A stretch of 64,000 nt of DNA. Source: Sinohyriopsis cumingii (taxonomy: Eukaryota; Mollusca; Bivalvia; Unionida; Unionidae). Position numbers and translations under genes: made by a program. The stretch is from assembly GCA_028554795.2 (NCBI GenBank), contig CM068830.1, forward strand, positions 49,734,355-49,798,354, read 5' to 3'. A model generated the notes under the pieces. The model saw only the letters and a list, made by a program, of their open reading frames with translations. It was not told where the DNA came from and made no database searches. Shown here piece after piece: positions 1 to 64,000 of the stretch. Position 1 is the stretch's first letter; each line of letters opens with the position of its first letter.

Positions 1-1708
1 CTAAGCACGCAGCTAACCAAAAAAAGCTGATTCCATGCGCTAGAAAAAACAGCCTGAATTAGAATAAAGTACACTGTCTTTTGCAGTTATTAAAATAATG
101 AAAAAAAATTTGCAAGACTATAAAATACCAGCTTCTCAACGTACAACGAATGAATTAAAAATATATAAAATGTGATCAGCTATTTTCAAAAAAAAGTTTA
201 CATTGTCATCAGCGCTAGCAGTTTTTGACAGGTGCATTTCTAAAGTAAGGCCATGAATTATACTATATAACCTAAGTTACACCCATCAATTTAACACCAA
301 AAATAAAGGGAATTACAAGTTCGTTTAACAAAACCTAAGATATATGAGGGTTTTATTTGAAGAAGAAGAAAAAAAAGACAATAGGATAAGCAGTATGGAA
401 ACAGTGGGAAATTCTTTTCGTTTAATCCTATGCAAATTACGAAATTGTATAGCTCCACCATAACAGAGGTAAAGTTTTGAACTTTTTGTCTCGCTAAGGT
501 CTCCAAAACATACCATGGAATATTGTGTGATTAGAGCTTGAAATATTTAAGTAACACATTTTAAGTGAAATACAACTATATGTAGTTGTAAATGATTCCT
601 GTATCAGATATAAATAATAAATTACAATTTCCTCTCTGGTGACAAAAATTTGAGCACCTGATATTTTTCATTTCTAAATTTGTGCATGTTGCATATTCTA
701 TCATAATAACACTTATCTTTACTTTTGTTCATTTTTGGGTGGGTGGGGATGGGAATGATTATAACAGTAATTGATCGTGTCTTACATAAATGTTATTTTA
801 CTCAAATATGTCATTATGAACTTACTAATACATGAATCGAAAGTAAATATCTTGTACAGCAAAATCATTTCAAACAAAAATACGCACAGGCACAGGATAC
901 GCAGTTCATGATGTTTTGTGATATTAACCTTTCCTTTTAGAACCTGCAGGAAATAATATCTATAACATCTTCCATTCTTTCATACACTTTCTTGAAGGTT
1001 TGTGGCTGCTGCAGCACAATCACTTGTTAAGGTCTGACACTCCTTTTGTTTGGCATAGAGGACAATAACATTCATTTGAATATAGAAAATCAAAAAAAAA
1101 AAGGCTGCATATTAATTCAAAAACAATTTGGATGTGTCGGGATTATTAGTGCTACAAATTTTTTATTGCATTTTTATATAAGAAGAACTTGCTTTGCCGT
1201 ATTTATTTATAAATATCCATCCTATCAACATTTATATTATGGAAACGGAACCCATTGTCAGATATTAGTAAAATGTGTAGTGTTTACTCACGTGAATATG
1301 GACCTGATGTTACGTGTTTAGGCTCGAATAAATAGTAACACACGAAAGAGCGAAAACAACAAGCTTTGAAAAAATATAATAATTTATTTTCCTGGAAAAA
1401 TGCTGTAAATTTGTTTTTAAAAATATGAACGTACGGTTTTATAGAATGAAATTCAAAAATAATCCAAGAATAATCCAAGAATAAAAGTTTAGTAGTCCTA
1501 ATAACAAAATGTTCTACTGATTTCAAGTTCGAATCCAGACGAAGACTCCAAGATGGAAGACGATGATGAATGATGTAACCTGTTGTATTGAAGTCTACAG
1601 TTAATTGTAGAAACTAGAATTATTACTCCGGTTTTGGAAATCTAAATAAATTTCTTATAAGAACTGTCTTTGATTAAGAATCTCACATGATCACATGTAT
1701 TTTCCAGG

Positions 1709-1782
1709 AAAAAATAATTAATCCTTTCGAATCCTAGTAATTTGAAAAAAATAATTAATCCTTTCGAATCCTAGTAATTTGA
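1709..1782. repeat. Short tandem duplication, about 37 bp x 2
   Basis: A unit containing AATTAATCCTTTCGAATCC occurs twice in a row and is nearly identical. It is non-coding. Confidence 0.7.
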
Positions 1783-2493
1783 AATAACTCCAATCCAAGT
1801 AATTTGAAATGACTCCAAACAGCACAACATACACCTTCCAGTGTAATAGCCCAGCTTCTGCTGAGAACAAATCTCCAAAACAGAGGTCATATCGTCATCT
1901 AAAGTGTAAACAGGGGTCACGTGATCATGTTCTCGAAGCTCTGTGCGGTCCTGACTTAAACCAATCATGTTACTCTAAGAATAAAAATTGCTTACATCTT
2001 AAACACATAGTCCCATCATGACCTCGACAACAAACAATCATTTTAAAATTAAAATAAAACTTGTTTACGTGGTTGCTACAAATTTTGAATCAAGGTTAAG
2101 ATCTAGATCAACACCTGGTGTTTATAAAACGATCAGTCAAGGTCAAACTATTTTCCGAAAAAAAGTATCTTCTCTAGTGAATACTTTACAATACAATAGC
2201 ATGAAATGAAAAATAAAAAAATTTAAAAGTGACAAACAATTAAATTAAAATAAATATATATTAAATCAGATATAATTAAATCAAATATACATAACACTAG
2301 CCATAATGTTAGCTACGTCATGAGAAAGTATACCCAGCATAGTCCAATCAATTCCGTCAATTTATTTCAGTCAAAGGAAATTCAAATTATGTTTAGACTT
2401 AAAATATAGATGTGCAATTAGAAAGAACACAAAACTACACATTTTCAGGTGACAAAGCTTAAAAGTAACATGCACGGATTAAAAATGACAAAC

Positions 2494-2631
2494 CAACGCT
2501 GTCGATACCGCCATGTAAACAGCATCTTCGTGTCGCGCTCTCAGTGCAAAGCCTGCTTACGTAATGTCCGCTACAGTAGAGACTGTCCTCCTGGCAAGTT
2601 CCGCCCCAACACAAACATCCATAGTCGTCAT
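2494..2631 (-). CDS. Defensin-like exon of a PGRP gene, copy 1 (partial gene)
   Basis: This 138-nt exon is open in one frame and follows a TTTTAG acceptor (2,632-2,637). It ends in G|GTTTGT at 2,494. It encodes a small cysteine-rich module with the pattern GGTC-x6-C-SGHY-x4-C-x7-RCC. The six core cysteines match the copy at 19,463-19,600, and this copy has one extra cysteine. Both ends are phase 1, which fits the signal-peptide exon at 3,288-3,333. The PGRP exons expected downstream on this strand fall off the left edge. From family knowledge I believe an oyster PGRP carries a defensin-like domain. Antimicrobial activity is inference. Confidence 0.6.
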
Positions 2632-2656
2632 CTAAAACATGGTGATGATGACAAAG

Positions 2657-2685
2657 ATTATTATTATTATTATTATTATTATTAG
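2657..2685. repeat. (TTA)n microsatellite
   Basis: Simple trinucleotide repeat just upstream, on the minus strand, of the defensin-like exon. The paralogous copy has the same kind of tract at 19,620-19,678, so it predates the duplication. Confidence 0.85.
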
Positions 2686-3287
2686 AAAGAGAAATTAGTG
2701 TCGTACAATCTATGACATGTAACAAATGATGCTAGAAAAATTTATGGACAAAATGTTACAGAAAAGCAGCCGAATCTCAGAACTACATCAGCCATTGTCT
2801 GGTCATTTACGAGCTCATTTTAGCCATACAAACCCAATTTCCTCCATTGGGATGCAATTTTGCATTTATTAGTAGATAGAAACTATCTCATTTCTATTTT
2901 GAGATTCTAAAACTCACCTCATACTATGCATGGCAAGCCACACTGCTGTTGCGTTGCTAATAAAATGTCACAACTCCGAGATAAAAATGACAACAGATAT
3001 CTTTCACTTGAAAAAAGGGTCAACGACTCTGAAATAAAAATTTAAACAGAAACCTATCAGATGAAAATGGGGTCAAGTCGGAATGAACGGTAGACATAAT
3101 AAAACATGTCATTTGCATCTGTCGGATAAAATGTCTTCAAATTACATGTTTGGGGGACAAAAACTAGGCTGATAATAAAAAGGAATTCAGCGATGTGGTA
3201 ACTTTTGAAATAAAATGTCTTTAAACATAGATGGAATGTAAAGTATCGTGACAAAAATGCCTTGTTTAACGAGGAAGATCACATTAC

Positions 3288-3333
3288 CATGTACATGAGT
3301 CCATAACATTATTAGTACAAGTATAGACTTCAT
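3288..3333 (-). CDS. Signal-peptide exon of the copy-1 PGRP gene
   Basis: On the minus strand an ATG at 3,333 opens 15 codons plus one base, followed by a GTAATG donor. The peptide begins MKSILVLIMLW, a lysine followed by a hydrophobic run, as expected for a secretion signal. The phase (1) joins in frame to the defensin-like exon at 2,494-2,631. The sequence around the ATG is conserved in the copy at 20,652 and more loosely at 6,160 and 45,755. The assignment rests on position, phase and hydrophobicity; there is no transcript evidence here. Confidence 0.55.
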
Positions 3334-4878
3334 GGCAGTGGTCTGACACTTGCTCTCTAACGTTCTCTTTTATACTAAAACTGGAATGATGGTCTTTTCT
3401 AATTAATGACAACTGAACAAGATATTGATATCTATATCTATATTTGATATCTATAGTTGCCTTACGTCTTTTCCCAGTATAAGATAATAGGGTTCTATGT
3501 TCTCATTACGGTGATTGTACACGTTCCTGTAATTATGCAAAGATATCTCTCTCTTTCTCTCTCTCTGTCTTTCTCTCTCTCTCTTCTAGTTCAAACATGC
3601 ACAAAGTTTTCAAGATCTCAGAGAAATGTATTTCGACAATGTCCACTCAACCATTAGAAAAATATTGCCTTTTATTACCAAAATATTTTTATAAATTTCA
3701 TACGGTGTGCATGTTGTTACCATTTTGTTTTATGTAGAAGAAGAAAGTATATTACTTCAAACTTTAAATGTTTTCATGAAGTGTATTTGTAGTATGGTCC
3801 TATTCTTACTGAATTTTGATTCTTGATAATCGAGGTATGAATTAGAAACTTATCGTAAAAAGAAAACAATCCAAAAAATTACACCAAATCAAAAATAACC
3901 AAACCAATATTGTATTCCAAACATGAAACGGACCCAAAAGAACCTGTTACGATTGTAATGTAGTAGATTGATTGATTCAGTCACAAAATAATTCGACAGT
4001 ATTTTGCTCACCTTTGCTCACCTTTGTCATAGTAAAAAGAATTAAGCAGATTAAACAAAACACGAAAAATAACAAATACGCATATGCTATAATATATACA
4101 CAACTGGAGAGTGACAAATTGTCATTACAACGGATATAGAAAGACAGAGAGAGAGAGAGATAGTATAACCTAGTAAAACAAATAGTCAGTTTTGTAACTC
4201 ATTCAGCGTGATTGTATAAAAGGAATAAATATAGAGATAGTTTTCTTGTTCTACAAATTTGATAATGATCTTCATAACATGCTTCTGCAAAAGTAGAAAG
4301 TACTGAACTATGAATAGTGAATTCAAACCAACATCTAAAATCGTGCATTTCTATATAAGAAACCATTTCTGGACAATTTCTAGTTTTTACAACATCAATG
4401 CTTCCAAGTCTCTAACATAAAAGTGATATTTCGGATTTACATGATGGAAGAAATATAAGTTTGTAATATAGCATTACTTAATCCTACTCAAGAATATTTG
4501 AACCACTTCTATTTGTAAAAACAAAAATATCCAAAGGTGTTCTTACCAAACTTATATCTCCATAGCAGACCACTTTACAACAAAAATCCATTTTCAAGAA
4601 AAGTTTCTGAACTTTCCCAACATCTTAATAACAAAAATACCCGTAGGCCTCTGGAACTAAGAGCCATTTTAGCGCTGGACACTCAAAAAGTTACATTGTT
4701 TATCCATTAATCACTCACTATCCTATAATTGTTACTGGTTACATAGTGTTTGTTCGTATTCTTGTTGGTATTATTATTATTGTTATTATTATTTCGAAAG
4801 TCATTAGGAAACAATGAATTTTCATGGATATAATTTACCGTCATACCACGTGACAATAAGAATATATATGGCGCTACT

Positions 4879-4884
4879 GCTCCT
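4879..4884. other. Paralogous empty site of the Polinton insertion
   Basis: Here a single GCTCCT sits between sequences that resemble the two flanks of the Polinton: GTGACAATAAGAATA on its left, as at 23,041, and TCTTCTGTTGCAAACTTC on its right, as at 40,387. The Polinton in copy 3 is flanked by two GCTCCT copies. The duplication therefore preserves the unoccupied target. Confidence 0.85.
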
Positions 4885-6129
4885 CTTCTGTTGCAAACTT
4901 CATTAAGTTCCGCTTCTTTTCAAAACGCAGCTACTTCTAGTTAGGTACTATGTTATTGTGGTCTACATTCGAGATTTGCTTCGAAATTGAAGAGCTTGAG
5001 AACGTGCGAACTACACAGCTCCCAAACTAAAGATTTGACTGTGGAAGTGTTCCAATAACCATTTGCAATTCTATGTTTGCGAAAATGAATATAAACTCAT
5101 GTTTTTCGAAGAATTTTGATTAGTTTGACGCACAATCAAGATATTTACTAGATGCGGTCTTAGCAAGTCACGAAAATAAACAAAAGTAAAGAGGCCTAGT
5201 TTTGTTAATGATTTATTACTCTTAGGATGCGTACGTGTCAGTCAAAGTGTTCGTAGGATACTATCCAAATTTGATTGTACATCGAAATATGGCAGAGGTG
5301 CTAGCGTGGGAGCGATGGTGCAGAATGCTTTTAAAGGTCAATACAAACTAGGTTTCCACTTTATCACCGGAGTTTAAACCAATTAGGCACAAGATCTAAA
5401 GTTTTAAAACAATTATGCCATAGGACTTATCCATATAAACGTTTGTAAATTCGATGATTTACTTTGTGTTTGTTATTTATCTAGTTTGTCTCAGTTTTGT
5501 AATTGCCTTAGACAAAGACTCATTGAGCGTCGAAATTGCACATTCCATTGTTATGTATATTTAATTTGCATTGTTTTTTGGTTAGTTTTTTTAAAATATT
5601 TTGTTTATTTCATGATACGCAATGGATTATGTAAAGTTTTATTTTATAGCTGACCTTGTTCAAAATCAAGGTCATTTTGTGCTTGACCTAAATCGTTGAT
5701 TTTTTAATTCTGTAAACAACTAATACATAGCTAATAGTTTTCACCCTTAGTAGGGGTTTAATTTTAAGATCATTATTAATAGAAGAAGATATATTGATTG
5801 TGGTCTGAGTTAAGGGCATTATTTTTTCCATATTCTTTAATATAATGTTAGTAAAAAAAACCTTCTACTTATAACTAATATTTTATCTCGCAAACATTTG
5901 GAACCTTCCAGAATGAAATGTTACATTAAATAACAGTTATAGTTTTAGAAAATGCTAATTGTGACCTAGGACAGGTAGAGGAGTATGAAATCTTGTCGCT
6001 GAAAAAAATATTTATTCGTGCTGTAAGATGTGAGGTCTTTATTGATAGAAATAATGTAACAGAAAAATAAAAATCGTATTGAAGAACATTTGCAAAGTAT
6101 GAATGCCTACTTCTGTCTTCGTACAGAAG

Positions 6130-6173
6130 ATACTGCTGGTAACATTTACTACTAGTACAGACTTCATGCAAGT
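6130..6173 (-). pseudogene. Decayed copy of the signal-peptide exon
   Basis: An ATG followed by codons for MKSVLVV matches the start of the signal exon at 3,333. The donor site is not preserved and no matching downstream exon is in place. A sister copy lies at 45,720-45,757. Confidence 0.4.
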
Positions 6174-7055
6174 GGTCTTGCACATATGATCACAAGCTTG
6201 CAAAAATGACACAGGTTTATTTCAGTTCTCGAGATATTGTAAACCTCTATCGCGCCAGACGATGCCATTTACATAGTATCATTGATAACAGGAAACAATT
6301 ATACATTTTCCACGTGTATAACTATCTATATATTATTTATTTATTTACTAGGTCAATTGTAAAAATGTGGGATGCCGCCGCGAGTTTGGAACTCGAGATC
6401 TCTTGTTTGGCAGCCAGGGCACATATAGAAAATATAAGATCTCGACATAAAAAAGTTAAGTTGTATTAATGTTTAAACAACATAAACAAAATTTGCGCAC
6501 GAATTATTAATTTCCGTGACAATTTAAAAATTTTGTTCTGCTATCAGAAGGTAATATGTGTGACTTAGTTTTTAGGAGTGAGGTATGAAATAAATAATAA
6601 AAAAGAAAGATCGAACAAAAATATAAAAAAGTATAACAAAATAAAAACTGGAAAGAGCGAGTTAACGAAAGTTAGATCATAAAAAGCAGAAAAGAAAAGT
6701 TTTAACAAACGTTGGATGCCGCTTTGAGTTTCTGCATACTGTAAGCAGGTAAGGGGACATGTTCATAATCTATATATGCTCGTGTAAAAGGCTTTGCATA
6801 CAGAAAGATTATCCCAAGTACCATTAATAACACTTGAAAGCAGCCAGACAGCCCCTTAGTAACTACTCAGGTACGGATAATTCCACACTCCTTTTCCCAT
6901 GTCAAAACCACAAACAATGATAAAAAATAAATAATATATTTGTGAATAATGTAGATTGTCATTTATCATGATAGCGTATAGTTTTTCCAAGCTCATTTGT
7001 ATACACTTTTAAGTTTTATTCTTAACTTGTATAATACCATTGAGCGTCGTTCGCA

Positions 7056-7057
<2 letters not shown>

Positions 7058-7085
<28 letters not shown>
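7058..7085. repeat. (TTA)n microsatellite
   Basis: Simple repeat in non-coding host DNA. Confidence 0.85.
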
Positions 7086-7086
<1 letters not shown>

Positions 7087-7305
7087 CACGTAGTACAGAT
7101 ACGTTCAACCAAAACGTACTTTTAAAGATAAGTATTTTAACATTTTCTTTGAAGATTGAACATCCGTGTCGTTTAACAAAATTTCAAAAAGCCGTTTTTA
7201 AATAACAGTCCACACAAATACTTGATTAAATATTTTGAAGAATATATCATCTTTCAAAATACAAAATACACATTACAAATGTTTCAACAGCATTTTTGAT
7301 AAACC

Positions 7306-7431
7306 TTAAAAAATAATCAAAATTATGGTTAAATTATGTAGTTTTATTTTTTCTTGTAAAATTGTATGAACTACACGGGGACTAAAATAACCGTTAGAAT
7401 AGAAACATCGAAACAAAAAGGAATATATATC
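7306..7431 (-). pseudogene. Possible relic of a PGRP C-terminal exon
   Basis: The minus strand reads W-T-S-D-I-Y-S-F-L and later R-V-V-H-T, resembling the GWADIGYSFL and RVGAHT parts of the intact exon at 14,181-14,509. The upstream sequence (GAGAAGCCATAA) also matches 53,137-53,148 in another duplicated piece. The similarity is short and the later conserved part (GHRD, CPG) is absent. It lies on the correct side of the PGRP-N pseudo-exon at 8,920-9,114. Confidence 0.3.
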
Positions 7432-8050
7432 AGAAGTCCAGTCTGTATTGCCAGAATGAGAAGCCATAACCCTACTTAACACAAGCAAAACTCAGAGGTT
7501 CACTAATAATATTGTCCTCGTGCTGGTAGTTCGGTCGTACCTTCAGCCACTATTCTTTCGTAAGAACTTCTTGTTTACACATGGGTATGTAATCCCACCA
7601 TTTTCCGTTTCACCTTGACATGGAGTCTATAAAATGTGTCTCTGCGGAACAAACGTGAGCAACATGGGCTCCGAATAAAGCAAACTGAATTTATCAAATA
7701 CACTACCTAATAATGAAAATTGTTAATTTATCTAATTTGCTGTACAATTTCGTGACCTTTACGACTGTTTGGAACTCTATTCCTTATAAGAGGTTAAAGG
7801 CGATAGGCCTTGTCTGTAAGCACAAGCGGCTGCATTTCAGCATTAAAAGGTGTTGCCGGTTTTGATAAGATGAACAAAACCAGTCGTTAAGAGTGTTATA
7901 TTCAACTTCTTATTCCCTAACCCAACTGACGAACTAGACGTGTTTATTATTTTAACACATTATCTTCTGAATATGGAAAGCTAGAAAGAGTTATATCCCC
8001 TGACAGTCCAATATCTACAAGAGGAATGTTTACCTTATTCGACGAACACT

Positions 8051-8298
8051 TTTGTTGTTGTTGTCGTAGGGTTTAACGCCATTTTTCAGCACACGATAGC
8101 TATACATGGCGGCCAGTATTAATAGTGGAGGAAGAAACCGGGAAAACCCCCGGAAAGAACCACCGACCCACGAGAAGCTACTGGTAAGCTTTCTCACATA
8201 CCCACGTTGGCTGAATCCGAGACTCGAACCCACACAGACAGAGGTGAGATGGCAATGATCCGTAACGGAGAGCGCTTTAGACCACTCGGCCATCCGAA
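8051..8298 (-). mobile_element. tRNA-derived SINE
   Basis: The sequence matches the better-preserved copy inside the Polinton (23,467-23,733) in inverse orientation. It has a tRNA-like head with A-box (GGCCGAGTGGTC-like) and B-box (GGTTCGAGTC-like) promoter motifs, a body ending ATGGCGTTAAACCCTA, and a (CAA)n tail, seen here as GTTGTTGTTG at 8,054. A CGAACAC motif on both sides may be the target duplication. Confidence 0.8.
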
Positions 8299-8919
8299 CA
8301 CATTGTCAACATTGTACACACTTTGTCACAAAACGAACACTCATGTCCTAATTTGGCATAAGGTCTGTTAATAGTCACGTTCCATATGTGAGAATGAGAT
8401 AAGTATAGTCTTTTAAACAGAAAACTTCAAATGCATCGTTGTTTTCCATCGCTGGGAACTTGAACAGTAAGGCTAGTATATCCCACAATGGAAATAGTAA
8501 CAGATTTTGTAAAAGAGGATGAGAGACAGACAAATAACTACAGAAGCGGATTGTTGACTGCGCAACGATAAACGCTTAAGTTACTGTTTGGTAAGGTTTC
8601 TTGTCGAATCCGTACTTAGTAAAACTGTGATGCAACACGCTAGGTGATTCTCTCACTCAAGCAGAACAGATTTCAGATATATATTCTCTTCTATACTGTT
8701 TATTCACGGCTATAAAGGAGAAAATTTCAGTACCGGTGAAACCTAGAGTGTTTCGCATTAGATCCTGACAGAACTTAAAGAGATTAGAGTACTTTGTCAA
8801 ACTTCGTTTGGAGAAGCTAACAAAGAAAAGAGTATGTAACAAGAAAATCCACAATACTAAATTCCTGAAAACAAATCATAGCTAGCATTACATCAATGAA
8901 GCAGATTGTATTTACTTAA

Positions 8920-9114
8920 AATTCGAACATATGTTATAATGTCGTATATTCTGCACTCGGGAGCTACAGCTGGCCGGATCATGTTAAGCTGGGGTCTCGG
9001 TGTAGTGAATAAATACATAACTGACGGGTAAATGGCGATTGCAGACAGACTTAAGTTCGGCCGTACCTCAGGCCGACCAGGAAACGATGCTCACATTAGG
9101 ACAGGATCCTGTGC
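8920..9114 (-). pseudogene. PGRP N-terminal exon pseudogene (copy 2)
   Basis: The exon aligns base by base to the open PGRP exon at 17,719-17,913, including the TTTTAG acceptor. It has two in-frame stops, a TGA at 9,068-9,070 where the intact copy has the Trp of SEWG, and a TAA at 8,984-8,986 where the intact copy has a Cys. The donor GTAAGT has become TTAAGT, and the IHHT motif that supplies a zinc ligand reads IHYT. The copy cannot encode a working PGRP. Confidence 0.85.
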
Positions 9115-9303
9115 CTAAAATTAAATTCCGCATCATCATTGGTAACCATAAGTTTTAAATTAGATTACTCAACAATCCCTTGAACCTTTTTAAGCAATGC
9201 ATTTATGTATTCGGATTTCATTTTCTTCTTTTTATTTATTCCAAGGAATGCAGTCCATTGCGTGCCACATAGAGTGTAAAATGTAGTATGATAAAAAAAT
9301 AAT

Positions 9304-9373
9304 CGTTTTCGTGCTCTTGCAGTTGACAATCATAATGCGTTTTCGTGCTCTTGCAGTTCACAATCATAATGCG
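9304..9373. repeat. Tandem duplication, about 35 bp x 2
   Basis: A unit containing CGTTTTCGTGCTCTTGCAGT is repeated directly, with one difference (TTGACAATC or TTCACAATC). Confidence 0.75.
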
Positions 9374-12032
9374 TCTAAATTCTAGATATCACAAGTATGC
9401 GTGTCCTAATTTCTGGAAAAAGCAGAGTCTAAATGTACGGAATCCGCACTTCGTTAAATCCGTTAAGCATTATCTACATATGCAGGGGGCGTCTACATGA
9501 AGTATGATGTGCTTCTGAGTTAGTGAAAGGTTTATGGTGAAATTGTTTACATTTGCCACAACGAATAGAATACTTGTATACACCTGTTATTTTCATGTAC
9601 TGTGGATATCGTAATTGTGGAAACTGTACATGATTTAAACGCACAGCTAAACACAATGGCTGATGTCATGCGCTCAAAAAGTCAGCATGAGTTAAGCCTA
9701 AAGTACACTATCATTTGCCATTATTAAAATAGAGAAAACGAATTTTGCCAGATTAGAAAATACCAGCTTCAGACAGTTCATTGAGTGAACTAAAAAATAC
9801 AAAAGTAAACAAAAATCATCAGCTCTTTCTTAAACTTTACCTTTGAAGAAAAAAAATGTTCAAGCAGCGCTAGCAGTTTTTGGCAGGTGCATTTCTGAAG
9901 TAAGGTCAAGCAGTACACTTAATAACCGAAGCTACACCCAGCAACCATACACCAGAATAAAGGGAATTAAAAGTTCGTTTAACAAGATCTAAGATATGTT
10001 ACGGTTTTATTTGAAAGAAGAAAAAAACAACCAAAAAACCCACAAGAAACCGTAGGAAATTCTTTTCCTTTAATCCTTTGCAAAAAACGAAATTGTAGAG
10101 CTCCTCCATAACATAAGTAAACTGACATAATTGCTATTTTACTTTCACAAACGTTTTGTCTCGCTAAGATCTTCAAAACATGCTATGGTATATCGTACGA
10201 CTAGATTATGCAATATTTGTGTAACACATTGGAAGTAAAATACAATTCTGTCATTTTAAATGATTCTTGCATCAGATATGAGCAACAATATGTAATTTTA
10301 TGTATGGTGACAAAATTAGAGCACCTGATATTTTTTCATATCTAAATTTGTGAATCTTGCATATTCTATCATCATGACTTATCTTCACTTTTGTTCCTTG
10401 GGGGGGGGGGGGATTATTGCAGTAATTGGCTCGTGTCTTACGTAAATATTATTTTACTCAAATATGTCAATATGGAACTTAACAATACATAATCAAACGT
10501 AAATATCTCGTACGAAGAAATATTTTTTTTTAAAACATACGCATTAGCACAGGACACGCAATTCGTGATGTTAGGTATACTAACCTTTCTTTTCAGGATG
10601 TGCAGGAAAAAATCTATGTCATTTTTCATTCTTTCATACAATTTCTTGAGGGTTTGTGGCTGCTGAAGCACAATCATTTTTAAAGGTTTAATTCCTTTTT
10701 GTTTTGCATAGAGGACTATGACGTTTATTTGAATACAGAAATTCTAAAATAGGCAACAAATTACTTCAAATACTTCAGAAACTATTTTGATGTGTCCGGA
10801 TGATTAGTGCTACAAATTGTTTATTGCATTGTTATATAAAAAATGCTTGCTTTTCTTTAATAATTCATAAAGATCAATCCTATCAACATTTCATTTACGT
10901 ACACGGAACTCATTCTTAGCAATGTTGTATATATTGTCATAAGTTAGTAAATTAAGTTGTGTTTCCCATTGTGGATTAGGGACCGTTGTATAATGTTTGC
11001 TACATCGTGAGAAACTATACCCATCACCTCCGATGATTCATTTGCCTAATTATGGGTAAATTGTACTTAATCCATACACGAAACAGAGTATTACTGAGTA
11101 ATATAGATGGTGAAAAAAGTCAACCTTCATTAGCATTTGCAAGAAATACAAGCACACAAGTCTCGGTATATTTCATTTCGAATATATTTCATTGAGATAT
11201 ATATGTAGTTGGGATCAATTTCTTTGAACAAAGGTTAAAGTTCACCTTCAGGCATCAATACGTCTGGCGAAATAAAAGCCCACTTACATTGCAAACGCAC
11301 GAAGAATAGACATATCCCCAATACACACACCGGAAATGCAACGCTTCTCACACTACTCTCCGCCATCTTGACAACGTAACGATTCTTGGCAGACCAGTAC
11401 ATTTCCAGTCATGAAAGTTATACGGAACTTTTCAATCTTTTAGACTTTAATATAACTTTTTCAGGATTATTTGGGATTCATTTCATAATACTATAATACA
11501 CCTCCATTTTATAATCCTCGCACTTTTGGATTTGTTTAACCCTTGACACTTTAAAATTACAACTTTTTCAGGATTATTTTGGATTCACTTCATAATACTG
11601 TAAATTCCTCTCACATTTTCGTTTATGATAATTAAATCATTTATCAAGGTTTATACACTTGTTCATCTTGCTTCTTTCTTACTTACTTATGATCATAGAA
11701 TCGTAACAATTCTACATGACAGCCAATCCGAAAAGGGATAAATAGATAGCATAATGATGGGGACCATGTTAATGCATTGTATCAGTAGCCATCTTTGAAG
11801 ATATTATCAATGCGTTTGTAACATATGCAACCAATAAGTTTTGTTGTGCGGAGATTGTTGAATATAGGTTGAATTCACAGATCCATTGCAATTTGTAATT
11901 CAAGGTCGATATTACAACTACCTATCACCCGGCATGGCAATATCAATCATCATTTATAGATTATGATTTATGCTATGAATGTCAGTTAGTTATATGATAT
12001 ATATGTTATTTTATGTTTACAATTTTTTTACT

Positions 12033-12035
<3 letters not shown>

Positions 12036-12100
<65 letters not shown>
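12036..12100. repeat. (AT)n microsatellite
   Basis: Pure AT dinucleotide tract of about 65 bp. Confidence 0.95.
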
Positions 12101-12105
<5 letters not shown>

Positions 12106-12349
12106 AGATAAGTATGGGCTATGTAGTCTGAAATAAAGAATTCTTTTCTTGTCTTACGTACAACCATCATATTGTTCTGTTAACAAAGTTATTACATTTC
12201 TTTACGTTTCAGTTTTAAGTGTAATATGCGACACATGCTTTATTGGACGAGATTTTTCAACTATGCCTTTTACCATCAAAGCATTATTAATCAAAGCTAA
12301 AAATGCATTGATTCGTATGAAACTTAATAAATCAGAAACCTTGTCAAGA

Positions 12350-12411
12350 CTAACCAGTGCATCCATGCACGCAGCATCTCCGTGACGCATGCCCAGTGCT
12401 GACGTAATATC
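12350..12411 (-). pseudogene. Relic of the defensin-like exon
   Basis: Only the 3' half of the exon is recognisable; the ATTACGTCAGC and TGCATGGATG pieces match the copies at 2,494 and 19,463. The cysteine pattern is lost. Confidence 0.4.
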
Positions 12412-14180
12412 ATGCCTAGATTTGGCAAACACCGAAAATGAGAACGTCTTTAACTATATCATGATCATCTGTCAAATGTCGATTTATAACAAGATTACAG
12501 CAAGGAATGTATTCTTAAGGACGACAGTAATTGTAATAGACCATAGCGATAAATGAGAAATATATAATGCTTCCCAGAGTTCAATGATTATAAGACATGT
12601 TACAGCCTTAAAGTTAGGAATATGCATTAATTTCAAATCTGACACAAATACTTTTCCTAACGCGAATTGTAGACCTTTCAGCCATCGCACAATATCTCTG
12701 CAATGGCTCACAAAATGCAGAGAAAGAATGTTCTGAACGTACGACGAGATTTAAGAATGTTTTGAATAAGTCGAATGTGTTGCTAAGACTGTTTCAATAT
12801 GATATGTGATATGTTCAAGACCGTTTCATTTAATATATTGCATCTCCATGTTATAATCCTCGCACTTTTGGATTTTTTAACCTTTGACACTTTAAAATTT
12901 CACCTTTTAATTATCTTTTTTATAGCAAAACTGAATATGGCCTCTTAAGTTTGTCAATTCCTGAGAGAGCCGACTAGGAGAATTTGAGCTCCTTCTAACC
13001 ATCTCTGACACAGAACTCGTCATTTATTTACAAGTACTGTGGGTAGGATTTGTCGCTGATTCGTTTTTTACATAAAGTAAGTCGGCATGTTTCTACAATC
13101 ATTTTAATTGCACTCCTGAATTGAAATTCTCTTTAAATCCATGGGCGAAACACGTTTTCGTTATAGCAAAACTACTCCATAGAGGATTTTGAACCACTGT
13201 CAATTTTGCATAACTTACAATCTGAATCCTGGCCTGTTTGATTCTTTTTAGAGTCAGGAAACTTTACGTAGTATGGAAGATATGAGAATCCTTCCGATTG
13301 CGAGAAGATTATACATTGTATCAAATAACAAGCCACGAACACAGAACAACATACTGGTTCGTGCACATACTGTTCCAGATCGTATCATAATTATGACGTA
13401 ATGAATTAGATAATGTAAGTTATGTAATTCATCTGCAATAATTACCTCATCACTGTAAAATGAAGAACTGTTTATTTTGCGACCGTACAGGTTCATTCGT
13501 TTTGTTCTGGACTAAACAAATCTTGTTGACGAGGCAGGTTAAACATGACAAGTATATGTCATGTAACTTTTATATTTTACACTGGGTTTGATGAAGATTT
13601 AACATTGTGATTTGTTACCTCTGTTATAAGTATACGGAGAACATACAACCAATTTGGCAGAAAAGCACAAGGGAGACAATGGTGACATGCCTCCATGCAA
13701 TATTTTATTTACAATAACTGAGAATTCTTATTAACTGATATTAGGGAAACATAGCAGAACACTGAAGGAAATGGTTGTTCCCGTGTGCTCAAGAAATGAA
13801 CTCCAAATTGTCTAAAGCATACTTAATTCAGCAGTTTTTTTAAAAATAAATAAATATTAACTTTGCCAGAGTATACTAAACGTTATATATGTTCTGGTAC
13901 ATCCTTTTCTTTCTGGCTATCAGACCCCTATCCCCGAAAAGAAAAACAACAACATGGTATCGAAAAATGTATTCCGTTTATTAATTCTGTATATTATATG
14001 AATCGTCCCAGAAGCATGGATTCTTGAAAATGTTGATAGTCGAATTATGTATGTTAGAATTTATAGAAAACGTGTTAAAATCTAGGTTGGAATAATATAA
14101 TCATTTTGAAAATTACTTCAAAAACAATATAGCTGATCGGACATATTAATTCTTTCAATGATCTAGGAACTCATTCATTT

Positions 14181-14509
14181 TTATGGTTTCGTATGGCTGT
14201 AGTGAGGCCACGTTTGGATTTCATGGTATAAAGCATCGCCAGGACATGAAGTTTGATTCACGTCTCTGTGACCGTACAGATGATAGCCACTGGTCACTTT
14301 TCCAAGTGAGATTCCGCATTGAATCATGTTTTTGACAGCAGTAAGTGCAGCAGCAGGTGGCTTACCACCGGAATAACTTCCAATAAAGGAAAAAGCTATT
14401 CCGCGTGAGTTGTATCCCTCAGTATGTGCCCCAACTCGATCCCATCCTCGCCCTTCGTAAATAGTACCGTCTTCTGCAACTAGGAAACTGTAACCAATAT
14501 CAGCCCAAC
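14181..14509 (-). CDS. PGRP C-terminal exon (copy 3)
   Basis: Starts after TATGCAG and ends at TAA (14,181-14,183). It reads GWADIGYSFLVAEDG, then YEGRGW, GAHTEGYN, a hydrophobic SFIGSY stretch, GHRDVNQTSCPGD and finally WPH. These are the standard conserved blocks of the PGRP/amidase_2 fold. The His of GHRD and the Cys of SCPG are the second and third zinc ligands. No stop or frameshift interrupts it. Confidence 0.88.
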
Positions 14510-17500
14510 CTGCATAAAAACAAAATAAACATATTAGAATATAAATAAAAGGCCAAAGCTGCTGGTTGTTTAACGATTTCAAATTGACATGAGAAAACTC
14601 TTCATAGGTTTGCCATTATTACATGTTTACATGCAACTCTTATCGAACAGCATATCCATAATGATACGTCTGTTCAGCATAGTTGGTTATGACGAGCAAA
14701 TCATATGATAAGAATAACATTCATACACAGATATAGAGAGCACTTGAGGAGAAAATTACACTCCTGAAATACATTCTGAGGTATTATAATTTATGACTTT
14801 AACCATCATAAAATTTACCAATAATCAAGGTGATGTGATGAAAGCAATACATGTAAATAGAAACGTTCGCCATCTTGTAAAACGTGTAGAAAAACAATTA
14901 GCCTGATGGAGCCAATTTTATTATGGAAAACATAGAAAAGTCATTTTTAATAACAGACAAATAAATTCGACTAATATATCCAACTGCATGAACTTTGGAG
15001 TAAAATATTCACGAATAAAATCTTTATATTTCCATAGCATGAAAATAATCATTACGTTTCTGTCAGTAACGAAACTTCACTCAATCAGTGTGGCGCCAGT
15101 GCATCAACGGGCAGGAAGGCAGTTTATAATGATCACTATTTACACCTGACTTTGTTGTTTTACTTCAGAAATGACTGAGAACGACCAGAGTGTACATGTA
15201 TTTACATCTGTACATTGTTAACTGAACTTTTGTCTGACGTCAAAATTATCAAAACATTCCTTAGCATAGCTCATATGTTTGAGGGATTTCCTTTTGGTCA
15301 AAACATTAATACAAATGTGCAAAATTATCCTGTGTTAAAAATCCCATCAGGTTATAATGATGTTCTTAATATGTTCTATTATGCAAGACACGGGCAAATG
15401 TCCTCAACGCTCTCTTTGTGACGGACTTGTAATCGTAATGATTCTTCCCAAGTTGTTATGCTTTTAGTGGACGGATATCCAGTTAAATTATAGATAAATA
15501 TATTTTTATAGAATGACATGTGGTAAAGATAACACCAGGCGACGTTTCGAATGGTCTTTAACGTTTTTCCTAGACATTTTATGAAACCAAAATGGAATAA
15601 GTCATTCAGTTTCAATTTTACTTTCTTATTACGACAACACGTCATCAAATTAGTGTGCCTTCAATTAAGTTATTATGATAAAACAACAACAACTGGCTTG
15701 AGGGCTGTTGAAAATGATTACAATTTACAGCGAATGTCTTGTTCTTACATGCAGAATAAAACGCAGATGAAGTTCTGATTAAACACTCCCCCTATAAACT
15801 ATGTCATCGGATATGATGCATTCGGGAAATTGTAAGACAATATGACGAATGTTCGATTCTATTTAAAGTACGTATTGCTTTAACTTTTGTATTATTTTAA
15901 CCTGTCAGGTAAATGATGATCTGTACCAAAGACAACAAGTTATCAGTAATCTTTGTTTGGGTATTCTATGACGTGTACTTTCAATTCAACCAATCGATCA
16001 TCATTTGAGGTGTTTAAAGTTATGAGCATCACTTTGAAAGATTAATTAGCAACGATAATACTCTGGGAACCTGCTGACTTTGGTACACTAGGTATGTTTG
16101 CATTAAAACTCGTCAAAATACGTGCACATTGAATAAATTACTTTTAATCGACAGTTTTCAGTCAAATATGGAGGTGCAAAATACCCGCAATGCAACACCA
16201 CCACTACCATACTAGGTATGTAGTTGGCCCCTGGAACAGCCTTAGTCAAACCGCTACTTCACTTTTATCGTTATAAAGTCAAACCAGGGCCTGTTGTTGA
16301 AAACCCGATGTCAAACGAAAACGATGCCGAGCTTCCCACCCCCACCCCTTCATCCCGAGTCCGTTAGTTTAACATCCTCCTCACGTCGTGCTTATTGCGA
16401 CATCTTTAATTTTCTGAAGCAAGCATTGCACACGGGATGGAATCAAAATGTTGATATCTGCAAACCGCTATTCGGATACAATCTCGTCAGGTCGATTGTA
16501 TGGTCTTGAAGTAGGTTTATCTCCATTTTTTGGATTAAAGGCTACTGCCACTTAGCGATAAATTTGGTGATGAAATGCTTCCACCTGGAGAAAACAAGAC
16601 TTTTCGATAACATTATCAAACTCAGTTTAGACTGCACTGAGTGCAATCTTTCTATTAAATGTCTTAAGGCATAATGTAAACTTTTTTGTGCAATATGAAA
16701 GAGAAAATAAAATCAGGCATTCTTTACTTGCAATAATGGAGTACAACTTCAAGGCAGAAAATGTAGGAAATGAGCAAAGGTCACAGTGTACCAAAACGTC
16801 ACAATATTTGGAGGGGGATCATCGCCATAATTATATGCGTATATTTCCTAATCTTCCTTGAGCCTTTATTGTAAATGGCTGCTTGCAAGTGCTACTTTAA
16901 TAATTCTATCAATGTATATTGTACTTTCAAAACGTCACAATGAAGTACATCTGAGCCGCGATGTCTGATTCTTTTTCATTCTTTTATTATTGGAATTAAA
17001 TCGTAGACAAGGGAAGCAAGATAGGTTTCATTCAGGGTGCACGAGTAAAACTGTGCATAGACAAAGTCTTAGATGACTTCAGTACCACAATTGATTTATG
17101 GCAGCCATGAAAGTTAAACCAGTATGAGCCGTAATGAGATCTCGAAACCCGGAAAACTATAAACTGTATTCTTTGCACAAGGTATAGGAATTGTATACTT
17201 TATACCCATCATGCACAGCACCGGATGTGAGAATACCGCCAATAACCACAACTCAGAGTTTCTGGACTTAATTCAGAGTAACCGTTATTTGTATGACGTC
17301 ACTATTGTAAGAATGGCATTAATTCGATGACCTTTCTGGGGATATATTTTTGTTGTTATCATTCTGCTATATGATGATGCCATTTTTGTCATGCGTGTCC
17401 TGTTTTCTCCATTTAATACAAACTGTATCACTCAAACGAACTTCCAGTGGAAACGTTTCGAGGCGTCTGAGTATAGTTAGTGAAGAGAGATGCGTAGCTG

Positions 17501-20500
17501 CGACATCTGTGCTATTTTTAAATGTTTGTTCTCTGCGTTTGGATAGCTGCACCTGTCAATTTACACTTCAGACTATTCACATATACGACATATTTATGAT
17601 CTCGAGGTTACTAATGCATGTAATGGGGTTGCAAGTAACATGAAAATCTACGATTCTAAATTCATGAAAACAAGACATCGCTAACATTATATTAATGAAG
17701 CAGATTGTATTTACTTACCATTCGTTACCATGTGATAATGTTGTATATTCTGCACTCGGGACCTACAGCTGGCCGCATCGTGACAGGCTGGGGTCTCGGT
17801 GTGGTGAATAAATACCAGACTGACGGGTAAATGGAGGCTGGAAACAGACTTTGGCGCGGCAGCACCCCATTCCGACCGGGACACGATCTTCACGTTAGCA
17901 CAAGATCCTGTGCCTGAAATTAAACTCTGCATCATCATTCACACCCACATGTCATAAATTAGATTACTCAATAATTCCGTAAACCGTTTTATGCAATTTA
18001 TTTGATTACTCTGGTTTCATTTTCTTCTTTGTATTTATTCCAAGGAAGGCAGTCTCATTGTGTGTCACTTGGTATGAAAGAATGTAGTTTGATCAGATGA
18101 ACTGTCTTTGTGCTCTTTCACTTAACAATCACTTATGCAACTAAGCTCAAGACATCACTTGCACGCGTCTCCTAATTTCACGCAATAACCAAAATAAGTA
18201 GTGCGTAAACGTGGGAAATTAAATTTCTTTATAAATCTAACTCTATGCAAAATGCAAAACTTTTGGTCATAGATCTCCAAAACGTACTATGATATCTGGT
18301 ATGACTAGATAGTGCAATATATTGTTTACACATTTGAAGTGAAATACAAGTATGTACTATTTTAAATATTTGCTTCCTCAGATGTGAATAATAATATTTA
18401 ATTTAACATATGCAATTGAGTACCTGGTGTTTTTCTTATTTCATTTCTAAATTCATACAGCGTGCGTATTCTATCACCAAAATGCGTCTCTTCGTATTTT
18501 CCCCATGATTTTGGATTTGATTATTGCCGTACTGGTTCGTCACGTTCGTTAATGTCATTTTACTCGGGTATGTCAGGATCAACTTAACCATGCTTCAATC
18601 AAAAACTAATATTTTATGCAACCAAATCATAATAAATAAAAAATGGCCACAACACATAACCTTCTTGAGAGTTTGTGACTGCTGCCGCACAAACACTTTT
18701 TCTGGGTCCGATACAGATTTTTGTTTGGCACTGAGAACAATTACATTTGTTTGAACACACTAACGTTAAAAATAGGCAATATATTAATTAAAATACTGGA
18801 TTACTAGTGTTACAAATTGTTTATTGCTTTTAAGAGAAGACGAAATCGTGTTTACTATATTTTGTTGATAAATATCCATCCTATCAACATTTCATTGACG
18901 GAAGTGGAACATATTCTTACCCTCGTTGCACATATTGTCAGAATTTAGCCACTTCATGAAAAAGTATACGTATCACTTGCGACACATACTTTTGCTTAGT
19001 ATAAGTAAATTTTATTTCAACTTAACATTACTTAGCAATATAAGTAATGAAAAAGTCAAAGTTTATTTGCATATGCTAGAAAAGACACGCTCACAAGACT
19101 CCACATATTTTCTCCACATTATAACGATAGATAAATTATGCAGTTGGACTTATTTCATAGAACTAAGATTAAATTTCACATTCATTCATCAATGAATCTG
19201 GTACGATTTTAACCCAATCATGCAAAATACAAAACTGTAGAGCGCCACGATAATAGATCATTACCTATTTAAAATAACATGTTAAATATCACATTTTGGA
19301 TTTCGTAAGTAACAAAGGTAAGAAATTAAGGTGATATGATCAAAGGTAATTCAAATTATGCTTAGACTTTAAAATATATGTGCAATTAGGAAGACCATAA
19401 AACAACAAATTTTCAGATGATAACAGGTTGCAATTAATAGGTTCGGAATAGCTATGACGAACCAGAGCTGCCAGTGCCGCCATGTAAACAGCATCTTCGT
19501 GTCGCACTCCCAGTGCAAAGTCCGCTGACGTAATGTCCGCTACACTGGAGACTGTCCTCCTGGCAAGTTCCGCCCTGAGACAAACATCCAGAGTCGTCGC
19601 CTAAAACACGATGACGATGATGATGATGATGATGATGATGTTGATGATTATTATTATTATTATTATTATTATTGTTATAAAGAGAAATTATTGTCGTACA
19701 ATCTAAAAGATGTAACATACAATATTGGCAAAAATTACAACAAAATCTTCCAGGAAAGCAGCCTAACCTAACGATTTCATCAGCCATTGTCTTGTCATTT
19801 ACCAGCTCATTTTAGCCATACATTCCTCCAACCCAGGTTCCTCCACTGGAATGCAATATTGCATTTATAAGTAGGTAGAAACTATCCCATTTCTTTTTCA
19901 AGATTCTAAGACTCACCTTATATCAGGGGTCTCAAACTCAAATTGCCCTGAAGGCCAGATGAGGACTTGTAAAGTAACCCGACGGCCGCATCATCAGATG
20001 TATTTTTTAAAATGATAAAAAGTTAATAAAAAACAATATCATAAGAACATAGTGCTGTACAAATTTTATTTAATCCATTTATTTATTTATTTATTTATTT
20101 ATTTATTTGTTCTGGCTACTTAGCTTAGACTTCAAACGGCGGCGAGAGAAAAAGAAATAAATGAATTGTCAATTTTTTGAAAATCCCAAAATGAGTCGCG
20201 GGCCGCACAATATACCCTTGCGGGCCGCGTGTTTGAGACCACTGCCTTATATCATGCATGGCAAGCCACACTACTACTACGTCACTAAAATAAATGTCAC
20301 GACTTCGAAATAAAAATGGCAAAAGACACCTGTCACTGAAAATAACGTAAACGATTCCGAAATAAATATCAATATAAACTTATCAGATGAAAACCGTTTT
20401 CAAGTCGAAATGAAAAGAAGACATAATAAAGCATGTCATTTGCCTCTGTCTGATCAAAAGTCTTCAAATTACAGGTTAGAAGAACACACACTAGGCTGAT

Positions 20501-20652
20501 AATAAATAGGAGCTCAGCAATTGCGTAACTTTAATAAAAAAAATGTTTTTAAACATACATGGTGTATTAGTATCGTGAATATAACGTTTTGTTTAACTAT
20601 GAAAACCACTTTACCGAGTCCAACACGCGATCATTACTAGTATAGTCTTCAT
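14181..20652 (-). CDS. Short secreted PGRP with N-terminal defensin-like domain (copy 3, four exons)
   Basis: Proposed exons on the minus strand are 20,652-20,615 (signal peptide), 19,600-19,463 (six-cysteine defensin-like module), 17,913-17,719 (PGRP N-terminal half) and 14,509-14,181 (PGRP C-terminal half to TAA). The last three agree in phase. PGRPs bind bacterial peptidoglycan, and the zinc-binding members are N-acetylmuramoyl-L-alanine amidases. The His of IHHT, the Tyr of YEGRGW, the His of GHRD and the Cys of SCPG are all present, so an amidase is predicted. The oddity is that the signal exon is 8 nt shorter than in copy 1 and its apparent donor leaves phase 2 where phase 1 is needed. 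This copy may use another first exon or be losing function. Confidence 0.6.
14510..17718 (-). other. Intron of the PGRP gene
   Basis: Lies between a GTAAGT donor (17,713-17,718) and a TATGCAG acceptor ending at 14,510. I see no further gene inside. It is AT-rich with no large repeat, and the small ORFs at 15,379-15,778 and 17,350-17,643 show no family features. Confidence 0.6.
17719..17913 (-). CDS. PGRP N-terminal exon (copy 3)
   Basis: A 195-nt exon after a TTTCAG acceptor, ending G|GTAAGT. It reads VKIVSRSEWGAAAPK, PVSLVFIHHTETPAC and SRVQNIQHYHM, the classic start of a PGRP domain. The His in IHHT is the first zinc ligand, and the paired Cys residues (PAC, ASC) are those usually disulphide-bonded in short PGRPs. 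The phase matches the exon at 14,509. Confidence 0.88.
19463..19600 (-). CDS. Defensin-like exon of the PGRP gene (copy 3)
   Basis: A 138-nt open exon after a TTTTAG acceptor, with a weak G|GTTCGT donor. It encodes six cysteines in the order C, GGTC, C-SGHY, LC, RCC. It is the same length and phase as copy 1 and lies 1.5 kb upstream of the PGRP-N exon. Similar GG-x-C...C-x-G...GLC-x-G...CC modules occur beside cell-wall hydrolases in invertebrates. Whether it kills bacteria or helps binding is unknown. Confidence 0.65.
19620..19678. repeat. (GAT)n/(TTA)n microsatellite
   Basis: Compound GAT and TTA tract just 5' of the defensin-like exon on the minus strand. It produces spurious poly-His and poly-Asn ORFs. 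Confidence 0.85.
19924..20244. mobile_element. hAT-type MITE (non-autonomous), 321 bp
   Basis: The left end CAGGGGTCTCAAACTC and the inverted right end CAGTGGTCTCAAACAC are imperfect terminal inverted repeats of hAT type. Perfect 8-bp target duplications CCTTATAT flank it at 19,916-19,923 and 20,245-20,252, as expected for hAT transposases. Copy 1 has the unoccupied target near 2,920 (CCTCATACTATGCATGG). It has no transposase ORF. A TTTA microsatellite lies inside at 20,084-20,108. Confidence 0.9.
20615..20652 (-). CDS. Signal-peptide exon of the copy-3 PGRP gene (possibly frame-disrupted)
   Basis: An ATG at 20,652 opens MKTILVMIACW, a likely secretion signal, followed by ACTCG|GTAAAG. The leader upstream (CAAGTGTCAGACCAC) is conserved with copy 1. 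The exon is 38 nt against 46 nt in copy 1, so joining at this donor would put the defensin-like exon out of frame. Confidence 0.45.
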
Positions 20653-23061
20653 GGCTGTGGTCTGACACTTGCTCTGTACCGTTCCCCTTTGTAGTAAAAC
20701 CGGAATGATGGTCTGTTCTATTTAAAGACAACTGACTGAGATATTGATATCTAGTGTTGCCTTGTGTCTTTTCCCAGTATAAGATAATATGGATCTATAT
20801 TTTCATTACGGCGATTGTACACATTCCTGACTTCTTAATCATAAATAACTATGCATATGACGTAAATGAAAGACTTGTAAAACCATGCATGATTTAAAGT
20901 TACACTAATTTTAGGCAGTCGGTCCTATGTTCATTCATCGTTTAGAAACATAAAGCTTTTTGTCACCATAAAAATGTATCAGTTACATACGGTATTGTTA
21001 CCCTTTTCTATGAATATTTTTTTTCTTAGACATGAAGCTTATATGTCTTTTATTTATAATACGGAATTATATTCCTCCATATCAAACTATTTTATAAATG
21101 TATTTGTAATATGGACCAATTTGTACTGCATTTTAATCCTTGATAATCAAGATATGAATTAGAAATTTGTCACAAAACCCAAAACCAAGACAAAACAAAA
21201 AACTCCCCAAAACATTGTATTTCAAACTTAACGCAGACCCAAACCAACCTGTTACGATTTTCATCTAAGACCTGACAACCCTGACGAGTCCGTCTCAGTA
21301 AGGCAGTTGATTTTGTTCGGTGAGATTGACCAGTTTTCAGTAAGGTATAAAAAAAATATTAAGAACTGTTATTGTAAAGCTGGAAAACGTAATTAAAAGT
21401 TCGATGCATCGATGATAAATATTATGTTCAAACTGAAAAGTTTGTAAAGTACGCGTGGACTTTATTTACCATTAGTACAGTTGCACAAACTTTAGTTCCA
21501 AACCCTATGCAGCTCAATGGCATGTTGCTATCTCTCAGCTTGACACAATTCTTAGAAATTGTTTTCCATTTCACACGACGATGGTAATCATATCTCCCGT
21601 CCCGAGATATACTCCAATTGACACGTGATGTCCAATTTTCATAATTGTTTTCTTTCCAGCGTTTATTCACAAAAATCTGAGTACTCCTTTTTATTCTTCT
21701 GTGTTGATTAGTAACACTTTTCAAGAAAGCTTATTTTCCCCTTAAACTTGCAGCACGTTCTAGACGCCATTTTGAAAATTATATAACCAACAGTTTGATC
21801 GTGCAGACCCTTCACATGAACAAATAGGTGCATTTTAAAACTTCATGGTGCTTTTTTTAAAGTTAGTCTGGTAAGATGAAACCCGGATCCAAATAAAACA
21901 CGGATGAACCAATTATCCGGACTTTTCGGCAACGATAATTTTTCCGTAGCTTTTGCGTGTATGCCTTAAGTCCGTACTTTAAGGGTAGTTTTCGTAAGAC
22001 TTACGGCAAAATCGTAAGTGTTGGCAGGTTTGTAGTAGTATATTGACTGATTCAAGCACAAAATAATTCGACGCTATTTCTTCCGCCTTTGTCGTGATAA
22101 AAAGAACATACTTAAACCATACTAATTGATGAATACATTTATATACGATGAAAATTGAATACGTACTGAAATAATCAATTTTTCCATTTATCCAAGAGTG
22201 TATTTCGTTTGTGCTTTAGCTATAAGCTCTGTCACTATCGTGTTCACAAAATGTAAGGACTTACAGGCAGTAAACTATGACTGGCAAACTGCTGCATGTT
22301 ACAAAACACGTAAATAACAAATACACTTGTGCTATAGTATATATATCTCTGAAGAGTGACAAACTCTCAGTTCAAGAGAGAGAGAGAGAGAGCGTGAGAG
22401 AGAGAGAGAAAGTATGATCTAGTAAAAATAAATAGTCAGTGGTTTAACTTATTCAGCGCGATTGTATAAAAGGAATAAACATAGCGATAGTTTTCTTTTG
22501 TACAAATGTGATAATGCTCTTCGGAACAAACTACAACAAAATTTATAGAAAGTACTTAGCCAATCATAGTGAATTAAAACCCTCCTCTAAAACCTCGTAT
22601 TTCCATATGAAAACATTTCTAGAGCATTCCTGTTTTTTAAGAACAACAATGCTATCAAATTTCTAATAGTGATATTTCGTGTTGGAAGAACCATAATTTT
22701 ACAACATAACGTTACTTAATCGTACGCAAGAATATTTAATGGACCACTTCTATTGTTAAAAACAAAAGTACCTGAAGGCGCCAAGATCAATCATATTTTT
22801 AGCACTTTAAAACAAATTCCGCATCCAGAACATTTTCTGGACTTACACTATATCTCCATGACACAAATACTTATAGGTCTCTGGACCACTTAGAAGTTGT
22901 ATTTTCCTTTTTAACCCATTATTTACTGGCTCACCTATAATTGCTACTGATTTGTAGTTTTTCATCGTATTATTGTTATTATTACAAAAGTCAGCACAGA
23001 AACATTGCATTTTCAATGATATAGCCTACCGCTAAACCACGTGACAATAAGAATAGATACT
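20653..23061. other. Non-coding host sequence upstream of the PGRP gene
   Basis: No gene is seen on either strand. GA-rich microsatellite tracts lie at 22,374-22,410. The stretch aligns with 3,334-4,878 apart from extra sequence at about 21,250-22,030. It would contain the PGRP promoter, and the Polinton begins 2.4 kb upstream of the ATG. Confidence 0.55.
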
Positions 23062-23067
23062 GCTCCT
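23062..23067. other. Left target-site duplication of the Polinton (GCTCCT)
   Basis: GCTCCT directly before the terminal AGTAGTAAAG. It is repeated exactly at 40,383-40,388 and present once at the paralogous site 4,879-4,884. Confidence 0.95.
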
Positions 23068-23385
23068 AGTAGTAAAGTGGGGCACATTAGGGACAATGGG
23101 ACTTAGCATTAAAAAGACCCCTGGGTCAGATTAGGGACAATGGAAATTTAACATGGAGAGAAATCGGGGGTCACTTTAGGGACAATGGGAATTTAACATA
23201 GAGTTTGGGTCTGTCTAGGGACAAGGGAAATAAACATGGGGAATAGAGTTTGGGCTTTTGGGATTTTTTTTTTTTTAATTTTTTTAAATTTAAATTTAAA
23301 TTTAAATTAAAAAAAAGGGGTAGGCAATGGAAAGGCTATCTCTTTTCGAGAAATATGGCTGGCCCTGAAAAGGGCCTTTGGGTTT
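23068..23385 (+). repeat. Left terminal inverted repeat of the Polinton
   Basis: About 318 bp, matching 40,068-40,382 in inverse orientation almost throughout. The outer part is built of about 50-bp subrepeats around the motif TAGGGACAATGG...AACATG. A TTTAAA tract at 23,269-23,310 varies between the two ends. The innermost part holds the histone-type hairpin (23,361-23,376). Confidence 0.96.
23361..23376 (-). terminator. Histone-type 3' stem-loop in the left terminal repeat
   Basis: On the minus strand GGCCCTTTTCAGGGCC forms a 6-bp stem with a 4-nt loop. It fits the metazoan replication-dependent histone consensus GGYYCUUUUCAGRRCC. It is preceded by CCCAAA and followed by AGCCA and, 13 nt on, CTCGAAAAGAGATA, a U7-like purine element. 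It would serve small gene 1. An in-frame TAG lies 28 nt upstream once the SINE is disregarded. Confidence 0.8.
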
Positions 23386-23466
23386 TCTTCTTCTTCTTCT
23401 GCTTCTAGTTTCTTCTTTTTCTCCACCAAGTTCTTATTTTATCTCCAACACTCTTTCTCTTCTTTT

Positions 23467-23702
23467 GGGGCCCCGAGTGGCCGAGTGGTCTAAAGCGCTC
23501 TCCGTTACGGATCACTGCCATCTCACCTCTGTATGCGTAGGTTCGAGTCTCGGATTCGGCCAATGTGGGTATGTGAGAAAGCTTGCCAGTAGCTTCTCGA
23601 GGGTCGGTGGTTCTTTCCGTGGATTTCTCGGGTTCTTCCTCCACCATTAATACTGGCCGCCATGTATAGCCTATCGTGTGCTGAAAAATGGCGTTAAACC
23701 CT

Positions 23703-23733
<31 letters not shown>
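23467..23733 (+). mobile_element. tRNA-derived SINE inserted in the Polinton
   Basis: The tRNA-like head has A-box (GTGGCCGAGTGGTC) and B-box (GGTTCGAGTCTC) motifs. The body ends ATGGCGTTAAACCCTA, followed by a (CAA)n tail. A perfect 14-bp target duplication CTTTCTCTTCTTTT lies at 23,453-23,466 and 23,734-23,747. A related copy lies at 8,051-8,298, so the family is a host SINE. It split the 3' end of small gene 1. Confidence 0.95.
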
Positions 23734-24075
23734 CTTTCTCTTCTTTTCTTTCTTTTTTTTCTCCTGCACTTCTTTCTTCTTCTCTTCCTCCTCTTCTTTC
23801 TTCCTCTTTTCATTTTCTTCTTCTTTTTCAATTTTTTCATTCCATGCTCTCATCCTTATCCTTTCCTCTTCATCCTCCTTCTCGTCCTTTATTTCTTTCA
23901 ACAGATCACTGATGATTACCTTCATTTTTCGTAAATTCTTTATCTCCATCTTCACTCGATGGGGACTATAAGAATAGTGATCCTCGTTTAGGTTAACCAA
24001 CATTTGCTCTATCATTCCTAAATTGTCGAGGACGTTTTGCAATTTTTCCATTTTGTCCATTTGGTTAGAAGCCAT
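23701..24075 (-). CDS. Polinton small coiled-coil protein 1 (3' end altered by a SINE)
   Basis: 124 codons, ATG at 24,075, which is 64 bp from the shared promoter block. The N-terminal 60 residues are helical (MEKLQNVLDNL, then EIKNLRKMKVIISDLLKEI) and are followed by a long Glu/Lys/Arg coiled coil. The terminal run of leucines is not original: it is the antisense of the SINE's CAA tail. Removing the SINE and one target duplication leaves an open frame to a TAG at 23,405-23,407, 28 nt before the histone-type hairpin. It is paralogous to the genes at 25,226 and 26,086. The function is unknown; a virion-core or regulatory role would be guesswork. Confidence 0.7.
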
Positions 24076-24138
24076 CTTCTTTTTTTATTCTTTGCAGAAT
24101 GGTTTGAACGACGAATACTGTGGGTTCTTATACGAAAA

Positions 24139-24164
24139 GCGCGGACGTGAAGGAAAACATCCCC
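24139..24164 (-). promoter_or_regulatory. Shared promoter block of small gene 1
   Basis: On the minus strand this reads GGGGATG followed by TTTTCCTTCACGTCCGCGC. A TATA-like GTATAAGAA lies just downstream (24,125-24,133), and the ATG is 64 bp away. The same block precedes the other two small genes and the decayed copies. Confidence 0.75.
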
Positions 24165-24179
24165 CTACTTTTTCATTTC

Positions 24180-24690
24180 ATATAATAAAACCCAAACTAT
24201 ACTTTCTCATTTCATATAATAAAAACCCAAACTATACTCTCCACATACGCTAAGAAACAATAAACAAAATCCATAATCTACTATCCACACAATCTTACGT
24301 GAGCGCTTACAAAACCCAAACTATACTCTTCACATACGCTAAGAACAATAAACAAATCCATAATCTACTATTCACACAATCGTACGTGAGCGGGTACAAA
24401 CACAAACACAAACACACAAACACAAACACACAAACACATACGCTAAGAAACAATAAACAAATCCATAATCTACTATCCACACAATCGTACGTGAGCGGTT
24501 ACAAAACCCAAACTATACTCTCCACATACGCTAAGAACAATAAACTAATCCATAATCTACTATCCACACAATCGTACGTGAGCGCTTACAGAACCCTAAC
24601 TATACTCTTCACCTACGCTAAGAAACAATAAAGAAACCCATAATCTACTGTTCCCACAAACATACCTTAGCTCTTACAAGCACCAACACA
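24180..24690. repeat. Tandem repeat array, about 90 bp x 5
   Basis: Units start near 24,242, 24,331, 24,433, 24,524 and 24,609 with CACATACGCTAAG. They contain ACTATCCACACAATCGTACG and vary in the CAAACA-rich spacer. The array lies between small gene 1's promoter and small gene 2's hairpin. No coding function is likely. A shorter related pattern (ACTATCCACAC) appears in the remnant near 55,425. Confidence 0.85.
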
Positions 24691-24800
24691 CAAACACATA
24701 CTCTCACACTATCTTAAAAAAGAGTTAGTGTTTATAATCACACTACTCTACCTACACACACTGGCAAATCGATCGTTATTTCTTTTCTAGAGTATTGGGT

Positions 24801-24816
24801 AGCCCTGAAAAGGGCT
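24801..24816 (-). terminator. Histone-type 3' stem-loop of small gene 2
   Basis: On the minus strand AGCCCTTTTCAGGGCT is followed by ACCCA and then CTAGAAAAGAAATAAC. The stop codon of small gene 2 is 33 nt upstream. Stem, loop, cleavage context and purine element all match the histone mRNA 3' end arrangement. Confidence 0.8.
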
Positions 24817-24848
24817 GTTTTTTTTATTGGAACTTCATGGACATCTGG

Positions 24849-25226
24849 TTAATGGTGACACCTTCCAGGCCTGGCGCCGCATACACATCTTGTCCCCCAG
24901 TTACTTTTTACCTTTTTGGGGGAGAGAGCAGAGGCAGGATATGTCGCTTCAGGATCCCAATTTTCGCTCTCTGGGATTCTGAAATTTCTTCTTCTTCTCT
25001 CCTTTTCCTCCTCCTCCTCTTCTTTGTATCTTCTCTCCTCCTCTTTGTATCTTCGTTCCTCTTCTTTTTTATATCTTCTCTCCTCCTCTTCTTTGTTTCT
25101 TCTTTCCTCCTCCTCTCTTATCCTTCCCTCCTCCACAATGGCTTCCGCGGCCAGTTCATTTAATATGCGCCTGGCATATTCCAGATGCACATGAAGTTCC
25201 AACAGTTTCTCCAGTCTCGTGTTCAT
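24849..25226 (-). CDS. Polinton small coiled-coil protein 2
   Basis: 125 codons, ATG at 25,226, 65 bp from the shared promoter block, with a TATAAATT in between. It starts with a short helical region (RLEKLLELHVHLEYARRIL) similar to the paralogs. A Glu/Arg/Lys repeat region made of EEERRYK units follows at residues 35-75. The C-terminal 45 residues contain two Cys (RCVCGARPGRC) but form no known domain. The stop is followed after 33 nt by the histone-type hairpin. The function is unknown. Confidence 0.75.
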   Translation of the reverse strand: MNTRLEKLLELHVHLEYARRILNELAAEAIVEEGRIREEEERRNKEEEERRYKKEEERRYKEEERRYKEEEEEEKERRRRNFRIPESENWDPEATYPASALSPKKVKSNWGTRCVCGARPGRCHH

Positions 25227-25290
25227 TTTTGGTGTTGATCAATCAACAAGGGTAGCTGGACTGCCGAACGAGTTTCAATTTATAGTGAAA

Positions 25291-25316
25291 GCGCGGACGT
25301 GAAGGAAAACATCCCC
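25291..25316 (-). promoter_or_regulatory. Shared promoter block of small gene 2
   Basis: Identical core TTTTCCTTCACGTCCGCGC on the minus strand. TATAAATT at 25,277-25,284 lies about 50 bp before the ATG. This is the clearest TATA box of the three. Confidence 0.8.
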
Positions 25317-25672
25317 TAAAAACATAAAATTGATCTTACCTACATCATGACCAAAAAACAACAACAAATGAACCTAAAAGAAACACTCACTCACTTTTTA
25401 TGCTACCCATCACTATTTTAAATTTTTTTTTATAAATCACTTCAATAGACTATCCACATACGCAAAGCAATCCAATCTAACCCCAAATTTACACCTCAAA
25501 CACCAAAAAAAAAAAAAAAAAAAAGACATCATTTTAATCTACTATCCATACCAACTTACTTAACCACTTACAAACACAAACACATACCCTCACATTTTTT
25601 TAAAAAAAGAGTTAGTGTTTATTTTCACACTACTCTGCCTTCACACATTGGCAAATCGATTGTTATTTCTTT

Positions 25673-26086
25673 TCAAGAGTGTTGGGTAGCCCTGAAAAGG
25701 GCTGTTTTTTTGTTTGCTATGGCATTCTTTTTAGTTTCTAAGAATGCGATGTCCTCTGAGGATAGACTTTCTGGCGTAGGTCTGCTTCTTCGGAAAGAGA
25801 AGAAGAACTCTTTGGTGTCGATACGACAATCGACAAAGCCTCTGTCAGCTTCAGGTTGCTGCTGCTGCTCTTGTTGTTGTTGTTGCTGCTGTCTCTGAAG
25901 TCTGTGCTTCTCTGTCCATTCTTCTTTTTCCCTGTTCATTTCTTCTCTGAAGAGCTCTTCTATCAGGTCTTCAGTGATTTTTAACATTCTCACATTCTCT
26001 ATTTCTTCTGGCTTCGGTATCAGACTGTGTCTGACCCTATGCAAATTCACGTAGGCCTCGTTGAGTTTAGCTAGTTTGGAGCACAT
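25673..26086 (-). CDS. Polinton small coiled-coil protein 3
   Basis: The first ATG is at 26,086, 66 bp from the shared promoter block. Residues 1-60 are helical (MCSKLAKLNEAYVNL, MLKITEDLIEELFREE). A Gln run follows, then a conserved GFVDCRIDTKEFFFSF segment. The sister copy (59,344-59,787) agrees up to FFFSF and then differs because it has one more base in a T run. The open frame here stops at 25,673, beyond the predicted cleavage point of the histone-type hairpin, whereas the alternative frame stops 27 nt before it. A one-base deletion or homopolymer error is likely. The function is unknown. Confidence 0.7.
   Translation of the reverse strand: MCSKLAKLNEAYVNLHRVRHSLIPKPEEIENVRMLKITEDLIEELFREEMNREKEEWTEKHRLQRQQQQQQQEQQQQPEADRGFVDCRIDTKEFFFSFRRSRPTPESLSSEDIAFLETKKNAIANKKTALFRATQHS
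25688..25703 (-). terminator. Histone-type 3' stem-loop of small gene 3
   Basis: On the minus strand AGCCCTTTTCAGGGCT is followed by ACCCA and TTGAAAAGAAATAAC. In the frame used by the sister copy at 59.4 kb a TAA (25,731-25,733) lies 27 nt upstream. In the frame that is open here, the reading frame runs through the hairpin. Confidence 0.78.
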
Positions 26087-26151
26087 CTTCTTAGGAGGAT
26101 GAGTCGACAATGGATGGTTAGACTGGAAACAACCCGGTTCTTAAAGTCAAA

Positions 26152-26177
26152 GCGCGGACGTGAAGGAAAACATCCCC
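26152..26177 (-). promoter_or_regulatory. Shared promoter block of small gene 3
   Basis: Same core TTTTCCTTCACGTCCGCGC on the minus strand, 66 bp from the ATG. The TATA-like sequence (TTTAAGAA) is weak. The sister copy keeps the block at 59,853-59,878. Confidence 0.75.
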
Positions 26178-26516
26178 CACACGGTTTTTGAGTCGCAACG
26201 TTTAGTGAGTGTCATGAGAGGAATAGTAAGAAATGAAAGAGCATCAATCCAACATTCTTATAGCTAAACAAAAGACAAAGGCATTTTTTTCAAAACACAA
26301 CATTTTTATTCAAAAATCACTTAACACTAAACAACAACTCTAACATTTTTAACAATAATCCAACAATATAACATCAAACAATTTTTTCAAAACACAACAT
26401 TTTTTATTCAAAAATCACTTAACACTAAACAACAACAACTCTAACATTTTTTAACAACAATGCAACACTAAAAGTTTCTCCACTAGGTAAAGAGGGATAA
26501 CAGTCATCCATGGTTT
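26178..26516 (-). other. Capsid-gene 3' region with duplicated polyadenylation signals; protease gene missing
   Basis: A unit of about 95 bp (AAAACACAACATTTTTATTC) occurs twice, each containing AATAAA on the minus strand (26,305-26,310 and 26,403-26,408). In the related copy at 60,000-61,190 the corresponding place holds the protease gene and a second gene. Here the tail jumps straight to the capsid stop, so both genes have been deleted. Confidence 0.75.
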
Positions 26517-27830
26517 CTAGTAATCTAGGATGACTTCTCTCAAACTGTTGATTTCTATGGTATTATCGAATTCTGCATACAGGATGACGTTCACCGTTTC
26601 ATCAGGGTCTCGGTCTTTAAACTGAATTTCCACACGAATCTGGCCGGATTTTATAGGGTGGAAATGTCCCTCGTCGCTGCCTTGGTCTGGAGTGAAATCG
26701 AAAGCCCACAAAGCGTAGCCTCCTGCATAATCCTCGTACGTAATACCGTGACTGGTATTGGTTCCTAACTGTCCGGTGGCTTCGTACACGGACAAGTACG
26801 ATCTCAAGTAATTCTTCTTTTTAAAGTCAGGTTCGAAAGGTCGGGTACACAAGGTCTTGCCATCGCGACTGACTTCGATTTTGGACACGCCAAAGTGTTG
26901 AAAGTAGAAAGGATTTTTTTCGGCAGCTCCGTTGAAGGCTGTATTCTCGACGATACCAACGATCAAACGTTTGGGTAACTGTCCTTGGAACAGATGATCT
27001 TCGATCATGGATCGCTGTCCCTTGGGAATGGTGAAGGTTTTCACTTCCACGCGTCGTATGGGATACTTGGCGGTCGTTCTGCTCAACGTCTGACTGATGT
27101 CGTTTCCCACTTTAGGTAACACTTCCACACGGCGTACGTAGAGTCTGGCTTCTAGGATTTTGGTTTTGTAACCGTCACTATCAGCCATCAAATGGAAAGC
27201 GGCACTGCTACGATTCAGTCTCAGGCGGACATCCACCCCGTTCAGCAAATACTTTTCTTGCAACCACATGTCCAAATGCAAACGATCCATCAGTTCTAAA
27301 CTTGTGTCGGCTCCCGTGATTCTCTTTCTTCGTTCTACAAATCCATCATTGTTGTCTTTCTTTTCATCAGTTTCCAATATTTCAAACTTGGTAGGTTCGT
27401 CAGCTTCCCATACCACACAGGCATTGAGATGAGTGTTCTTGGCATCTATTCCGTACGTCAAGAGATTTTCCAGGTAGGCACGATAAGGGTAAGTATCCAT
27501 GCTGCTACTGACCAGTTTGTTATTCAAATACAAGTCCACTCCACTGAACAAGGAATGCATGAAATTGTTGACGGGAGCTACTGCTTCATCGTCTATAGCA
27601 CCTCCAGTCTTATCTAGAATTTTGACTTTCAGGTACAAGTAACTGCTATTCAGATCGAAGTAATCTTCGGGCTGTCCTTTGATTTCAAACTCGATGGGAG
27701 CGGAATCGGTCAGTGAGGAGACGGGGTGAAATTCCACCCACTGGGATTCTTGCATCGTCATCATTGTGGGGGGCATGGCAAACAGATCCAGTTCCGTCTT
27801 GGAACAAGCGCAAGATTCTCGGTGCATCAT
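26517..27830 (-). CDS. Polinton major capsid protein
   Basis: 437 codons, complete. The N-terminal half has the conserved blocks of Polinton/adintovirus capsid (hexon-like) proteins: C-S-K-T-E-L-D-L-F near residue 9, WVEFHPVSSLTDSAPIEF, DLNSSYLYLKVKI, NNFMHSLFSGVDLYLN and YPYRAYLENLLTYG. By family knowledge this is a double jelly-roll protein that builds the icosahedral shell. It begins MM, with the basic virion protein just upstream (17-nt gap), suggesting a shared transcript. Two AATAAA signals follow the stop. The frame is intact. In the 61-kb relic only about the last 30 codons survive. Confidence 0.93.
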   Translation of the reverse strand: MMHRESCACSKTELDLFAMPPTMMTMQESQWVEFHPVSSLTDSAPIEFEIKGQPEDYFDLNSSYLYLKVKILDKTGGAIDDEAVAPVNNFMHSLFSGVDLYLNNKLVSSSMDTYPYRAYLENLLTYGIDAKNTHLNACVVWEADEPTKFEILETDEKKDNNDGFVERRKRITGADTSLELMDRLHLDMWLQEKYLLNGVDVRLRLNRSSAAFHLMADSDGYKTKILEARLYVRRVEVLPKVGNDISQTLSRTTAKYPIRRVEVKTFTIPKGQRSMIEDHLFQGQLPKRLIVGIVENTAFNGAAEKNPFYFQHFGVSKIEVSRDGKTLCTRPFEPDFKKKNYLRSYLSVYEATGQLGTNTSHGITYEDYAGGYALWAFDFTPDQGSDEGHFHPIKSGQIRVEIQFKDRDPDETVNVILYAEFDNTIEINSLREVILDY

Positions 27831-27846
27831 TTTTTTGTCTCTTTTC

Positions 27847-28263
27847 TCAATAATCGAAAACGTCTAAGTCTCGAACGGTTCTTCTTTTCTTGGCCTTTCT
27901 CGCTTGAAGTCTGGTGAAAGGGTGTTTTCTTCGTCGTCTCTTTCTGCCTTGTCCTTGCTGAATGCCTGACTCGGTAGCGTGCAGGGCATTTATAGGTGTT
28001 TCTCGTTGGCCTAAAATGTCTTTGCCCGTTTGCAGCAAGACATTTTTGCCTGCTCTCATGAAGGCTTCTTTAGGGTTTTGTTTGTCGATGATGACATTTT
28101 GGAGAAATTCTTTGCCTTGCGTCAGTGCCGCATCATTCAAGGCGTGCAATCCGCGTGTCACCATCGGTTTCAACACCGGGGCCACCGAACGAAAGGCCGA
28201 TTTTAACATATCTCCTATGCCGTGTCCTCGCTGTCGAGCAACCCCTCGGTACACTGGATACAT
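27847..28263 (-). CDS. Small basic virion protein (pX/pVI-like, tentative)
   Basis: 138 codons, lying between the penton and capsid genes with gaps of 3 and 16 nt. It opens with YRGVARQRGHGIGDML, a pattern common next to capsid genes in Polintons and adintoviruses. Amphipathic helices follow, then a very basic stretch (GRKRRRRKHPF, ARKAKKRR). The position and charge suggest a DNA-binding or membrane-active minor virion component cut by the viral protease, but that is inference. The matching gene is missing from the relic at 61 kb. Confidence 0.7.
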   Translation of the reverse strand: MYPVYRGVARQRGHGIGDMLKSAFRSVAPVLKPMVTRGLHALNDAALTQGKEFLQNVIIDKQNPKEAFMRAGKNVLLQTGKDILGQRETPINALHATESGIQQGQGRKRRRRKHPFTRLQARKAKKRRTVRDLDVFDY

Positions 28264-28266
28264 GAC

Positions 28267-29190
28267 TTAAGAGTCGTGAGAGAACCGTTTTCGAAAATGG
28301 AGTTTCACCGTGACTTTTCCTTTGGTGAATGGAATATTTTGTCCCAGATCTCCTTTTATAGCAATGTTGACCGTGTCCAAATACGACTTACTGACAGGCA
28401 AATAGTGAGGATGGACAAATTCGCGGTGGACGTGGTAAGTGTTTCCACCTTCCTCGTCAGTGTTCGTGGCAGAATCCACTTTGAAAGGAATAACACGCAG
28501 TAACGGTACGGAGGTGTGTCCCACCACGTTGTACTCCACCACATCGGAATACACGAACATCAAATTCAGTCCTTGGTTCAGTTCTACCGGGGCACGAAAT
28601 AACTTGCTAAAAGACTCGTTGTCGTAAACGATGGGTAATTCGTTTTTCTTGATCATGGTCTTTCTCATGTCCATGTCTCCGCCCAACATGTCAAACAATT
28701 CAGGACAAAATAAAATGGACAGAATTTTACTCCGTTCAAATTTCATCAAGAAGCGACGAGTTGCTTTGTGGTACTCCATGGTGACATTTTTGTTGACATG
28801 CTCCAAAGCTTTCAGAAACACGACATTAAACCTGGAGGTTATGGTGCTGACCAAATGTTGACCACTAAAATAATAGCCTGGGGGAATGAACAAGTGATAG
28901 GTGGTGTACTTTTTTGTACGGGTTTTCTTGTCATATTTGACATTGCTATCCATCCACTGTTGCATTTGCTGGTCATGAACTTCCACATCAAAAAAATTTT
29001 GATTGGGAAGGACATTGAGGACTTGGGTCGGGTGAATCATTTCTACTAAAGCCACTTCCCAATGGGCTTCATGATCTAACTGGATGGCTTGAGGTAATTT
29101 GGCCGTGTAACAGCACAACGTGTTCTTGGGAAACACCTCCATGGAACTGTCACTGGGTAAGGTTAAGTAAAATTGGTTTTGGTGACTCAT
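28267..29190 (-). CDS. Polinton penton-like minor capsid protein
   Basis: 307 codons. It starts MSHQNQFYLTLPSDSSMEVF and continues CCYTAKLPQAIQLD, WEVALVEMIHPTQ and GYYFSGQHLV, the conserved signature of Polinton minor capsid (single jelly-roll, penton) proteins that occupy the five-fold vertices. The ATG overlaps the TGA of the upstream membrane-protein gene as ATGA, a compact arrangement that hints at reinitiation on one mRNA. The frame is intact here. A broken copy lies at 61,303-62,219 with a frameshift and an in-frame stop. Confidence 0.9.
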   Translation of the reverse strand: MSHQNQFYLTLPSDSSMEVFPKNTLCCYTAKLPQAIQLDHEAHWEVALVEMIHPTQVLNVLPNQNFFDVEVHDQQMQQWMDSNVKYDKKTRTKKYTTYHLFIPPGYYFSGQHLVSTITSRFNVVFLKALEHVNKNVTMEYHKATRRFLMKFERSKILSILFCPELFDMLGGDMDMRKTMIKKNELPIVYDNESFSKLFRAPVELNQGLNLMFVYSDVVEYNVVGHTSVPLLRVIPFKVDSATNTDEEGGNTYHVHREFVHPHYLPVSKSYLDTVNIAIKGDLGQNIPFTKGKVTVKLHFRKRFSHDS

Positions 29191-29603
29191 AATTCCAGAG
29201 TTCTGTGGCTGTCCGAGGGGTTACTGGACGTCAGAGGCGTGTCTCCGTCTAAAATGGGGTTCTGGTTGTGATTGAAGTGGTGACTGGCACTGGCACTGGA
29301 CACAAGGTTCCCGGGGTTCCCGTTCGAGGTGAATTTCAGGGAGGGATTAGGAAGCAGGTAACCGATGCAACTGCTCAATAAAATGGTCCACAATTGTTTG
29401 TCTCCTTGTTGCAAACTCAAATTGGCGATGGCTGCCCCGATGACACAATAAACCACGAAGATTTGGCAGAAAAAGACGATTTGCGTTTTAGGCACACGTT
29501 CTCCACACCACACCCACAAGGGTTGTTTTTGTAAAGCTTGCACAGAAGAACTAGGTGAAGGAGGAGTGGTCGACGTAGCTGCGTCTGCTGTGTGAAAGGG
29601 CAT
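29187..29603 (-). CDS. Polinton two-helix membrane protein
   Basis: 138 codons from an ATG at 29,603. A Ser/Thr/Pro-rich start is followed by a basic-aromatic segment, a strongly hydrophobic helix (IVFFCQIFVVYCVIGAAIA), a short QQGDKQ loop and a second hydrophobic helix (LWTILLSSCIGYLL). The tail is polar and Asn/Ser-rich. TATAAAAG lies 12-20 bp before the ATG inside the integrase gene, and the gene overlaps the integrase 3' end by 53 nt in another frame. The copy at 62,216 is highly similar in protein but has lost the ATG (ATT). A role in virion membrane or assembly is possible but unproven. Confidence 0.7.
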   Translation of the reverse strand: MPFHTADAATSTTPPSPSSSVQALQKQPLWVWCGERVPKTQIVFFCQIFVVYCVIGAAIANLSLQQGDKQLWTILLSSCIGYLLPNPSLKFTSNGNPGNLVSSASASHHFNHNQNPILDGDTPLTSSNPSDSHRTLEL

Positions 29604-30717
29604 GATGGTCACTTCTTTTATAGTCGATGACTTGCGAAGCGTCGATCCAAGAATCAAAACTGGGTGGATGTCCTTTCCAACGTACTTTGACTTCTTTGAC
29701 ACGTCGTTTGCCCACTTTACGGGTTCTGCGTTCGAGAATGCTTTCGATGTCGTACACGTCGTCTTCTTTTTTGGTGACACGTTGTAACTCGGGCAAACAA
29801 AACGTTCCTTTGAGCACTTCTCCGTTCATGTCTTCCAATTTATAGACGGCAGGATGACGGCCATGCACTCGTCCAGTGACGCGAAACAATTCGGTCGTCC
29901 AGTTAGGTAAGTAACCTTTGTCGAAAGTGCGTTTGGTTTTGCCAATGCGCACCCAATCTCCTACAGCCAACACTCCACTTTTCTTGGGGACAGCCCTCGT
30001 CGGGGATGTACCAAACAGGCGCTCAAACACCAGCACTTCGTTGTCGGGAGTCACGTCTTGCGGGGCACGTCCGATGCTTCGATGGTAAGATTCGTTGTAC
30101 GCTTGCACCAGGTGCAGTAAGATGTCGATGTACTTCAGAGTGTGGTGATGCGTAAAATATTTCCACATGCGTTCTTTCAAAGTGCGTTGAAAACGTTCCA
30201 CGATGCTGGCTTTGGTTTCGGGATTCTCGGTGGTAAAAAAATGAATGTCACGTTTCTTTAATTCTTTTTGGAAAGCTTGGTTCAGAAATTCGGTACCTTT
30301 GTCCGTTTGCCATCGAAGAGGGTGACGACCGCTTTGTTTCAACACCCGTTGCAGGGCTCGCACTAACTCGCTGCTCGATTTGGAAGTCAAGGGTACGACC
30401 CAAGCAAATTTGGAAAAGACGTCGCTGACACAAAACAAATATTTGTAGCCACGATTGTAGCTGGCCAAATGAGAGACATGGGCTAAATCGGCTTGCCATT
30501 GATGATCGATGCCTTCCACTCGGGTGCGACTTCTGGCAAACTTGCGTCGAATGGGTTTGTGTAAAGTGTAGGTAGCTGGTTCTTGTAACCATCGTTGCAC
30601 TTGAGGTAAACGGAGACTTTTCAGTCGCGTTTTGGCAGCACGATACAATTTTTGAACTCCTGCGTAACCTGCAGGATTGGAGGGATCGTAGTAAATGCTG
30701 GCTAAGACTTTTTCCAT
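29551..30717 (-). CDS. Polinton integrase (rve core plus chromodomain)
   Basis: 388 codons, complete. The retroviral-type core carries D77 (QADLAHVS), D139 (QTDKGTEF) and E174 (SIVERFQRTL), giving the D,D35E spacing. This enzyme joins the linear element to host DNA and makes the 6-bp duplication seen here. A chromodomain lies at about residues 318-362 (DVYDIESIL, VKEVKVRWKG, SFDSWID) and probably guides targeting to chromatin. No N-terminal HHCC finger is evident. All catalytic residues are intact. Chromodomain fragments of a second copy lie at 58,961-59,021 and 62,640-62,745. Confidence 0.94.
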   Translation of the reverse strand: MEKVLASIYYDPSNPAGYAGVQKLYRAAKTRLKSLRLPQVQRWLQEPATYTLHKPIRRKFARSRTRVEGIDHQWQADLAHVSHLASYNRGYKYLFCVSDVFSKFAWVVPLTSKSSSELVRALQRVLKQSGRHPLRWQTDKGTEFLNQAFQKELKKRDIHFFTTENPETKASIVERFQRTLKERMWKYFTHHHTLKYIDILLHLVQAYNESYHRSIGRAPQDVTPDNEVLVFERLFGTSPTRAVPKKSGVLAVGDWVRIGKTKRTFDKGYLPNWTTELFRVTGRVHGRHPAVYKLEDMNGEVLKGTFCLPELQRVTKKEDDVYDIESILERRTRKVGKRRVKEVKVRWKGHPPSFDSWIDASQVIDYKRSDHHALSHSRRSYVDHSSFT

Positions 30718-30738
30718 TTTTTTGTGTTGGTTGGTGTG

Positions 30739-31371
30739 TTAATAAGACACCCACTCTTGGAGGACGCTACTCTTTTTCTCTTGGGGTACTTTCTTGGATT
30801 GCAATGCTTTGCGTGTGCGGCCAGCAATAGGTGTCGAAGAGGAGGAGGATGTCTGAGCGGGGGATATCGGTTCTTGTTTCACTTCTGTCTTCACTTCTGT
30901 CTTCACTTTCTTTTTCTCTTGTGAGGAAGAAGGGGTGGCCATCATCTTTTTAATCCATCCAATTCTGGAGGTAGGTGGTGTTGTTAACTTGCGTACTTTT
31001 TCTGGTGGAGTTTGAAACCCTTCCTCTTCTTCTCCTTTTTCTGTCTTGGTCACGGGTACTGGTGGTACTGGTACTGGTACTGGTGCTGGACTTTTCATCA
31101 AGGTCTTAAAATCTTTCAGAGTGGGTAGAGCTGTTTCGTCTAAAGCTTTCTGGTGAAAGAGTTGCAGTCGTTGCAAGAGTTGACCGTACTTTTGTGATTT
31201 TTCTGTTTCGGACAAATCTTGGCGATCCATCAAGGACTGCAATTCGTGTTGTAACTGGGACATCTCGCTCAAATTGGGATTGGGAGGTAAATGCGGGGTG
31301 TGTTGTTCTTGCCACCGATGGTATTCCATCCATCGTTTGTAAGGCACTAAAGCTAGTTTTCGTCCTTCCAT
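30739..31371 (-). CDS. Polinton protein of unknown function (LVPYKRW protein)
   Basis: 210 codons with an ATG at 31,371. TATA-like GATAAAAAGG lies about 45 bp upstream at 31,413-31,423. It begins MEGRKLALVPYKRW, has a helical Gln/Leu-rich region (residues 35-85), a PVPVP stretch, and an acidic then basic Ser/Thr-rich tail with KTEVKTEVK repeats and FQTPPEKVRKL. I have an impression of similar openings in Polinton genes but cannot name a function. The charge layout suggests a virion core or scaffold protein. Confidence 0.6.
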   Translation of the reverse strand: MEGRKLALVPYKRWMEYHRWQEQHTPHLPPNPNLSEMSQLQHELQSLMDRQDLSETEKSQKYGQLLQRLQLFHQKALDETALPTLKDFKTLMKSPAPVPVPVPPVPVTKTEKGEEEEGFQTPPEKVRKLTTPPTSRIGWIKKMMATPSSSQEKKKVKTEVKTEVKQEPISPAQTSSSSSTPIAGRTRKALQSKKVPQEKKSSVLQEWVSY

Positions 31372-31412
31372 GGGGTTGTCAGGGGTCGATTCTGAGATCT
31401 TGGAACTTCCGA

Positions 31413-31423
31413 GGCCTTTTTAT
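31413..31423 (-). promoter_or_regulatory. TATA box of the 30,739-31,371 gene
   Basis: GATAAAAAGG on the minus strand, placed over the end of the preceding gene and about 45 bp from the ATG at 31,371. The spacing is like that of the other Polinton TATA boxes. Confidence 0.55.
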
Positions 31424-31806
31424 CTTGCTCCCACCAGTCCTCCTAACATGGTTCCCAAGACTCCTTTCAGTATGGGGCCTAACAAGAGAGGTAAAATACC
31501 TCCACGTTGCACTAACATCTTCTTTATTTTGACGAATGGGAATTTTCTTTTGAACCATTTGGCGAAGAACGTGACGATGTTTGCTTAAGCATTGTTTCTG
31601 GTGTTTGGACAAAGGGATCGTGCCTTTCAAAACGTTCAAACAACATTCGCACACGGTATCGATGACCTCTTTGGAGGCTGTTTGAATGAGTTTTTTTCGT
31701 AGGGGTGGAGAAGCTTTGGACAGGACAGATAACATGTCCCATGTTTGGCTAAACGTGGTGGCAGTCCTTTCCTTTTCTTTCCTTGGGGTTTTCTGGAGGG
31801 TGACAT
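31419..31806 (-). pseudogene. Conserved Polinton structural gene split over three frames
   Basis: A TATA box (31,863-31,872) and an ATG at 31,806 open a basic start (SRKPQGKKRKGLPPRL). The conserved middle (PLRKKLIQTASKEVI, CECCLNVLKG) is open only in another frame (31,379-31,735). The expected C-terminal block, with QRGGILPLLLGP and a Gly/Leu-rich hydrophobic tail, lies in a third frame ending at a TAA near 31,419. The order and motifs match a gene found in many Polintons, so the family call is fairly safe. The two shifts fall at a GGG run near 31,737 and an AAAA run near 31,533. Real decay or homopolymer error cannot be told apart here. Confidence 0.6.
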
Positions 31807-31864
31807 CTTTGAGTCTTCAGGAATCCAAAAAAACACTGATACCCGACTTGGTCACAGGCGTTTT

Positions 31865-32782
31865 TTATACTGGAACGCGTCGCCACTGATTGTCTTGACG
31901 TCGTATTAGTTTGAGGACAGGCGTGACACGTCGTGCAGGGGTACGTAACGGACTAAATCGAGCCAGTTCTTGCTTGGACAAATCCAGTAAACTTTGTAAC
32001 ATGTCCGATCTTTCTTGAACTTTCATTTTGGGAGAAGGTACTTTGTGAGCAGCAGCCACTGCCACTAAATTGGAAGGTCCTGCCACTAGGGAAGTTCTTT
32101 TGGGGGTCATCAACGGAGAAATTCTTGGTGTGATCAACGTCTCCAAGTACTCTTCAGTTCTGGGTGTCATTAACGGAGAAGTGGACAAACGTGAAGCTGC
32201 CGGAGACGCAGTCACTGCCGTGGCAGGTCGTGGTTTGCGAGTGTAAGGTTGCGTCCTGGCCGAAGTGCCTCTCTTGCGGCTAGTTTTCTGTGGACTTTTC
32301 TTTTTCTGGGGGCTTCTTTTCTTTTTCCGGGGTGGTGGTGTCTGGTCAGAGGAGGGTCCTGCCACTGGAGAAGTTCTCCTTGGGGACCTGGTCTTTTTCT
32401 TCTTGGGGCTTCGTTGGACTTTTGTCTTGGGTATAACTTTAGGGGCATTAGGATCCCATCTTAAGAGAGAGCGAATGATGACCCCTCCTAGAGTACCGCT
32501 CCCTCCAGGTTTCAAAATGATTTGTTTTATGGTTTGAGTGTCGATGCGGGAATCGGCCAGTTGGACCAAAGCGACATTGTTTCGATCGAAAAAGCGTTTG
32601 GTTTGATGAGGAATCTGAATGATTCCTTGGAGTAATTGACGTGCCGTCACCGTGAACCATCGTAAGACTTCTTTGAGACTAGCTTCTAAGACACGAGCTC
32701 GTGTTTGTGGATCTTTTTCTCGACTGATGCCATACAAGGCACGAATCAATTTGACGGGAAGATGCGACTGAAGGGACGTCAT
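31865..32782 (-). CDS. Polinton basic Pro/Ser-rich protein of unknown function
   Basis: 305 codons with an ATG at 32,782 and TATAAAAA at 32,822-32,830, about 40 bp upstream. Residues 1-110 look folded (LPVKLIRALYGISREKD, VALVQLADSRIDTQTIKQII, GTLGGVIIRSLLRW). Residues 115-215 are low-complexity and very basic (SPKKKKTRSPRR, PPPRKKKRSPQKKK), and three TSPLMTP-like repeats follow. The tail is helical and basic. The composition suits a nucleic-acid-condensing virion protein, but I do not recognise the family. Confidence 0.65.
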   Translation of the reverse strand: MTSLQSHLPVKLIRALYGISREKDPQTRARVLEASLKEVLRWFTVTARQLLQGIIQIPHQTKRFFDRNNVALVQLADSRIDTQTIKQIILKPGGSGTLGGVIIRSLLRWDPNAPKVIPKTKVQRSPKKKKTRSPRRTSPVAGPSSDQTPPPRKKKRSPQKKKSPQKTSRKRGTSARTQPYTRKPRPATAVTASPAASRLSTSPLMTPRTEEYLETLITPRISPLMTPKRTSLVAGPSNLVAVAAAHKVPSPKMKVQERSDMLQSLLDLSKQELARFSPLRTPARRVTPVLKLIRRQDNQWRRVPV

Positions 32783-32821
32783 GTTCGCACTGAGAGTGAG
32801 ACAGACGAAAAAGGGTCTGAG

Positions 32822-32830
32822 GTTTTTATA
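32822..32830 (-). promoter_or_regulatory. TATA box of the 31,865-32,782 gene
   Basis: CTATAAAAACC on the minus strand, about 40 bp before the ATG. Confidence 0.65.
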
Positions 32831-32836
32831 GTTTTT

Positions 32837-33580
32837 TTATGGGGAGTGAAATGAAGTCGAGGACGGAGACGTGTACAGGACAGGCCCTCCGTCTTGGCAC
32901 CAGTGGTGAAACAATTGGGTACGAAATCGCAAATCCTCGGGAGTCGTAGGTTTCAAATCGACGAGAAAATAGGCGTGTGGAGTTTGAGTGGCATCGTCGT
33001 ACGCCTGAGTCAGCCAAGGCGTTCCTAACTGTTTGGCTAAGACTTGCACTTGCGATTTATCTCGAGGGCTTTTAAACAAGACCACGTAATGCGCATTGAG
33101 ACTGATGGTGCGATGAGCTTTACTTTGTTGAAACAAATTTTGGGTGATGTAAACGACACTGGCATTACGGTGATGCCCTTTGCGCGTGAACCACAGTTTA
33201 ATTTCTTCTTCGTCTTCTCCTAACATGCCGTCGAAAATGACCAAATGGGTTAGACGGGAGTCAGAGACGATGTCGTCGTCTTCTTTAGGAATGCCTTCCA
33301 CAAACACGATGGAATCGCCTTGACTTTCTCGCAAGAGGCTGTACGCCAATTGCCACTCTTTGTAACACCACACGATTCGTTGAGGGGGTCGATCGATCAA
33401 ATGATGTTTATGTTCGATCAAACGTTTGACGAATTCGGTTTTGCCTGAACCGCTAGGTCCAGCAATGAGCATGTTAAAGGGATGGCGAAGATACAAAGCC
33501 TCCCAACTGGCACGATCTAAGTGTTCGTCGATGACTTTGACAGTAGAGGAAGAGGGAGCAGAGACAGCAGAGGTAGCCAT
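32837..33580 (-). CDS. Polinton genome-packaging ATPase (FtsK/HerA superfamily)
   Basis: 247 residues from the ATG at 33,580. A longer in-frame extension upstream has an unconventional position beyond the TATA box and is not preferred. Walker A AGPSGSGKT lies at residues 40-48 and Walker B THLVIFDGMLGE near 120. Sensor-like VVYITQNLFQQSK and the LNAHYVVLFKSPRD block are typical of Polinton, virophage and NCLDV A32-like packaging ATPases. Such enzymes drive DNA into preformed capsids. TATATAAA at 33,628-33,636 lies about 50 bp upstream. The frame is intact. Confidence 0.92.
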   Translation of the reverse strand: MATSAVSAPSSSTVKVIDEHLDRASWEALYLRHPFNMLIAGPSGSGKTEFVKRLIEHKHHLIDRPPQRIVWCYKEWQLAYSLLRESQGDSIVFVEGIPKEDDDIVSDSRLTHLVIFDGMLGEDEEEIKLWFTRKGHHRNASVVYITQNLFQQSKAHRTISLNAHYVVLFKSPRDKSQVQVLAKQLGTPWLTQAYDDATQTPHAYFLVDLKPTTPEDLRFRTQLFHHWCQDGGPVLYTSPSSTSFHSP

Positions 33581-33627
33581 GGTGTGAGAAATGTCACTTG
33601 TGACACGAAAAACAAACAAGACAAGAG

Positions 33628-33636
33628 TTTATATAC
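33628..33636 (-). promoter_or_regulatory. TATA box of the packaging ATPase gene
   Basis: GTATATAAAC on the minus strand, about 50 bp before the preferred ATG. It lies just downstream of an AATAAA signal (33,649-33,654) that probably ends the polymerase-side transcript. Confidence 0.65.
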
Positions 33637-33648
33637 TTTTTCAGAACA

Positions 33649-33654
33649 CGTTTA
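33649..33654 (-). terminator. Polyadenylation signal AATAAA
   Basis: AATAAA on the minus strand, downstream of the polymerase gene and the small ORF at 33,801, in a 150-bp stretch without genes (33,655-33,800). Confidence 0.5.
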
Positions 33655-33800
33655 TTGAATGTTTCAAACATGAATACGAAAGACAAAAATGCATAAAAGC
33701 CAAAGGCTTAAGTACAAGAATAAAAGGCACATGATAACCATGAACGTGGAATAAACACAAGTGTCTGTACAACATGTTTTGGGTAAAGTTCTAACCAGTT

Positions 33801-34007
33801 CTATAGTAGGGGTAAGGTCACACAAGTGTCCTCCCGAAAGGGTCTTTCAGGCCTGTCCACGACAGTCCTGTCCTGGGTGACGGGTTCTTCTGGCACCGTC
33901 ACTAACACAGGTTGAAAAGTAACTTTTTTCCTTGAATAACTCTCGTGCATACTGGACCACCTCTTGTGTCCAAGCCTCAAAACCCTGGTCTCGGTGATGT
34001 CCAACAT
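33801..34007 (-). CDS. Short hypothetical ORF downstream of the polymerase
   Basis: The frame is open from about 34,070, but the first ATG is at 34,007, giving 68 residues. No domain or membrane helix is evident; it has a polar start and a Pro/Val-rich tail. The open stretch abuts the polymerase stop (34,075) with little gap. It could be chance. Confidence 0.3.
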   Translation of the reverse strand: MLDITETRVLRLGHKRWSSMHESYSRKKVTFQPVLVTVPEEPVTQDRTVVDRPERPFREDTCVTLPLL

Positions 34008-34074
34008 TTGACTCCTAACCAATCTGGTTTCTTCTTCGTCAACGACATGGTAAGTTACTTCAATGAACAATGAA

Positions 34075-37000
34075 CTATCGATCTTGCCTAGGGTTCCTTT
34101 TCATATACAGACCAATACCGACGTGACCGTACGGTAAGGTGAAGTGATTGGGAAGTCGCACTCGCTTCTGGTATACAATTTGATAGACTTTTTCCAAGGG
34201 TCGACTGACGATGTGGTGAGTGGGTAAACGTACAATCTTGTTCGGTTGATAGGTGGTCACTTTAAAGTTTCCATCCTCTCCCGATTGCAAGGCTTCTTTC
34301 AATACCCCAAAGTTGACCACTCGACTGGTACGATGATTCAGAGTCAGTCCTTTCACTTTGCACGTCGTGTGCACTTCTCCTTGTTTGTCCCGGTATTCGT
34401 AGCCGTAATTTTTGGGACCACCACTGACGAAACTTAGAATCTTGTCGTCGGGATGCTCGTCTGTCCAGGCTCCTAAACGGTCTCCTTCGATGTCAGGGTG
34501 CTGTTGAATCGGGTGATGGATGTAAATGCAACTGTCCGTGTCAAAGTACAGGACGCGTTCTTCTAACAGTTCTAAAGCTTCGTACAATTTTAAGCGAGCA
34601 TGAGCTGTCACGTAAGCCGCAATGATGACATTTCCAAAAGGGTCGTCTTGTACAAAGTCCAGATCTTCTTCGTAATTGACCAAGATCAAATCCTCTCGAA
34701 CGAGGTCCACGTGTTTCATGTATTTGGTTTTGTCGTGAATCATCTGGAAGTAGCGGGAAGGTTCTGTCAAATATTCCGTCTTGGGTAAACACGGTCGTTG
34801 TGCCATTTTACCCCACAAGCAATTTAACATCACTTTGGCAAACGATCGCCTGCCTTCGTTTTTTTCGATGTGGTCTAAAGAGATGCCTTCTTGTGCGTAG
34901 TATTTCTCTTTGAATTGTATTTGGTCTTCGGGAGTGTGACACCAGGAAGGATAGCCGCTGGCTTCTTGTTTCAGTTTCAAAAAGGCATCCACGTAATCGG
35001 CGAAAATGCCTTTCTGAGTAGGGTCACCCTTGTGGTACTGTTGTGTCTTGGGAAAGTGGCAAATTTCGTACACTTCTAACAGTTGGTATCCCATGTCCAG
35101 AGCTTTGAACAATTCCACGCTGACCCAGGTTCCCGTCAAGGCACGTTCTTCCTGGCTGTGATGGCAAGGTTGGTCCTGGTTGCACGTTTCGGCACAAGTA
35201 CGGCACAAGGGAAACATCAGTTTGCCTTGACAATGGTGAGGTAAGACGGGATGGTATAGGTTCGTGGGAGGCAAAACTTTACACTTGATCAAGCCTTCGT
35301 ATTGTCGAATGTTTTTCAGGTCGATGTGTTCCGTGAACAATTGCCGGTGCACTACAGGAAAGCGACAATATTTGCACACGTAGGGATACAGCGAACACAC
35401 GTCCAAGTATTTGATTTCTTCTCCTTTCTCTTCGTCGGCTTGGTACAGCAAACAGGTGGCATTGGTCCTTCCTCCGTACAAACTATCCCTCGGGTTCAGC
35501 GGGTCCATGAACTGGTAACTTTCCACGAGGCGTTTAAACTCGGGATCGGTTTTCAAACGGTGATCGTACTCGTGTTCCCACATTTCCACCACTTGGTATC
35601 CTTGCTGTTCTAACTTTAGGCGTCGCTGACAAGTGTCCTGGTACAAGTCTTCCATGGTTCGTTGCAAAAACTGATTTTTAGTGTCACGGTCAGGGTAACA
35701 GACGGGACATCCGTGAAATAAGCAACCGTTAAACTCGTACACGATCTTGGGGTTTTCTAAGTCCCAGCCATCTACCGAATACGTTCCGATGGTCTTTTCG
35801 CCTCCTCCGTTGCGGGCATGCTGAATCCATTTGTCTTCCTTGTCGCACAAGTAATGTAACCAACGTAGGGCTTTGACCGAGTATTGACGCTTGACATAGT
35901 GGGTCGTTTGAGGACTGATGACAGCCACGGTGTTTTCAGGCATGAATCGTTGGCGGTACACTAAGGAACACGCTTTGGCAATGGTGCAAGCTTCTTTCAA
36001 AGGATCGACCCCTCCGTGTTCCATGAACAGTTCTCGAAATTTTCCACAGCAACGTCGTAAAATGTCCACGTCGGAACGACAATACTTTAACATTTCTTCC
36101 TGAAAGTCGAAGGGGTCAGAGGCATGAGCCTGGTACCAAGCGTAGAAATCTTCTCGTTGTTCGGTACGCATGTTGTCGGGGTCGTAATAGTGAGCCTCAG
36201 GTAAATGGGGTAGAACGGCATGTTGATTGGCTTCCGTATTGAAAAAGTGTGGAAAGTACCCTTTAGCCATTTCTGTCATTCCAAACGTTTTAGGCATTCG
36301 ACTCAAAGGCATGGCCAAGTAACTCATCGAATCTTTAAACTGCACTTGTCCCACTTGCATGAAAATGATTTTGGCTCCGTTCAAAGTGACTTTAGGACGC
36401 TCGGTGCCTTGTTCCGCATAGTACCTCAAAAGAAACTGTCCATCGTATCCGGAGAAATTGTGAGCCATCACCGTGGCATGACGATGACAATCTCCGTAAC
36501 GTTCGATGTCCTCTTGGCTCCACGTCTTGTCGATGGGGTCTATGACCCATTGGGCAAAATCGGCTAACGTGTTTGGTCCCCGAAAGATTTTTTCACGTCC
36601 TCCAGGAATCTTGCTGCAGTGAGGGCAATGACTGAAGATAGGCTCTTGAATGCACTTCTCGCACGCTCGATGAGCCACGCAGAAATTAGGGATGTGAATG
36701 CCAGTCTCTTGCATGCATTCGAAATCGAAAAAGATGAAATTGCCTTTCTTCTTGTGACCGTCCTCTTTCTCTGGTAGGGGTTGGTATTTTTGCACGTAAC
36801 ATTCGTGTTCCAAGTCCACGATGTGGTGACAAATGTGACATTTTTTCTTTCCTCGACGTACGTGTGCCTTGGCATTGTTGGTAAGTATGCCTTGTCCACA
36901 CGTAGGGCACAATCTCAGGAGTTGACAAGCACATTTCTTCTGTGAGCCTTGTGTTTTCAAATGTTGCTGGTAACAGGCAGGGCTGACAAACGTGCGCAGA

Positions 37001-37248
37001 CAAGTCGAACAAGGTACTGGTTCTTCGCTCAGACAGGGTGGAGAGGCCAAACATCCTGGGCATTTCAATCCACAATGCTTGTGTTGCTCTCGATTGTTAT
37101 AACCATAATCACATTTCTCACAATAATAACTGTATCCCAGGAATCCGGTGATACTGGTAATGGTATCGAAATGGTCATCGTGATAATAAAGGTGAATGTA
37201 TTTTCCGTCCTTAAAATCCTGGCCTCGAAACAACAGAGACCCGCGCAT
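34075..37248 (-). CDS. Protein-primed DNA polymerase B (Polinton)
   Basis: 1,057 residues from the first ATG (37,248). The N-terminal 160 residues are rich in CxxC pairs, starting YYCEKCDYGYNNR. Exonuclease motifs are FFDFECM (D175, E177), AHNFSGYDGQF (N264, D269) and YCRSDVDIL (D393, D395). Then come YEFNGCLFHGC, motif A YLDVCSLYP (D616), motif B KVMLNCLWGK and motif C YFDTDS (D903, D905). All catalytic residues are present, so proofreading and synthesis look intact. In this family the polymerase is normally fused to the domain encoded here by the next ORF upstream (37,284-38,123), which ends 14 nt before this open frame begins. One frame change separates them. Confidence 0.95.
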   Translation of the reverse strand: MRGSLLFRGQDFKDGKYIHLYYHDDHFDTITSITGFLGYSYYCEKCDYGYNNREQHKHCGLKCPGCLASPPCLSEEPVPCSTCLRTFVSPACYQQHLKTQGSQKKCACQLLRLCPTCGQGILTNNAKAHVRRGKKKCHICHHIVDLEHECYVQKYQPLPEKEDGHKKKGNFIFFDFECMQETGIHIPNFCVAHRACEKCIQEPIFSHCPHCSKIPGGREKIFRGPNTLADFAQWVIDPIDKTWSQEDIERYGDCHRHATVMAHNFSGYDGQFLLRYYAEQGTERPKVTLNGAKIIFMQVGQVQFKDSMSYLAMPLSRMPKTFGMTEMAKGYFPHFFNTEANQHAVLPHLPEAHYYDPDNMRTEQREDFYAWYQAHASDPFDFQEEMLKYCRSDVDILRRCCGKFRELFMEHGGVDPLKEACTIAKACSLVYRQRFMPENTVAVISPQTTHYVKRQYSVKALRWLHYLCDKEDKWIQHARNGGGEKTIGTYSVDGWDLENPKIVYEFNGCLFHGCPVCYPDRDTKNQFLQRTMEDLYQDTCQRRLKLEQQGYQVVEMWEHEYDHRLKTDPEFKRLVESYQFMDPLNPRDSLYGGRTNATCLLYQADEEKGEEIKYLDVCSLYPYVCKYCRFPVVHRQLFTEHIDLKNIRQYEGLIKCKVLPPTNLYHPVLPHHCQGKLMFPLCRTCAETCNQDQPCHHSQEERALTGTWVSVELFKALDMGYQLLEVYEICHFPKTQQYHKGDPTQKGIFADYVDAFLKLKQEASGYPSWCHTPEDQIQFKEKYYAQEGISLDHIEKNEGRRSFAKVMLNCLWGKMAQRPCLPKTEYLTEPSRYFQMIHDKTKYMKHVDLVREDLILVNYEEDLDFVQDDPFGNVIIAAYVTAHARLKLYEALELLEERVLYFDTDSCIYIHHPIQQHPDIEGDRLGAWTDEHPDDKILSFVSGGPKNYGYEYRDKQGEVHTTCKVKGLTLNHRTSRVVNFGVLKEALQSGEDGNFKVTTYQPNKIVRLPTHHIVSRPLEKVYQIVYQKRVRLPNHFTLPYGHVGIGLYMKRNPRQDR

Positions 37249-37283
37249 TTCTTGAGGGTGCACTTTCAAGGTGTAGCGTGGAG

Positions 37284-38123
37284 CTAGGGCATCTTAGGAA
37301 TGCCACAGGGTGTGTCTTTGGACAGGCCAGCTTGTTGCAACAGGAATTCTGCTTCGTTTCGTTGTTTGGCTCGATCGGATCGTTGAATAGTTTTCCAGGT
37401 TCTTTTCCATTCTACCGTGTCGTTCTTGTTGGCATAGGTTCGTCCCACCACGATGGCACGGGCTATACACATCTGGTCTTGAGGGTTGTGAATTCGGACG
37501 AGACTTGTTTTGGTGTTGCGAAGGTTGTCCACCAATAACATCTTTTTGCGTCCTGTCCCTTGAGGAAGAGAGACGTGGACCATTTTCAGTGTGGCTTTAC
37601 CATCGGTGATGTCAAACTGGTCATTAGATTGTTGTACGTGTTGAATCTTGTCCATGATTTTGGAAGGGGTTAGTTCTGCGGGTCTGCTAAACTCGATCCA
37701 AACAGGGGATTTCAAACCGTCGTGATCTATGGATAGTGTCAAGCGATCGTCTTCTTTGGGTTGACATTGTTGATTGAGTGCGGTGAGCAAAGAATCCCAC
37801 ATCTCGGTGATAAACCCTTCTGCTTTCTGCAAGGGTACGTCGGCCTTGAAATCTTTAAACTTCACCGTGTAGGTGTAAGCCGTGGTTCTAAATTTTCTAG
37901 AGGAGCGCTTTTCCGTCTCTCGAATGGAATAGTACTTTTCAGGGTTGACTAAGGGTGGTGAACTTGGTTTAGAGGGTTCGGATTCTGGTTCACTCATGTC
38001 CTCTTCAAAATCACTGGCATGAATTTGTGCCAAGATTTCAGCCCTGGTACGAGGCGATAGATTACGTTTCTGCCTCTTACTTTCTTCTTCTTCTTTCTTC
38101 TCGAATGAATAGGATCGTTTCAT
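37284..38123 (-). CDS. N-terminal domain of the Polinton polymerase, as a separate ORF
   Basis: 279 codons with ATG at 38,123 and TATAAAT at 38,171-38,178. A charged, disordered start is followed by a conserved domain (YTVKFKDFKADVPLQKA, VRIHNPQDQMCIARAIVV, FLLQQAGLSKDTPCGIP). These blocks are known to me as the N-terminal region of Polinton PolB proteins, upstream of the zinc-rich and exonuclease parts, where the priming or terminal-protein function is suspected. Here it stops with TAG just before the polymerase frame. A frameshift or a real gene split are both possible. Confidence 0.75.
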   Translation of the reverse strand: MKRSYSFEKKEEEESKRQKRNLSPRTRAEILAQIHASDFEEDMSEPESEPSKPSSPPLVNPEKYYSIRETEKRSSRKFRTTAYTYTVKFKDFKADVPLQKAEGFITEMWDSLLTALNQQCQPKEDDRLTLSIDHDGLKSPVWIEFSRPAELTPSKIMDKIQHVQQSNDQFDITDGKATLKMVHVSLPQGTGRKKMLLVDNLRNTKTSLVRIHNPQDQMCIARAIVVGRTYANKNDTVEWKRTWKTIQRSDRAKQRNEAEFLLQQAGLSKDTPCGIPKMP

Positions 38124-38256
38124 CTTGAGTGCAAAACGTCAAATGACTCAAGTTCAAACACCATAGACTAATTTATAGTCATGGCAAACCAGCATATATA
38201 AAAAGGGTGTGTCTTGTCCTTTCACTATTCATTTCACTCTCAAACCGAGGAGAACG
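38124..38256. promoter_or_regulatory. Divergent promoter between polymerase-domain ORF and CCHC gene
   Basis: Two TATA boxes face apart within 25 bp: TATAAAT on the minus strand (38,171-38,178) and TATATAAAAA on the plus strand (38,195-38,204). Each lies 50-60 bp from its ATG (38,123 and 38,257). Confidence 0.7.
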
Positions 38257-38747
38257 ATGGAAGAGACTAACCAAATCGAACGTTTCGTCAGAGCTTTGCG
38301 AGGAGTCATTAGAAAATTCTCTTCAGACCAGCCGACAGACTACTCTCCTTCCTTTCGAGATAAGAGTCAGGATACTTGCTATATCTGTCAGAAGAAAGGG
38401 CATTGGTCTTCAGAGTGTCCAGACCGTCGAAAAAGAAAAAAACAGGGGCTAAAAGAGACAAAAGTCAAGATGCCTGTTATTATTGTAAAGAAAAAGGACA
38501 TTGGTCTCCAGATTGCCCAAAAAAGAAACAAGAGGAGTCAGAAGAAAAGAAGGATTCTTCAGAAGAAGAGAGGGATTCTTCGGAAGAAGAGAGGGATTCT
38601 TCGAAAGAAGAGAGGGATTCTTCAGAGGAAGAAGAGGAAGAAAGAAGACAATTCTATTTAAAAGAAGCAAAGAAACAGGAGAAGAAAAGAAGAAGGGAAG
38701 AAAATGAGGAAAAAACGGTGAAGAAATTCAAAAAACAGAGAGACTAA
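38257..38747 (+). CDS. CCHC zinc-knuckle protein with probable -1 frameshift
   Basis: The ATG at 38,257 (MEETNQIERFVRALRG) lies 53 bp past a TATA box. The first knuckle, CYICQKKGHWSSEC, is of the C-x2-C-x4-H-x4-C type. A second knuckle, CYYCKEKGHWSPDC, and an acidic EEERDSSEEE tail ending at 38,747 are in the -1 frame. The frames overlap at AAAAAAAC (38,436-38,443), where the zero-frame codons form an A-AAA-AAA slippery heptamer. Without shifting, the frame continues to 38,661 as a basic, low-complexity tail. The knuckles suggest nucleic-acid binding. Programmed shifting, an indel or an assembly error are the alternatives. A decayed relative lies at 56,130-56,560. Confidence 0.65.
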
Positions 38748-38997
38748 ACAAGGAGAAAGAAGAAGTCAATGAACTTTTAATTAAAGTGTTCTGTGGTGAA
38801 TTGTGAATTGGATTGTAAAAAATGGATAAAAGAATACATGAATGATATAAGGTAAGTGTCTTTGAGTTTTGATTTTAAAATAAGAAGTTACACTCACGCA
38901 CTCATACACAGACACGTACTATAAGGGTAAAATGGGTGGGGTTTATTTTTGAGTTATTGGTAAATTGAAATTGTATTTCTTTTCGAGAAATGTGGGT
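38748..38997. other. Non-coding gap in the Polinton
   Basis: AT-rich spacer between two convergent genes. It holds ATTAAA-like signals for the CCHC gene near 38,778 and the purine element of the next hairpin (38,978-38,990). Confidence 0.5.
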
Positions 38998-39013
38998 GGC
39001 CCTGAAAAGGGCC
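38998..39013 (-). terminator. Histone-type 3' stem-loop of small gene 4
   Basis: On the minus strand GGCCCTTTTCAGGGCC is followed by ACCCA and, 9 nt later, CTCGAAAAGAAATA. The stop of the gene at 39,039 is 25 nt upstream. It is the most histone-like of the five because flank, stem, loop, ACCCA and purine element all agree. Confidence 0.82.
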
Positions 39014-39038
39014 TTTTTATTTTGGTGTAGGGGTGAGT

Positions 39039-39599
39039 TTAACCAATCAACTTTAACTGCCTTAAGCCTTTGCCACGGCCAAGGCCTACTTCTGATGATT
39101 GGATTGAAATCACTAAGGGTGGTACGACAGGCTTAGTCACAGGGTTGGCGTGTTTAGCTCGGGAAGGTCGTATTCTCTTCGGTCGTGATAAAGAAGTCTG
39201 ATACATTTGTTTCAGACTTCTTAACTCCGCTAAAATGTCCAACAGTACTGTAGCCGTTTGATTTTCACCCTCTTGTTTCTTTGCTGCTACTTCTTCTTGC
39301 TGTTGTTGCTGTTGTTTTTTTCTTACCTCTTCTTGTTGCTGTTGCTGTTGCTGTAGGAGAAAAGCTTGTTCCGCTTCCTTTTGTCGTTGCATAAATTTCT
39401 CCAATTCTTCTTTCTGTCTCTGTCTAAAATTCTCCACTTGCGGTAATGAAGAAGGTAACGAAGGTTCCGGAACAAATTCTTGCGAGGTAAGAAAATCCAC
39501 AAAATCCCAATGTACCTCTTCTGAAAGTAAGTCCGGGTTCCCTTGGGCAGTCTCCCCTGCTGGTGCACCCCAATGGATCGTTTTCTGAGTTTCCGTCAT
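39039..39599 (-). CDS. Polinton glutamine-rich coiled-coil protein (small gene 4)
   Basis: 186 codons, ATG at 39,599, TATA (CTATATAG) at 39,647-39,654. An acidic N-terminus (LLSEEVHWDFVDFL) is followed by a coiled coil with EELEKFMQRQKEAEQAF and two glutamine runs at residues 80-105, then an LLDILAELRSLKQMY helix and a basic tail (RPKRIRPSRAKH). It resembles small genes 1-3 in general design and in its hairpin but lacks their shared promoter block. The function is unknown. Confidence 0.72.
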   Translation of the reverse strand: MTETQKTIHWGAPAGETAQGNPDLLSEEVHWDFVDFLTSQEFVPEPSLPSSLPQVENFRQRQKEELEKFMQRQKEAEQAFLLQQQQQQQEEVRKKQQQQQQEEVAAKKQEGENQTATVLLDILAELRSLKQMYQTSLSRPKRIRPSRAKHANPVTKPVVPPLVISIQSSEVGLGRGKGLRQLKLIG

Positions 39600-39646
39600 G
39601 TTGAATCACTGTCGCATAGATTGACTGAACACAAGCGCTAGCGAAT

Positions 39647-39774
39647 CTATATAGACCAACTGACGTCACAGACTACTCTCTTCGGATTGGATGCGGGCTG
39701 ACTGAATTTTGTAACGCGTGTTTGGATTGGTGAATGAACTCAATCCGTTTCAATCCTGCCTCTACCTATAAATA
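39647..39774. promoter_or_regulatory. Divergent histone-like promoter region
   Basis: Faces small gene 4 (-) and the small basic gene (+). It contains TATA boxes CTATATAG (39,647-39,654, minus) and TATAAATA (39,767-39,774, plus), a perfect CRE palindrome TGACGTCA (39,661-39,668) and two ATTGG/CCAAT boxes (near 39,687 and 39,725). Divergent pairs with CCAAT boxes and hairpin 3' ends are the layout of metazoan H2A-H2B genes. Confidence 0.65.
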
Positions 39775-39818
39775 AGCGCAGTTCAGTGCACTGATTCACT
39801 TGTTCTCGTCGCTTCAAG

Positions 39819-40052
39819 ATGTTGACCGATGTGCAATCTTCTACGCTTGTGTCTTCCATGATGTTCCGGACGGACATACCCATGTATGTCCGATCCAAGT
39901 GGACCGTTGTCCAGAGGACAAACACCAGCCTGTGGATACGTAGGATCTACGTAGAAAGACAAGGATGCCTGAAAAGAGTGCTGATTTACGGACCAACAGT
40001 GAGACGTAGCCTAAGGACAAGAAGAAGACCAATGCGGTACCATTTATGTTAA
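39819..40052 (+). CDS. Small basic Polinton protein ending in the right terminal repeat
   Basis: 77 codons from an ATG 45 bp past TATAAATA. The product is basic, with clusters RRIYVERQGCLKR and RRSLRTRRRP near the end and few acidic residues. No known domain is visible and it is not a histone. Its stop is 24 nt before the histone-type hairpin in the right terminal repeat, the same spacing as the other hairpin genes. An antisense open frame (39,841-40,098) overlaps it but has no promoter. Confidence 0.6.
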   Translation: MLTDVQSSTLVSSMMFRTDIPMYVRSKWTVVQRTNTSLWIRRIYVERQGCLKRVLIYGPTVRRSLRTRRRPMRYHLC

Positions 40053-40067
40053 TGAATACATTAACAT

Positions 40068-40382
40068 AAACCCAAAGGCCCTTTTCAGGGCCAGCCATAT
40101 TTCTCGAAAAGAGATAGCCTTTCCATTGCCTACCCCTTTATTTAAATTTAAATTTAAATTTAAATTTAAAAAAATTTTTAAAAAAATCTTAAAAGCCCAA
40201 ACTCTATTCCCCATGTTTATTTCCCTTGTCCCTAGACAGACCCAAACTCTATGTTAAATTCCCATTGTCCCTAAAGTGACCCCCGATTTCTCTCCATGTT
40301 AAATTTCCATTGTCCCTAATCTGACCCAGGGGTCTTTTTAATGCTAAGTCCCATTGTCCCTAATGTGCCCCACTTTACTACT
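40068..40382 (-). repeat. Right terminal inverted repeat of the Polinton
   Basis: About 315 bp, inverse of 23,068-23,385, ending CCCCACTTTACTACT. It differs from the left copy mainly in the TTTAAA tract (40,138-40,190). Confidence 0.96.
40077..40092 (+). terminator. Histone-type 3' stem-loop in the right terminal repeat
   Basis: GGCCCTTTTCAGGGCC on the plus strand, preceded by CCCAAA and followed by AGCCA and CTCGAAAAGAGATA. It serves the plus-strand gene ending at 40,052. Because it is part of the terminal repeat, both outermost genes of the element end in the same signal. Confidence 0.8.
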
Positions 40383-40388
40383 GCTCCT
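40383..40388. other. Right target-site duplication of the Polinton (GCTCCT)
   Basis: Exact repeat of 23,062-23,067. Confidence 0.95.
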
Positions 40389-43300
40389 CTTTTGTAGCGA
40401 ACTTCGTTAAATTCTGATATTTTTCTAAAACCAATCGCTTCTTGTTAGGCCTTATGTTATTGCAGACTTCATTAAAGATTTACTACAAAATTGAAGACAT
40501 TGAAAACATGCGAACTACACATCAATGAAACTAGTGAGATGACGAAACAAGTGTTGAAGTGTTATAATAAGCACAGGCAATTTTACGTTTGTGAAAATGC
40601 ATATAATCCCATGTCTACAAAGAATATTACTTAATTTAACTCAATCTAAGACATTTACTAGACTGACCTTAGTCATGAAAATAAATAAGGGTAAAGGTTC
40701 CTAGTTTTGTTACTAATTTGTTACTCTAGGCATACATACGTATCAATCAAGGTAGTCGAAAGGAGAATCTCCGGAATTGCCTTGTAAACCGAAAGATGGC
40801 AGAGCTGCTTACTTTGGGGCGATGATGCAGAATGCTTTTAGAGGTCAATACATATTAGGTTGCCATTTTATCACCGGAGTTCAAACCAATTAGGCACAAG
40901 ATGCAGAGTTTTGAAACAATACTTCTAGTAGATTTAAGTCATGTAAACATTTGCGAAAATTCGGCGCTTTCTGTTACGTTTGTTATCTATCTCGTTTGTC
41001 TCTGGTCTGTAATTGTCTTAAAACAAGACTGTATGAGCATCAAAAATGCACATTCCATTGTATTGCATATTTAATTTGAACTCTGATTTAGGACATTTGT
41101 TTGAAATTCTAGGATTATTTGGGCTTTAGATCGCAATACCGTAAGACCCATTTTTCACTTTTCATTTTGTATTCCAAGGAAATTATTATTTTTGTTGACT
41201 TTTACAAAACTTGTTGGTTCTCACTCTTTTCTATTACTTATGTAAGACCATAGAGTCGTTATACTCCTATGACACATACGTTTGGGCAATATTGGCAGAA
41301 CACCGCATGGGTATATGATGCTGGGCAAACGTCAGACCATTCCTCAGATCGTTGACATTGAAAAAACACTAGTTGGGTCAACGTTATTCAGCTGTTGTCA
41401 TGCCGATGGTGGTATATAGGCGATGGCTCAATGTTGAAACTTGATCTGTAAAATTGCCACGTGCAGTAGAGTACATGCCTGCACGGTTTAGTACGTGATC
41501 TTTATTATCTTTATTTTACGTTATATTTTTTGGAATATTTTTTCACTCTGTATCATGTAATAAAATTTGTTTCGATGACTTTAGATTTTTAAAAAATATA
41601 TTTGAGAATTATATTCAGAACAAAAACTACAAACATTATTCGTGGAAACCAGGCGGCATATTTCATTCAAGAAAAGCATGTCCAGATGTTGGTTTGACCG
41701 TTTATGTGATTGCTTTATACGTAGATGTAAGCAAGATATTTATTTTTTACTTACATTTTGTCGCTTGGGGTATTGAACTAATCAGGGTAGAATCGTTTTT
41801 TTAGAATATTAAGAACATGGATTCTTGTAATATATATTATCAATATATTTTGAATTCACAGATGCAATTTATTTTGAAAAGGACTTCTAGGTAGATATTA
41901 CAGTTACTTATCACCCGACATGATAATATTAATCAAGATTTACAGAGTACTATTTATAGTATGAATAACAATCAGCAATTACAGCCATGCAAATGTCTTG
42001 ACAACAGACTGAACACGTGTATTTGCGTTTCAGATTTAAGCTTAATATGTATTACATGCTTCATTCGACAAGAGTCGGAAAACACACCTGGAAGCTTCAA
42101 TGCCTTATTAAGAAAAGCTAAAAATTGTTAATTTTGTATGATATTTAAAAAAAATCAACAAGCTAGTCAAGAATAGCCGGTGCCGCTAGTGCATCCATGC
42201 ACGCAGACTCTCCGTGATGTATGACCAATGCTAATGTAATATCAGCCATAAGGGATAATGTCTTCGTGGCAAGTTCCACCCTGAGACAAACATCCCGACT
42301 AGTCAGCTAAAAGGGGTCCCTAACACTGTCAAATTATTGGCGTTTCAACGCAAACGGTAGCCCATGATGTATACAAGCAGTCAGACTGTTCGCTGTCCGT
42401 TTCTCATTTCTAGAATAGTCTATCGTATCAAAAACTGTATCGTCGGTGTCCGATATTTGCAATATCTAGTTTCAATATATAAAACACAAACTGAACAAAG
42501 GCATAGGAGGAACTCTTGTATACATGTGTTGAAAGAGATGTAAAACCAAAGTCTACGTAGTTCTTGAGATTTTCAAACACTGAAATACATCACATCTGTT
42601 GCTTGAAAACATAGTCTGGCCCAGCAAATATGGTGACCGTGTTGTTAAAGAAACACCAGTTTGATTCGAAACATCAACAAGTTGAAAGTGTATGGGACCA
42701 CTTGGCGACCACCAGGTTAGAAATTATAACTCAATAAATGAAAGGACTAAGCTTTGTACTTGTTTTATGTCCCTGATGCTTGCTGTATTTAAAATCGGTA
42801 AGGAGTGTAAAAATAATCGGGATGGTTTGAGAATACTATATTGGAAAGAAGGTACAATGGGACTGACAATCCAAAAATATTGATGTAATAATGCTTCTAT
42901 TAAGTATGAAATGAAACTATGTTAGCAAACAAAATATGATTTGTATGTCTCTTGCTGAATTTTGTAGAATAATAAGAGACAAACCGCCATACATACAATT
43001 ACATTTTTATTAATGATATACAACATATCAATTTTTTAATTAACATTTTATACAATTTTATATAGTGCCTTGGTATTAAGGCCAAAAAAAGTCATCCGTT
43101 CATTCAAAATATGTGCCTGAAGAAGCATACAGAAAATGCGAAACCAGGCACATAATTACACTGGTCAACAGTGAAATCATTACTGACTTGAAAAGGCCCT
43201 AATCTGTAGTATTTTGGTGTGCCGAACACGAATATAACCGTGAAAAAATTTGTATTGGCTCTCGTTTTGAAGATATTCATATACCTCATTTTCTAGGTTT

Positions 43301-43500
43301 CACTGTGTAAATTTCTCCAGTAGGACTGCAGCAACATCCGGAATAATGATGTAACATTGCATAATACCATCATGCTCACATCATCCACAGTTGATTGCAT
43401 CATTTTCTGATGCAATGCAATACTAATGCCATGCGGCTGCTGAAGTAAGTTGACGTCAGCAGTGTACTATACATGTGTAGGCCTATTATACTAATGCCAG
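40389..43500. other. Non-coding host sequence (copy 3, right part)
   Basis: Bases 40,389-41,070 continue copy 3 (matching 4,885-5,560). Bases 41,100-42,250 match 11,460-12,440. I see no intact gene; one relic of the defensin-like exon is present near 42,200. From 42,320 to 43,400 I recognise nothing. Confidence 0.6.
42180..42306 (-). pseudogene. Defensin-like exon pseudogene
   Basis: After a TTTTAG acceptor (42,307-42,312) the minus strand reads SGCLSQGGTCHED, matching the intact exon. A TAG precedes it in frame and a TGA follows soon after, and the C-terminal cysteines are lost. Confidence 0.6.
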
Positions 43501-43540
43501 GCGGCTGCTGAAGCTGACGTAAGCAGTGTACTATATAAAG
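43423..43540 (+). promoter_or_regulatory. Promoter of the 562-codon gene, with a tandem duplication
   Basis: The block CTAATGCC..GGCGGCTGCTGAAG...GCAGTGTACTATA occurs twice in tandem, with TGACGT motifs in both. The second copy ends in TATATAAAG (43,532-43,540), about 115 bp before the ATG. Confidence 0.55.
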
Positions 43541-43653
43541 CCCAATCAGATAGGTTCAGCATTTAAAATATTTTAGACGTTGTGCGAGACAGTTCAAGCT
43601 ACTGTTACATAAAACTTATTATTTTATCCATTTACGTACAATAAAGAACAGTA

Positions 43654-45342
43654 ATGCCTCGAAAGTGTGTTAATACCGCGGACAATTTTTGCTATATTTG
43701 TGGGGAAGTGACATTTGCCAACCAGAAGAAAAGTATCAATTCTCAAGTGAAGAAGGCATATCATCTTTACTTCGGATGCAAGGTTGGTGACCAAGACAAG
43801 CCTTGGGCTCCGCATATATGCTGTGCTACATGTACAACACAGCTTTCACAGTGGTTGAATTGCAAAAGGTCATCAATGCCGTTTGCAGTCCCAATGGTGT
43901 GGAGAGAGCCAAGCAACCACCTAAATGACTGTTACTTCTGCTTGGTTCCTCCTCTTTCCGGCGGAATAACGAAGCGAAAGAAGTCGAGAATAGTCTACCC
44001 AAACATTCCGTCTGCATTGAGACCAGTTCCACATGGTGAGGGACTTCCTATTCCAGAACCTCCAGCAGAATATTCTCTTGATTCATCTGACGAAGACAAA
44101 GGTGAGTCGACCTGTTCTTCTCCTGGTCCATCAGCATGCAGTGATCCAGATTTTCACTGTGGTGCATCATCAACCCCACACAGAATAACACAGGAAGAAC
44201 TAAATGACCTGATTCGTGATTTGGACTTATCAAAGAACAAGGCAGAATTGCTAGGATCAAGACTCCAACAATGGAATCTTCTAGAAGAAGATGTCACAAT
44301 TACTGCATATCGAAAGCGCCACCAGCAATTGGAGCCTTTCTTCAGAAAGGAAAGTAATCTGATATTCTGTTCCGATATTGAGGGCCTCATGAATGCTTTA
44401 AAAATCACTCATGACCCACAAGAATGGAGACTATTTGTGGACTCTTCGAAACTGAGTCTCAAGGCTGTGCTTTTGCACAATGGAAACATTCTTCCATCTA
44501 TTCCAGTAGCGTATGCTGTCCACATGAAAGAGACATACGATAACTTAAGGCAGCTACTGAATTCCATTGAGTATAACAAGTACAGCTGGCACCTCTGTGG
44601 TGATTTGAAGGTAGTTGCCCTTTTAATGGGACTGCAGCAAGGATATACAAAATACATGTGTTTCTTATGCGAGTGGGATAGCCGAGCAAGGGAAATGCAC
44701 TACATGAGGAAGGAATGGACTCACAGGCAGAATGTAGCCATTGGAGAGAAGAATATCCAACACCCAGCTCTGGTTGAGGCTCAGAAAATCTTGCTACCAC
44801 CCCTTCACATCAAACTAGGTTTGATGAAGAACTTCGTGAAAGCCATTGACCGGACTTTGCCAGCATTCCGATACCTGCATGAAAAATTCCCTCGACTCAG
44901 CGAAGCAAAGATTAAAGAGGGAGTTTTTGTGGGTCCTCAGATTCGAGAGCTTTTCAAAGATGACCGGTTCAACAACTTGCTGGAAGGTGACGCGAAACAA
45001 GCATGGAATGCTTTTCGCCTAGTTTCTACAAACTTCCTCGGAAATGTTAGGGCAGAAAACTATAAGGAACTAGTAGAAGACATGTTGATGAAGTATAAGA
45101 AACTTGGCTGCAATATGTCTCTAAAGATTCACTTCCTTCATTCCCATTTGGATTTCTTTCCTAGCAACTGTGGTATTGTTAGTGATGAACACGGCGAACG
45201 TTTTCATCAAGATATCGCAACAATGGAACAAAGATACCAGGGAAAATGGTCCACTACAATGCTGGCTGACTACTGCTGGACACTCCTCAGAGATGCTCCC
45301 GAACAGCTGTACAAGAGACAGGCGAAGAAATCTAAGATGTAG
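43654..45342 (+). CDS. Intronless 562-aa protein of a repeated invertebrate family (possible DDE-type transposase)
   Basis: Complete frame from MPRKCVNTADNFCYICGEV to a TAG at 45,340-45,342. The N-terminal 95 residues carry zinc-type pairs (CYIC, HICCATC, CYFC). A Ser/Pro-rich linker follows. The C-terminal 350 residues hold conserved-looking blocks: LFVDSSKLSLKAVLLHN, HLCGDLKVVALLMGL, KYMCFLCEWDSRA, LHIKLGLMKNFVKAID, and near the end HSHLDFFP and DEHGERFHQDI. I recall many near-identical intronless copies in invertebrate genomes. The spaced acidic residues before a CxxC motif look like an RNase-H-fold transposase, which is inference. I could not find terminal inverted repeats. Confidence 0.75.
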   Translation: MPRKCVNTADNFCYICGEVTFANQKKSINSQVKKAYHLYFGCKVGDQDKPWAPHICCATCTTQLSQWLNCKRSSMPFAVPMVWREPSNHLNDCYFCLVPPLSGGITKRKKSRIVYPNIPSALRPVPHGEGLPIPEPPAEYSLDSSDEDKGESTCSSPGPSACSDPDFHCGASSTPHRITQEELNDLIRDLDLSKNKAELLGSRLQQWNLLEEDVTITAYRKRHQQLEPFFRKESNLIFCSDIEGLMNALKITHDPQEWRLFVDSSKLSLKAVLLHNGNILPSIPVAYAVHMKETYDNLRQLLNSIEYNKYSWHLCGDLKVVALLMGLQQGYTKYMCFLCEWDSRAREMHYMRKEWTHRQNVAIGEKNIQHPALVEAQKILLPPLHIKLGLMKNFVKAIDRTLPAFRYLHEKFPRLSEAKIKEGVFVGPQIRELFKDDRFNNLLEGDAKQAWNAFRLVSTNFLGNVRAENYKELVEDMLMKYKKLGCNMSLKIHFLHSHLDFFPSNCGIVSDEHGERFHQDIATMEQRYQGKWSTTMLADYCWTLLRDAPEQLYKRQAKKSKM

Positions 45343-45719
45343 TCAATGACTTGATTTTTTATAGGTAGGCTATTACAGTTGACCTTTTACTATTGGAATG
45401 CATTTCGTTATGTAAACATTAATTTCTTGCAGATTACAAAAAAACTAGAGCCAATTTTGCAATTTGACTGTCATATTCGTGTTCAGCACATAAAAATTGA
45501 TAAGAATTGACTAATTTTATTTCAGTAACATGACTTTTGTAAAAATTTGTTGTCCAGTGTTATCGGTTTGTGTTGTTTTTTATCCCATTTGTTGAATTTT
45601 GGAAACATCCGCTGCAATGCTTTATTGTTATAAATAATGGTACAGAAAACTAAAACTCGTATGCAAAAACATCAGTGTAAGAAGAATGCCTACTTCTGTT
45701 ATTGCACAGAAGACATTGC

Positions 45720-45757
45720 TAGTAACATGTACTACAAGTACAGACTTCATGGATGTT
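45720..45757 (-). pseudogene. Decayed signal-peptide exon (copy 3, distal)
   Basis: The minus strand reads MKSVLVVHV after an ATG, paralogous to 6,130-6,173. The donor is lost. Confidence 0.35.
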
Positions 45758-48544
45758 GTCATCACCCAAAGCTTTTAAAAAGGACACCTTTTTATTTCAG
45801 TTCTTAAGATATCGTAAGACGAGGCCATTTACTTAGCATTATTGATAATGGGGAACATTATACATGTTCCTCTCAAGCGAATTATCAATATTGACTGTAT
45901 TTGTAAGTAAAGTATGGTAAACATTATATGCTTACATTTTAATTTTACCTATTTAAATCTAAATCTGTCTCTCAGGTGAGAGAACGAAATGAATGGGAAA
46001 ATATTGAATCGTGAAGAAAAGCATTGTAAGGTTGGGATGCTCTAGAAAAACTAATAATAAAGGAAAGGTCTTCCGTATTAGTTTTGTTGATGTTTTCTGC
46101 ATGCGAATGGCATATTTTATGCCAAATCGGTCTTTGTGACTTCTATTTTAGTTATGAATGAATTTTTTTTTTAATTCCGTTAATTGTATGCAGTCTTGTT
46201 TTCCAGTCATCAAGAACAACTTTCAGGTTTAGGTGGTGCAGTATTGTAAAATGGTTAATATGCATGTATTGGTGTGATGCCACTTGGACTAATTTTGTAA
46301 TTTCAATGCACTTAGAAATGTTAGGGTTTATTCTAATCTAGGGAGATGTTGTACATTGCACTCCTTAATACAAAAGATGCGCACCCACAATAGTATAGCA
46401 CGATTTGTCTTGCCAGGTCATATTTAAGTTAACTAATGTGATGTCATATTTATGTTGACTAATGTGATACTATGTTTTGGAAATTTAAAAACATGATTAT
46501 TGTGTCATTGTTGTCTTGGTGTTGAGGAAGCACAGTCCAAGTCATTGTATGTAATTTTCTGCAAGGCACAGTATAAAACCTGGTATTATTGTTTATTTAA
46601 CCTAGATTATCCCTTAAGCCACTGAAAATGTCTTGCAGTTAATAACTGAACACAAGTGATACGGTCATACCTTGTAGAACGTTAGCCGTTATTATTGGTA
46701 AAAGATGACGTAAATTTGGCCAGAAATTTCAGTCGCTTGACTTAGTCTAGAAAAAAAATATACTTCTAAAATTTGCAGAAAACTACTGGGATCCAAGGTT
46801 TATACATATCATACTTGGTTAAATATTATTTTCAGAAAACTCGAAGGGTGTAGCTAAATCATAAACATATTTTAACTTCATGCAATGTCAAACCAAGAGT
46901 GAAATGACATTGGTTATTTCAATATTGACTATCCCAATATGACACTGGCAAACCTGACATTTTAAAAGTGTCTTTTTGTAACGGATTATCCATACGTATA
47001 AAAAAAAACGATTTTTTAACGTTTACCGTACATTACGTGTCATTTGGTGATAATATCATCGCAGGCACACTAGCTCATAATTATATTTCATCTGTTTCAG
47101 CACGCGCTTTCATAATCCTCTGTAACTATAATAATATTTCGTTCAGTGAATATTGCTATGTGTACATAACTGTATGTATGTTTTATCATTCTGTCTTGCA
47201 CATGCATACACACGTATTTCATCACAGTAAGTTCATTGCTATTACCAGAAAACTGACAATATTTACATCGCTGTGGAGGGAATCTTTAAGGTTAAATTAC
47301 ACAATAATATCGAATCCTGCTTAATGAATAAATGAAATTCTTGCTTTAACATTTAAATAAAATCACAAAATAACTTCCCTATCTTATTTTCATCCAGCAT
47401 GTATTCACAAGCTGGAGAAAAAATACAAAGATTTTGGGGATAAAAATTCGAAGGCAAAGACTTAAAAAAGAAAATTACCGGAGGACAGTTAAAACGAAAT
47501 ATTGACTTCCTTTATAGGCCTCTGTCCAATTTTATTTTTGAAACATATTTCAGTATATATCTTGCAGAACTGCATATGATTAAGGTTTAACAGTACTATA
47601 ATGTGGTCATGTTGAGACATGTGCATACAGCATATCTCCAGGACATGCCGTTGTCCTATCATATCTATTTCACTGCCGTAAAGCTTATAGTCTGGTGTTA
47701 CCATTCCACTCTCGACACCATATTCCGATAATTTTCACGCATTCCAATCGCAGAATCTACAGGCATATGATCCATAAAGTTGCCCATGAAGTATATGGCA
47801 ATACCCCTATTGTTATCCCCTTTGACATGTGCTCCTTCTCTCTACCAACCTCAGCCCACATAAATATTACTGTTTCCTCTGACAAAAACAAACCGTATCT
47901 GATACGCCATACCCTTAAGTTTTGCAATTAGAGCTCCAAACATCAAATTGATTGACATCCAAATATGAGTTATGGATTTCATAAATGTATACGTGACAGG
48001 CTTGTAACTTTTGATGTTCCTTTTCTGATATTTTGAAGCATTTAAGATTTCGTCCAATTTTGATTAATAAAATTATATTCGAAGAGAATTTTGTTGGTCT
48101 AGTACGCCAGAACAAGTTGACCTTCTTCCTGAATTTGGCTCTTTTGCATGGGATCTCCGAATGTATATCTTGTCACAATAGTTACGACTGAGCAGAAACC
48201 TGTATCTGGTGTAGTAAGGCAATTATATAAAAAGAATCATTTAAATTTGCTATTGCTTACACTCAGTACATTGTTTCAGACATCGTAATTTGAACAAAAA
48301 TTCATAAACAAACAACTGGTAAATTTTAGACGTAATAATGTAGCATGAAACTGTAATATTATGTGAATATTTATATAGCTAACATTTGTAGTAGATTTTG
48401 TCAATTAGCGTGATATTTTCTTAATTCCATCAACATCGTAATTTTTTCTCTACCCAAGAATTAAAACAAAGACTCGGGGCGGCCTTTAGTTTCAAAAACA
48501 GGTTTCCTATGTATGATCATTTCAATCCTAAGTTGACATGGCAA

Positions 48545-48547
<3 letters not shown>

Positions 48548-48588
<41 letters not shown>
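48548..48588. repeat. (TG)n microsatellite
   Basis: Pure TG tract of about 40 bp. Confidence 0.95.
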
Positions 48589-48589
<1 letters not shown>

Positions 48590-49239
48590 CCTAATTTTGC
48601 CAATGGTTGAATGAACCTCACACTTTACCAATGGCTGAACGAAATTAATTTGTATATATTATTAGCATCGTCAGACTTTGAAATACAACATTTCCTATTA
48701 ATATCGACTGCAAAACATTATCGTCTGAAGTGGTGACAATAAAAATATTGTATTTCTTCTTCTTCGTCTTCTTCTTATTATTATTAGCGACAGCATTATG
48801 CGTCTGCGATAATGTTAACAAAACAATCTACAACTATACTGTTTCGGTAGAAGGTATTGTCACGTAGAACGTACCACCTGTGAAGGAATCAAAACACCTG
48901 CGCGTGGCATGACCTCCATAATTATTGACCGAGGTATGTTTCAGTACAAAGAAAGATATCTTCAGGCAAACACCATACACTCTAAGGCCTTTAGAGTCGT
49001 GTCCTATTTAGAAAATGACAATTACAATTTAGGCAAACGACAATATATTGGAATATTGAACAGAGTTGGATTAAATTGCGTTAAAAAATACGGGAAACAA
49101 CTCAATCGTCTTTCGACATCAGCTCAAGGGGCCTTTGTGACATATCTTTAGGACAGGACAACAAATGATAGAGAAACCATCTGGTCTATAAACTGATCTT
49201 TCTAAAGACGAATCATACCGTTAGATGTATGGGGGCCGA

Positions 49240-49744
49240 TGATGCTCTCTCTCTCTCTCTCTCTCTCTCCTGGTGGTTAGTGTGTCCGCCTCGGATGCAA
49301 GAAGTCACGGGTTTGAAACCCGTCCGAGTTATACCAAAGACTTATACAAATCGTACTAACCAACGTTCTCTCTAAGCCAATGGTAGATGTGCGCGCTATG
49401 CGCGCTATACTGTGCAAGCATTATGGTGACTTTATTTATATCTTCGTCTATTGCGATGCGCGGGGATGTCTGAGTAGCTTAGCGCAAATGTTGGTACTAA
49501 CAGCTCCATCGCTAGGCGATCAGCATTAAGAGGTTAGTGTTAAGACTGGTTGGTCTGGCATCAGAATAATGTGACTGGGTGGGATATCCTGCTACACATA
49601 TATGACATTATGCCCCAGTGCTAGACATCAGTGTAACCTGACACACTGCAGACATCGTAGCGATATGACTGCAAGATTGTTATAGCTACGTTAAAAATCC
49701 AAATCACACACACATACTACCTCTCTCTCTCTCTCTCTCTCTCT
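49240..49744 (+). mobile_element. tRNA-derived SINE (second family) inserted in a CT repeat
   Basis: From 49,271 the sequence has an A-box-like TGGTGGTTAGTGTG and a B-box-like GGGTTTGAAACCC, then about 370 bp of body ending GCTACGTTAAAAATCC and CACACACA. CT microsatellite lies on both sides (49,240-49,268 and 49,721-49,744), consistent with a target duplication inside CT DNA. The family differs from the SINE at 8,051 and 23,467. Confidence 0.65.
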
Positions 49745-50361
49745 GTATAACGTTTATCGCACCTTTTGATGTTAACCAGTAATAGAACTAGCAATTGCAA
49801 GTTAATCATTGTTAACCTTATTATATTTCATTTTTGTTCATAATGTTGATTTTTCTATTAAATATTGTACACATGATTAGCCACGAACTATTAAATTTAA
49901 ATACAAAGAATAGTCCGTGCCCACAGCAGAAAAACCATTGCTTCTTAAAAGAGTGAAACTAGACGAAGTAAAGTGTTTTTTTCTTCTTTCCGGAGTTGAA
50001 CCCGTCCAAGCAGTCGTATTAAGTGATTAATACTTTTTTTTAGCAGATACTATTTTTTACAAGGATTACATAGGAATGTTACATGATAATAATTTATACA
50101 GCAAGAATCTGCACTAATACCGATGATTATTCGATAAGGTGTTAGTGTTTGTTCCACACATTCACTGTATATGTACAACCCTACCTTTGTGTGTGTTTTT
50201 TAATTTTGCCTTTTTTGACGCTGTTCTTCACCTGAGATTCAAAGAAATGATCTTCGCGCACAGTGTAATCCAAATTAAGGATCTATTTCTAAATCTCATG
50301 AAGGACTTATTAGTTGTATCCATCTGTATCCATGGCAACATTTTGCTGAGCGGGAGACATT

Positions 50362-50363
<2 letters not shown>

Positions 50364-50423
<60 letters not shown>
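50364..50423. repeat. (AT)n microsatellite
   Basis: Pure AT tract. Confidence 0.95.
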
Positions 50424-50425
<2 letters not shown>

Positions 50426-50510
50426 ATTATCTTTCACAAAATATATAGCAATATAAATTTTGCCTTTGGTCTCCTTTTAAAGATGTCTATATATTGATTT
50501 TGATAAAGGA

Positions 50511-50750
50511 AAGGTTCTGTAGTCACCAATGTCTGAATAATTCCAAAACTATGTAATTGAATTCTATAAAATCTGGTTAGCTATTATGGATGATACATGC
50601 AAGAAATGATTAAATATTGGTGATTGTTCAAAGGTTCTGTAGTCACCAATGTCTGAATAATTCCAAAACTATGTAATTGAATTCTATAAAATCTGGTTAG
50701 CTATTATGGATGATACATGCAAGAAATGATTAAATATTGGTGATTGTTCA
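50511..50750. repeat. Perfect 120-bp tandem duplication
   Basis: 50,511-50,630 and 50,631-50,750 are identical as read, starting AAGGTTCTGTAGTCACCAAT. It is non-coding. Identity suggests a very recent duplication or an assembly artefact. Confidence 0.95.
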
Positions 50751-51201
50751 TCGACAGTCTGTATAGTATTTAGATAATGAACTTAACATTGCTTACTAAT
50801 TATGTTACAAAGATCAGTTTCGCGTCCCACTTCAGCTTTAATTGTTCGCCATGAAAACGATTAGGCGGCCATGCCACTGAGTACATAATCGGCCAGAGTT
50901 TGCATATAAAGACGATCCTCTGTAGCTTTTTCTTAAAGAGGTGAATAATAAACGTCAGTCTTAAATAACAAACTTCTCTATAGGATCAGTGTTTTTGCAA
51001 GAAAAACAAAATCGTTTCATATGAAGTTCGTGAGATTTTCAGTGTTACCAGTGTATTGACACGAATGTTAGGATAACGGAAAAAATAAATAGCATCGCAG
51101 TAAATTTGACATAATCATTATCGTCTGAGTTCCTTTCTTTCTCATTTAGAGAAATGTCGAATCTTTAAGATGTAATGAGCCGGTGATCAGATTCCTCGGT
51201 A

Positions 51202-51482
51202 TTAAGTTTCACCTGGACACGTAGTACTCTCTATACCTGTGACTGTACATGCAATAATCAATGTTATAGTTTCGTGTTTGATCAGGAACTTAATCAGGTT
51301 TTTGTTTTTAGCACTTAGTGCTGGCACAAACGGAACGTAGTGAGATTCGTTTCCAATTAAAGCATGATAAAAGCTACGACAATTGTAATCCTTGATATAT
51401 ATTCCTGCCTTGTACAATCATGGTCCCTCTTAAGCATTCGCGTCCTCTCTGATGAGAAGAATATAGCCAATGTCATCCCATC
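51202..51482 (-). pseudogene. PGRP C-terminal exon pseudogene
   Basis: After a TATACAG acceptor the minus strand reads GWDDIGYILLIREDA, matching GWADIGYSFLVAEDG of the intact exon. The end TGIESTTCPGE matches GHRDVNQTSCPGD. In-frame stops lie at 51,430-51,432 (TAA) and 51,418-51,420 (TGA), and the GHRD histidine is lost. It is a decayed member of the PGRP array. Confidence 0.75.
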
Positions 51483-54014
51483 CTGTATATAAATACAAGA
51501 GAGAAGAATTGCATCAGGGTTTATGTAAGTTTTTTTCATAACATCCCCCGCCCACCCGTTTCTTCCATTAACGATCTTTATAATGCCCAAGAAGTCCGTG
51601 ATTGGTTTATAGAGATTGTACACATTTACTCATTTCAAACATATTCGAGCACGGGGAAAGACTTTAAGTTAAGGTGTTCAGATGTCTCTCCGAGTGCTCC
51701 AGCAAATTTTAAAAACTTTATGTGATCGTTATTCTTACATGAACAACTGAACAATGAAAGCATTCCTTAAGAATTGCCAGAGGAATTGGACTTTTTATAA
51801 AGCAAATTACCTAATAATCAAGAGTTATTCCGTCATTAATTATAGTTGGTGTCAGCACCAGCCAGAGACGGTCTTACTTTGTAAATATATTTGCTTGTTT
51901 TTATGCCATGCTCCACAAATAATAAATGATAAAATGTCAGTCGGGGATAGGACCAATTAGTCTGCGCCTTAGAAAGTAGTGGCTGTGGATGAGTGGTGAT
52001 TGATAATAAAGTAATACAAGTCTTGAATTTTCAAATAAGGAGACTTAAATCCATGTTAAATGAATTTTCAATTTTCCAATAAAAATCAACAACTCTTTTG
52101 CCAGTATCATATTGTCTGTAGATATGGATGATATTTTATAGATACAATTCATGTATACCAACAAATTTTTAATCTGAGGCTTGATAGTTGAACACTTTAA
52201 TTGCTTATCAAAGAGAACATAAAATGCGCTCGTAGGTTAGATAGCACACATTCTTGGGCCTATATTGAGCAGGATATTTGATCCGTAGAGCAACAGATTA
52301 GGTGCAAAACTATGATCTGGAGCACAGTCATGTTTTATTTATGTTGTTTGTGTAACTTAGAATAAAGGCCAAACTTTGTCTTTCTTTCCTATTTCATGTT
52401 TTGTTTTTGTTTTTTTGTACGCGAGTTCTCAAGAATTGCGTACGATTACACATATGAAACGTTCGGACTTATCTCCAGCATTCCTGTCAAAACTATATAT
52501 AGAAACTCCTACATGATACCTGAAAAAACTCTACGATACCGTCGTCCCAACCTACACCCCAGCCCATTTATTTAAAATAAACACACAAACGTATGGCAGG
52601 AGAGAATTCAAATCTGCATTTGGATTATTTCTACTAAAATGGTGTCGTATTTAACAATTCACGCTTCATTGATTTCAAACACATAGAGAAGAGAAATGGA
52701 TCGTTTAGCAATAACTTATTTTTGCCCTTGCAAAAGTATACAAACGAAACAAGATATACAACAACGACGACGATGTAAACATCAATAATAACATGGGACA
52801 ATATAGGCGGCAGCCACAACAATAATGTAATAATTTAGAAGCAAATGATAACTTGCAAATACGGTAAAAATCCTATAGCTCGAACGTACGAATAGGCTCG
52901 ATTCTGTGGAAGCGAACCTTAGTACCAGTCAATGAGGTAATATTCAGTTATGTATATTGTAGAGTCTTCAAAGCAGGTACGAGTAATTCCCTGTATTCCA
53001 GGCAGGAATCTTCTACTGTACACATAACATGACACAGGTACATGTAGCATACAAAGTAAAACTAGTACGTAGTTCTATCCTCCTCAAAAACAAATAACTA
53101 CTAAAGCCATCTAAATATAGGTATACTCCCAGGATGAGAAGCCATAATCATGCTTCAAACAAGCAGGTAATATCACTTAGATCATGCTCATAGATAGTTC
53201 AGTAGTCCTTAAGCCACTGTGACAGTATTTCATATGAAATAATTGTTTAATTTCGCTGATTCGTCAATAAACTCTGACCTGGAGTTCACAGCATGCTTTC
53301 AGCGGGTTCCAAAATAAGAATATGTAATAGACAATATTTATTCTGAATACAGAATATCCAATGCATCCTTTTTGTCAGCTTTGTAATGAATGGAGTTAGC
53401 CCATGTGATTGTATCGTTCAATTTTCTGGACGCACGAACATTTTCTGAATTACTGTAGATTAGGTAACATGAGAAAAGCTCTAATTCGGAGGTAAGAAAA
53501 ATTATTCTCTTGGATTTAGCAGTTAATAAGATGTTGAGTTACTTCCTGAACTTGAGAGAGAAATGTTTACCGCCTTGTAAGGGAGAGAACCCATGGCTAC
53601 GTTCACTCTTTATGCCTTTGGCTGTTTTTGCCGTCGCCTTGCCAAACCATCTTTATTATTATTATTATTGTTATTATTATTATTATTATTATTAATGCAT
53701 ACATAACTGTCAACGTATAGCTAAATTTCTGCACAATAAACGCTTATAAGTTTTCTGAACCAGATTTATAAAATATGATGGTGTTATAATTATGTACAAA
53801 ATGAAGACATGCATGGTCCTGCTAATCAAGTGGTAAAGGAAACAAATCTATGTCATGTAAATGAAGTAAGGAAAATTAATGGCTGAAATGGATTAGATAA
53901 AGGTTTGCAGCAATTTATATGTATGTGAGATAATTAGGTCTCAACAATGGATCATCTTACAGCTGACAAGTGTTTAAAATAGAATATCTTCTGATATAGA
54001 AAAAAGATATGCAG

Positions 54015-54015
<1 letters not shown>
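51483..54015. other. Non-coding host sequence
   Basis: No gene seen. A short match to 7,450-7,560 occurs at 53,130-53,230 (GAGAAGCCATAA). A TTA/TTG tract lies at 53,652-53,695. Conserved PGRP blocks were not found here. Confidence 0.5.

Positions 54016-54080
<65 letters not shown>
54016..54080. repeat. (AT)n microsatellite next to a Polinton terminus
   Basis: AT tract ending exactly where the Polinton-like terminal sequence AGTAGTTAAGTGGG begins. Confidence 0.9.
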
Positions 54081-54081
<1 letters not shown>

Positions 54082-54083
<2 letters not shown>

Positions 54084-54571
54084 TAGTTAAGTGGGATACA
54101 TTAGCGACAATGGGAATTAGCATTACAGACGCCCCCCCCCCCCCCGGGAACGATTAGCGACACTGGAAATTCAACATGGCGAAATATCGTGGGTCAGATT
54201 AGCGACAAGGGGAATTAACATGGTGAATAAATCGTGGGTCACTCTAGCGACAAGGGGAATTTAACATGGAACTATAGTGTGGGTCTGTCTAGCGACAAGG
54301 GGAAATTAACATGGGGAATAGAGTTTGGGCTTGTCTAGGGACAAGGGGAATGGAACAGGGGACTATAGTGTGGGTCTGTCTAGGGACAATGGGAATTTAA
54401 CATGGGGAATAGATCGTGGGACTGTCTAGGGACAATGGGAAATTTAACATTACGGAAACCCCTGGGGGATATAGCCTCAAGGGAATTTAACATATGGAAA
54501 TTGAACATGGTGGATCTGTATAGCGTCAAGGGGAATTGAACATGGTGGGACTATCTAGGGACAATGATGGT
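54082..54571 (+). repeat. Terminal repeat of a third, diverged Polinton
   Basis: Starts AGTAGTTAAGTGGGATACAT, close to the main element's AGTAGTAAAGTGGGGCACAT. About nine subrepeats of roughly 45-60 bp follow, around TAG(G/C)GACAA(T/G)GGGAAT...AACATGG. It is longer than the main terminal repeat because it has more subrepeats, and a C10-plus tract interrupts it at 54,132. Confidence 0.85.
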
Positions 54572-55251
54572 AGAGGGTCAAACACAACAGAGACAGAAAC
54601 ATACATACACTAGTACAAGCGTGGGATTTATATATAAAGCATTACCAAGACCTGAAATCTTGCTGGGGTGTTCAAAAATTTGCATAATTGTAATGATGCT
54701 ATAAATAGCTATAATCAAGGAAATGCTCAACGACAAAATGGATGTGACTAAAAGTAACGTTAAAATGACGAAATTGTCCCAGAATTTAAAGGAAAATAAA
54801 CATATCCCCGAAAATTAAGTTACAATGGTTTAGACTAAAATGGATAAAATTAGTAACTACTTACAATATCAACTTCTGTGACGATCGTGGATAAATACCT
54901 ATGTATCTATAATCAGCTGAAATTCCTATGAAATCCCACTATCTATTTATAGCTCCAACTTGTGGGTTTTTCCTTTGGAAAATCCCACTATCTTTTTATA
55001 GCCTCAGCTTGAGTGACGTTCCTGTTTATGAATTCTAGTATATATGTATAGCTACAAAATGTGGAAATCCCCAAGTCGATATTTATAGTCTCAAAATTTC
55101 CAGCGTCAGTGACGTCACTGTACTGAACACTAGGGGATAAATGGCAACAGTGTTGCAAGTGGCTGACCTGAATACGCGCTACTGTAGGTAGGTAGGTAGA
55201 GTGTATCTGATAGGGATAAAGTGAGTTTTATAGGGACAAACAGAGACCAAT

Positions 55252-55296
55252 ACACACACACACACACAACATACGCGCAGACACACTCACACACAC

Positions 55297-55334
<38 letters not shown>

Positions 55335-55350
55335 CATACGCGCAGACACA

Positions 55351-55400
<50 letters not shown>
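55252..55400. repeat. (CA)n microsatellite array
   Basis: Several long CA tracts separated by a repeated CATACGCGCAGACACACTC unit. The long ORFs here are low-complexity artefacts. Confidence 0.95.
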
Positions 55401-55401
<1 letters not shown>

Positions 55402-55492
55402 GGAAGAGGAAAACACAAACCCCAAATATACTATCCACACTCGGGAGGAAGAAAAAAAAACAACCAAATATACGATCTACACAACGTACGCT

Positions 55493-55502
55493 AACACACA
55501 CA

Positions 55503-55533
<31 letters not shown>

Positions 55534-55545
55534 GCGCGCGCGCGC
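55493..55545. repeat. (CA)n(CG)n tract
   Basis: CA tract changing directly into about 26 bp of CG. Alternating purine-pyrimidine DNA of this kind can adopt Z-form. Confidence 0.95.
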
Positions 55546-55875
55546 ACCACAGAGGGAAGAAGAAGAAAACCATTATACACTATCCACACGGAGTGAAGAA
55601 ATAACCCTTTATATATACTATCAACAGAGAGTGAAGAAAATAACCCATTATATTCCATCAACACAGAGTGAAAAAGAAAAATTTTTTTGAAAGCACCTAA
55701 GCCCTCACCTGCAATGACCAACTCTGCCAAACACCTACACCCCACCCCACTCCCAACACTACAAAACCCATTTAACCCGTTATTTTATGGCATCAGTGTG
55801 TGCTTTAGGAAACATCAAGACACAAAAATGATGGATGAATAGACTGACTATTGTTTACGGACTTGCATGCCTAAA

Positions 55876-55899
55876 GAGCGTGCGTGAAGGAAAACATCC
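55876..55899 (-). promoter_or_regulatory. Small-gene promoter block in the third Polinton remnant
   Basis: The minus strand reads GGATGTTTTCCTTCACGCAC, close to the main block. The following sequence (55,920-55,965) matches the region upstream of small gene 3, but the gene itself is not recognisable. Confidence 0.6.
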
Positions 55900-56129
55900 T
55901 TCCATTTCAATTCTAACTAAAACATGATCCAGAGGGATAGAGAGAGGTGAAAGAGCACAATTTCATAAAGTGTGAGTAAAAACAAAACACGCCATCCTTA
56001 TTATACAATGTCAAGACCAAGAGACACTTACGTTTTCTTTCTAGTCTATTCTCTTTTAGAAGGTAGTATGAAATTTCACATCAGGGCCAACGCATCGGCT
56101 CACATTGTCAATTTTTCCATTTCCATGTC

Positions 56130-56560
56130 TTTACTGGTACAAGTTCTTCATCATCTTCAATTTCTTCTTCTTCTTCTGAATCCCTCTTCTCTGTTTCGTC
56201 TTGTTTTTTGTTTATTCTCTTTTCTCGTAGGGCACTCTGAATTCCAGTGTCCTTTCTCCTGACAACGATATTAGGTATCTTGACTTTTGTCTCTCTTTCT
56301 TAGACGAAGCAGGTATTTTGGAGACAAATACCCATTTACCTTTGCAGATATAGCAAACTTCATTAGCACTTACACACTTTCGTATGACTCTCATCAAATC
56401 AAAGAGTAAGTTTTGTTGCCACTTTCGCATGTGAATTATGCTTTCGTATGACTTTTAGCAAATATTTGACCAGCAGGTCGATCTATGCTGACTCTTCCAT
56501 CTTTGATCGTTTGAGAGCGGAATGAATACTCTGACGCTAAGACACTCTCCTTATATACAG
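56130..56560 (-). pseudogene. Decayed CCHC zinc-knuckle gene
   Basis: TATATAAGGAGAG on the minus strand (about 56,548-56,560), a conserved TCTCAAACGA leader and ATGGAAGAGTC match the CCHC gene at 38,257. A TAG stops it at codon 6. A knuckle-like CYICKGKW lies near 56,350 and a second, CQEKGHWNSEC, in another frame near 56,240, with an acidic tail after it. Confidence 0.65.
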
Positions 56561-57110
56561 AGACCTGCTGCGTATGAAACCTAGTCAAATGTAATTTTGC
56601 AATAAGATGAAACGATTTCATTGAGGAAGTAAAAGGCAATGATGTACCGTATCGCCTCACACAAAACCTGAAGTGTTAGTTCAAATCCGTGTCAGCGATT
56701 TCGAAGACGACATAACTGGGCTTTAATCAATGCTCTCCATTTCTGCCACAAAACCACGAGTCCTGATTCATGCCAAAAGAAATTTCGTTCGGTCCATAAA
56801 AAATAGTATCACATCTGATAAACGCAAAAACGAACTTCCAGAAAACTGAGAACGACGGCTTACACCTACAACGTAAATGTATGAGTTCAAGTAGTGCGTA
56901 AAACTTAGTCAAATTAAATTTTTATAGTCAAGACGAAACGATCTCTTTTCGAAGAAGAAAGCAGACACCAAACGACAATGGCGATCCGTGTCACACAACA
57001 CTTTTCAAAATGAGTATTATCAGAGGTTTATTTAGCGATCTGCACGGTTAAATTAAATGTTGATGTATTTTGCAATAAGACGGACACAATTTCCATGGGA
57101 TCGCCCATGG

Positions 57111-58713
57111 TACGATTGTTCGTGCATTAGTTTAATTTTTAAAAATATTTTTTTATATAAATCGCCTATAGGATAGACCCAGTAAAGCATGGCCATTCTC
57201 GTCACTGCCTGAATAGCTACTCAAGTCAATTCGAAGCGAACGCGGTAAGAAAATAAGTATAGCCAATGAAATGGCTTACAACGGGTGATGCATTGTTTTG
57301 TTCTAGGACTGTGTGGCATAATAATCCCTATGTTCTTGCGTTGTTACCATTACAGTGCAGACACTGAAATGTAAACTTACAAGCCCTCTTTGTGTGTGTG
57401 TGTGTGTTGTACCATTTCCTCTTACCACATCAAAATACTGAGCGTCACAGTATTGGTTCGCGTTTTCAAGCTGACCATTTTTTTATATCTCACTTAAACA
57501 TTTCGACATAAACACTCACACTCACATCGGTAGAATCAGAACAAACGTGTTACAGTATTGATGGGCATGTTATCTTTTTTTTCAAACTAATAAATTTGGG
57601 GTTTGTATGAAGTAAAGAACCGAAAGTACAGTGAAACTCAAGGATGATGACCCAATCTGTCTGTCTATTGATGCGTGTATTTACTTAAGAAGAAATATGA
57701 CCTCTAAAACACAAAGAGATACGGCAAGCATGATTAGATTAAACACAACGATGTTTTTCCTTCACGCCTGTGTAATTTAGAGTTTCAATCGTCTTTGAAG
57801 ACAAACTTGGTCTCCTTTTGTAGGGCTTGAAATAATAAAAAAGCTGAAAAATCGTAAGCACTTTGCTATAGATAATTTCATCAACAGACTAAACAACATA
57901 AATACCGTTACAATAATAGAAAGCCTTAAATCTTCTATCAAAAAGAAATGCATGAAAAAAATTAAAGATTAACGATAACTAACCAATGAAACCGAATTTA
58001 ACAAAGGCAATGACATGTGAAGAAATGCCTCTCACTTTGGAAAGGTAGGCGAATGTACTCTGTCATGCACCATCAACTTGAAAAAAATTATAAACAGAGA
58101 GAAACCTGAATTCAAAATTCAGTTGTTTTTTTTTTTCTTCAAAATTATTTCGTTTCTTTTTTCTTTTTTTTTTTTTGGAACAAATCTAAGCACTAATATA
58201 GAGTGGAAAAGGGAAAATGCACATACAAGCTTTGATATTTCTGAAAAAATGAGGGGATATTCCTAACGTTCATAACCACCTATATATGCTTGGACTTGTC
58301 TGTGACTTATCCACAAAACAAGATGTACATATTTCTGGTCAAGCTGCAAGTGTGTGCGTGTTTTTGAAAATGGTAAAAACTTGGATATACAATTTTCTCG
58401 TGACACTTATAAAGTGAAGAGTCTGTGCAAGTGTCAAAAGCCAAAGTCATATAAGTTTTGTATTTTGTACGGCTTGTAAAGATTTCCACTTTAGGAAATG
58501 TGAAGTATCACAAGTTATTATCACAAACAGAAGTGGAACATAGGGGCTTGCAAAAAAGAAAATAACCCAGACAGTTGGTGTCATCAAGAGTGCTAGAGAC
58601 GGTACCCGAACTTGCTTGCTTGCTTACTTGAATTAAAGTGATTTTCGCTCTAATGGAGCATGTATCACTGGTTTAATAACGCACCGCGTGATTTTTAATT
58701 ACTTCTGGGGAAG
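57111..58713. other. Sequence without recognisable genes
   Basis: A plus-strand promoter-like block (GATGTTTTTCCTTCACGC) at 57,750-57,768 may be another Polinton piece, but no gene follows. The rest is AT-rich with T-runs. Confidence 0.45.
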
Positions 58714-58960
58714 GAAAGAGAGCCTCATCCCCCAGGCTTTTATGTACTCACAGACTTTTTTTAAATTTAGCCACTCAGGTGTAGGACTAACTAGTCCTTA
58801 ACAACCTGACTGAAAGGCTTTACACATGAGTGGGAATTGTCTCACCACACACTCATTTTTCTGTCCGAGCGTGGTAAAGGAGGAAAAAGGTGCTCAACAA
58901 GACAGCCATGGATGTTAAATACTCACCAAAACGCTAGCCCGTACTTATTTCAAATCAAGT
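58714..58960 (+). repeat. Left arm of a 247-bp inverted repeat
   Basis: Nearly exact inverse of 63,754-64,000. The arm abuts an integrase fragment at 58,961. The right arm reaches the window edge, so the true repeat may be longer. Confidence 0.9.
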
Positions 58961-59021
58961 CGTGTCACCAAAAAAAGACGACGTGTACGACATCAAAGGC
59001 ATTGTCAAACGCAGAATGCCT
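58961..59021 (+). pseudogene. Integrase chromodomain fragment, inverted
   Basis: Plus-strand codons read DDVYDIKGIVKRR, matching DDVYDIESILERR of the intact integrase. The neighbouring part of the same gene lies on the opposite strand at 62,640-62,745, so the gene was split and one part inverted. Confidence 0.75.
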
Positions 59022-59343
59022 CAGTGCTAACTGGCTAGGTCTGCATTTCTTGCTCCCGCTGCTGTTGCGTATATTTCTTCCCTCCACACCGAGTTCTGGG
59101 CCTAATTCTTTTAATTTCGTTGTACCCGAACTTACGTTATCCATATTATCACCAACAAAAAAAAAAAAACAAAAAAAAAACACACAGACCTAAAAGAAAC
59201 ACTCACTCACTTTTTTACAGAACATTACTATTTTTAAAATTTTGATAAGCGACGGAAACGAACAACTTAGAGTCACACTTTCTAACCAAGATAAAGAAAT
59301 CATGTGCTGATAGACTCACTTCTGTATTTTTTCTTCTAACTGA

Positions 59344-59787
59344 CTAACATATCATAGGCAATGGAATGTTATTTCTTTTCGAGAGTATGGGGTAGCCCTG
59401 AAATGTTTTTGGGAACTTGAAGCTATGGCGATCGCTTAGGTTATAAGATGGCGGCCTTCTCTGACGACAGGCTTTCTCACAGGATAAGATCTGCTTCTTC
59501 GGAAAAGAGAAGAAGTACTCTTTGGTGTCGATACGACAATCGACAAAGCCTCTGTCAGGTTCATGCTGCTGCTGTTGCTGCTCTCTCTGCCGTTTATGAA
59601 GTCTGTACTTCTCCATCCATTCTTCTTTCTCCGTCTTGAATTCCTCCTTGAAGAGCTCTTCTTTCAGGTCTTCAGTGACTTTCAACATTATGATATTGTC
59701 TATCTCTTCAGGTCTCGGTATCAGACTTGTCATGACCCTATGCAAATTCACATAGGCTTCGTTCAACTTGGCTAATCTTGAGCACAT
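59344..59787 (-). pseudogene. Small coiled-coil gene 3, second copy
   Basis: The ATG at 59,787 is 66 bp from the promoter block. The protein matches the main copy through LAKLNEAYVNLHRV, Gln-run, GFVDCRIDTKE and FFFSF. Downstream the frame diverges and runs past the place of the hairpin, which is truncated here (AGCCCTGAAA only, 59,394-59,403). Confidence 0.6.
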
Positions 59788-59852
59788 CTTCGTAGGAAGA
59801 TAAGTTAACAATGGATGGGCAGACTGGAGACTTCCCCGTTTTTATTGTCAAA

Positions 59853-59878
59853 GCGCGGACGTGAAGGAAAACATTGCT
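59853..59878 (-). promoter_or_regulatory. Shared promoter block, second Polinton copy
   Basis: Core TTTTCCTTCACGTCCGCGC preserved on the minus strand, with an AATAAAAA TATA-like sequence at 59,839-59,846. Confidence 0.7.
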
Positions 59879-60112
59879 ACACGGTTTTCGAGCCGGAACG
59901 TTCAAATAGTGTTATGGGAGGGATAGAAAGAAGTCAAAGAGCATGAATCAAGATTCCTATAGCCAAACAAACCACAAAGGCATTTTTTCTTCAAAACACA
60001 ACATTTTTTTATTCATACTAACAAACAACTCTAACATTTTTTTAACAATAATCTAACACTATAACATCAAACATTTTTTTCAAATACCAAACATTTTTTT
60101 TCAATTCACACT

Positions 60113-60673
60113 CTACTTTAAACAGGGCTGACAACGTTGTGAATGAAATTGTGATTTCCACTGTTGGAAGTCATCAGGCCATTGATGGACACTACGTTTC
60201 CTAGCTTGAGACAAAAGATAAGCATACTGGTCACAAAACCATTGATCTACTTTCACATCGTTTCTTGAAGAAGAACGAGGATCAAAATGAGTCACTAAAT
60301 GTTCTAAGGAATAGCCCAGGCTGCGATGATGCAGAAAATACACACAGTACTGTCCACACACCAAGGAAACTGTGCCTTGTAATTTCACATTATTGAATCG
60401 GGTGGTCTGAGCATTTCTTCTCATAAAGTCGATGATATCGTCTTCCAAAGGGGGCAATCCGTACGAATCGAAATATTTCACACATCCTTCTTGAGGAAAG
60501 TAAACGGCTACCCAGTGGGTTCCTGGGAGATGACTGTCGTCCGTGTTAATGACATAAGCTTGATGGTTTTGAGGTTTGCGATGAGGGAGTTCATCTTTAG
60601 CACAGACGACAGGATTCCAAGAAGCAGTGTACGAACTGTGGTTCAAAAGGTAATAAAGTTCTCAGGTATCCAT
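60113..60673 (-). pseudogene. Polinton adenain-type cysteine protease (nonsense near the start)
   Basis: The open part (60,113-60,646) has the adenovirus-protease/Ulp1 catalytic layout: His in GTHWVAVY, Asp in KYFDSYG, Gln in KLQGTV and Cys in SLVCGQYC, spaced as in the family. Such enzymes mature capsid proteins in the virion. The probable ATG (60,671-60,673) starts M-D-T and is followed at codon 4 by a TGA (60,662-60,664), after which family-like sequence resumes (ELYYLLNH). The core is well conserved. The main Polinton has no counterpart. Confidence 0.85.
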
Positions 60674-61182
60674 TTTTTGTTTTTTTCTTAAGTCATCAAT
60701 TCGATCCTGACTTTCTGCTTGAAAATGTCTGACAAGTAACCGTTTTCTTCGCCTTGTCTCCCAACTCTGATCCAACAGAGCTTCGATGCGATGGATCTCT
60801 TGAGTTGTTAATGGAGGACAATAATGTTCACGCAAGCCTTTATACCACTGTTGTAACACGTCTTCTTCCGAGATGAGACTCCAAGCTTCGTCCAGATATT
60901 CGTCCAATTTTTCTTCTTGACTCAGCATTAGGCATTTATCGTGTTGAATTTGACTGGGATGATCGTTATGACATCCATAGCAATCTTTCTTGATCAATTC
61001 CTTAATTTTTTTTCTGTCAAGACTATAGCATAACAGGAAAGTAAATGTGATTCTTGTTCTGGCCATCTAGACTTCATCATGATGACTTCTTCGTCTTTGT
61101 CTTGGGGTTCTCCTTCCTCAGGATCTTCACATTCCATGTCCAAAGAATCCCTACTATACAAACATTGATAAAAGTCTTCCAT
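60662..61182 (-). pseudogene. Polinton CYGC...HPSQ protein gene, frameshifted
   Basis: The ATG at 61,182 opens an acidic N-terminus (CEDPEEGEPQDKDEE). The rest is open in another frame from about 61,066 to 60,662. It contains IKKDCYGCHNDHPSQIQHDKC, a Cys/His motif I associate with Polinton-linked hypothetical proteins, and a helical C-terminus (LTTQEIHRIEALLDQSW). One frameshift lies near 61,010-61,050. It is absent from the main element. The function is unknown; the Cys/His set suggests zinc binding. Confidence 0.6.
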
Positions 61183-61187
61183 GACTT

Positions 61188-61293
61188 CTAATAGTGTAGA
61201 ATGACTTCTCTCAAACTGTTGGTTTATATCGTATTGTCCAATTCAGCATACAGGAGGACGTTCACCGTATTATCTGCGCGTAGATTTTCTGCA
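61188..61293 (-). pseudogene. Tail of the major capsid gene, second copy
   Basis: About the last 30 codons match the intact capsid end (LREVILD, TVNVILYAEFDNT). Upstream sequence jumps to the penton-like gene, so the body of the gene is deleted. Confidence 0.75.
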
Positions 61294-61302
61294 AACTGAG
61301 AC

Positions 61303-62219
61303 TTACAATTCGTTAGAGAACCGTTTTCGAAAATGGAGTTTCACTGTAACTTTCCCTTTGGATAAGGGAATATTTTGTCCCAGATCTCCTTTTATAGCAA
61401 TGTTGACAGTGTCTAAATACGACTTACTGACGGGTAAATAGTGAGGATGTACAAATTCACGGTGTACGTGATAGGTGTTTGCACCTTCCTGGTCATTGGT
61501 TGTGGTACTATCCACTTTGAAAGGAATGACACGCAGTAACGGACCAGAGGTGTGTCCCACCACGTTGTACTCCACCACATCGGAATACACAAAGATCAAA
61601 TTAAGTCCTTAGTTCAGTTCTACCGGGTTTCCAAAAGCTCTGTAAAAATCCATATTACTTTTGATCTTGGGGCTCATATTGTTTGCGACCATTTCTGCAT
61701 GTCCACCCAAAATTTCAAACAAACTACCATTGAAACTGAGGGACAATGTGTCCGTATCTTGAAATTTGATCACGAGACGATGAGCCACTTTATGGTACTC
61801 AATCTTCACACTTTTTTGGCTCTGTTCAGTGCTTTGCCAAAGGCTAAGTTGAACCTGTCCGCAATAGTGTCCACCAAATGTTCACCACTAAAATAATAAC
61901 CTGAAGGAATTTTCAAGGTGTAGATAATGAAGGCTGGATTGCTGGCTGCTCTTGTGTCCCCTAAAAACCCGATTTTGTTGATTTCTTCCTCCAATTGGGC
62001 ATTCAGGATTTCCACCTCGAAAGTGTTTTGCTTTTCGGTGATGTTTTTGATTTGTGTTGGGTGAATGATTTCCACTAAAGCCACTTCCCAGAGGGCTTCG
62101 TGATCTAACTGGATGGTCTGAGGTAATTTGACCGTGTAACAGCACAACGTGTTGTTGGGAAACACCTCCATGGAACTGTCACTGGGTAAGGTTAAGTAAA
62201 ATTGGCTGCTATTGCTCAT
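61303..62219 (-). pseudogene. Penton-like minor capsid gene, second copy
   Basis: It begins SSQFYLTLPSDSSMEVF at 62,219 and covers the whole length. A frameshift lies near 61,806-61,810 and an in-frame TAA at about 61,609-61,611. Identity with the main copy is high at both ends and lower in the middle. Confidence 0.85.
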
Positions 62220-62620
62220 AATTCCAGAGTTTTGTGGCTCTCCGAGGCGATACTGGAAGTCAGAGGAGTGTCTCCGCCCAAAATGGAGTTGTTGTTGGAG
62301 TGGTGGCTGGCACTGACACTGGACACAAGGTTCCCGTGGTTCCCGTTCGAGGAGAATTTCAGGAAGGGATTGGGAAGCAGGTAACCGATGTAACTGCTCA
62401 ATACAATGGTCCACAATTGTTTGTCTCCTTGTTGCAAACTCAAATTGGCGATGGCTGCCCCGATGACACAATACACCACGAAGATTTGGCAGAAAAAGAC
62501 GATTTGCGTTTTAGGCACACGTTCTCTATACCTCACCCACAAGGGTTGTTTTTGTAAATCTTGCAGAGAAGAATTGGGTGAAGGAGTGATCGCAGTAGCT
62601 GAATCTGTGTGAAAGGGAAT
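62216..62620 (-). pseudogene. Two-helix membrane protein gene, second copy
   Basis: Highly similar to 29,187-29,603 (IVFFCQIFVVYCVIGAAIA). The start codon is ATT in place of ATG. The rest is open, and the TATA box region (62,633-62,641) is kept. It may still be translated from another start. Confidence 0.65.
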
Positions 62621-62745
62621 GATGGTCACTTCTTTTTATAGTCGATGACGTGCGAAGCGTCGATCCAAGAATGATAACTGGTCGGATATCCTTTCCAACG
62701 TACTTTAACTTCTTTGACGTCGTTTGCCCACTTTACGGTTTCTGC
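62580..62745 (-). pseudogene. Integrase C-terminal fragment, second copy
   Basis: Matches the end of the chromodomain and tail of the intact integrase. It breaks at TTCTGC (62,740-62,745), and the continuation of the gene is found inverted at 58,961-59,021. Confidence 0.7.
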
Positions 62746-63753
62746 TAGTTAGCACTCCACCCACCTCGAGAACACAAATAACATCTAGTCAACAGCCGAC
62801 TATACTTAACAAACAACCCGTCCCGGAAAGAGTGGTGGCAAAACAAAGGTCCAATTATGTTAGACAAAAGGTATGGCAAACTCAAATGTAATTATCGGTG
62901 GCACTACGTTCTTTTCTCACTCCGATACTACAGGCAATCTCAGCTGAAATAACAACCACAACAACAATAACAGCGACAGACACCATAGCGGCGGATTTGA
63001 AACTATCTACCTCAACTGAGGAATTAGTATCAGAACCAGAAAAAGAAATTGAGGCGGTTGAGGAGGAGGAGGGGGACGCTGACCCTCGTTGAAAAGTACA
63101 CCGAAATGGGGCTAGATCAAGCATTGTATGACGTCAACATAGCAGGGCAGTTTATTAGAGCCATACAATACGTTGCCTACAGATCTCTAGACACCTTTAA
63201 ACCAAGACCTTCTCAATGGGGATTAGGGGTCAGAGTTCTTCCCCAATTCTACAGACAAACCTACACTGGATACCCCCTCAGTCAACTGGTAGAAGCCGCT
63301 ACTTACATTATCGCCCATCATGGCTACGCATTTCCTGATATCAAGACTCATGAGACTAGGAGTGCGGGAAAGAACGTGAAAGCAAAAGAGAGACGTGTTA
63401 CCTTCTAACAGAAAAAACAGACTTTTTTTAGGGCTCCAAAAGATTGCTTTTAATTAAATAGGGAACCATATTTGGCTTGGTATCCCTCCTTGACTAAACT
63501 ATTCTCGAAACAAACTTGACCCATTGGAACACTGCAACAAACTTAACTTTTTAAACCTAACAGTGACCAAACTGGTATATGTCGCTTAGACATAATAATT
63601 TAAATAAGATCAGTATGGCTATTTTTATGTACACTAAGTACTAATATTAGACAGATATGTTAGGAAATTTAACAGACTCGTTAGATTTGAACTAATTGCA
63701 CAGGTGGTTAACACATTATTGGTACTTATTATTGTCGATTAGCAAAAAACGGG
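62746..63753 (+). other. Unidentified insert beside the Polinton copy
   Basis: Begins TAGTTAGCACT, and the inverse AGTGCTAACT occurs at the other break (59,026-59,035). It holds one unrecognised open frame and AT-rich sequence (63,413-63,753) in which I see nothing further. Confidence 0.4.
63106..63408 (+). CDS. Unrecognised 100-aa protein in the insert
   Basis: The frame is open from 63,049, with the first ATG at 63,106. It reads MGLDQALYDVNIAGQFIRAI, then SQWGLGVRVLPQFYRQ and TGYPLSQLVEAATYIIAHHG, ending with a basic tail. The mixed composition looks like a real folded protein. An overlapping acidic frame (62,898-63,092, Thr-rich then Glu-rich) ends just upstream and may be its N-terminus after a frameshift. 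I cannot name the family. Confidence 0.4.
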   Translation: MGLDQALYDVNIAGQFIRAIQYVAYRSLDTFKPRPSQWGLGVRVLPQFYRQTYTGYPLSQLVEAATYIIAHHGYAFPDIKTHETRSAGKNVKAKERRVTF

Positions 63754-64000
63754 ACTTGATTTGAAATAAGTACGGGCTAGCGTTTTGGTGAGTACTTAAC
63801 ATCCATGGCTGTCTTGCTGAGCACCTTTTTCCTCCTTTACCACGCTCGGACAGAAAAATGAGTGTGTGGTGAGACAATTCCCACTCATGTGTAAAGCCTT
63901 TCAGTCAGGTTGTTAAGGACTAGTTAGTCCTACACCTGAGTGGCTAAATTTAAAAATAGTCTGTGAGTACATAAAAGCCTGGGGGATGAGGCTCTCTTTC
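63754..64000 (-). repeat. Right arm of the 247-bp inverted repeat (cut by the window edge)
   Basis: Inverse of 58,714-58,960, including the motif GTACTTATTTCAAATCAAG. Differences are few. It runs off the end of the window. Confidence 0.9.

Follow-up and report, generated by a model that had tools for sequence, protein, structure and literature searches.

The 17,315-bp element at positions 23068..40382 of the 64,000-nucleotide Sinohyriopsis cumingii window (the whole stretch of DNA that was analysed) is an integrated Polinton/Maverick, a virus-like transposon. It is bordered by a 6-bp target duplication (GCTCCT, at 23062-23067 and 40383-40388), and the target site is present once, without a Polinton, in a related repeat of the host (about 4840-4900 of the window). 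Polinton terminal inverted repeats (TIRs) have 5'-AG..CT-3' termini and come with a 6-bp target duplication; both features are present here. The left TIR (318 bp, 23068..23385) has its inner edge about 9 nt before the first of the hairpins described below, and the right TIR covers 40068..40382. The two differ by 7 mismatches per 315 aligned bases, with 3 additional gap columns, and the insertion is therefore fairly recent.

The gene content also resembles that of Polintons/Mavericks and adintoviruses. Pfam profile matches identified a type B DNA polymerase (34075..37248, minus strand; PF03175, 2.5e-39), an rve integrase with a chromodomain (29551..30717, minus strand) and an A32-like packaging ATPase (32837..33580, minus strand; PF04665, 28.9 bits for a cut-off of 22.8). 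Polinton DNA polymerases are protein-primed. The product of the minus-strand gene at 26517..27830 had no match in a sequence search of the PDB. Its AlphaFold2 model (pLDDT 83.4) gave Foldseek matches to the capsid proteins of iridovirus, Sputnik and mavirus, and according to this predicted structure it is a double jelly-roll major capsid protein. A CCHC zinc-knuckle gene (38257..38661, plus strand), convergent with small gene 4, shows an apparent frame break in this copy. No ORF of at least 100 aa lies between the capsid gene and small gene 3 of the window copy. A protease-like ORF (judged by eye) is present in a second, decayed element of the window, and tblastn finds it in 17 of 20 relatives' loci; the hairpin of this second element is broken, and none was found at its TIR-like end.

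The element additionally carries five small genes. Gene 1 (23701..24075, minus strand) is K/E-rich and its ORF is broken by a SINE (about 23478-23718); related ORFs occur in other Polinton copies. Gene 2 (24849..25226, minus strand; 125 aa) and gene 3 (25673..26086, minus strand), the frame of which is disturbed near its end in the window copy, were each found in 17 of the 20 relatives' loci. Gene 4 (39039..39599, minus strand; 186 aa) has 20 homologues at E ≤ 0.01 and is present in 19 of these loci, with a reachable gene end in 17. Gene 5 (39819..40052, plus strand) encodes a basic protein of 77 aa (pI 11.6) and faces outward, and similar ORFs occur in three relatives' loci (L008, L009 and L013). 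None of the five proteins matched a histone domain in Pfam; these genes are not histones.

Each small gene is followed by a hairpin of the type that closes replication-dependent histone mRNAs. The initial annotation had reported five such hairpins with positions and strands, all of which proved exact, and had described them as histone-type stem-loops, which is borne out by matches of 30.0-41.2 bits to the Rfam Histone3 model (RF00032; gathering score 34, with three hairpins above it and two just below). The 3' module of gene 1 (23336..23381, hairpin 23361-23376, minus strand) continues after the hairpin with AGCCA and then GAAAAGAGATA (35.6 bits), and that of gene 5 (40072..40117, hairpin 40077-40092, plus strand; 35.6 bits) is its TIR copy. 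The modules of gene 2 (24776..24821, hairpin 24801-24816; 31.0 bits, E = 6.4e-5), gene 3 (25663..25708, hairpin 25688-25703; 30.0 bits, E = 1.4e-4) and gene 4 (38974..39018, hairpin 38998-39013; 41.2 bits, E = 9.6e-9), all on the minus strand, continue after the hairpin with ACCCA and then GAAAAGAAATA; those of genes 2 and 3 also have a match in the host. The hairpins have a 6-bp stem, a 4-nt loop, a U-A closing pair and a G-C second pair. In shuffled sequence, 0.07 such hairpins are expected at ≤2 mismatches, and the 64-kb window contains no further Histone3 match up to E = 5. The annotated succession of A(C/G)CCA and GAAAAGA(A/G)ATA was seen after all five. Hairpins 1 and 5 are nevertheless one module counted twice, since both lie within the 318-bp TIRs; the count of five thus stands for the hairpins themselves, but corresponds to only four distinct modules, with ACCCA after the stem in three and AGCCA in one. 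ACCCA-type cleavage flanks are a motif of histone mRNA 3' ends.

The hairpins were said to lie 24-33 nt past the stop codons, and we measured 24-32 nt for genes 1-5. The ORFs of genes 2, 4 and 5 are clean and give 32, 25 and 24 nt, respectively. For gene 1, the 28 nt are measured from the stop beyond the SINE inserted in the ORF, and for gene 3 the distance of 27 nt only applies in a frame other than that of the longest ORF. The initial annotation had itself flagged these two cases, and relatives settle both in its favour: relatives of gene 3 end 25-39 nt before the hairpin, and the gene 1-like ORFs found in other copies end upstream of their own hairpins.

The same reading depended on related elements, in which the hairpins are present and aligned, on the correct side of the genes as in the window. 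Anchoring on proteins rather than on sites, we found the hairpin core (6 of 8 letters) behind the gene in all 51 copies that could be tested, with a full stem in 40; this count comes from 20 loci that had been selected for carrying another hairpin, less three loci without a reachable gene end for each of genes 2, 3 and 4. One relative (L111) has no in-frame stop ahead of the hairpin of gene 2, and in many Polinton copies the frames are open as far as the hairpin. In modules preselected by a hairpin filter, pairwise identity is 0.94-0.96 for the hairpin and 0.83-0.96 for the purine block, and about 0.3 from 20 nt upstream. Among relatives' modules chosen by hairpin or Histone3 score, the ACCCA flank is found in 47 of 47 TIR modules, 16 of 19 for gene 4 and 25 of 37 for genes 2/3.

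Poly(A) signals differ between two gene classes in relatives. In the window, the capsid gene has no hairpin, with AATAAA at +108 and +206, and the CCHC gene likewise has no hairpin, with ATTAAA at +118. The protease-like gene that closes the capsid block in relatives shows AATAAA in 14 of 16 cases and a hairpin in none of the 16. Conversely, in relatives' modules chosen as above, a poly(A) signal was found before or after the hairpin in 0 of 37 for genes 2/3, before it in 2 of 19 and after it in 1 of 19 for gene 4, and, among 47 TIR modules, before it in 2 and in the 114 nt past the stem in 7. The proposed contrast between a hairpin-free capsid side with AATAAA and small genes ending in hairpins therefore holds in relatives, but is blurred in the window, where AATAAA precedes the hairpins of genes 2 and 4, starting 8-12 nt ahead of them, and also follows the modules of genes 3 and 4. 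Because of these signals, the window copy of genes 2, 3 and 4 could be polyadenylated.

We then compared the element with one host histone unit (L122), in which H2A, H1, H3, H4 and H2B each close with the same kind of module (Histone3 scores of 35-39 bits, 27-38 nt from stop to hairpin). At E ≤ 0.003, BLAST aligns this unit with the Polinton only at three promoter boxes and at the five 3' modules. The hairpin of H2B agrees with the Polinton hairpin in every letter. GAAAAG lies at stem+13 in all four distinct Polinton modules and at stem+13/14 in all five host genes, for a chance of about 0.0014 per module. The stem is fully paired in the nine host and Polinton modules, with two pairs changed on both sides, an outcome that 22 of 500 shuffles also reached. 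The first base pair is A-U in the hairpins of genes 2/3, which is not the case in any of the five host genes. There, the stem is directly followed by ACACA, ACTTT, ACACA, ACAAA and ATACA and not by ACCCA, so the cleavage flank of the Polinton is not that of the host. Searches of the host for U7 (Rfam) and SLBP (Pfam) gave no match, nor did any control genome, so these searches are uninformative.

A box of 24-26 bp, shared with host H2B and H1 (BLAST; 23/26 and 22/26 identities, respectively), precedes small genes 1 (24136..24161), 2 (25288..25313, followed by TATAAA) and 3 (26149..26174), on the minus strand in each case. Mismatches over its 24-base core number 1 and 2; the best result of 100 block shuffles, obtained in 2 of them, was 6. 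No such box was found at genes 4 and 5, where the best site has 11 mismatches out of 24, and no clear one in host H3 and H4. The box at genes 1-3 had been overlooked in the initial annotation.

Taken together, module anatomy, conservation in relatives, agreement with the histone genes of the host and the contrasting 3' signals in the capsid block make it highly probable that this Polinton puts its five small genes under the 3'-end signal of host histone genes and adds the histone promoter box to three of them; use of the SLBP/U7 pathway is inferred from this. In the likeliest scheme, host histone factors would switch on genes 1-3 through the promoter box during S phase. SLBP would bind the hairpin, the U7 snRNP would pair with the GAAAAGA element and CPSF73 would cut after ACCCA. 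The mRNAs would then exit without a poly(A) tail, be translated during DNA replication and be degraded once replication stops. The structural block would stay with ordinary polyadenylation, giving the element two classes of expression that differ in their 3' ends. The presumed benefit of S-phase expression is that the small proteins would be made while the replication machinery required by the element is present.

Host histone genes are the probable source of the modules, which would have been captured and later duplicated. We lean, with some reserve, towards a transposon lineage having captured the full histone regulatory shell (promoter box and SLBP/U7 end) for a putative S-phase, poly(A)-free class of non-histone genes; capture is made less likely by a host flank that differs from ACCCA. 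The main alternative concerns origin, with the same pathway: the Polinton may have evolved the module and the box itself to suit host factors. This convergence is possible at best. It would account for a host similarity confined to short functional blocks, for the ACCCA flank and for the A-U first pair of the gene 2/3 hairpins, but the identical H2B hairpin, the 23/26 box and the common GAAAAG at its distance from the stem exceed a general animal consensus.

Whatever their origin, the modules could be relics of a pathway formerly used by the small genes, the present copies being silent. The window copy, in which gene 1 holds a SINE, gene 3 and apparently the CCHC gene have frame breaks and gene 3 is preceded by no protease-like ORF, lends this some credit. 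It is doubtful, however, given the full stem in 40 of the 51 gene-anchored hairpins, the many copies with frames open up to the hairpin and the 7/315 TIR divergence of a fairly recent insertion. It is improbable that the hairpin works otherwise, as a transcription terminator, as a stability or localisation element of polyadenylated mRNAs, or as an SLBP/U7 decoy. The AATAAA near genes 2, 3 and 4 of the window copy would fit such roles, and tens of thousands of modules could serve as a sink. Against them, ACCCA and a U7-type element at host spacing serve cleavage, no poly(A) signal surrounds the hairpins of genes 2/3 in relatives, and the promoter box is also common to host histone genes. A DNA-level role in TIR replication or integration, with gene-end copies as by-products, is very improbable and was rejected as the sole role: two of the five hairpins do lie inside the TIRs, but at the inner end and not the terminus, the three interior ones sit behind genes in coding-strand orientation, and modules of this kind also close the histone genes of the host. 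We also rejected a bacterial-type terminator, as well as a stray host histone remnant, the hairpin lying behind five different genes and recurring in many copies.

In animals, the histone-type 3' end is not known outside replication-dependent histone genes. The Polinton modules resemble these 3' ends in stem, loop, A-rich 5' flank, purine element, spacing and stop distance, but belong to non-histone genes of a mobile virus-like element and are known here from their sequence. Among the open papers covered by our searches, we found none describing Polintons or adintoviruses with a histone promoter box or with 3' ends of the histone type. In the bivalve Lucina pectinata, histone mRNAs are reported to have a palindrome close to the stop codon, with purine-rich elements in some genes, in a passage dealing with histone genes only (PMC6210712). 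Bracovirus and giant viruses are reported to carry histone proteins (PMC9145170) and also draw on histone biology; unlike them, the Polinton would carry a regulatory shell around unrelated proteins. If confirmed, the Polinton would couple its genes to host DNA replication in a way that is new among DNA virus-like elements. Such RNAs would escape oligo-dT libraries, and the predictions are therefore directly testable.

Outside the host, we found no relatives in IMG/VR (capsid and polymerase queries, capsid alignment) or in a phage collection, and the exact promoter pattern had no match in IMG/VR. One IMG/VR contig with the hairpin pattern (L001) was rejected as a chance match, because its ORFs are bacteriophage-like by eye and Rfam gave nothing for it up to E = 1. 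Five more distant stretches of animal-type Polintons, found among bacterial MAG records (L002-L006), gave neither a histone-like hairpin nor a Histone3 match up to E = 1, but hardly test the small-gene region since they mainly contain the polymerase-to-capsid genes.

Finally, we looked at the distribution of the modules in the host genome. The 75 best-scored Histone3 matches of 589,472 first-look candidates (the control gave a match below the cut-off in Lactococcus lactis) were classified by script, with a few misplaced, as 49 TIR and 26 gene-4-like modules; at 7 of the 75 loci, no frame of at least 40 codons ends ≤60 nt from the hairpin. No histone gene was seen among these 75 even though host histone genes score 35-39 bits, and the 75 are therefore uninformative on the Polinton-to-histone ratio. 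Allowing one mismatch, and counting places by pattern rather than classifying them one by one, we found 42,104 promoter boxes (a pattern that also fits H2B) and 50,733 3' modules (a pattern at least 2 letters off each of the five L122 histone genes), with 0 in backward controls. If capture is the right reading, some 50,000 modules may compete for SLBP and the U7 snRNP. This raises the question of how the host handles so many extra histone-type ends, and the tens of thousands of modules form a natural set for studies of SLBP/U7 specificity.

The element at window 23068-40382 carries genes for a type B polymerase, an rve integrase with a chromodomain and an A32-like ATPase, which identify it as a Polinton. 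The predicted fold of its capsid protein matches double jelly-roll capsid proteins, and the nearest named relatives of this protein are found in Mercenaria and oysters, from which the host, an animal, is probably a bivalve. The host genome measures 2.9 Gb, of which the window is C7:49734355-49798354. The terminal inverted repeats (TIRs) of the element are 318 bp long with 96.9% identity, start with AG and end with CT. The host sequence GCTCCT stands on both sides of the element as a 6-bp target duplication, and it occurs once, without the element, in a related host repeat at window ~4840-4900, which represents the empty site. The target is itself another repeat family, the sequences at 22301-23059 and 40378-41078 matching 4055-5568, i.e. 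the copy with the empty site.

The initial annotation had described five histone-type stem-loops at window 23,361, 24,801, 25,688, 38,998 and 40,077. These positions are exact, and the five hairpins are the only matches to the Histone3 model (Rfam RF00032) within the 64-kb window. Hairpins 1 and 5, however, belong to a single module that is present once in each TIR, which brings the number of distinct modules to four, each made of a hairpin, an ACCCA-type flank and a purine element (GAAAAGA). The ungapped identity between these four modules is 0.94 in the hairpin and 0.88 in the purine element. Upstream it is 0.19-0.33, reaching 0.60 over the final 12 nt, and farther downstream it drops to 0.33 (0.53 in the last block shown). 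The hairpins of genes 2 and 3 are set apart from the other modules by a two-sided base-pair change, G-C to A-U.

Then, the modules were compared with the histone genes of the same host. A PF00125 profile search of the host genome, with 150 matches scored, revealed histone genes in tandem units of ~8.3 kb. These units sit on many small contigs (e.g. C310, C531 and C801), and the histone cluster is therefore large and poorly assembled. In one unit (L122), the genes of H2A, H1, H3, H4 and H2B, located by their open reading frames, each terminate in a Histone3 match (35.0-39.4 bits), with 27-38 nt between stop codon and hairpin. The hairpin shared by Polinton genes 1, 4 and 5 recurs unchanged in H2B; the H2A, H3 and H4 hairpins differ from it by the loop's last base alone and the H1 hairpin by one base pair. 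In all five host genes and all four distinct Polinton modules, 13 or 14 nt separate the stem from the start of GAAAAG. The fourth base pair is C-G in both the host histone genes and the Polinton, whereas it is U-A in the printed Rfam consensus. The flank directly past the stem is ACCCA or AGCCA in the Polinton, unlike all five host genes of L122 (ACACA in H2A and H3, ACTTT in H1, ACAAA in H4, ATACA in H2B).

The resemblance extends to promoters, a feature beyond the claim of the initial annotation. Genes 1-3 each begin with an exact copy of a 26-bp box (0 expected from shuffles), found in the host promoters of H2B (23/26) and H1 (22/26) of L122, with a reversed copy (20/26) near the inferred start of the neighbouring unit's H2A; the best match ahead of H4 (18/26) is within chance level. 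For the 24-base core of the box, H2B has 1 mismatch, H1 has 2 and the reversed copy has 5, while the best result from 100 block shuffles of the histone unit was 6 mismatches, in 2 shuffles. Down to an E value of 0.003, BLAST between the window element and the histone unit returned hairpin modules and boxes only, weaker matches falling for the most part on these modules and boxes again or on simple repeats. No box was found between genes 4 and 5 (best, 11 mismatches out of 24); this region contains TATA- and CCAAT-like words, by eye.

We then investigated the conservation of these signals among relatives. Scanned with Histone3, the host genome yielded 75 scored matches, which are the best candidates only. 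In each of the 75 loci, BLAST matched at least 207 bases to the window element; none shows the core-histone motifs that were sought upstream of the hairpin, and many show a C-terminus resembling gene 1, 4 or 5, followed by the hairpin. In a gene-anchored test, aimed at hairpins that had played no part in the selection, loci were chosen by their TIR hairpin and the other genes were then located by protein search, which left 17 testable copies per gene (3 of the 20 loci left out for each of genes 2, 3 and 4). The hairpin core was present in 17 out of 17 reachable copies of each gene, with a full stem in 14 copies for gene 4, 13 for gene 2 and 13 for gene 3. One gene 2 copy (locus L111) has no in-frame stop ahead of the hairpin. 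As the gene 3 relatives stop 25-39 nt ahead of the hairpin (printed offsets), gene 3 of the window is, judging from these sequences, broken near its end and not built through the hairpin. Among the 20 loci, 19 have two to four boxes at no more than 5 mismatches, every one in the same orientation as the hairpins, and only L110 has none. With at most one mismatch, the box core occurs at 42,104 places in the host genome and the hairpin-to-purine core at 50,733 (backward controls, 0 for both), totals that take all places together, unclassified by source. The box pattern matches host H2B as well, and the 3' pattern misses the five L122 host genes by at least 2 letters. Among the first places listed on contig C1, box and module are often ~0.4-0.5 kb apart (e.g. 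131348/131852 and 5416043/5416526).

By their 3' signals, the genes of relatives fall into two classes. Of 16 copies of the protease-like gene, which closes the capsid block, 14 have AATAAA or ATTAAA within 250 nt (AATAAA in all 14) and 0 have the hairpin core. The capsid gene has neither signal within 250 nt in 16 out of 16, which would fit a transcript shared with the next gene. At the relatives' hairpins, poly(A) signals were found in 0/37 before and 0/37 in the 114 nt after (genes 2 and 3), 2/19 before and 1/19 after (gene 4), and 2/47 before and 7/47 after (TIRs). The window copy is less clean than its relatives, with AATAAA near genes 2, 3 and 4.

The 3' ends of histone mRNAs are processed through SLBP, the U7 snRNP and CPSF73. 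Since the same host's histone genes carry near-identical signals, host factors should recognise both histone and Polinton modules. The hairpin, the purine element and the S-phase coupling of histone mRNAs are treated in PMC5011920. The small genes of the Polinton carry signals of the type expected for S-phase-bound mRNAs that lack poly(A). The observation of the initial annotation is thus confirmed and extended, and its interpretation, the use of the histone pathway by one gene class of a mobile element, is supported at sequence level. In open papers, we found no account of histone-type 3' ends for either Polintons or adintoviruses; the search covered few subscription papers, and this absence is no proof.

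Small proteins 1-5 have no Pfam match above the curated cut-off. By eye, proteins 1-4 resemble coiled coils or are rich in Q, E and K, and protein 5 is basic (pI 11.6); their role is perhaps in regulation or DNA binding during replication. Gene 1 contains a SINE, tRNA-like by eye, at window 23478-23718 (second copy at 8052-8292, 93%), with an apparent 14-bp duplication on both sides, also by eye. Overlapping GT-rich direct repeats lie between genes 1 and 2 (24222-24709). A CCHC zinc-knuckle gene (38257-38661) has a seeming second knuckle in a different frame and is therefore probably broken in the window copy. A very basic protein of 305 aa (31865-32782; pI 11.8) has many SPKK-like repeats that, by eye, recall histone H1 tails.

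Finally, window 54079-62745 holds a second Polinton copy, older and rearranged. It has TIR-like repeats without hairpin (54079-54590), a decayed box (55873-55898) and another box (59850-59875). It also contains a relative of gene 3 (59344-59787) with a hairpin that lacks part of the 5' arm but keeps the 3' arm, ACCCC and the purine element. More distant, animal-type Polinton stretches (L002, L003, L004, L005 and L006) occur in records labelled as bacterial MAGs (tubeworm or mussel symbionts, Breoghania, Rickettsiaceae) and are probably contaminating host DNA. A Twister-P1-like ribozyme match (L003:11734-11798; 28.9 bits, below the gathering threshold of 67.2) lies a few hundred bases past a capsid gene.
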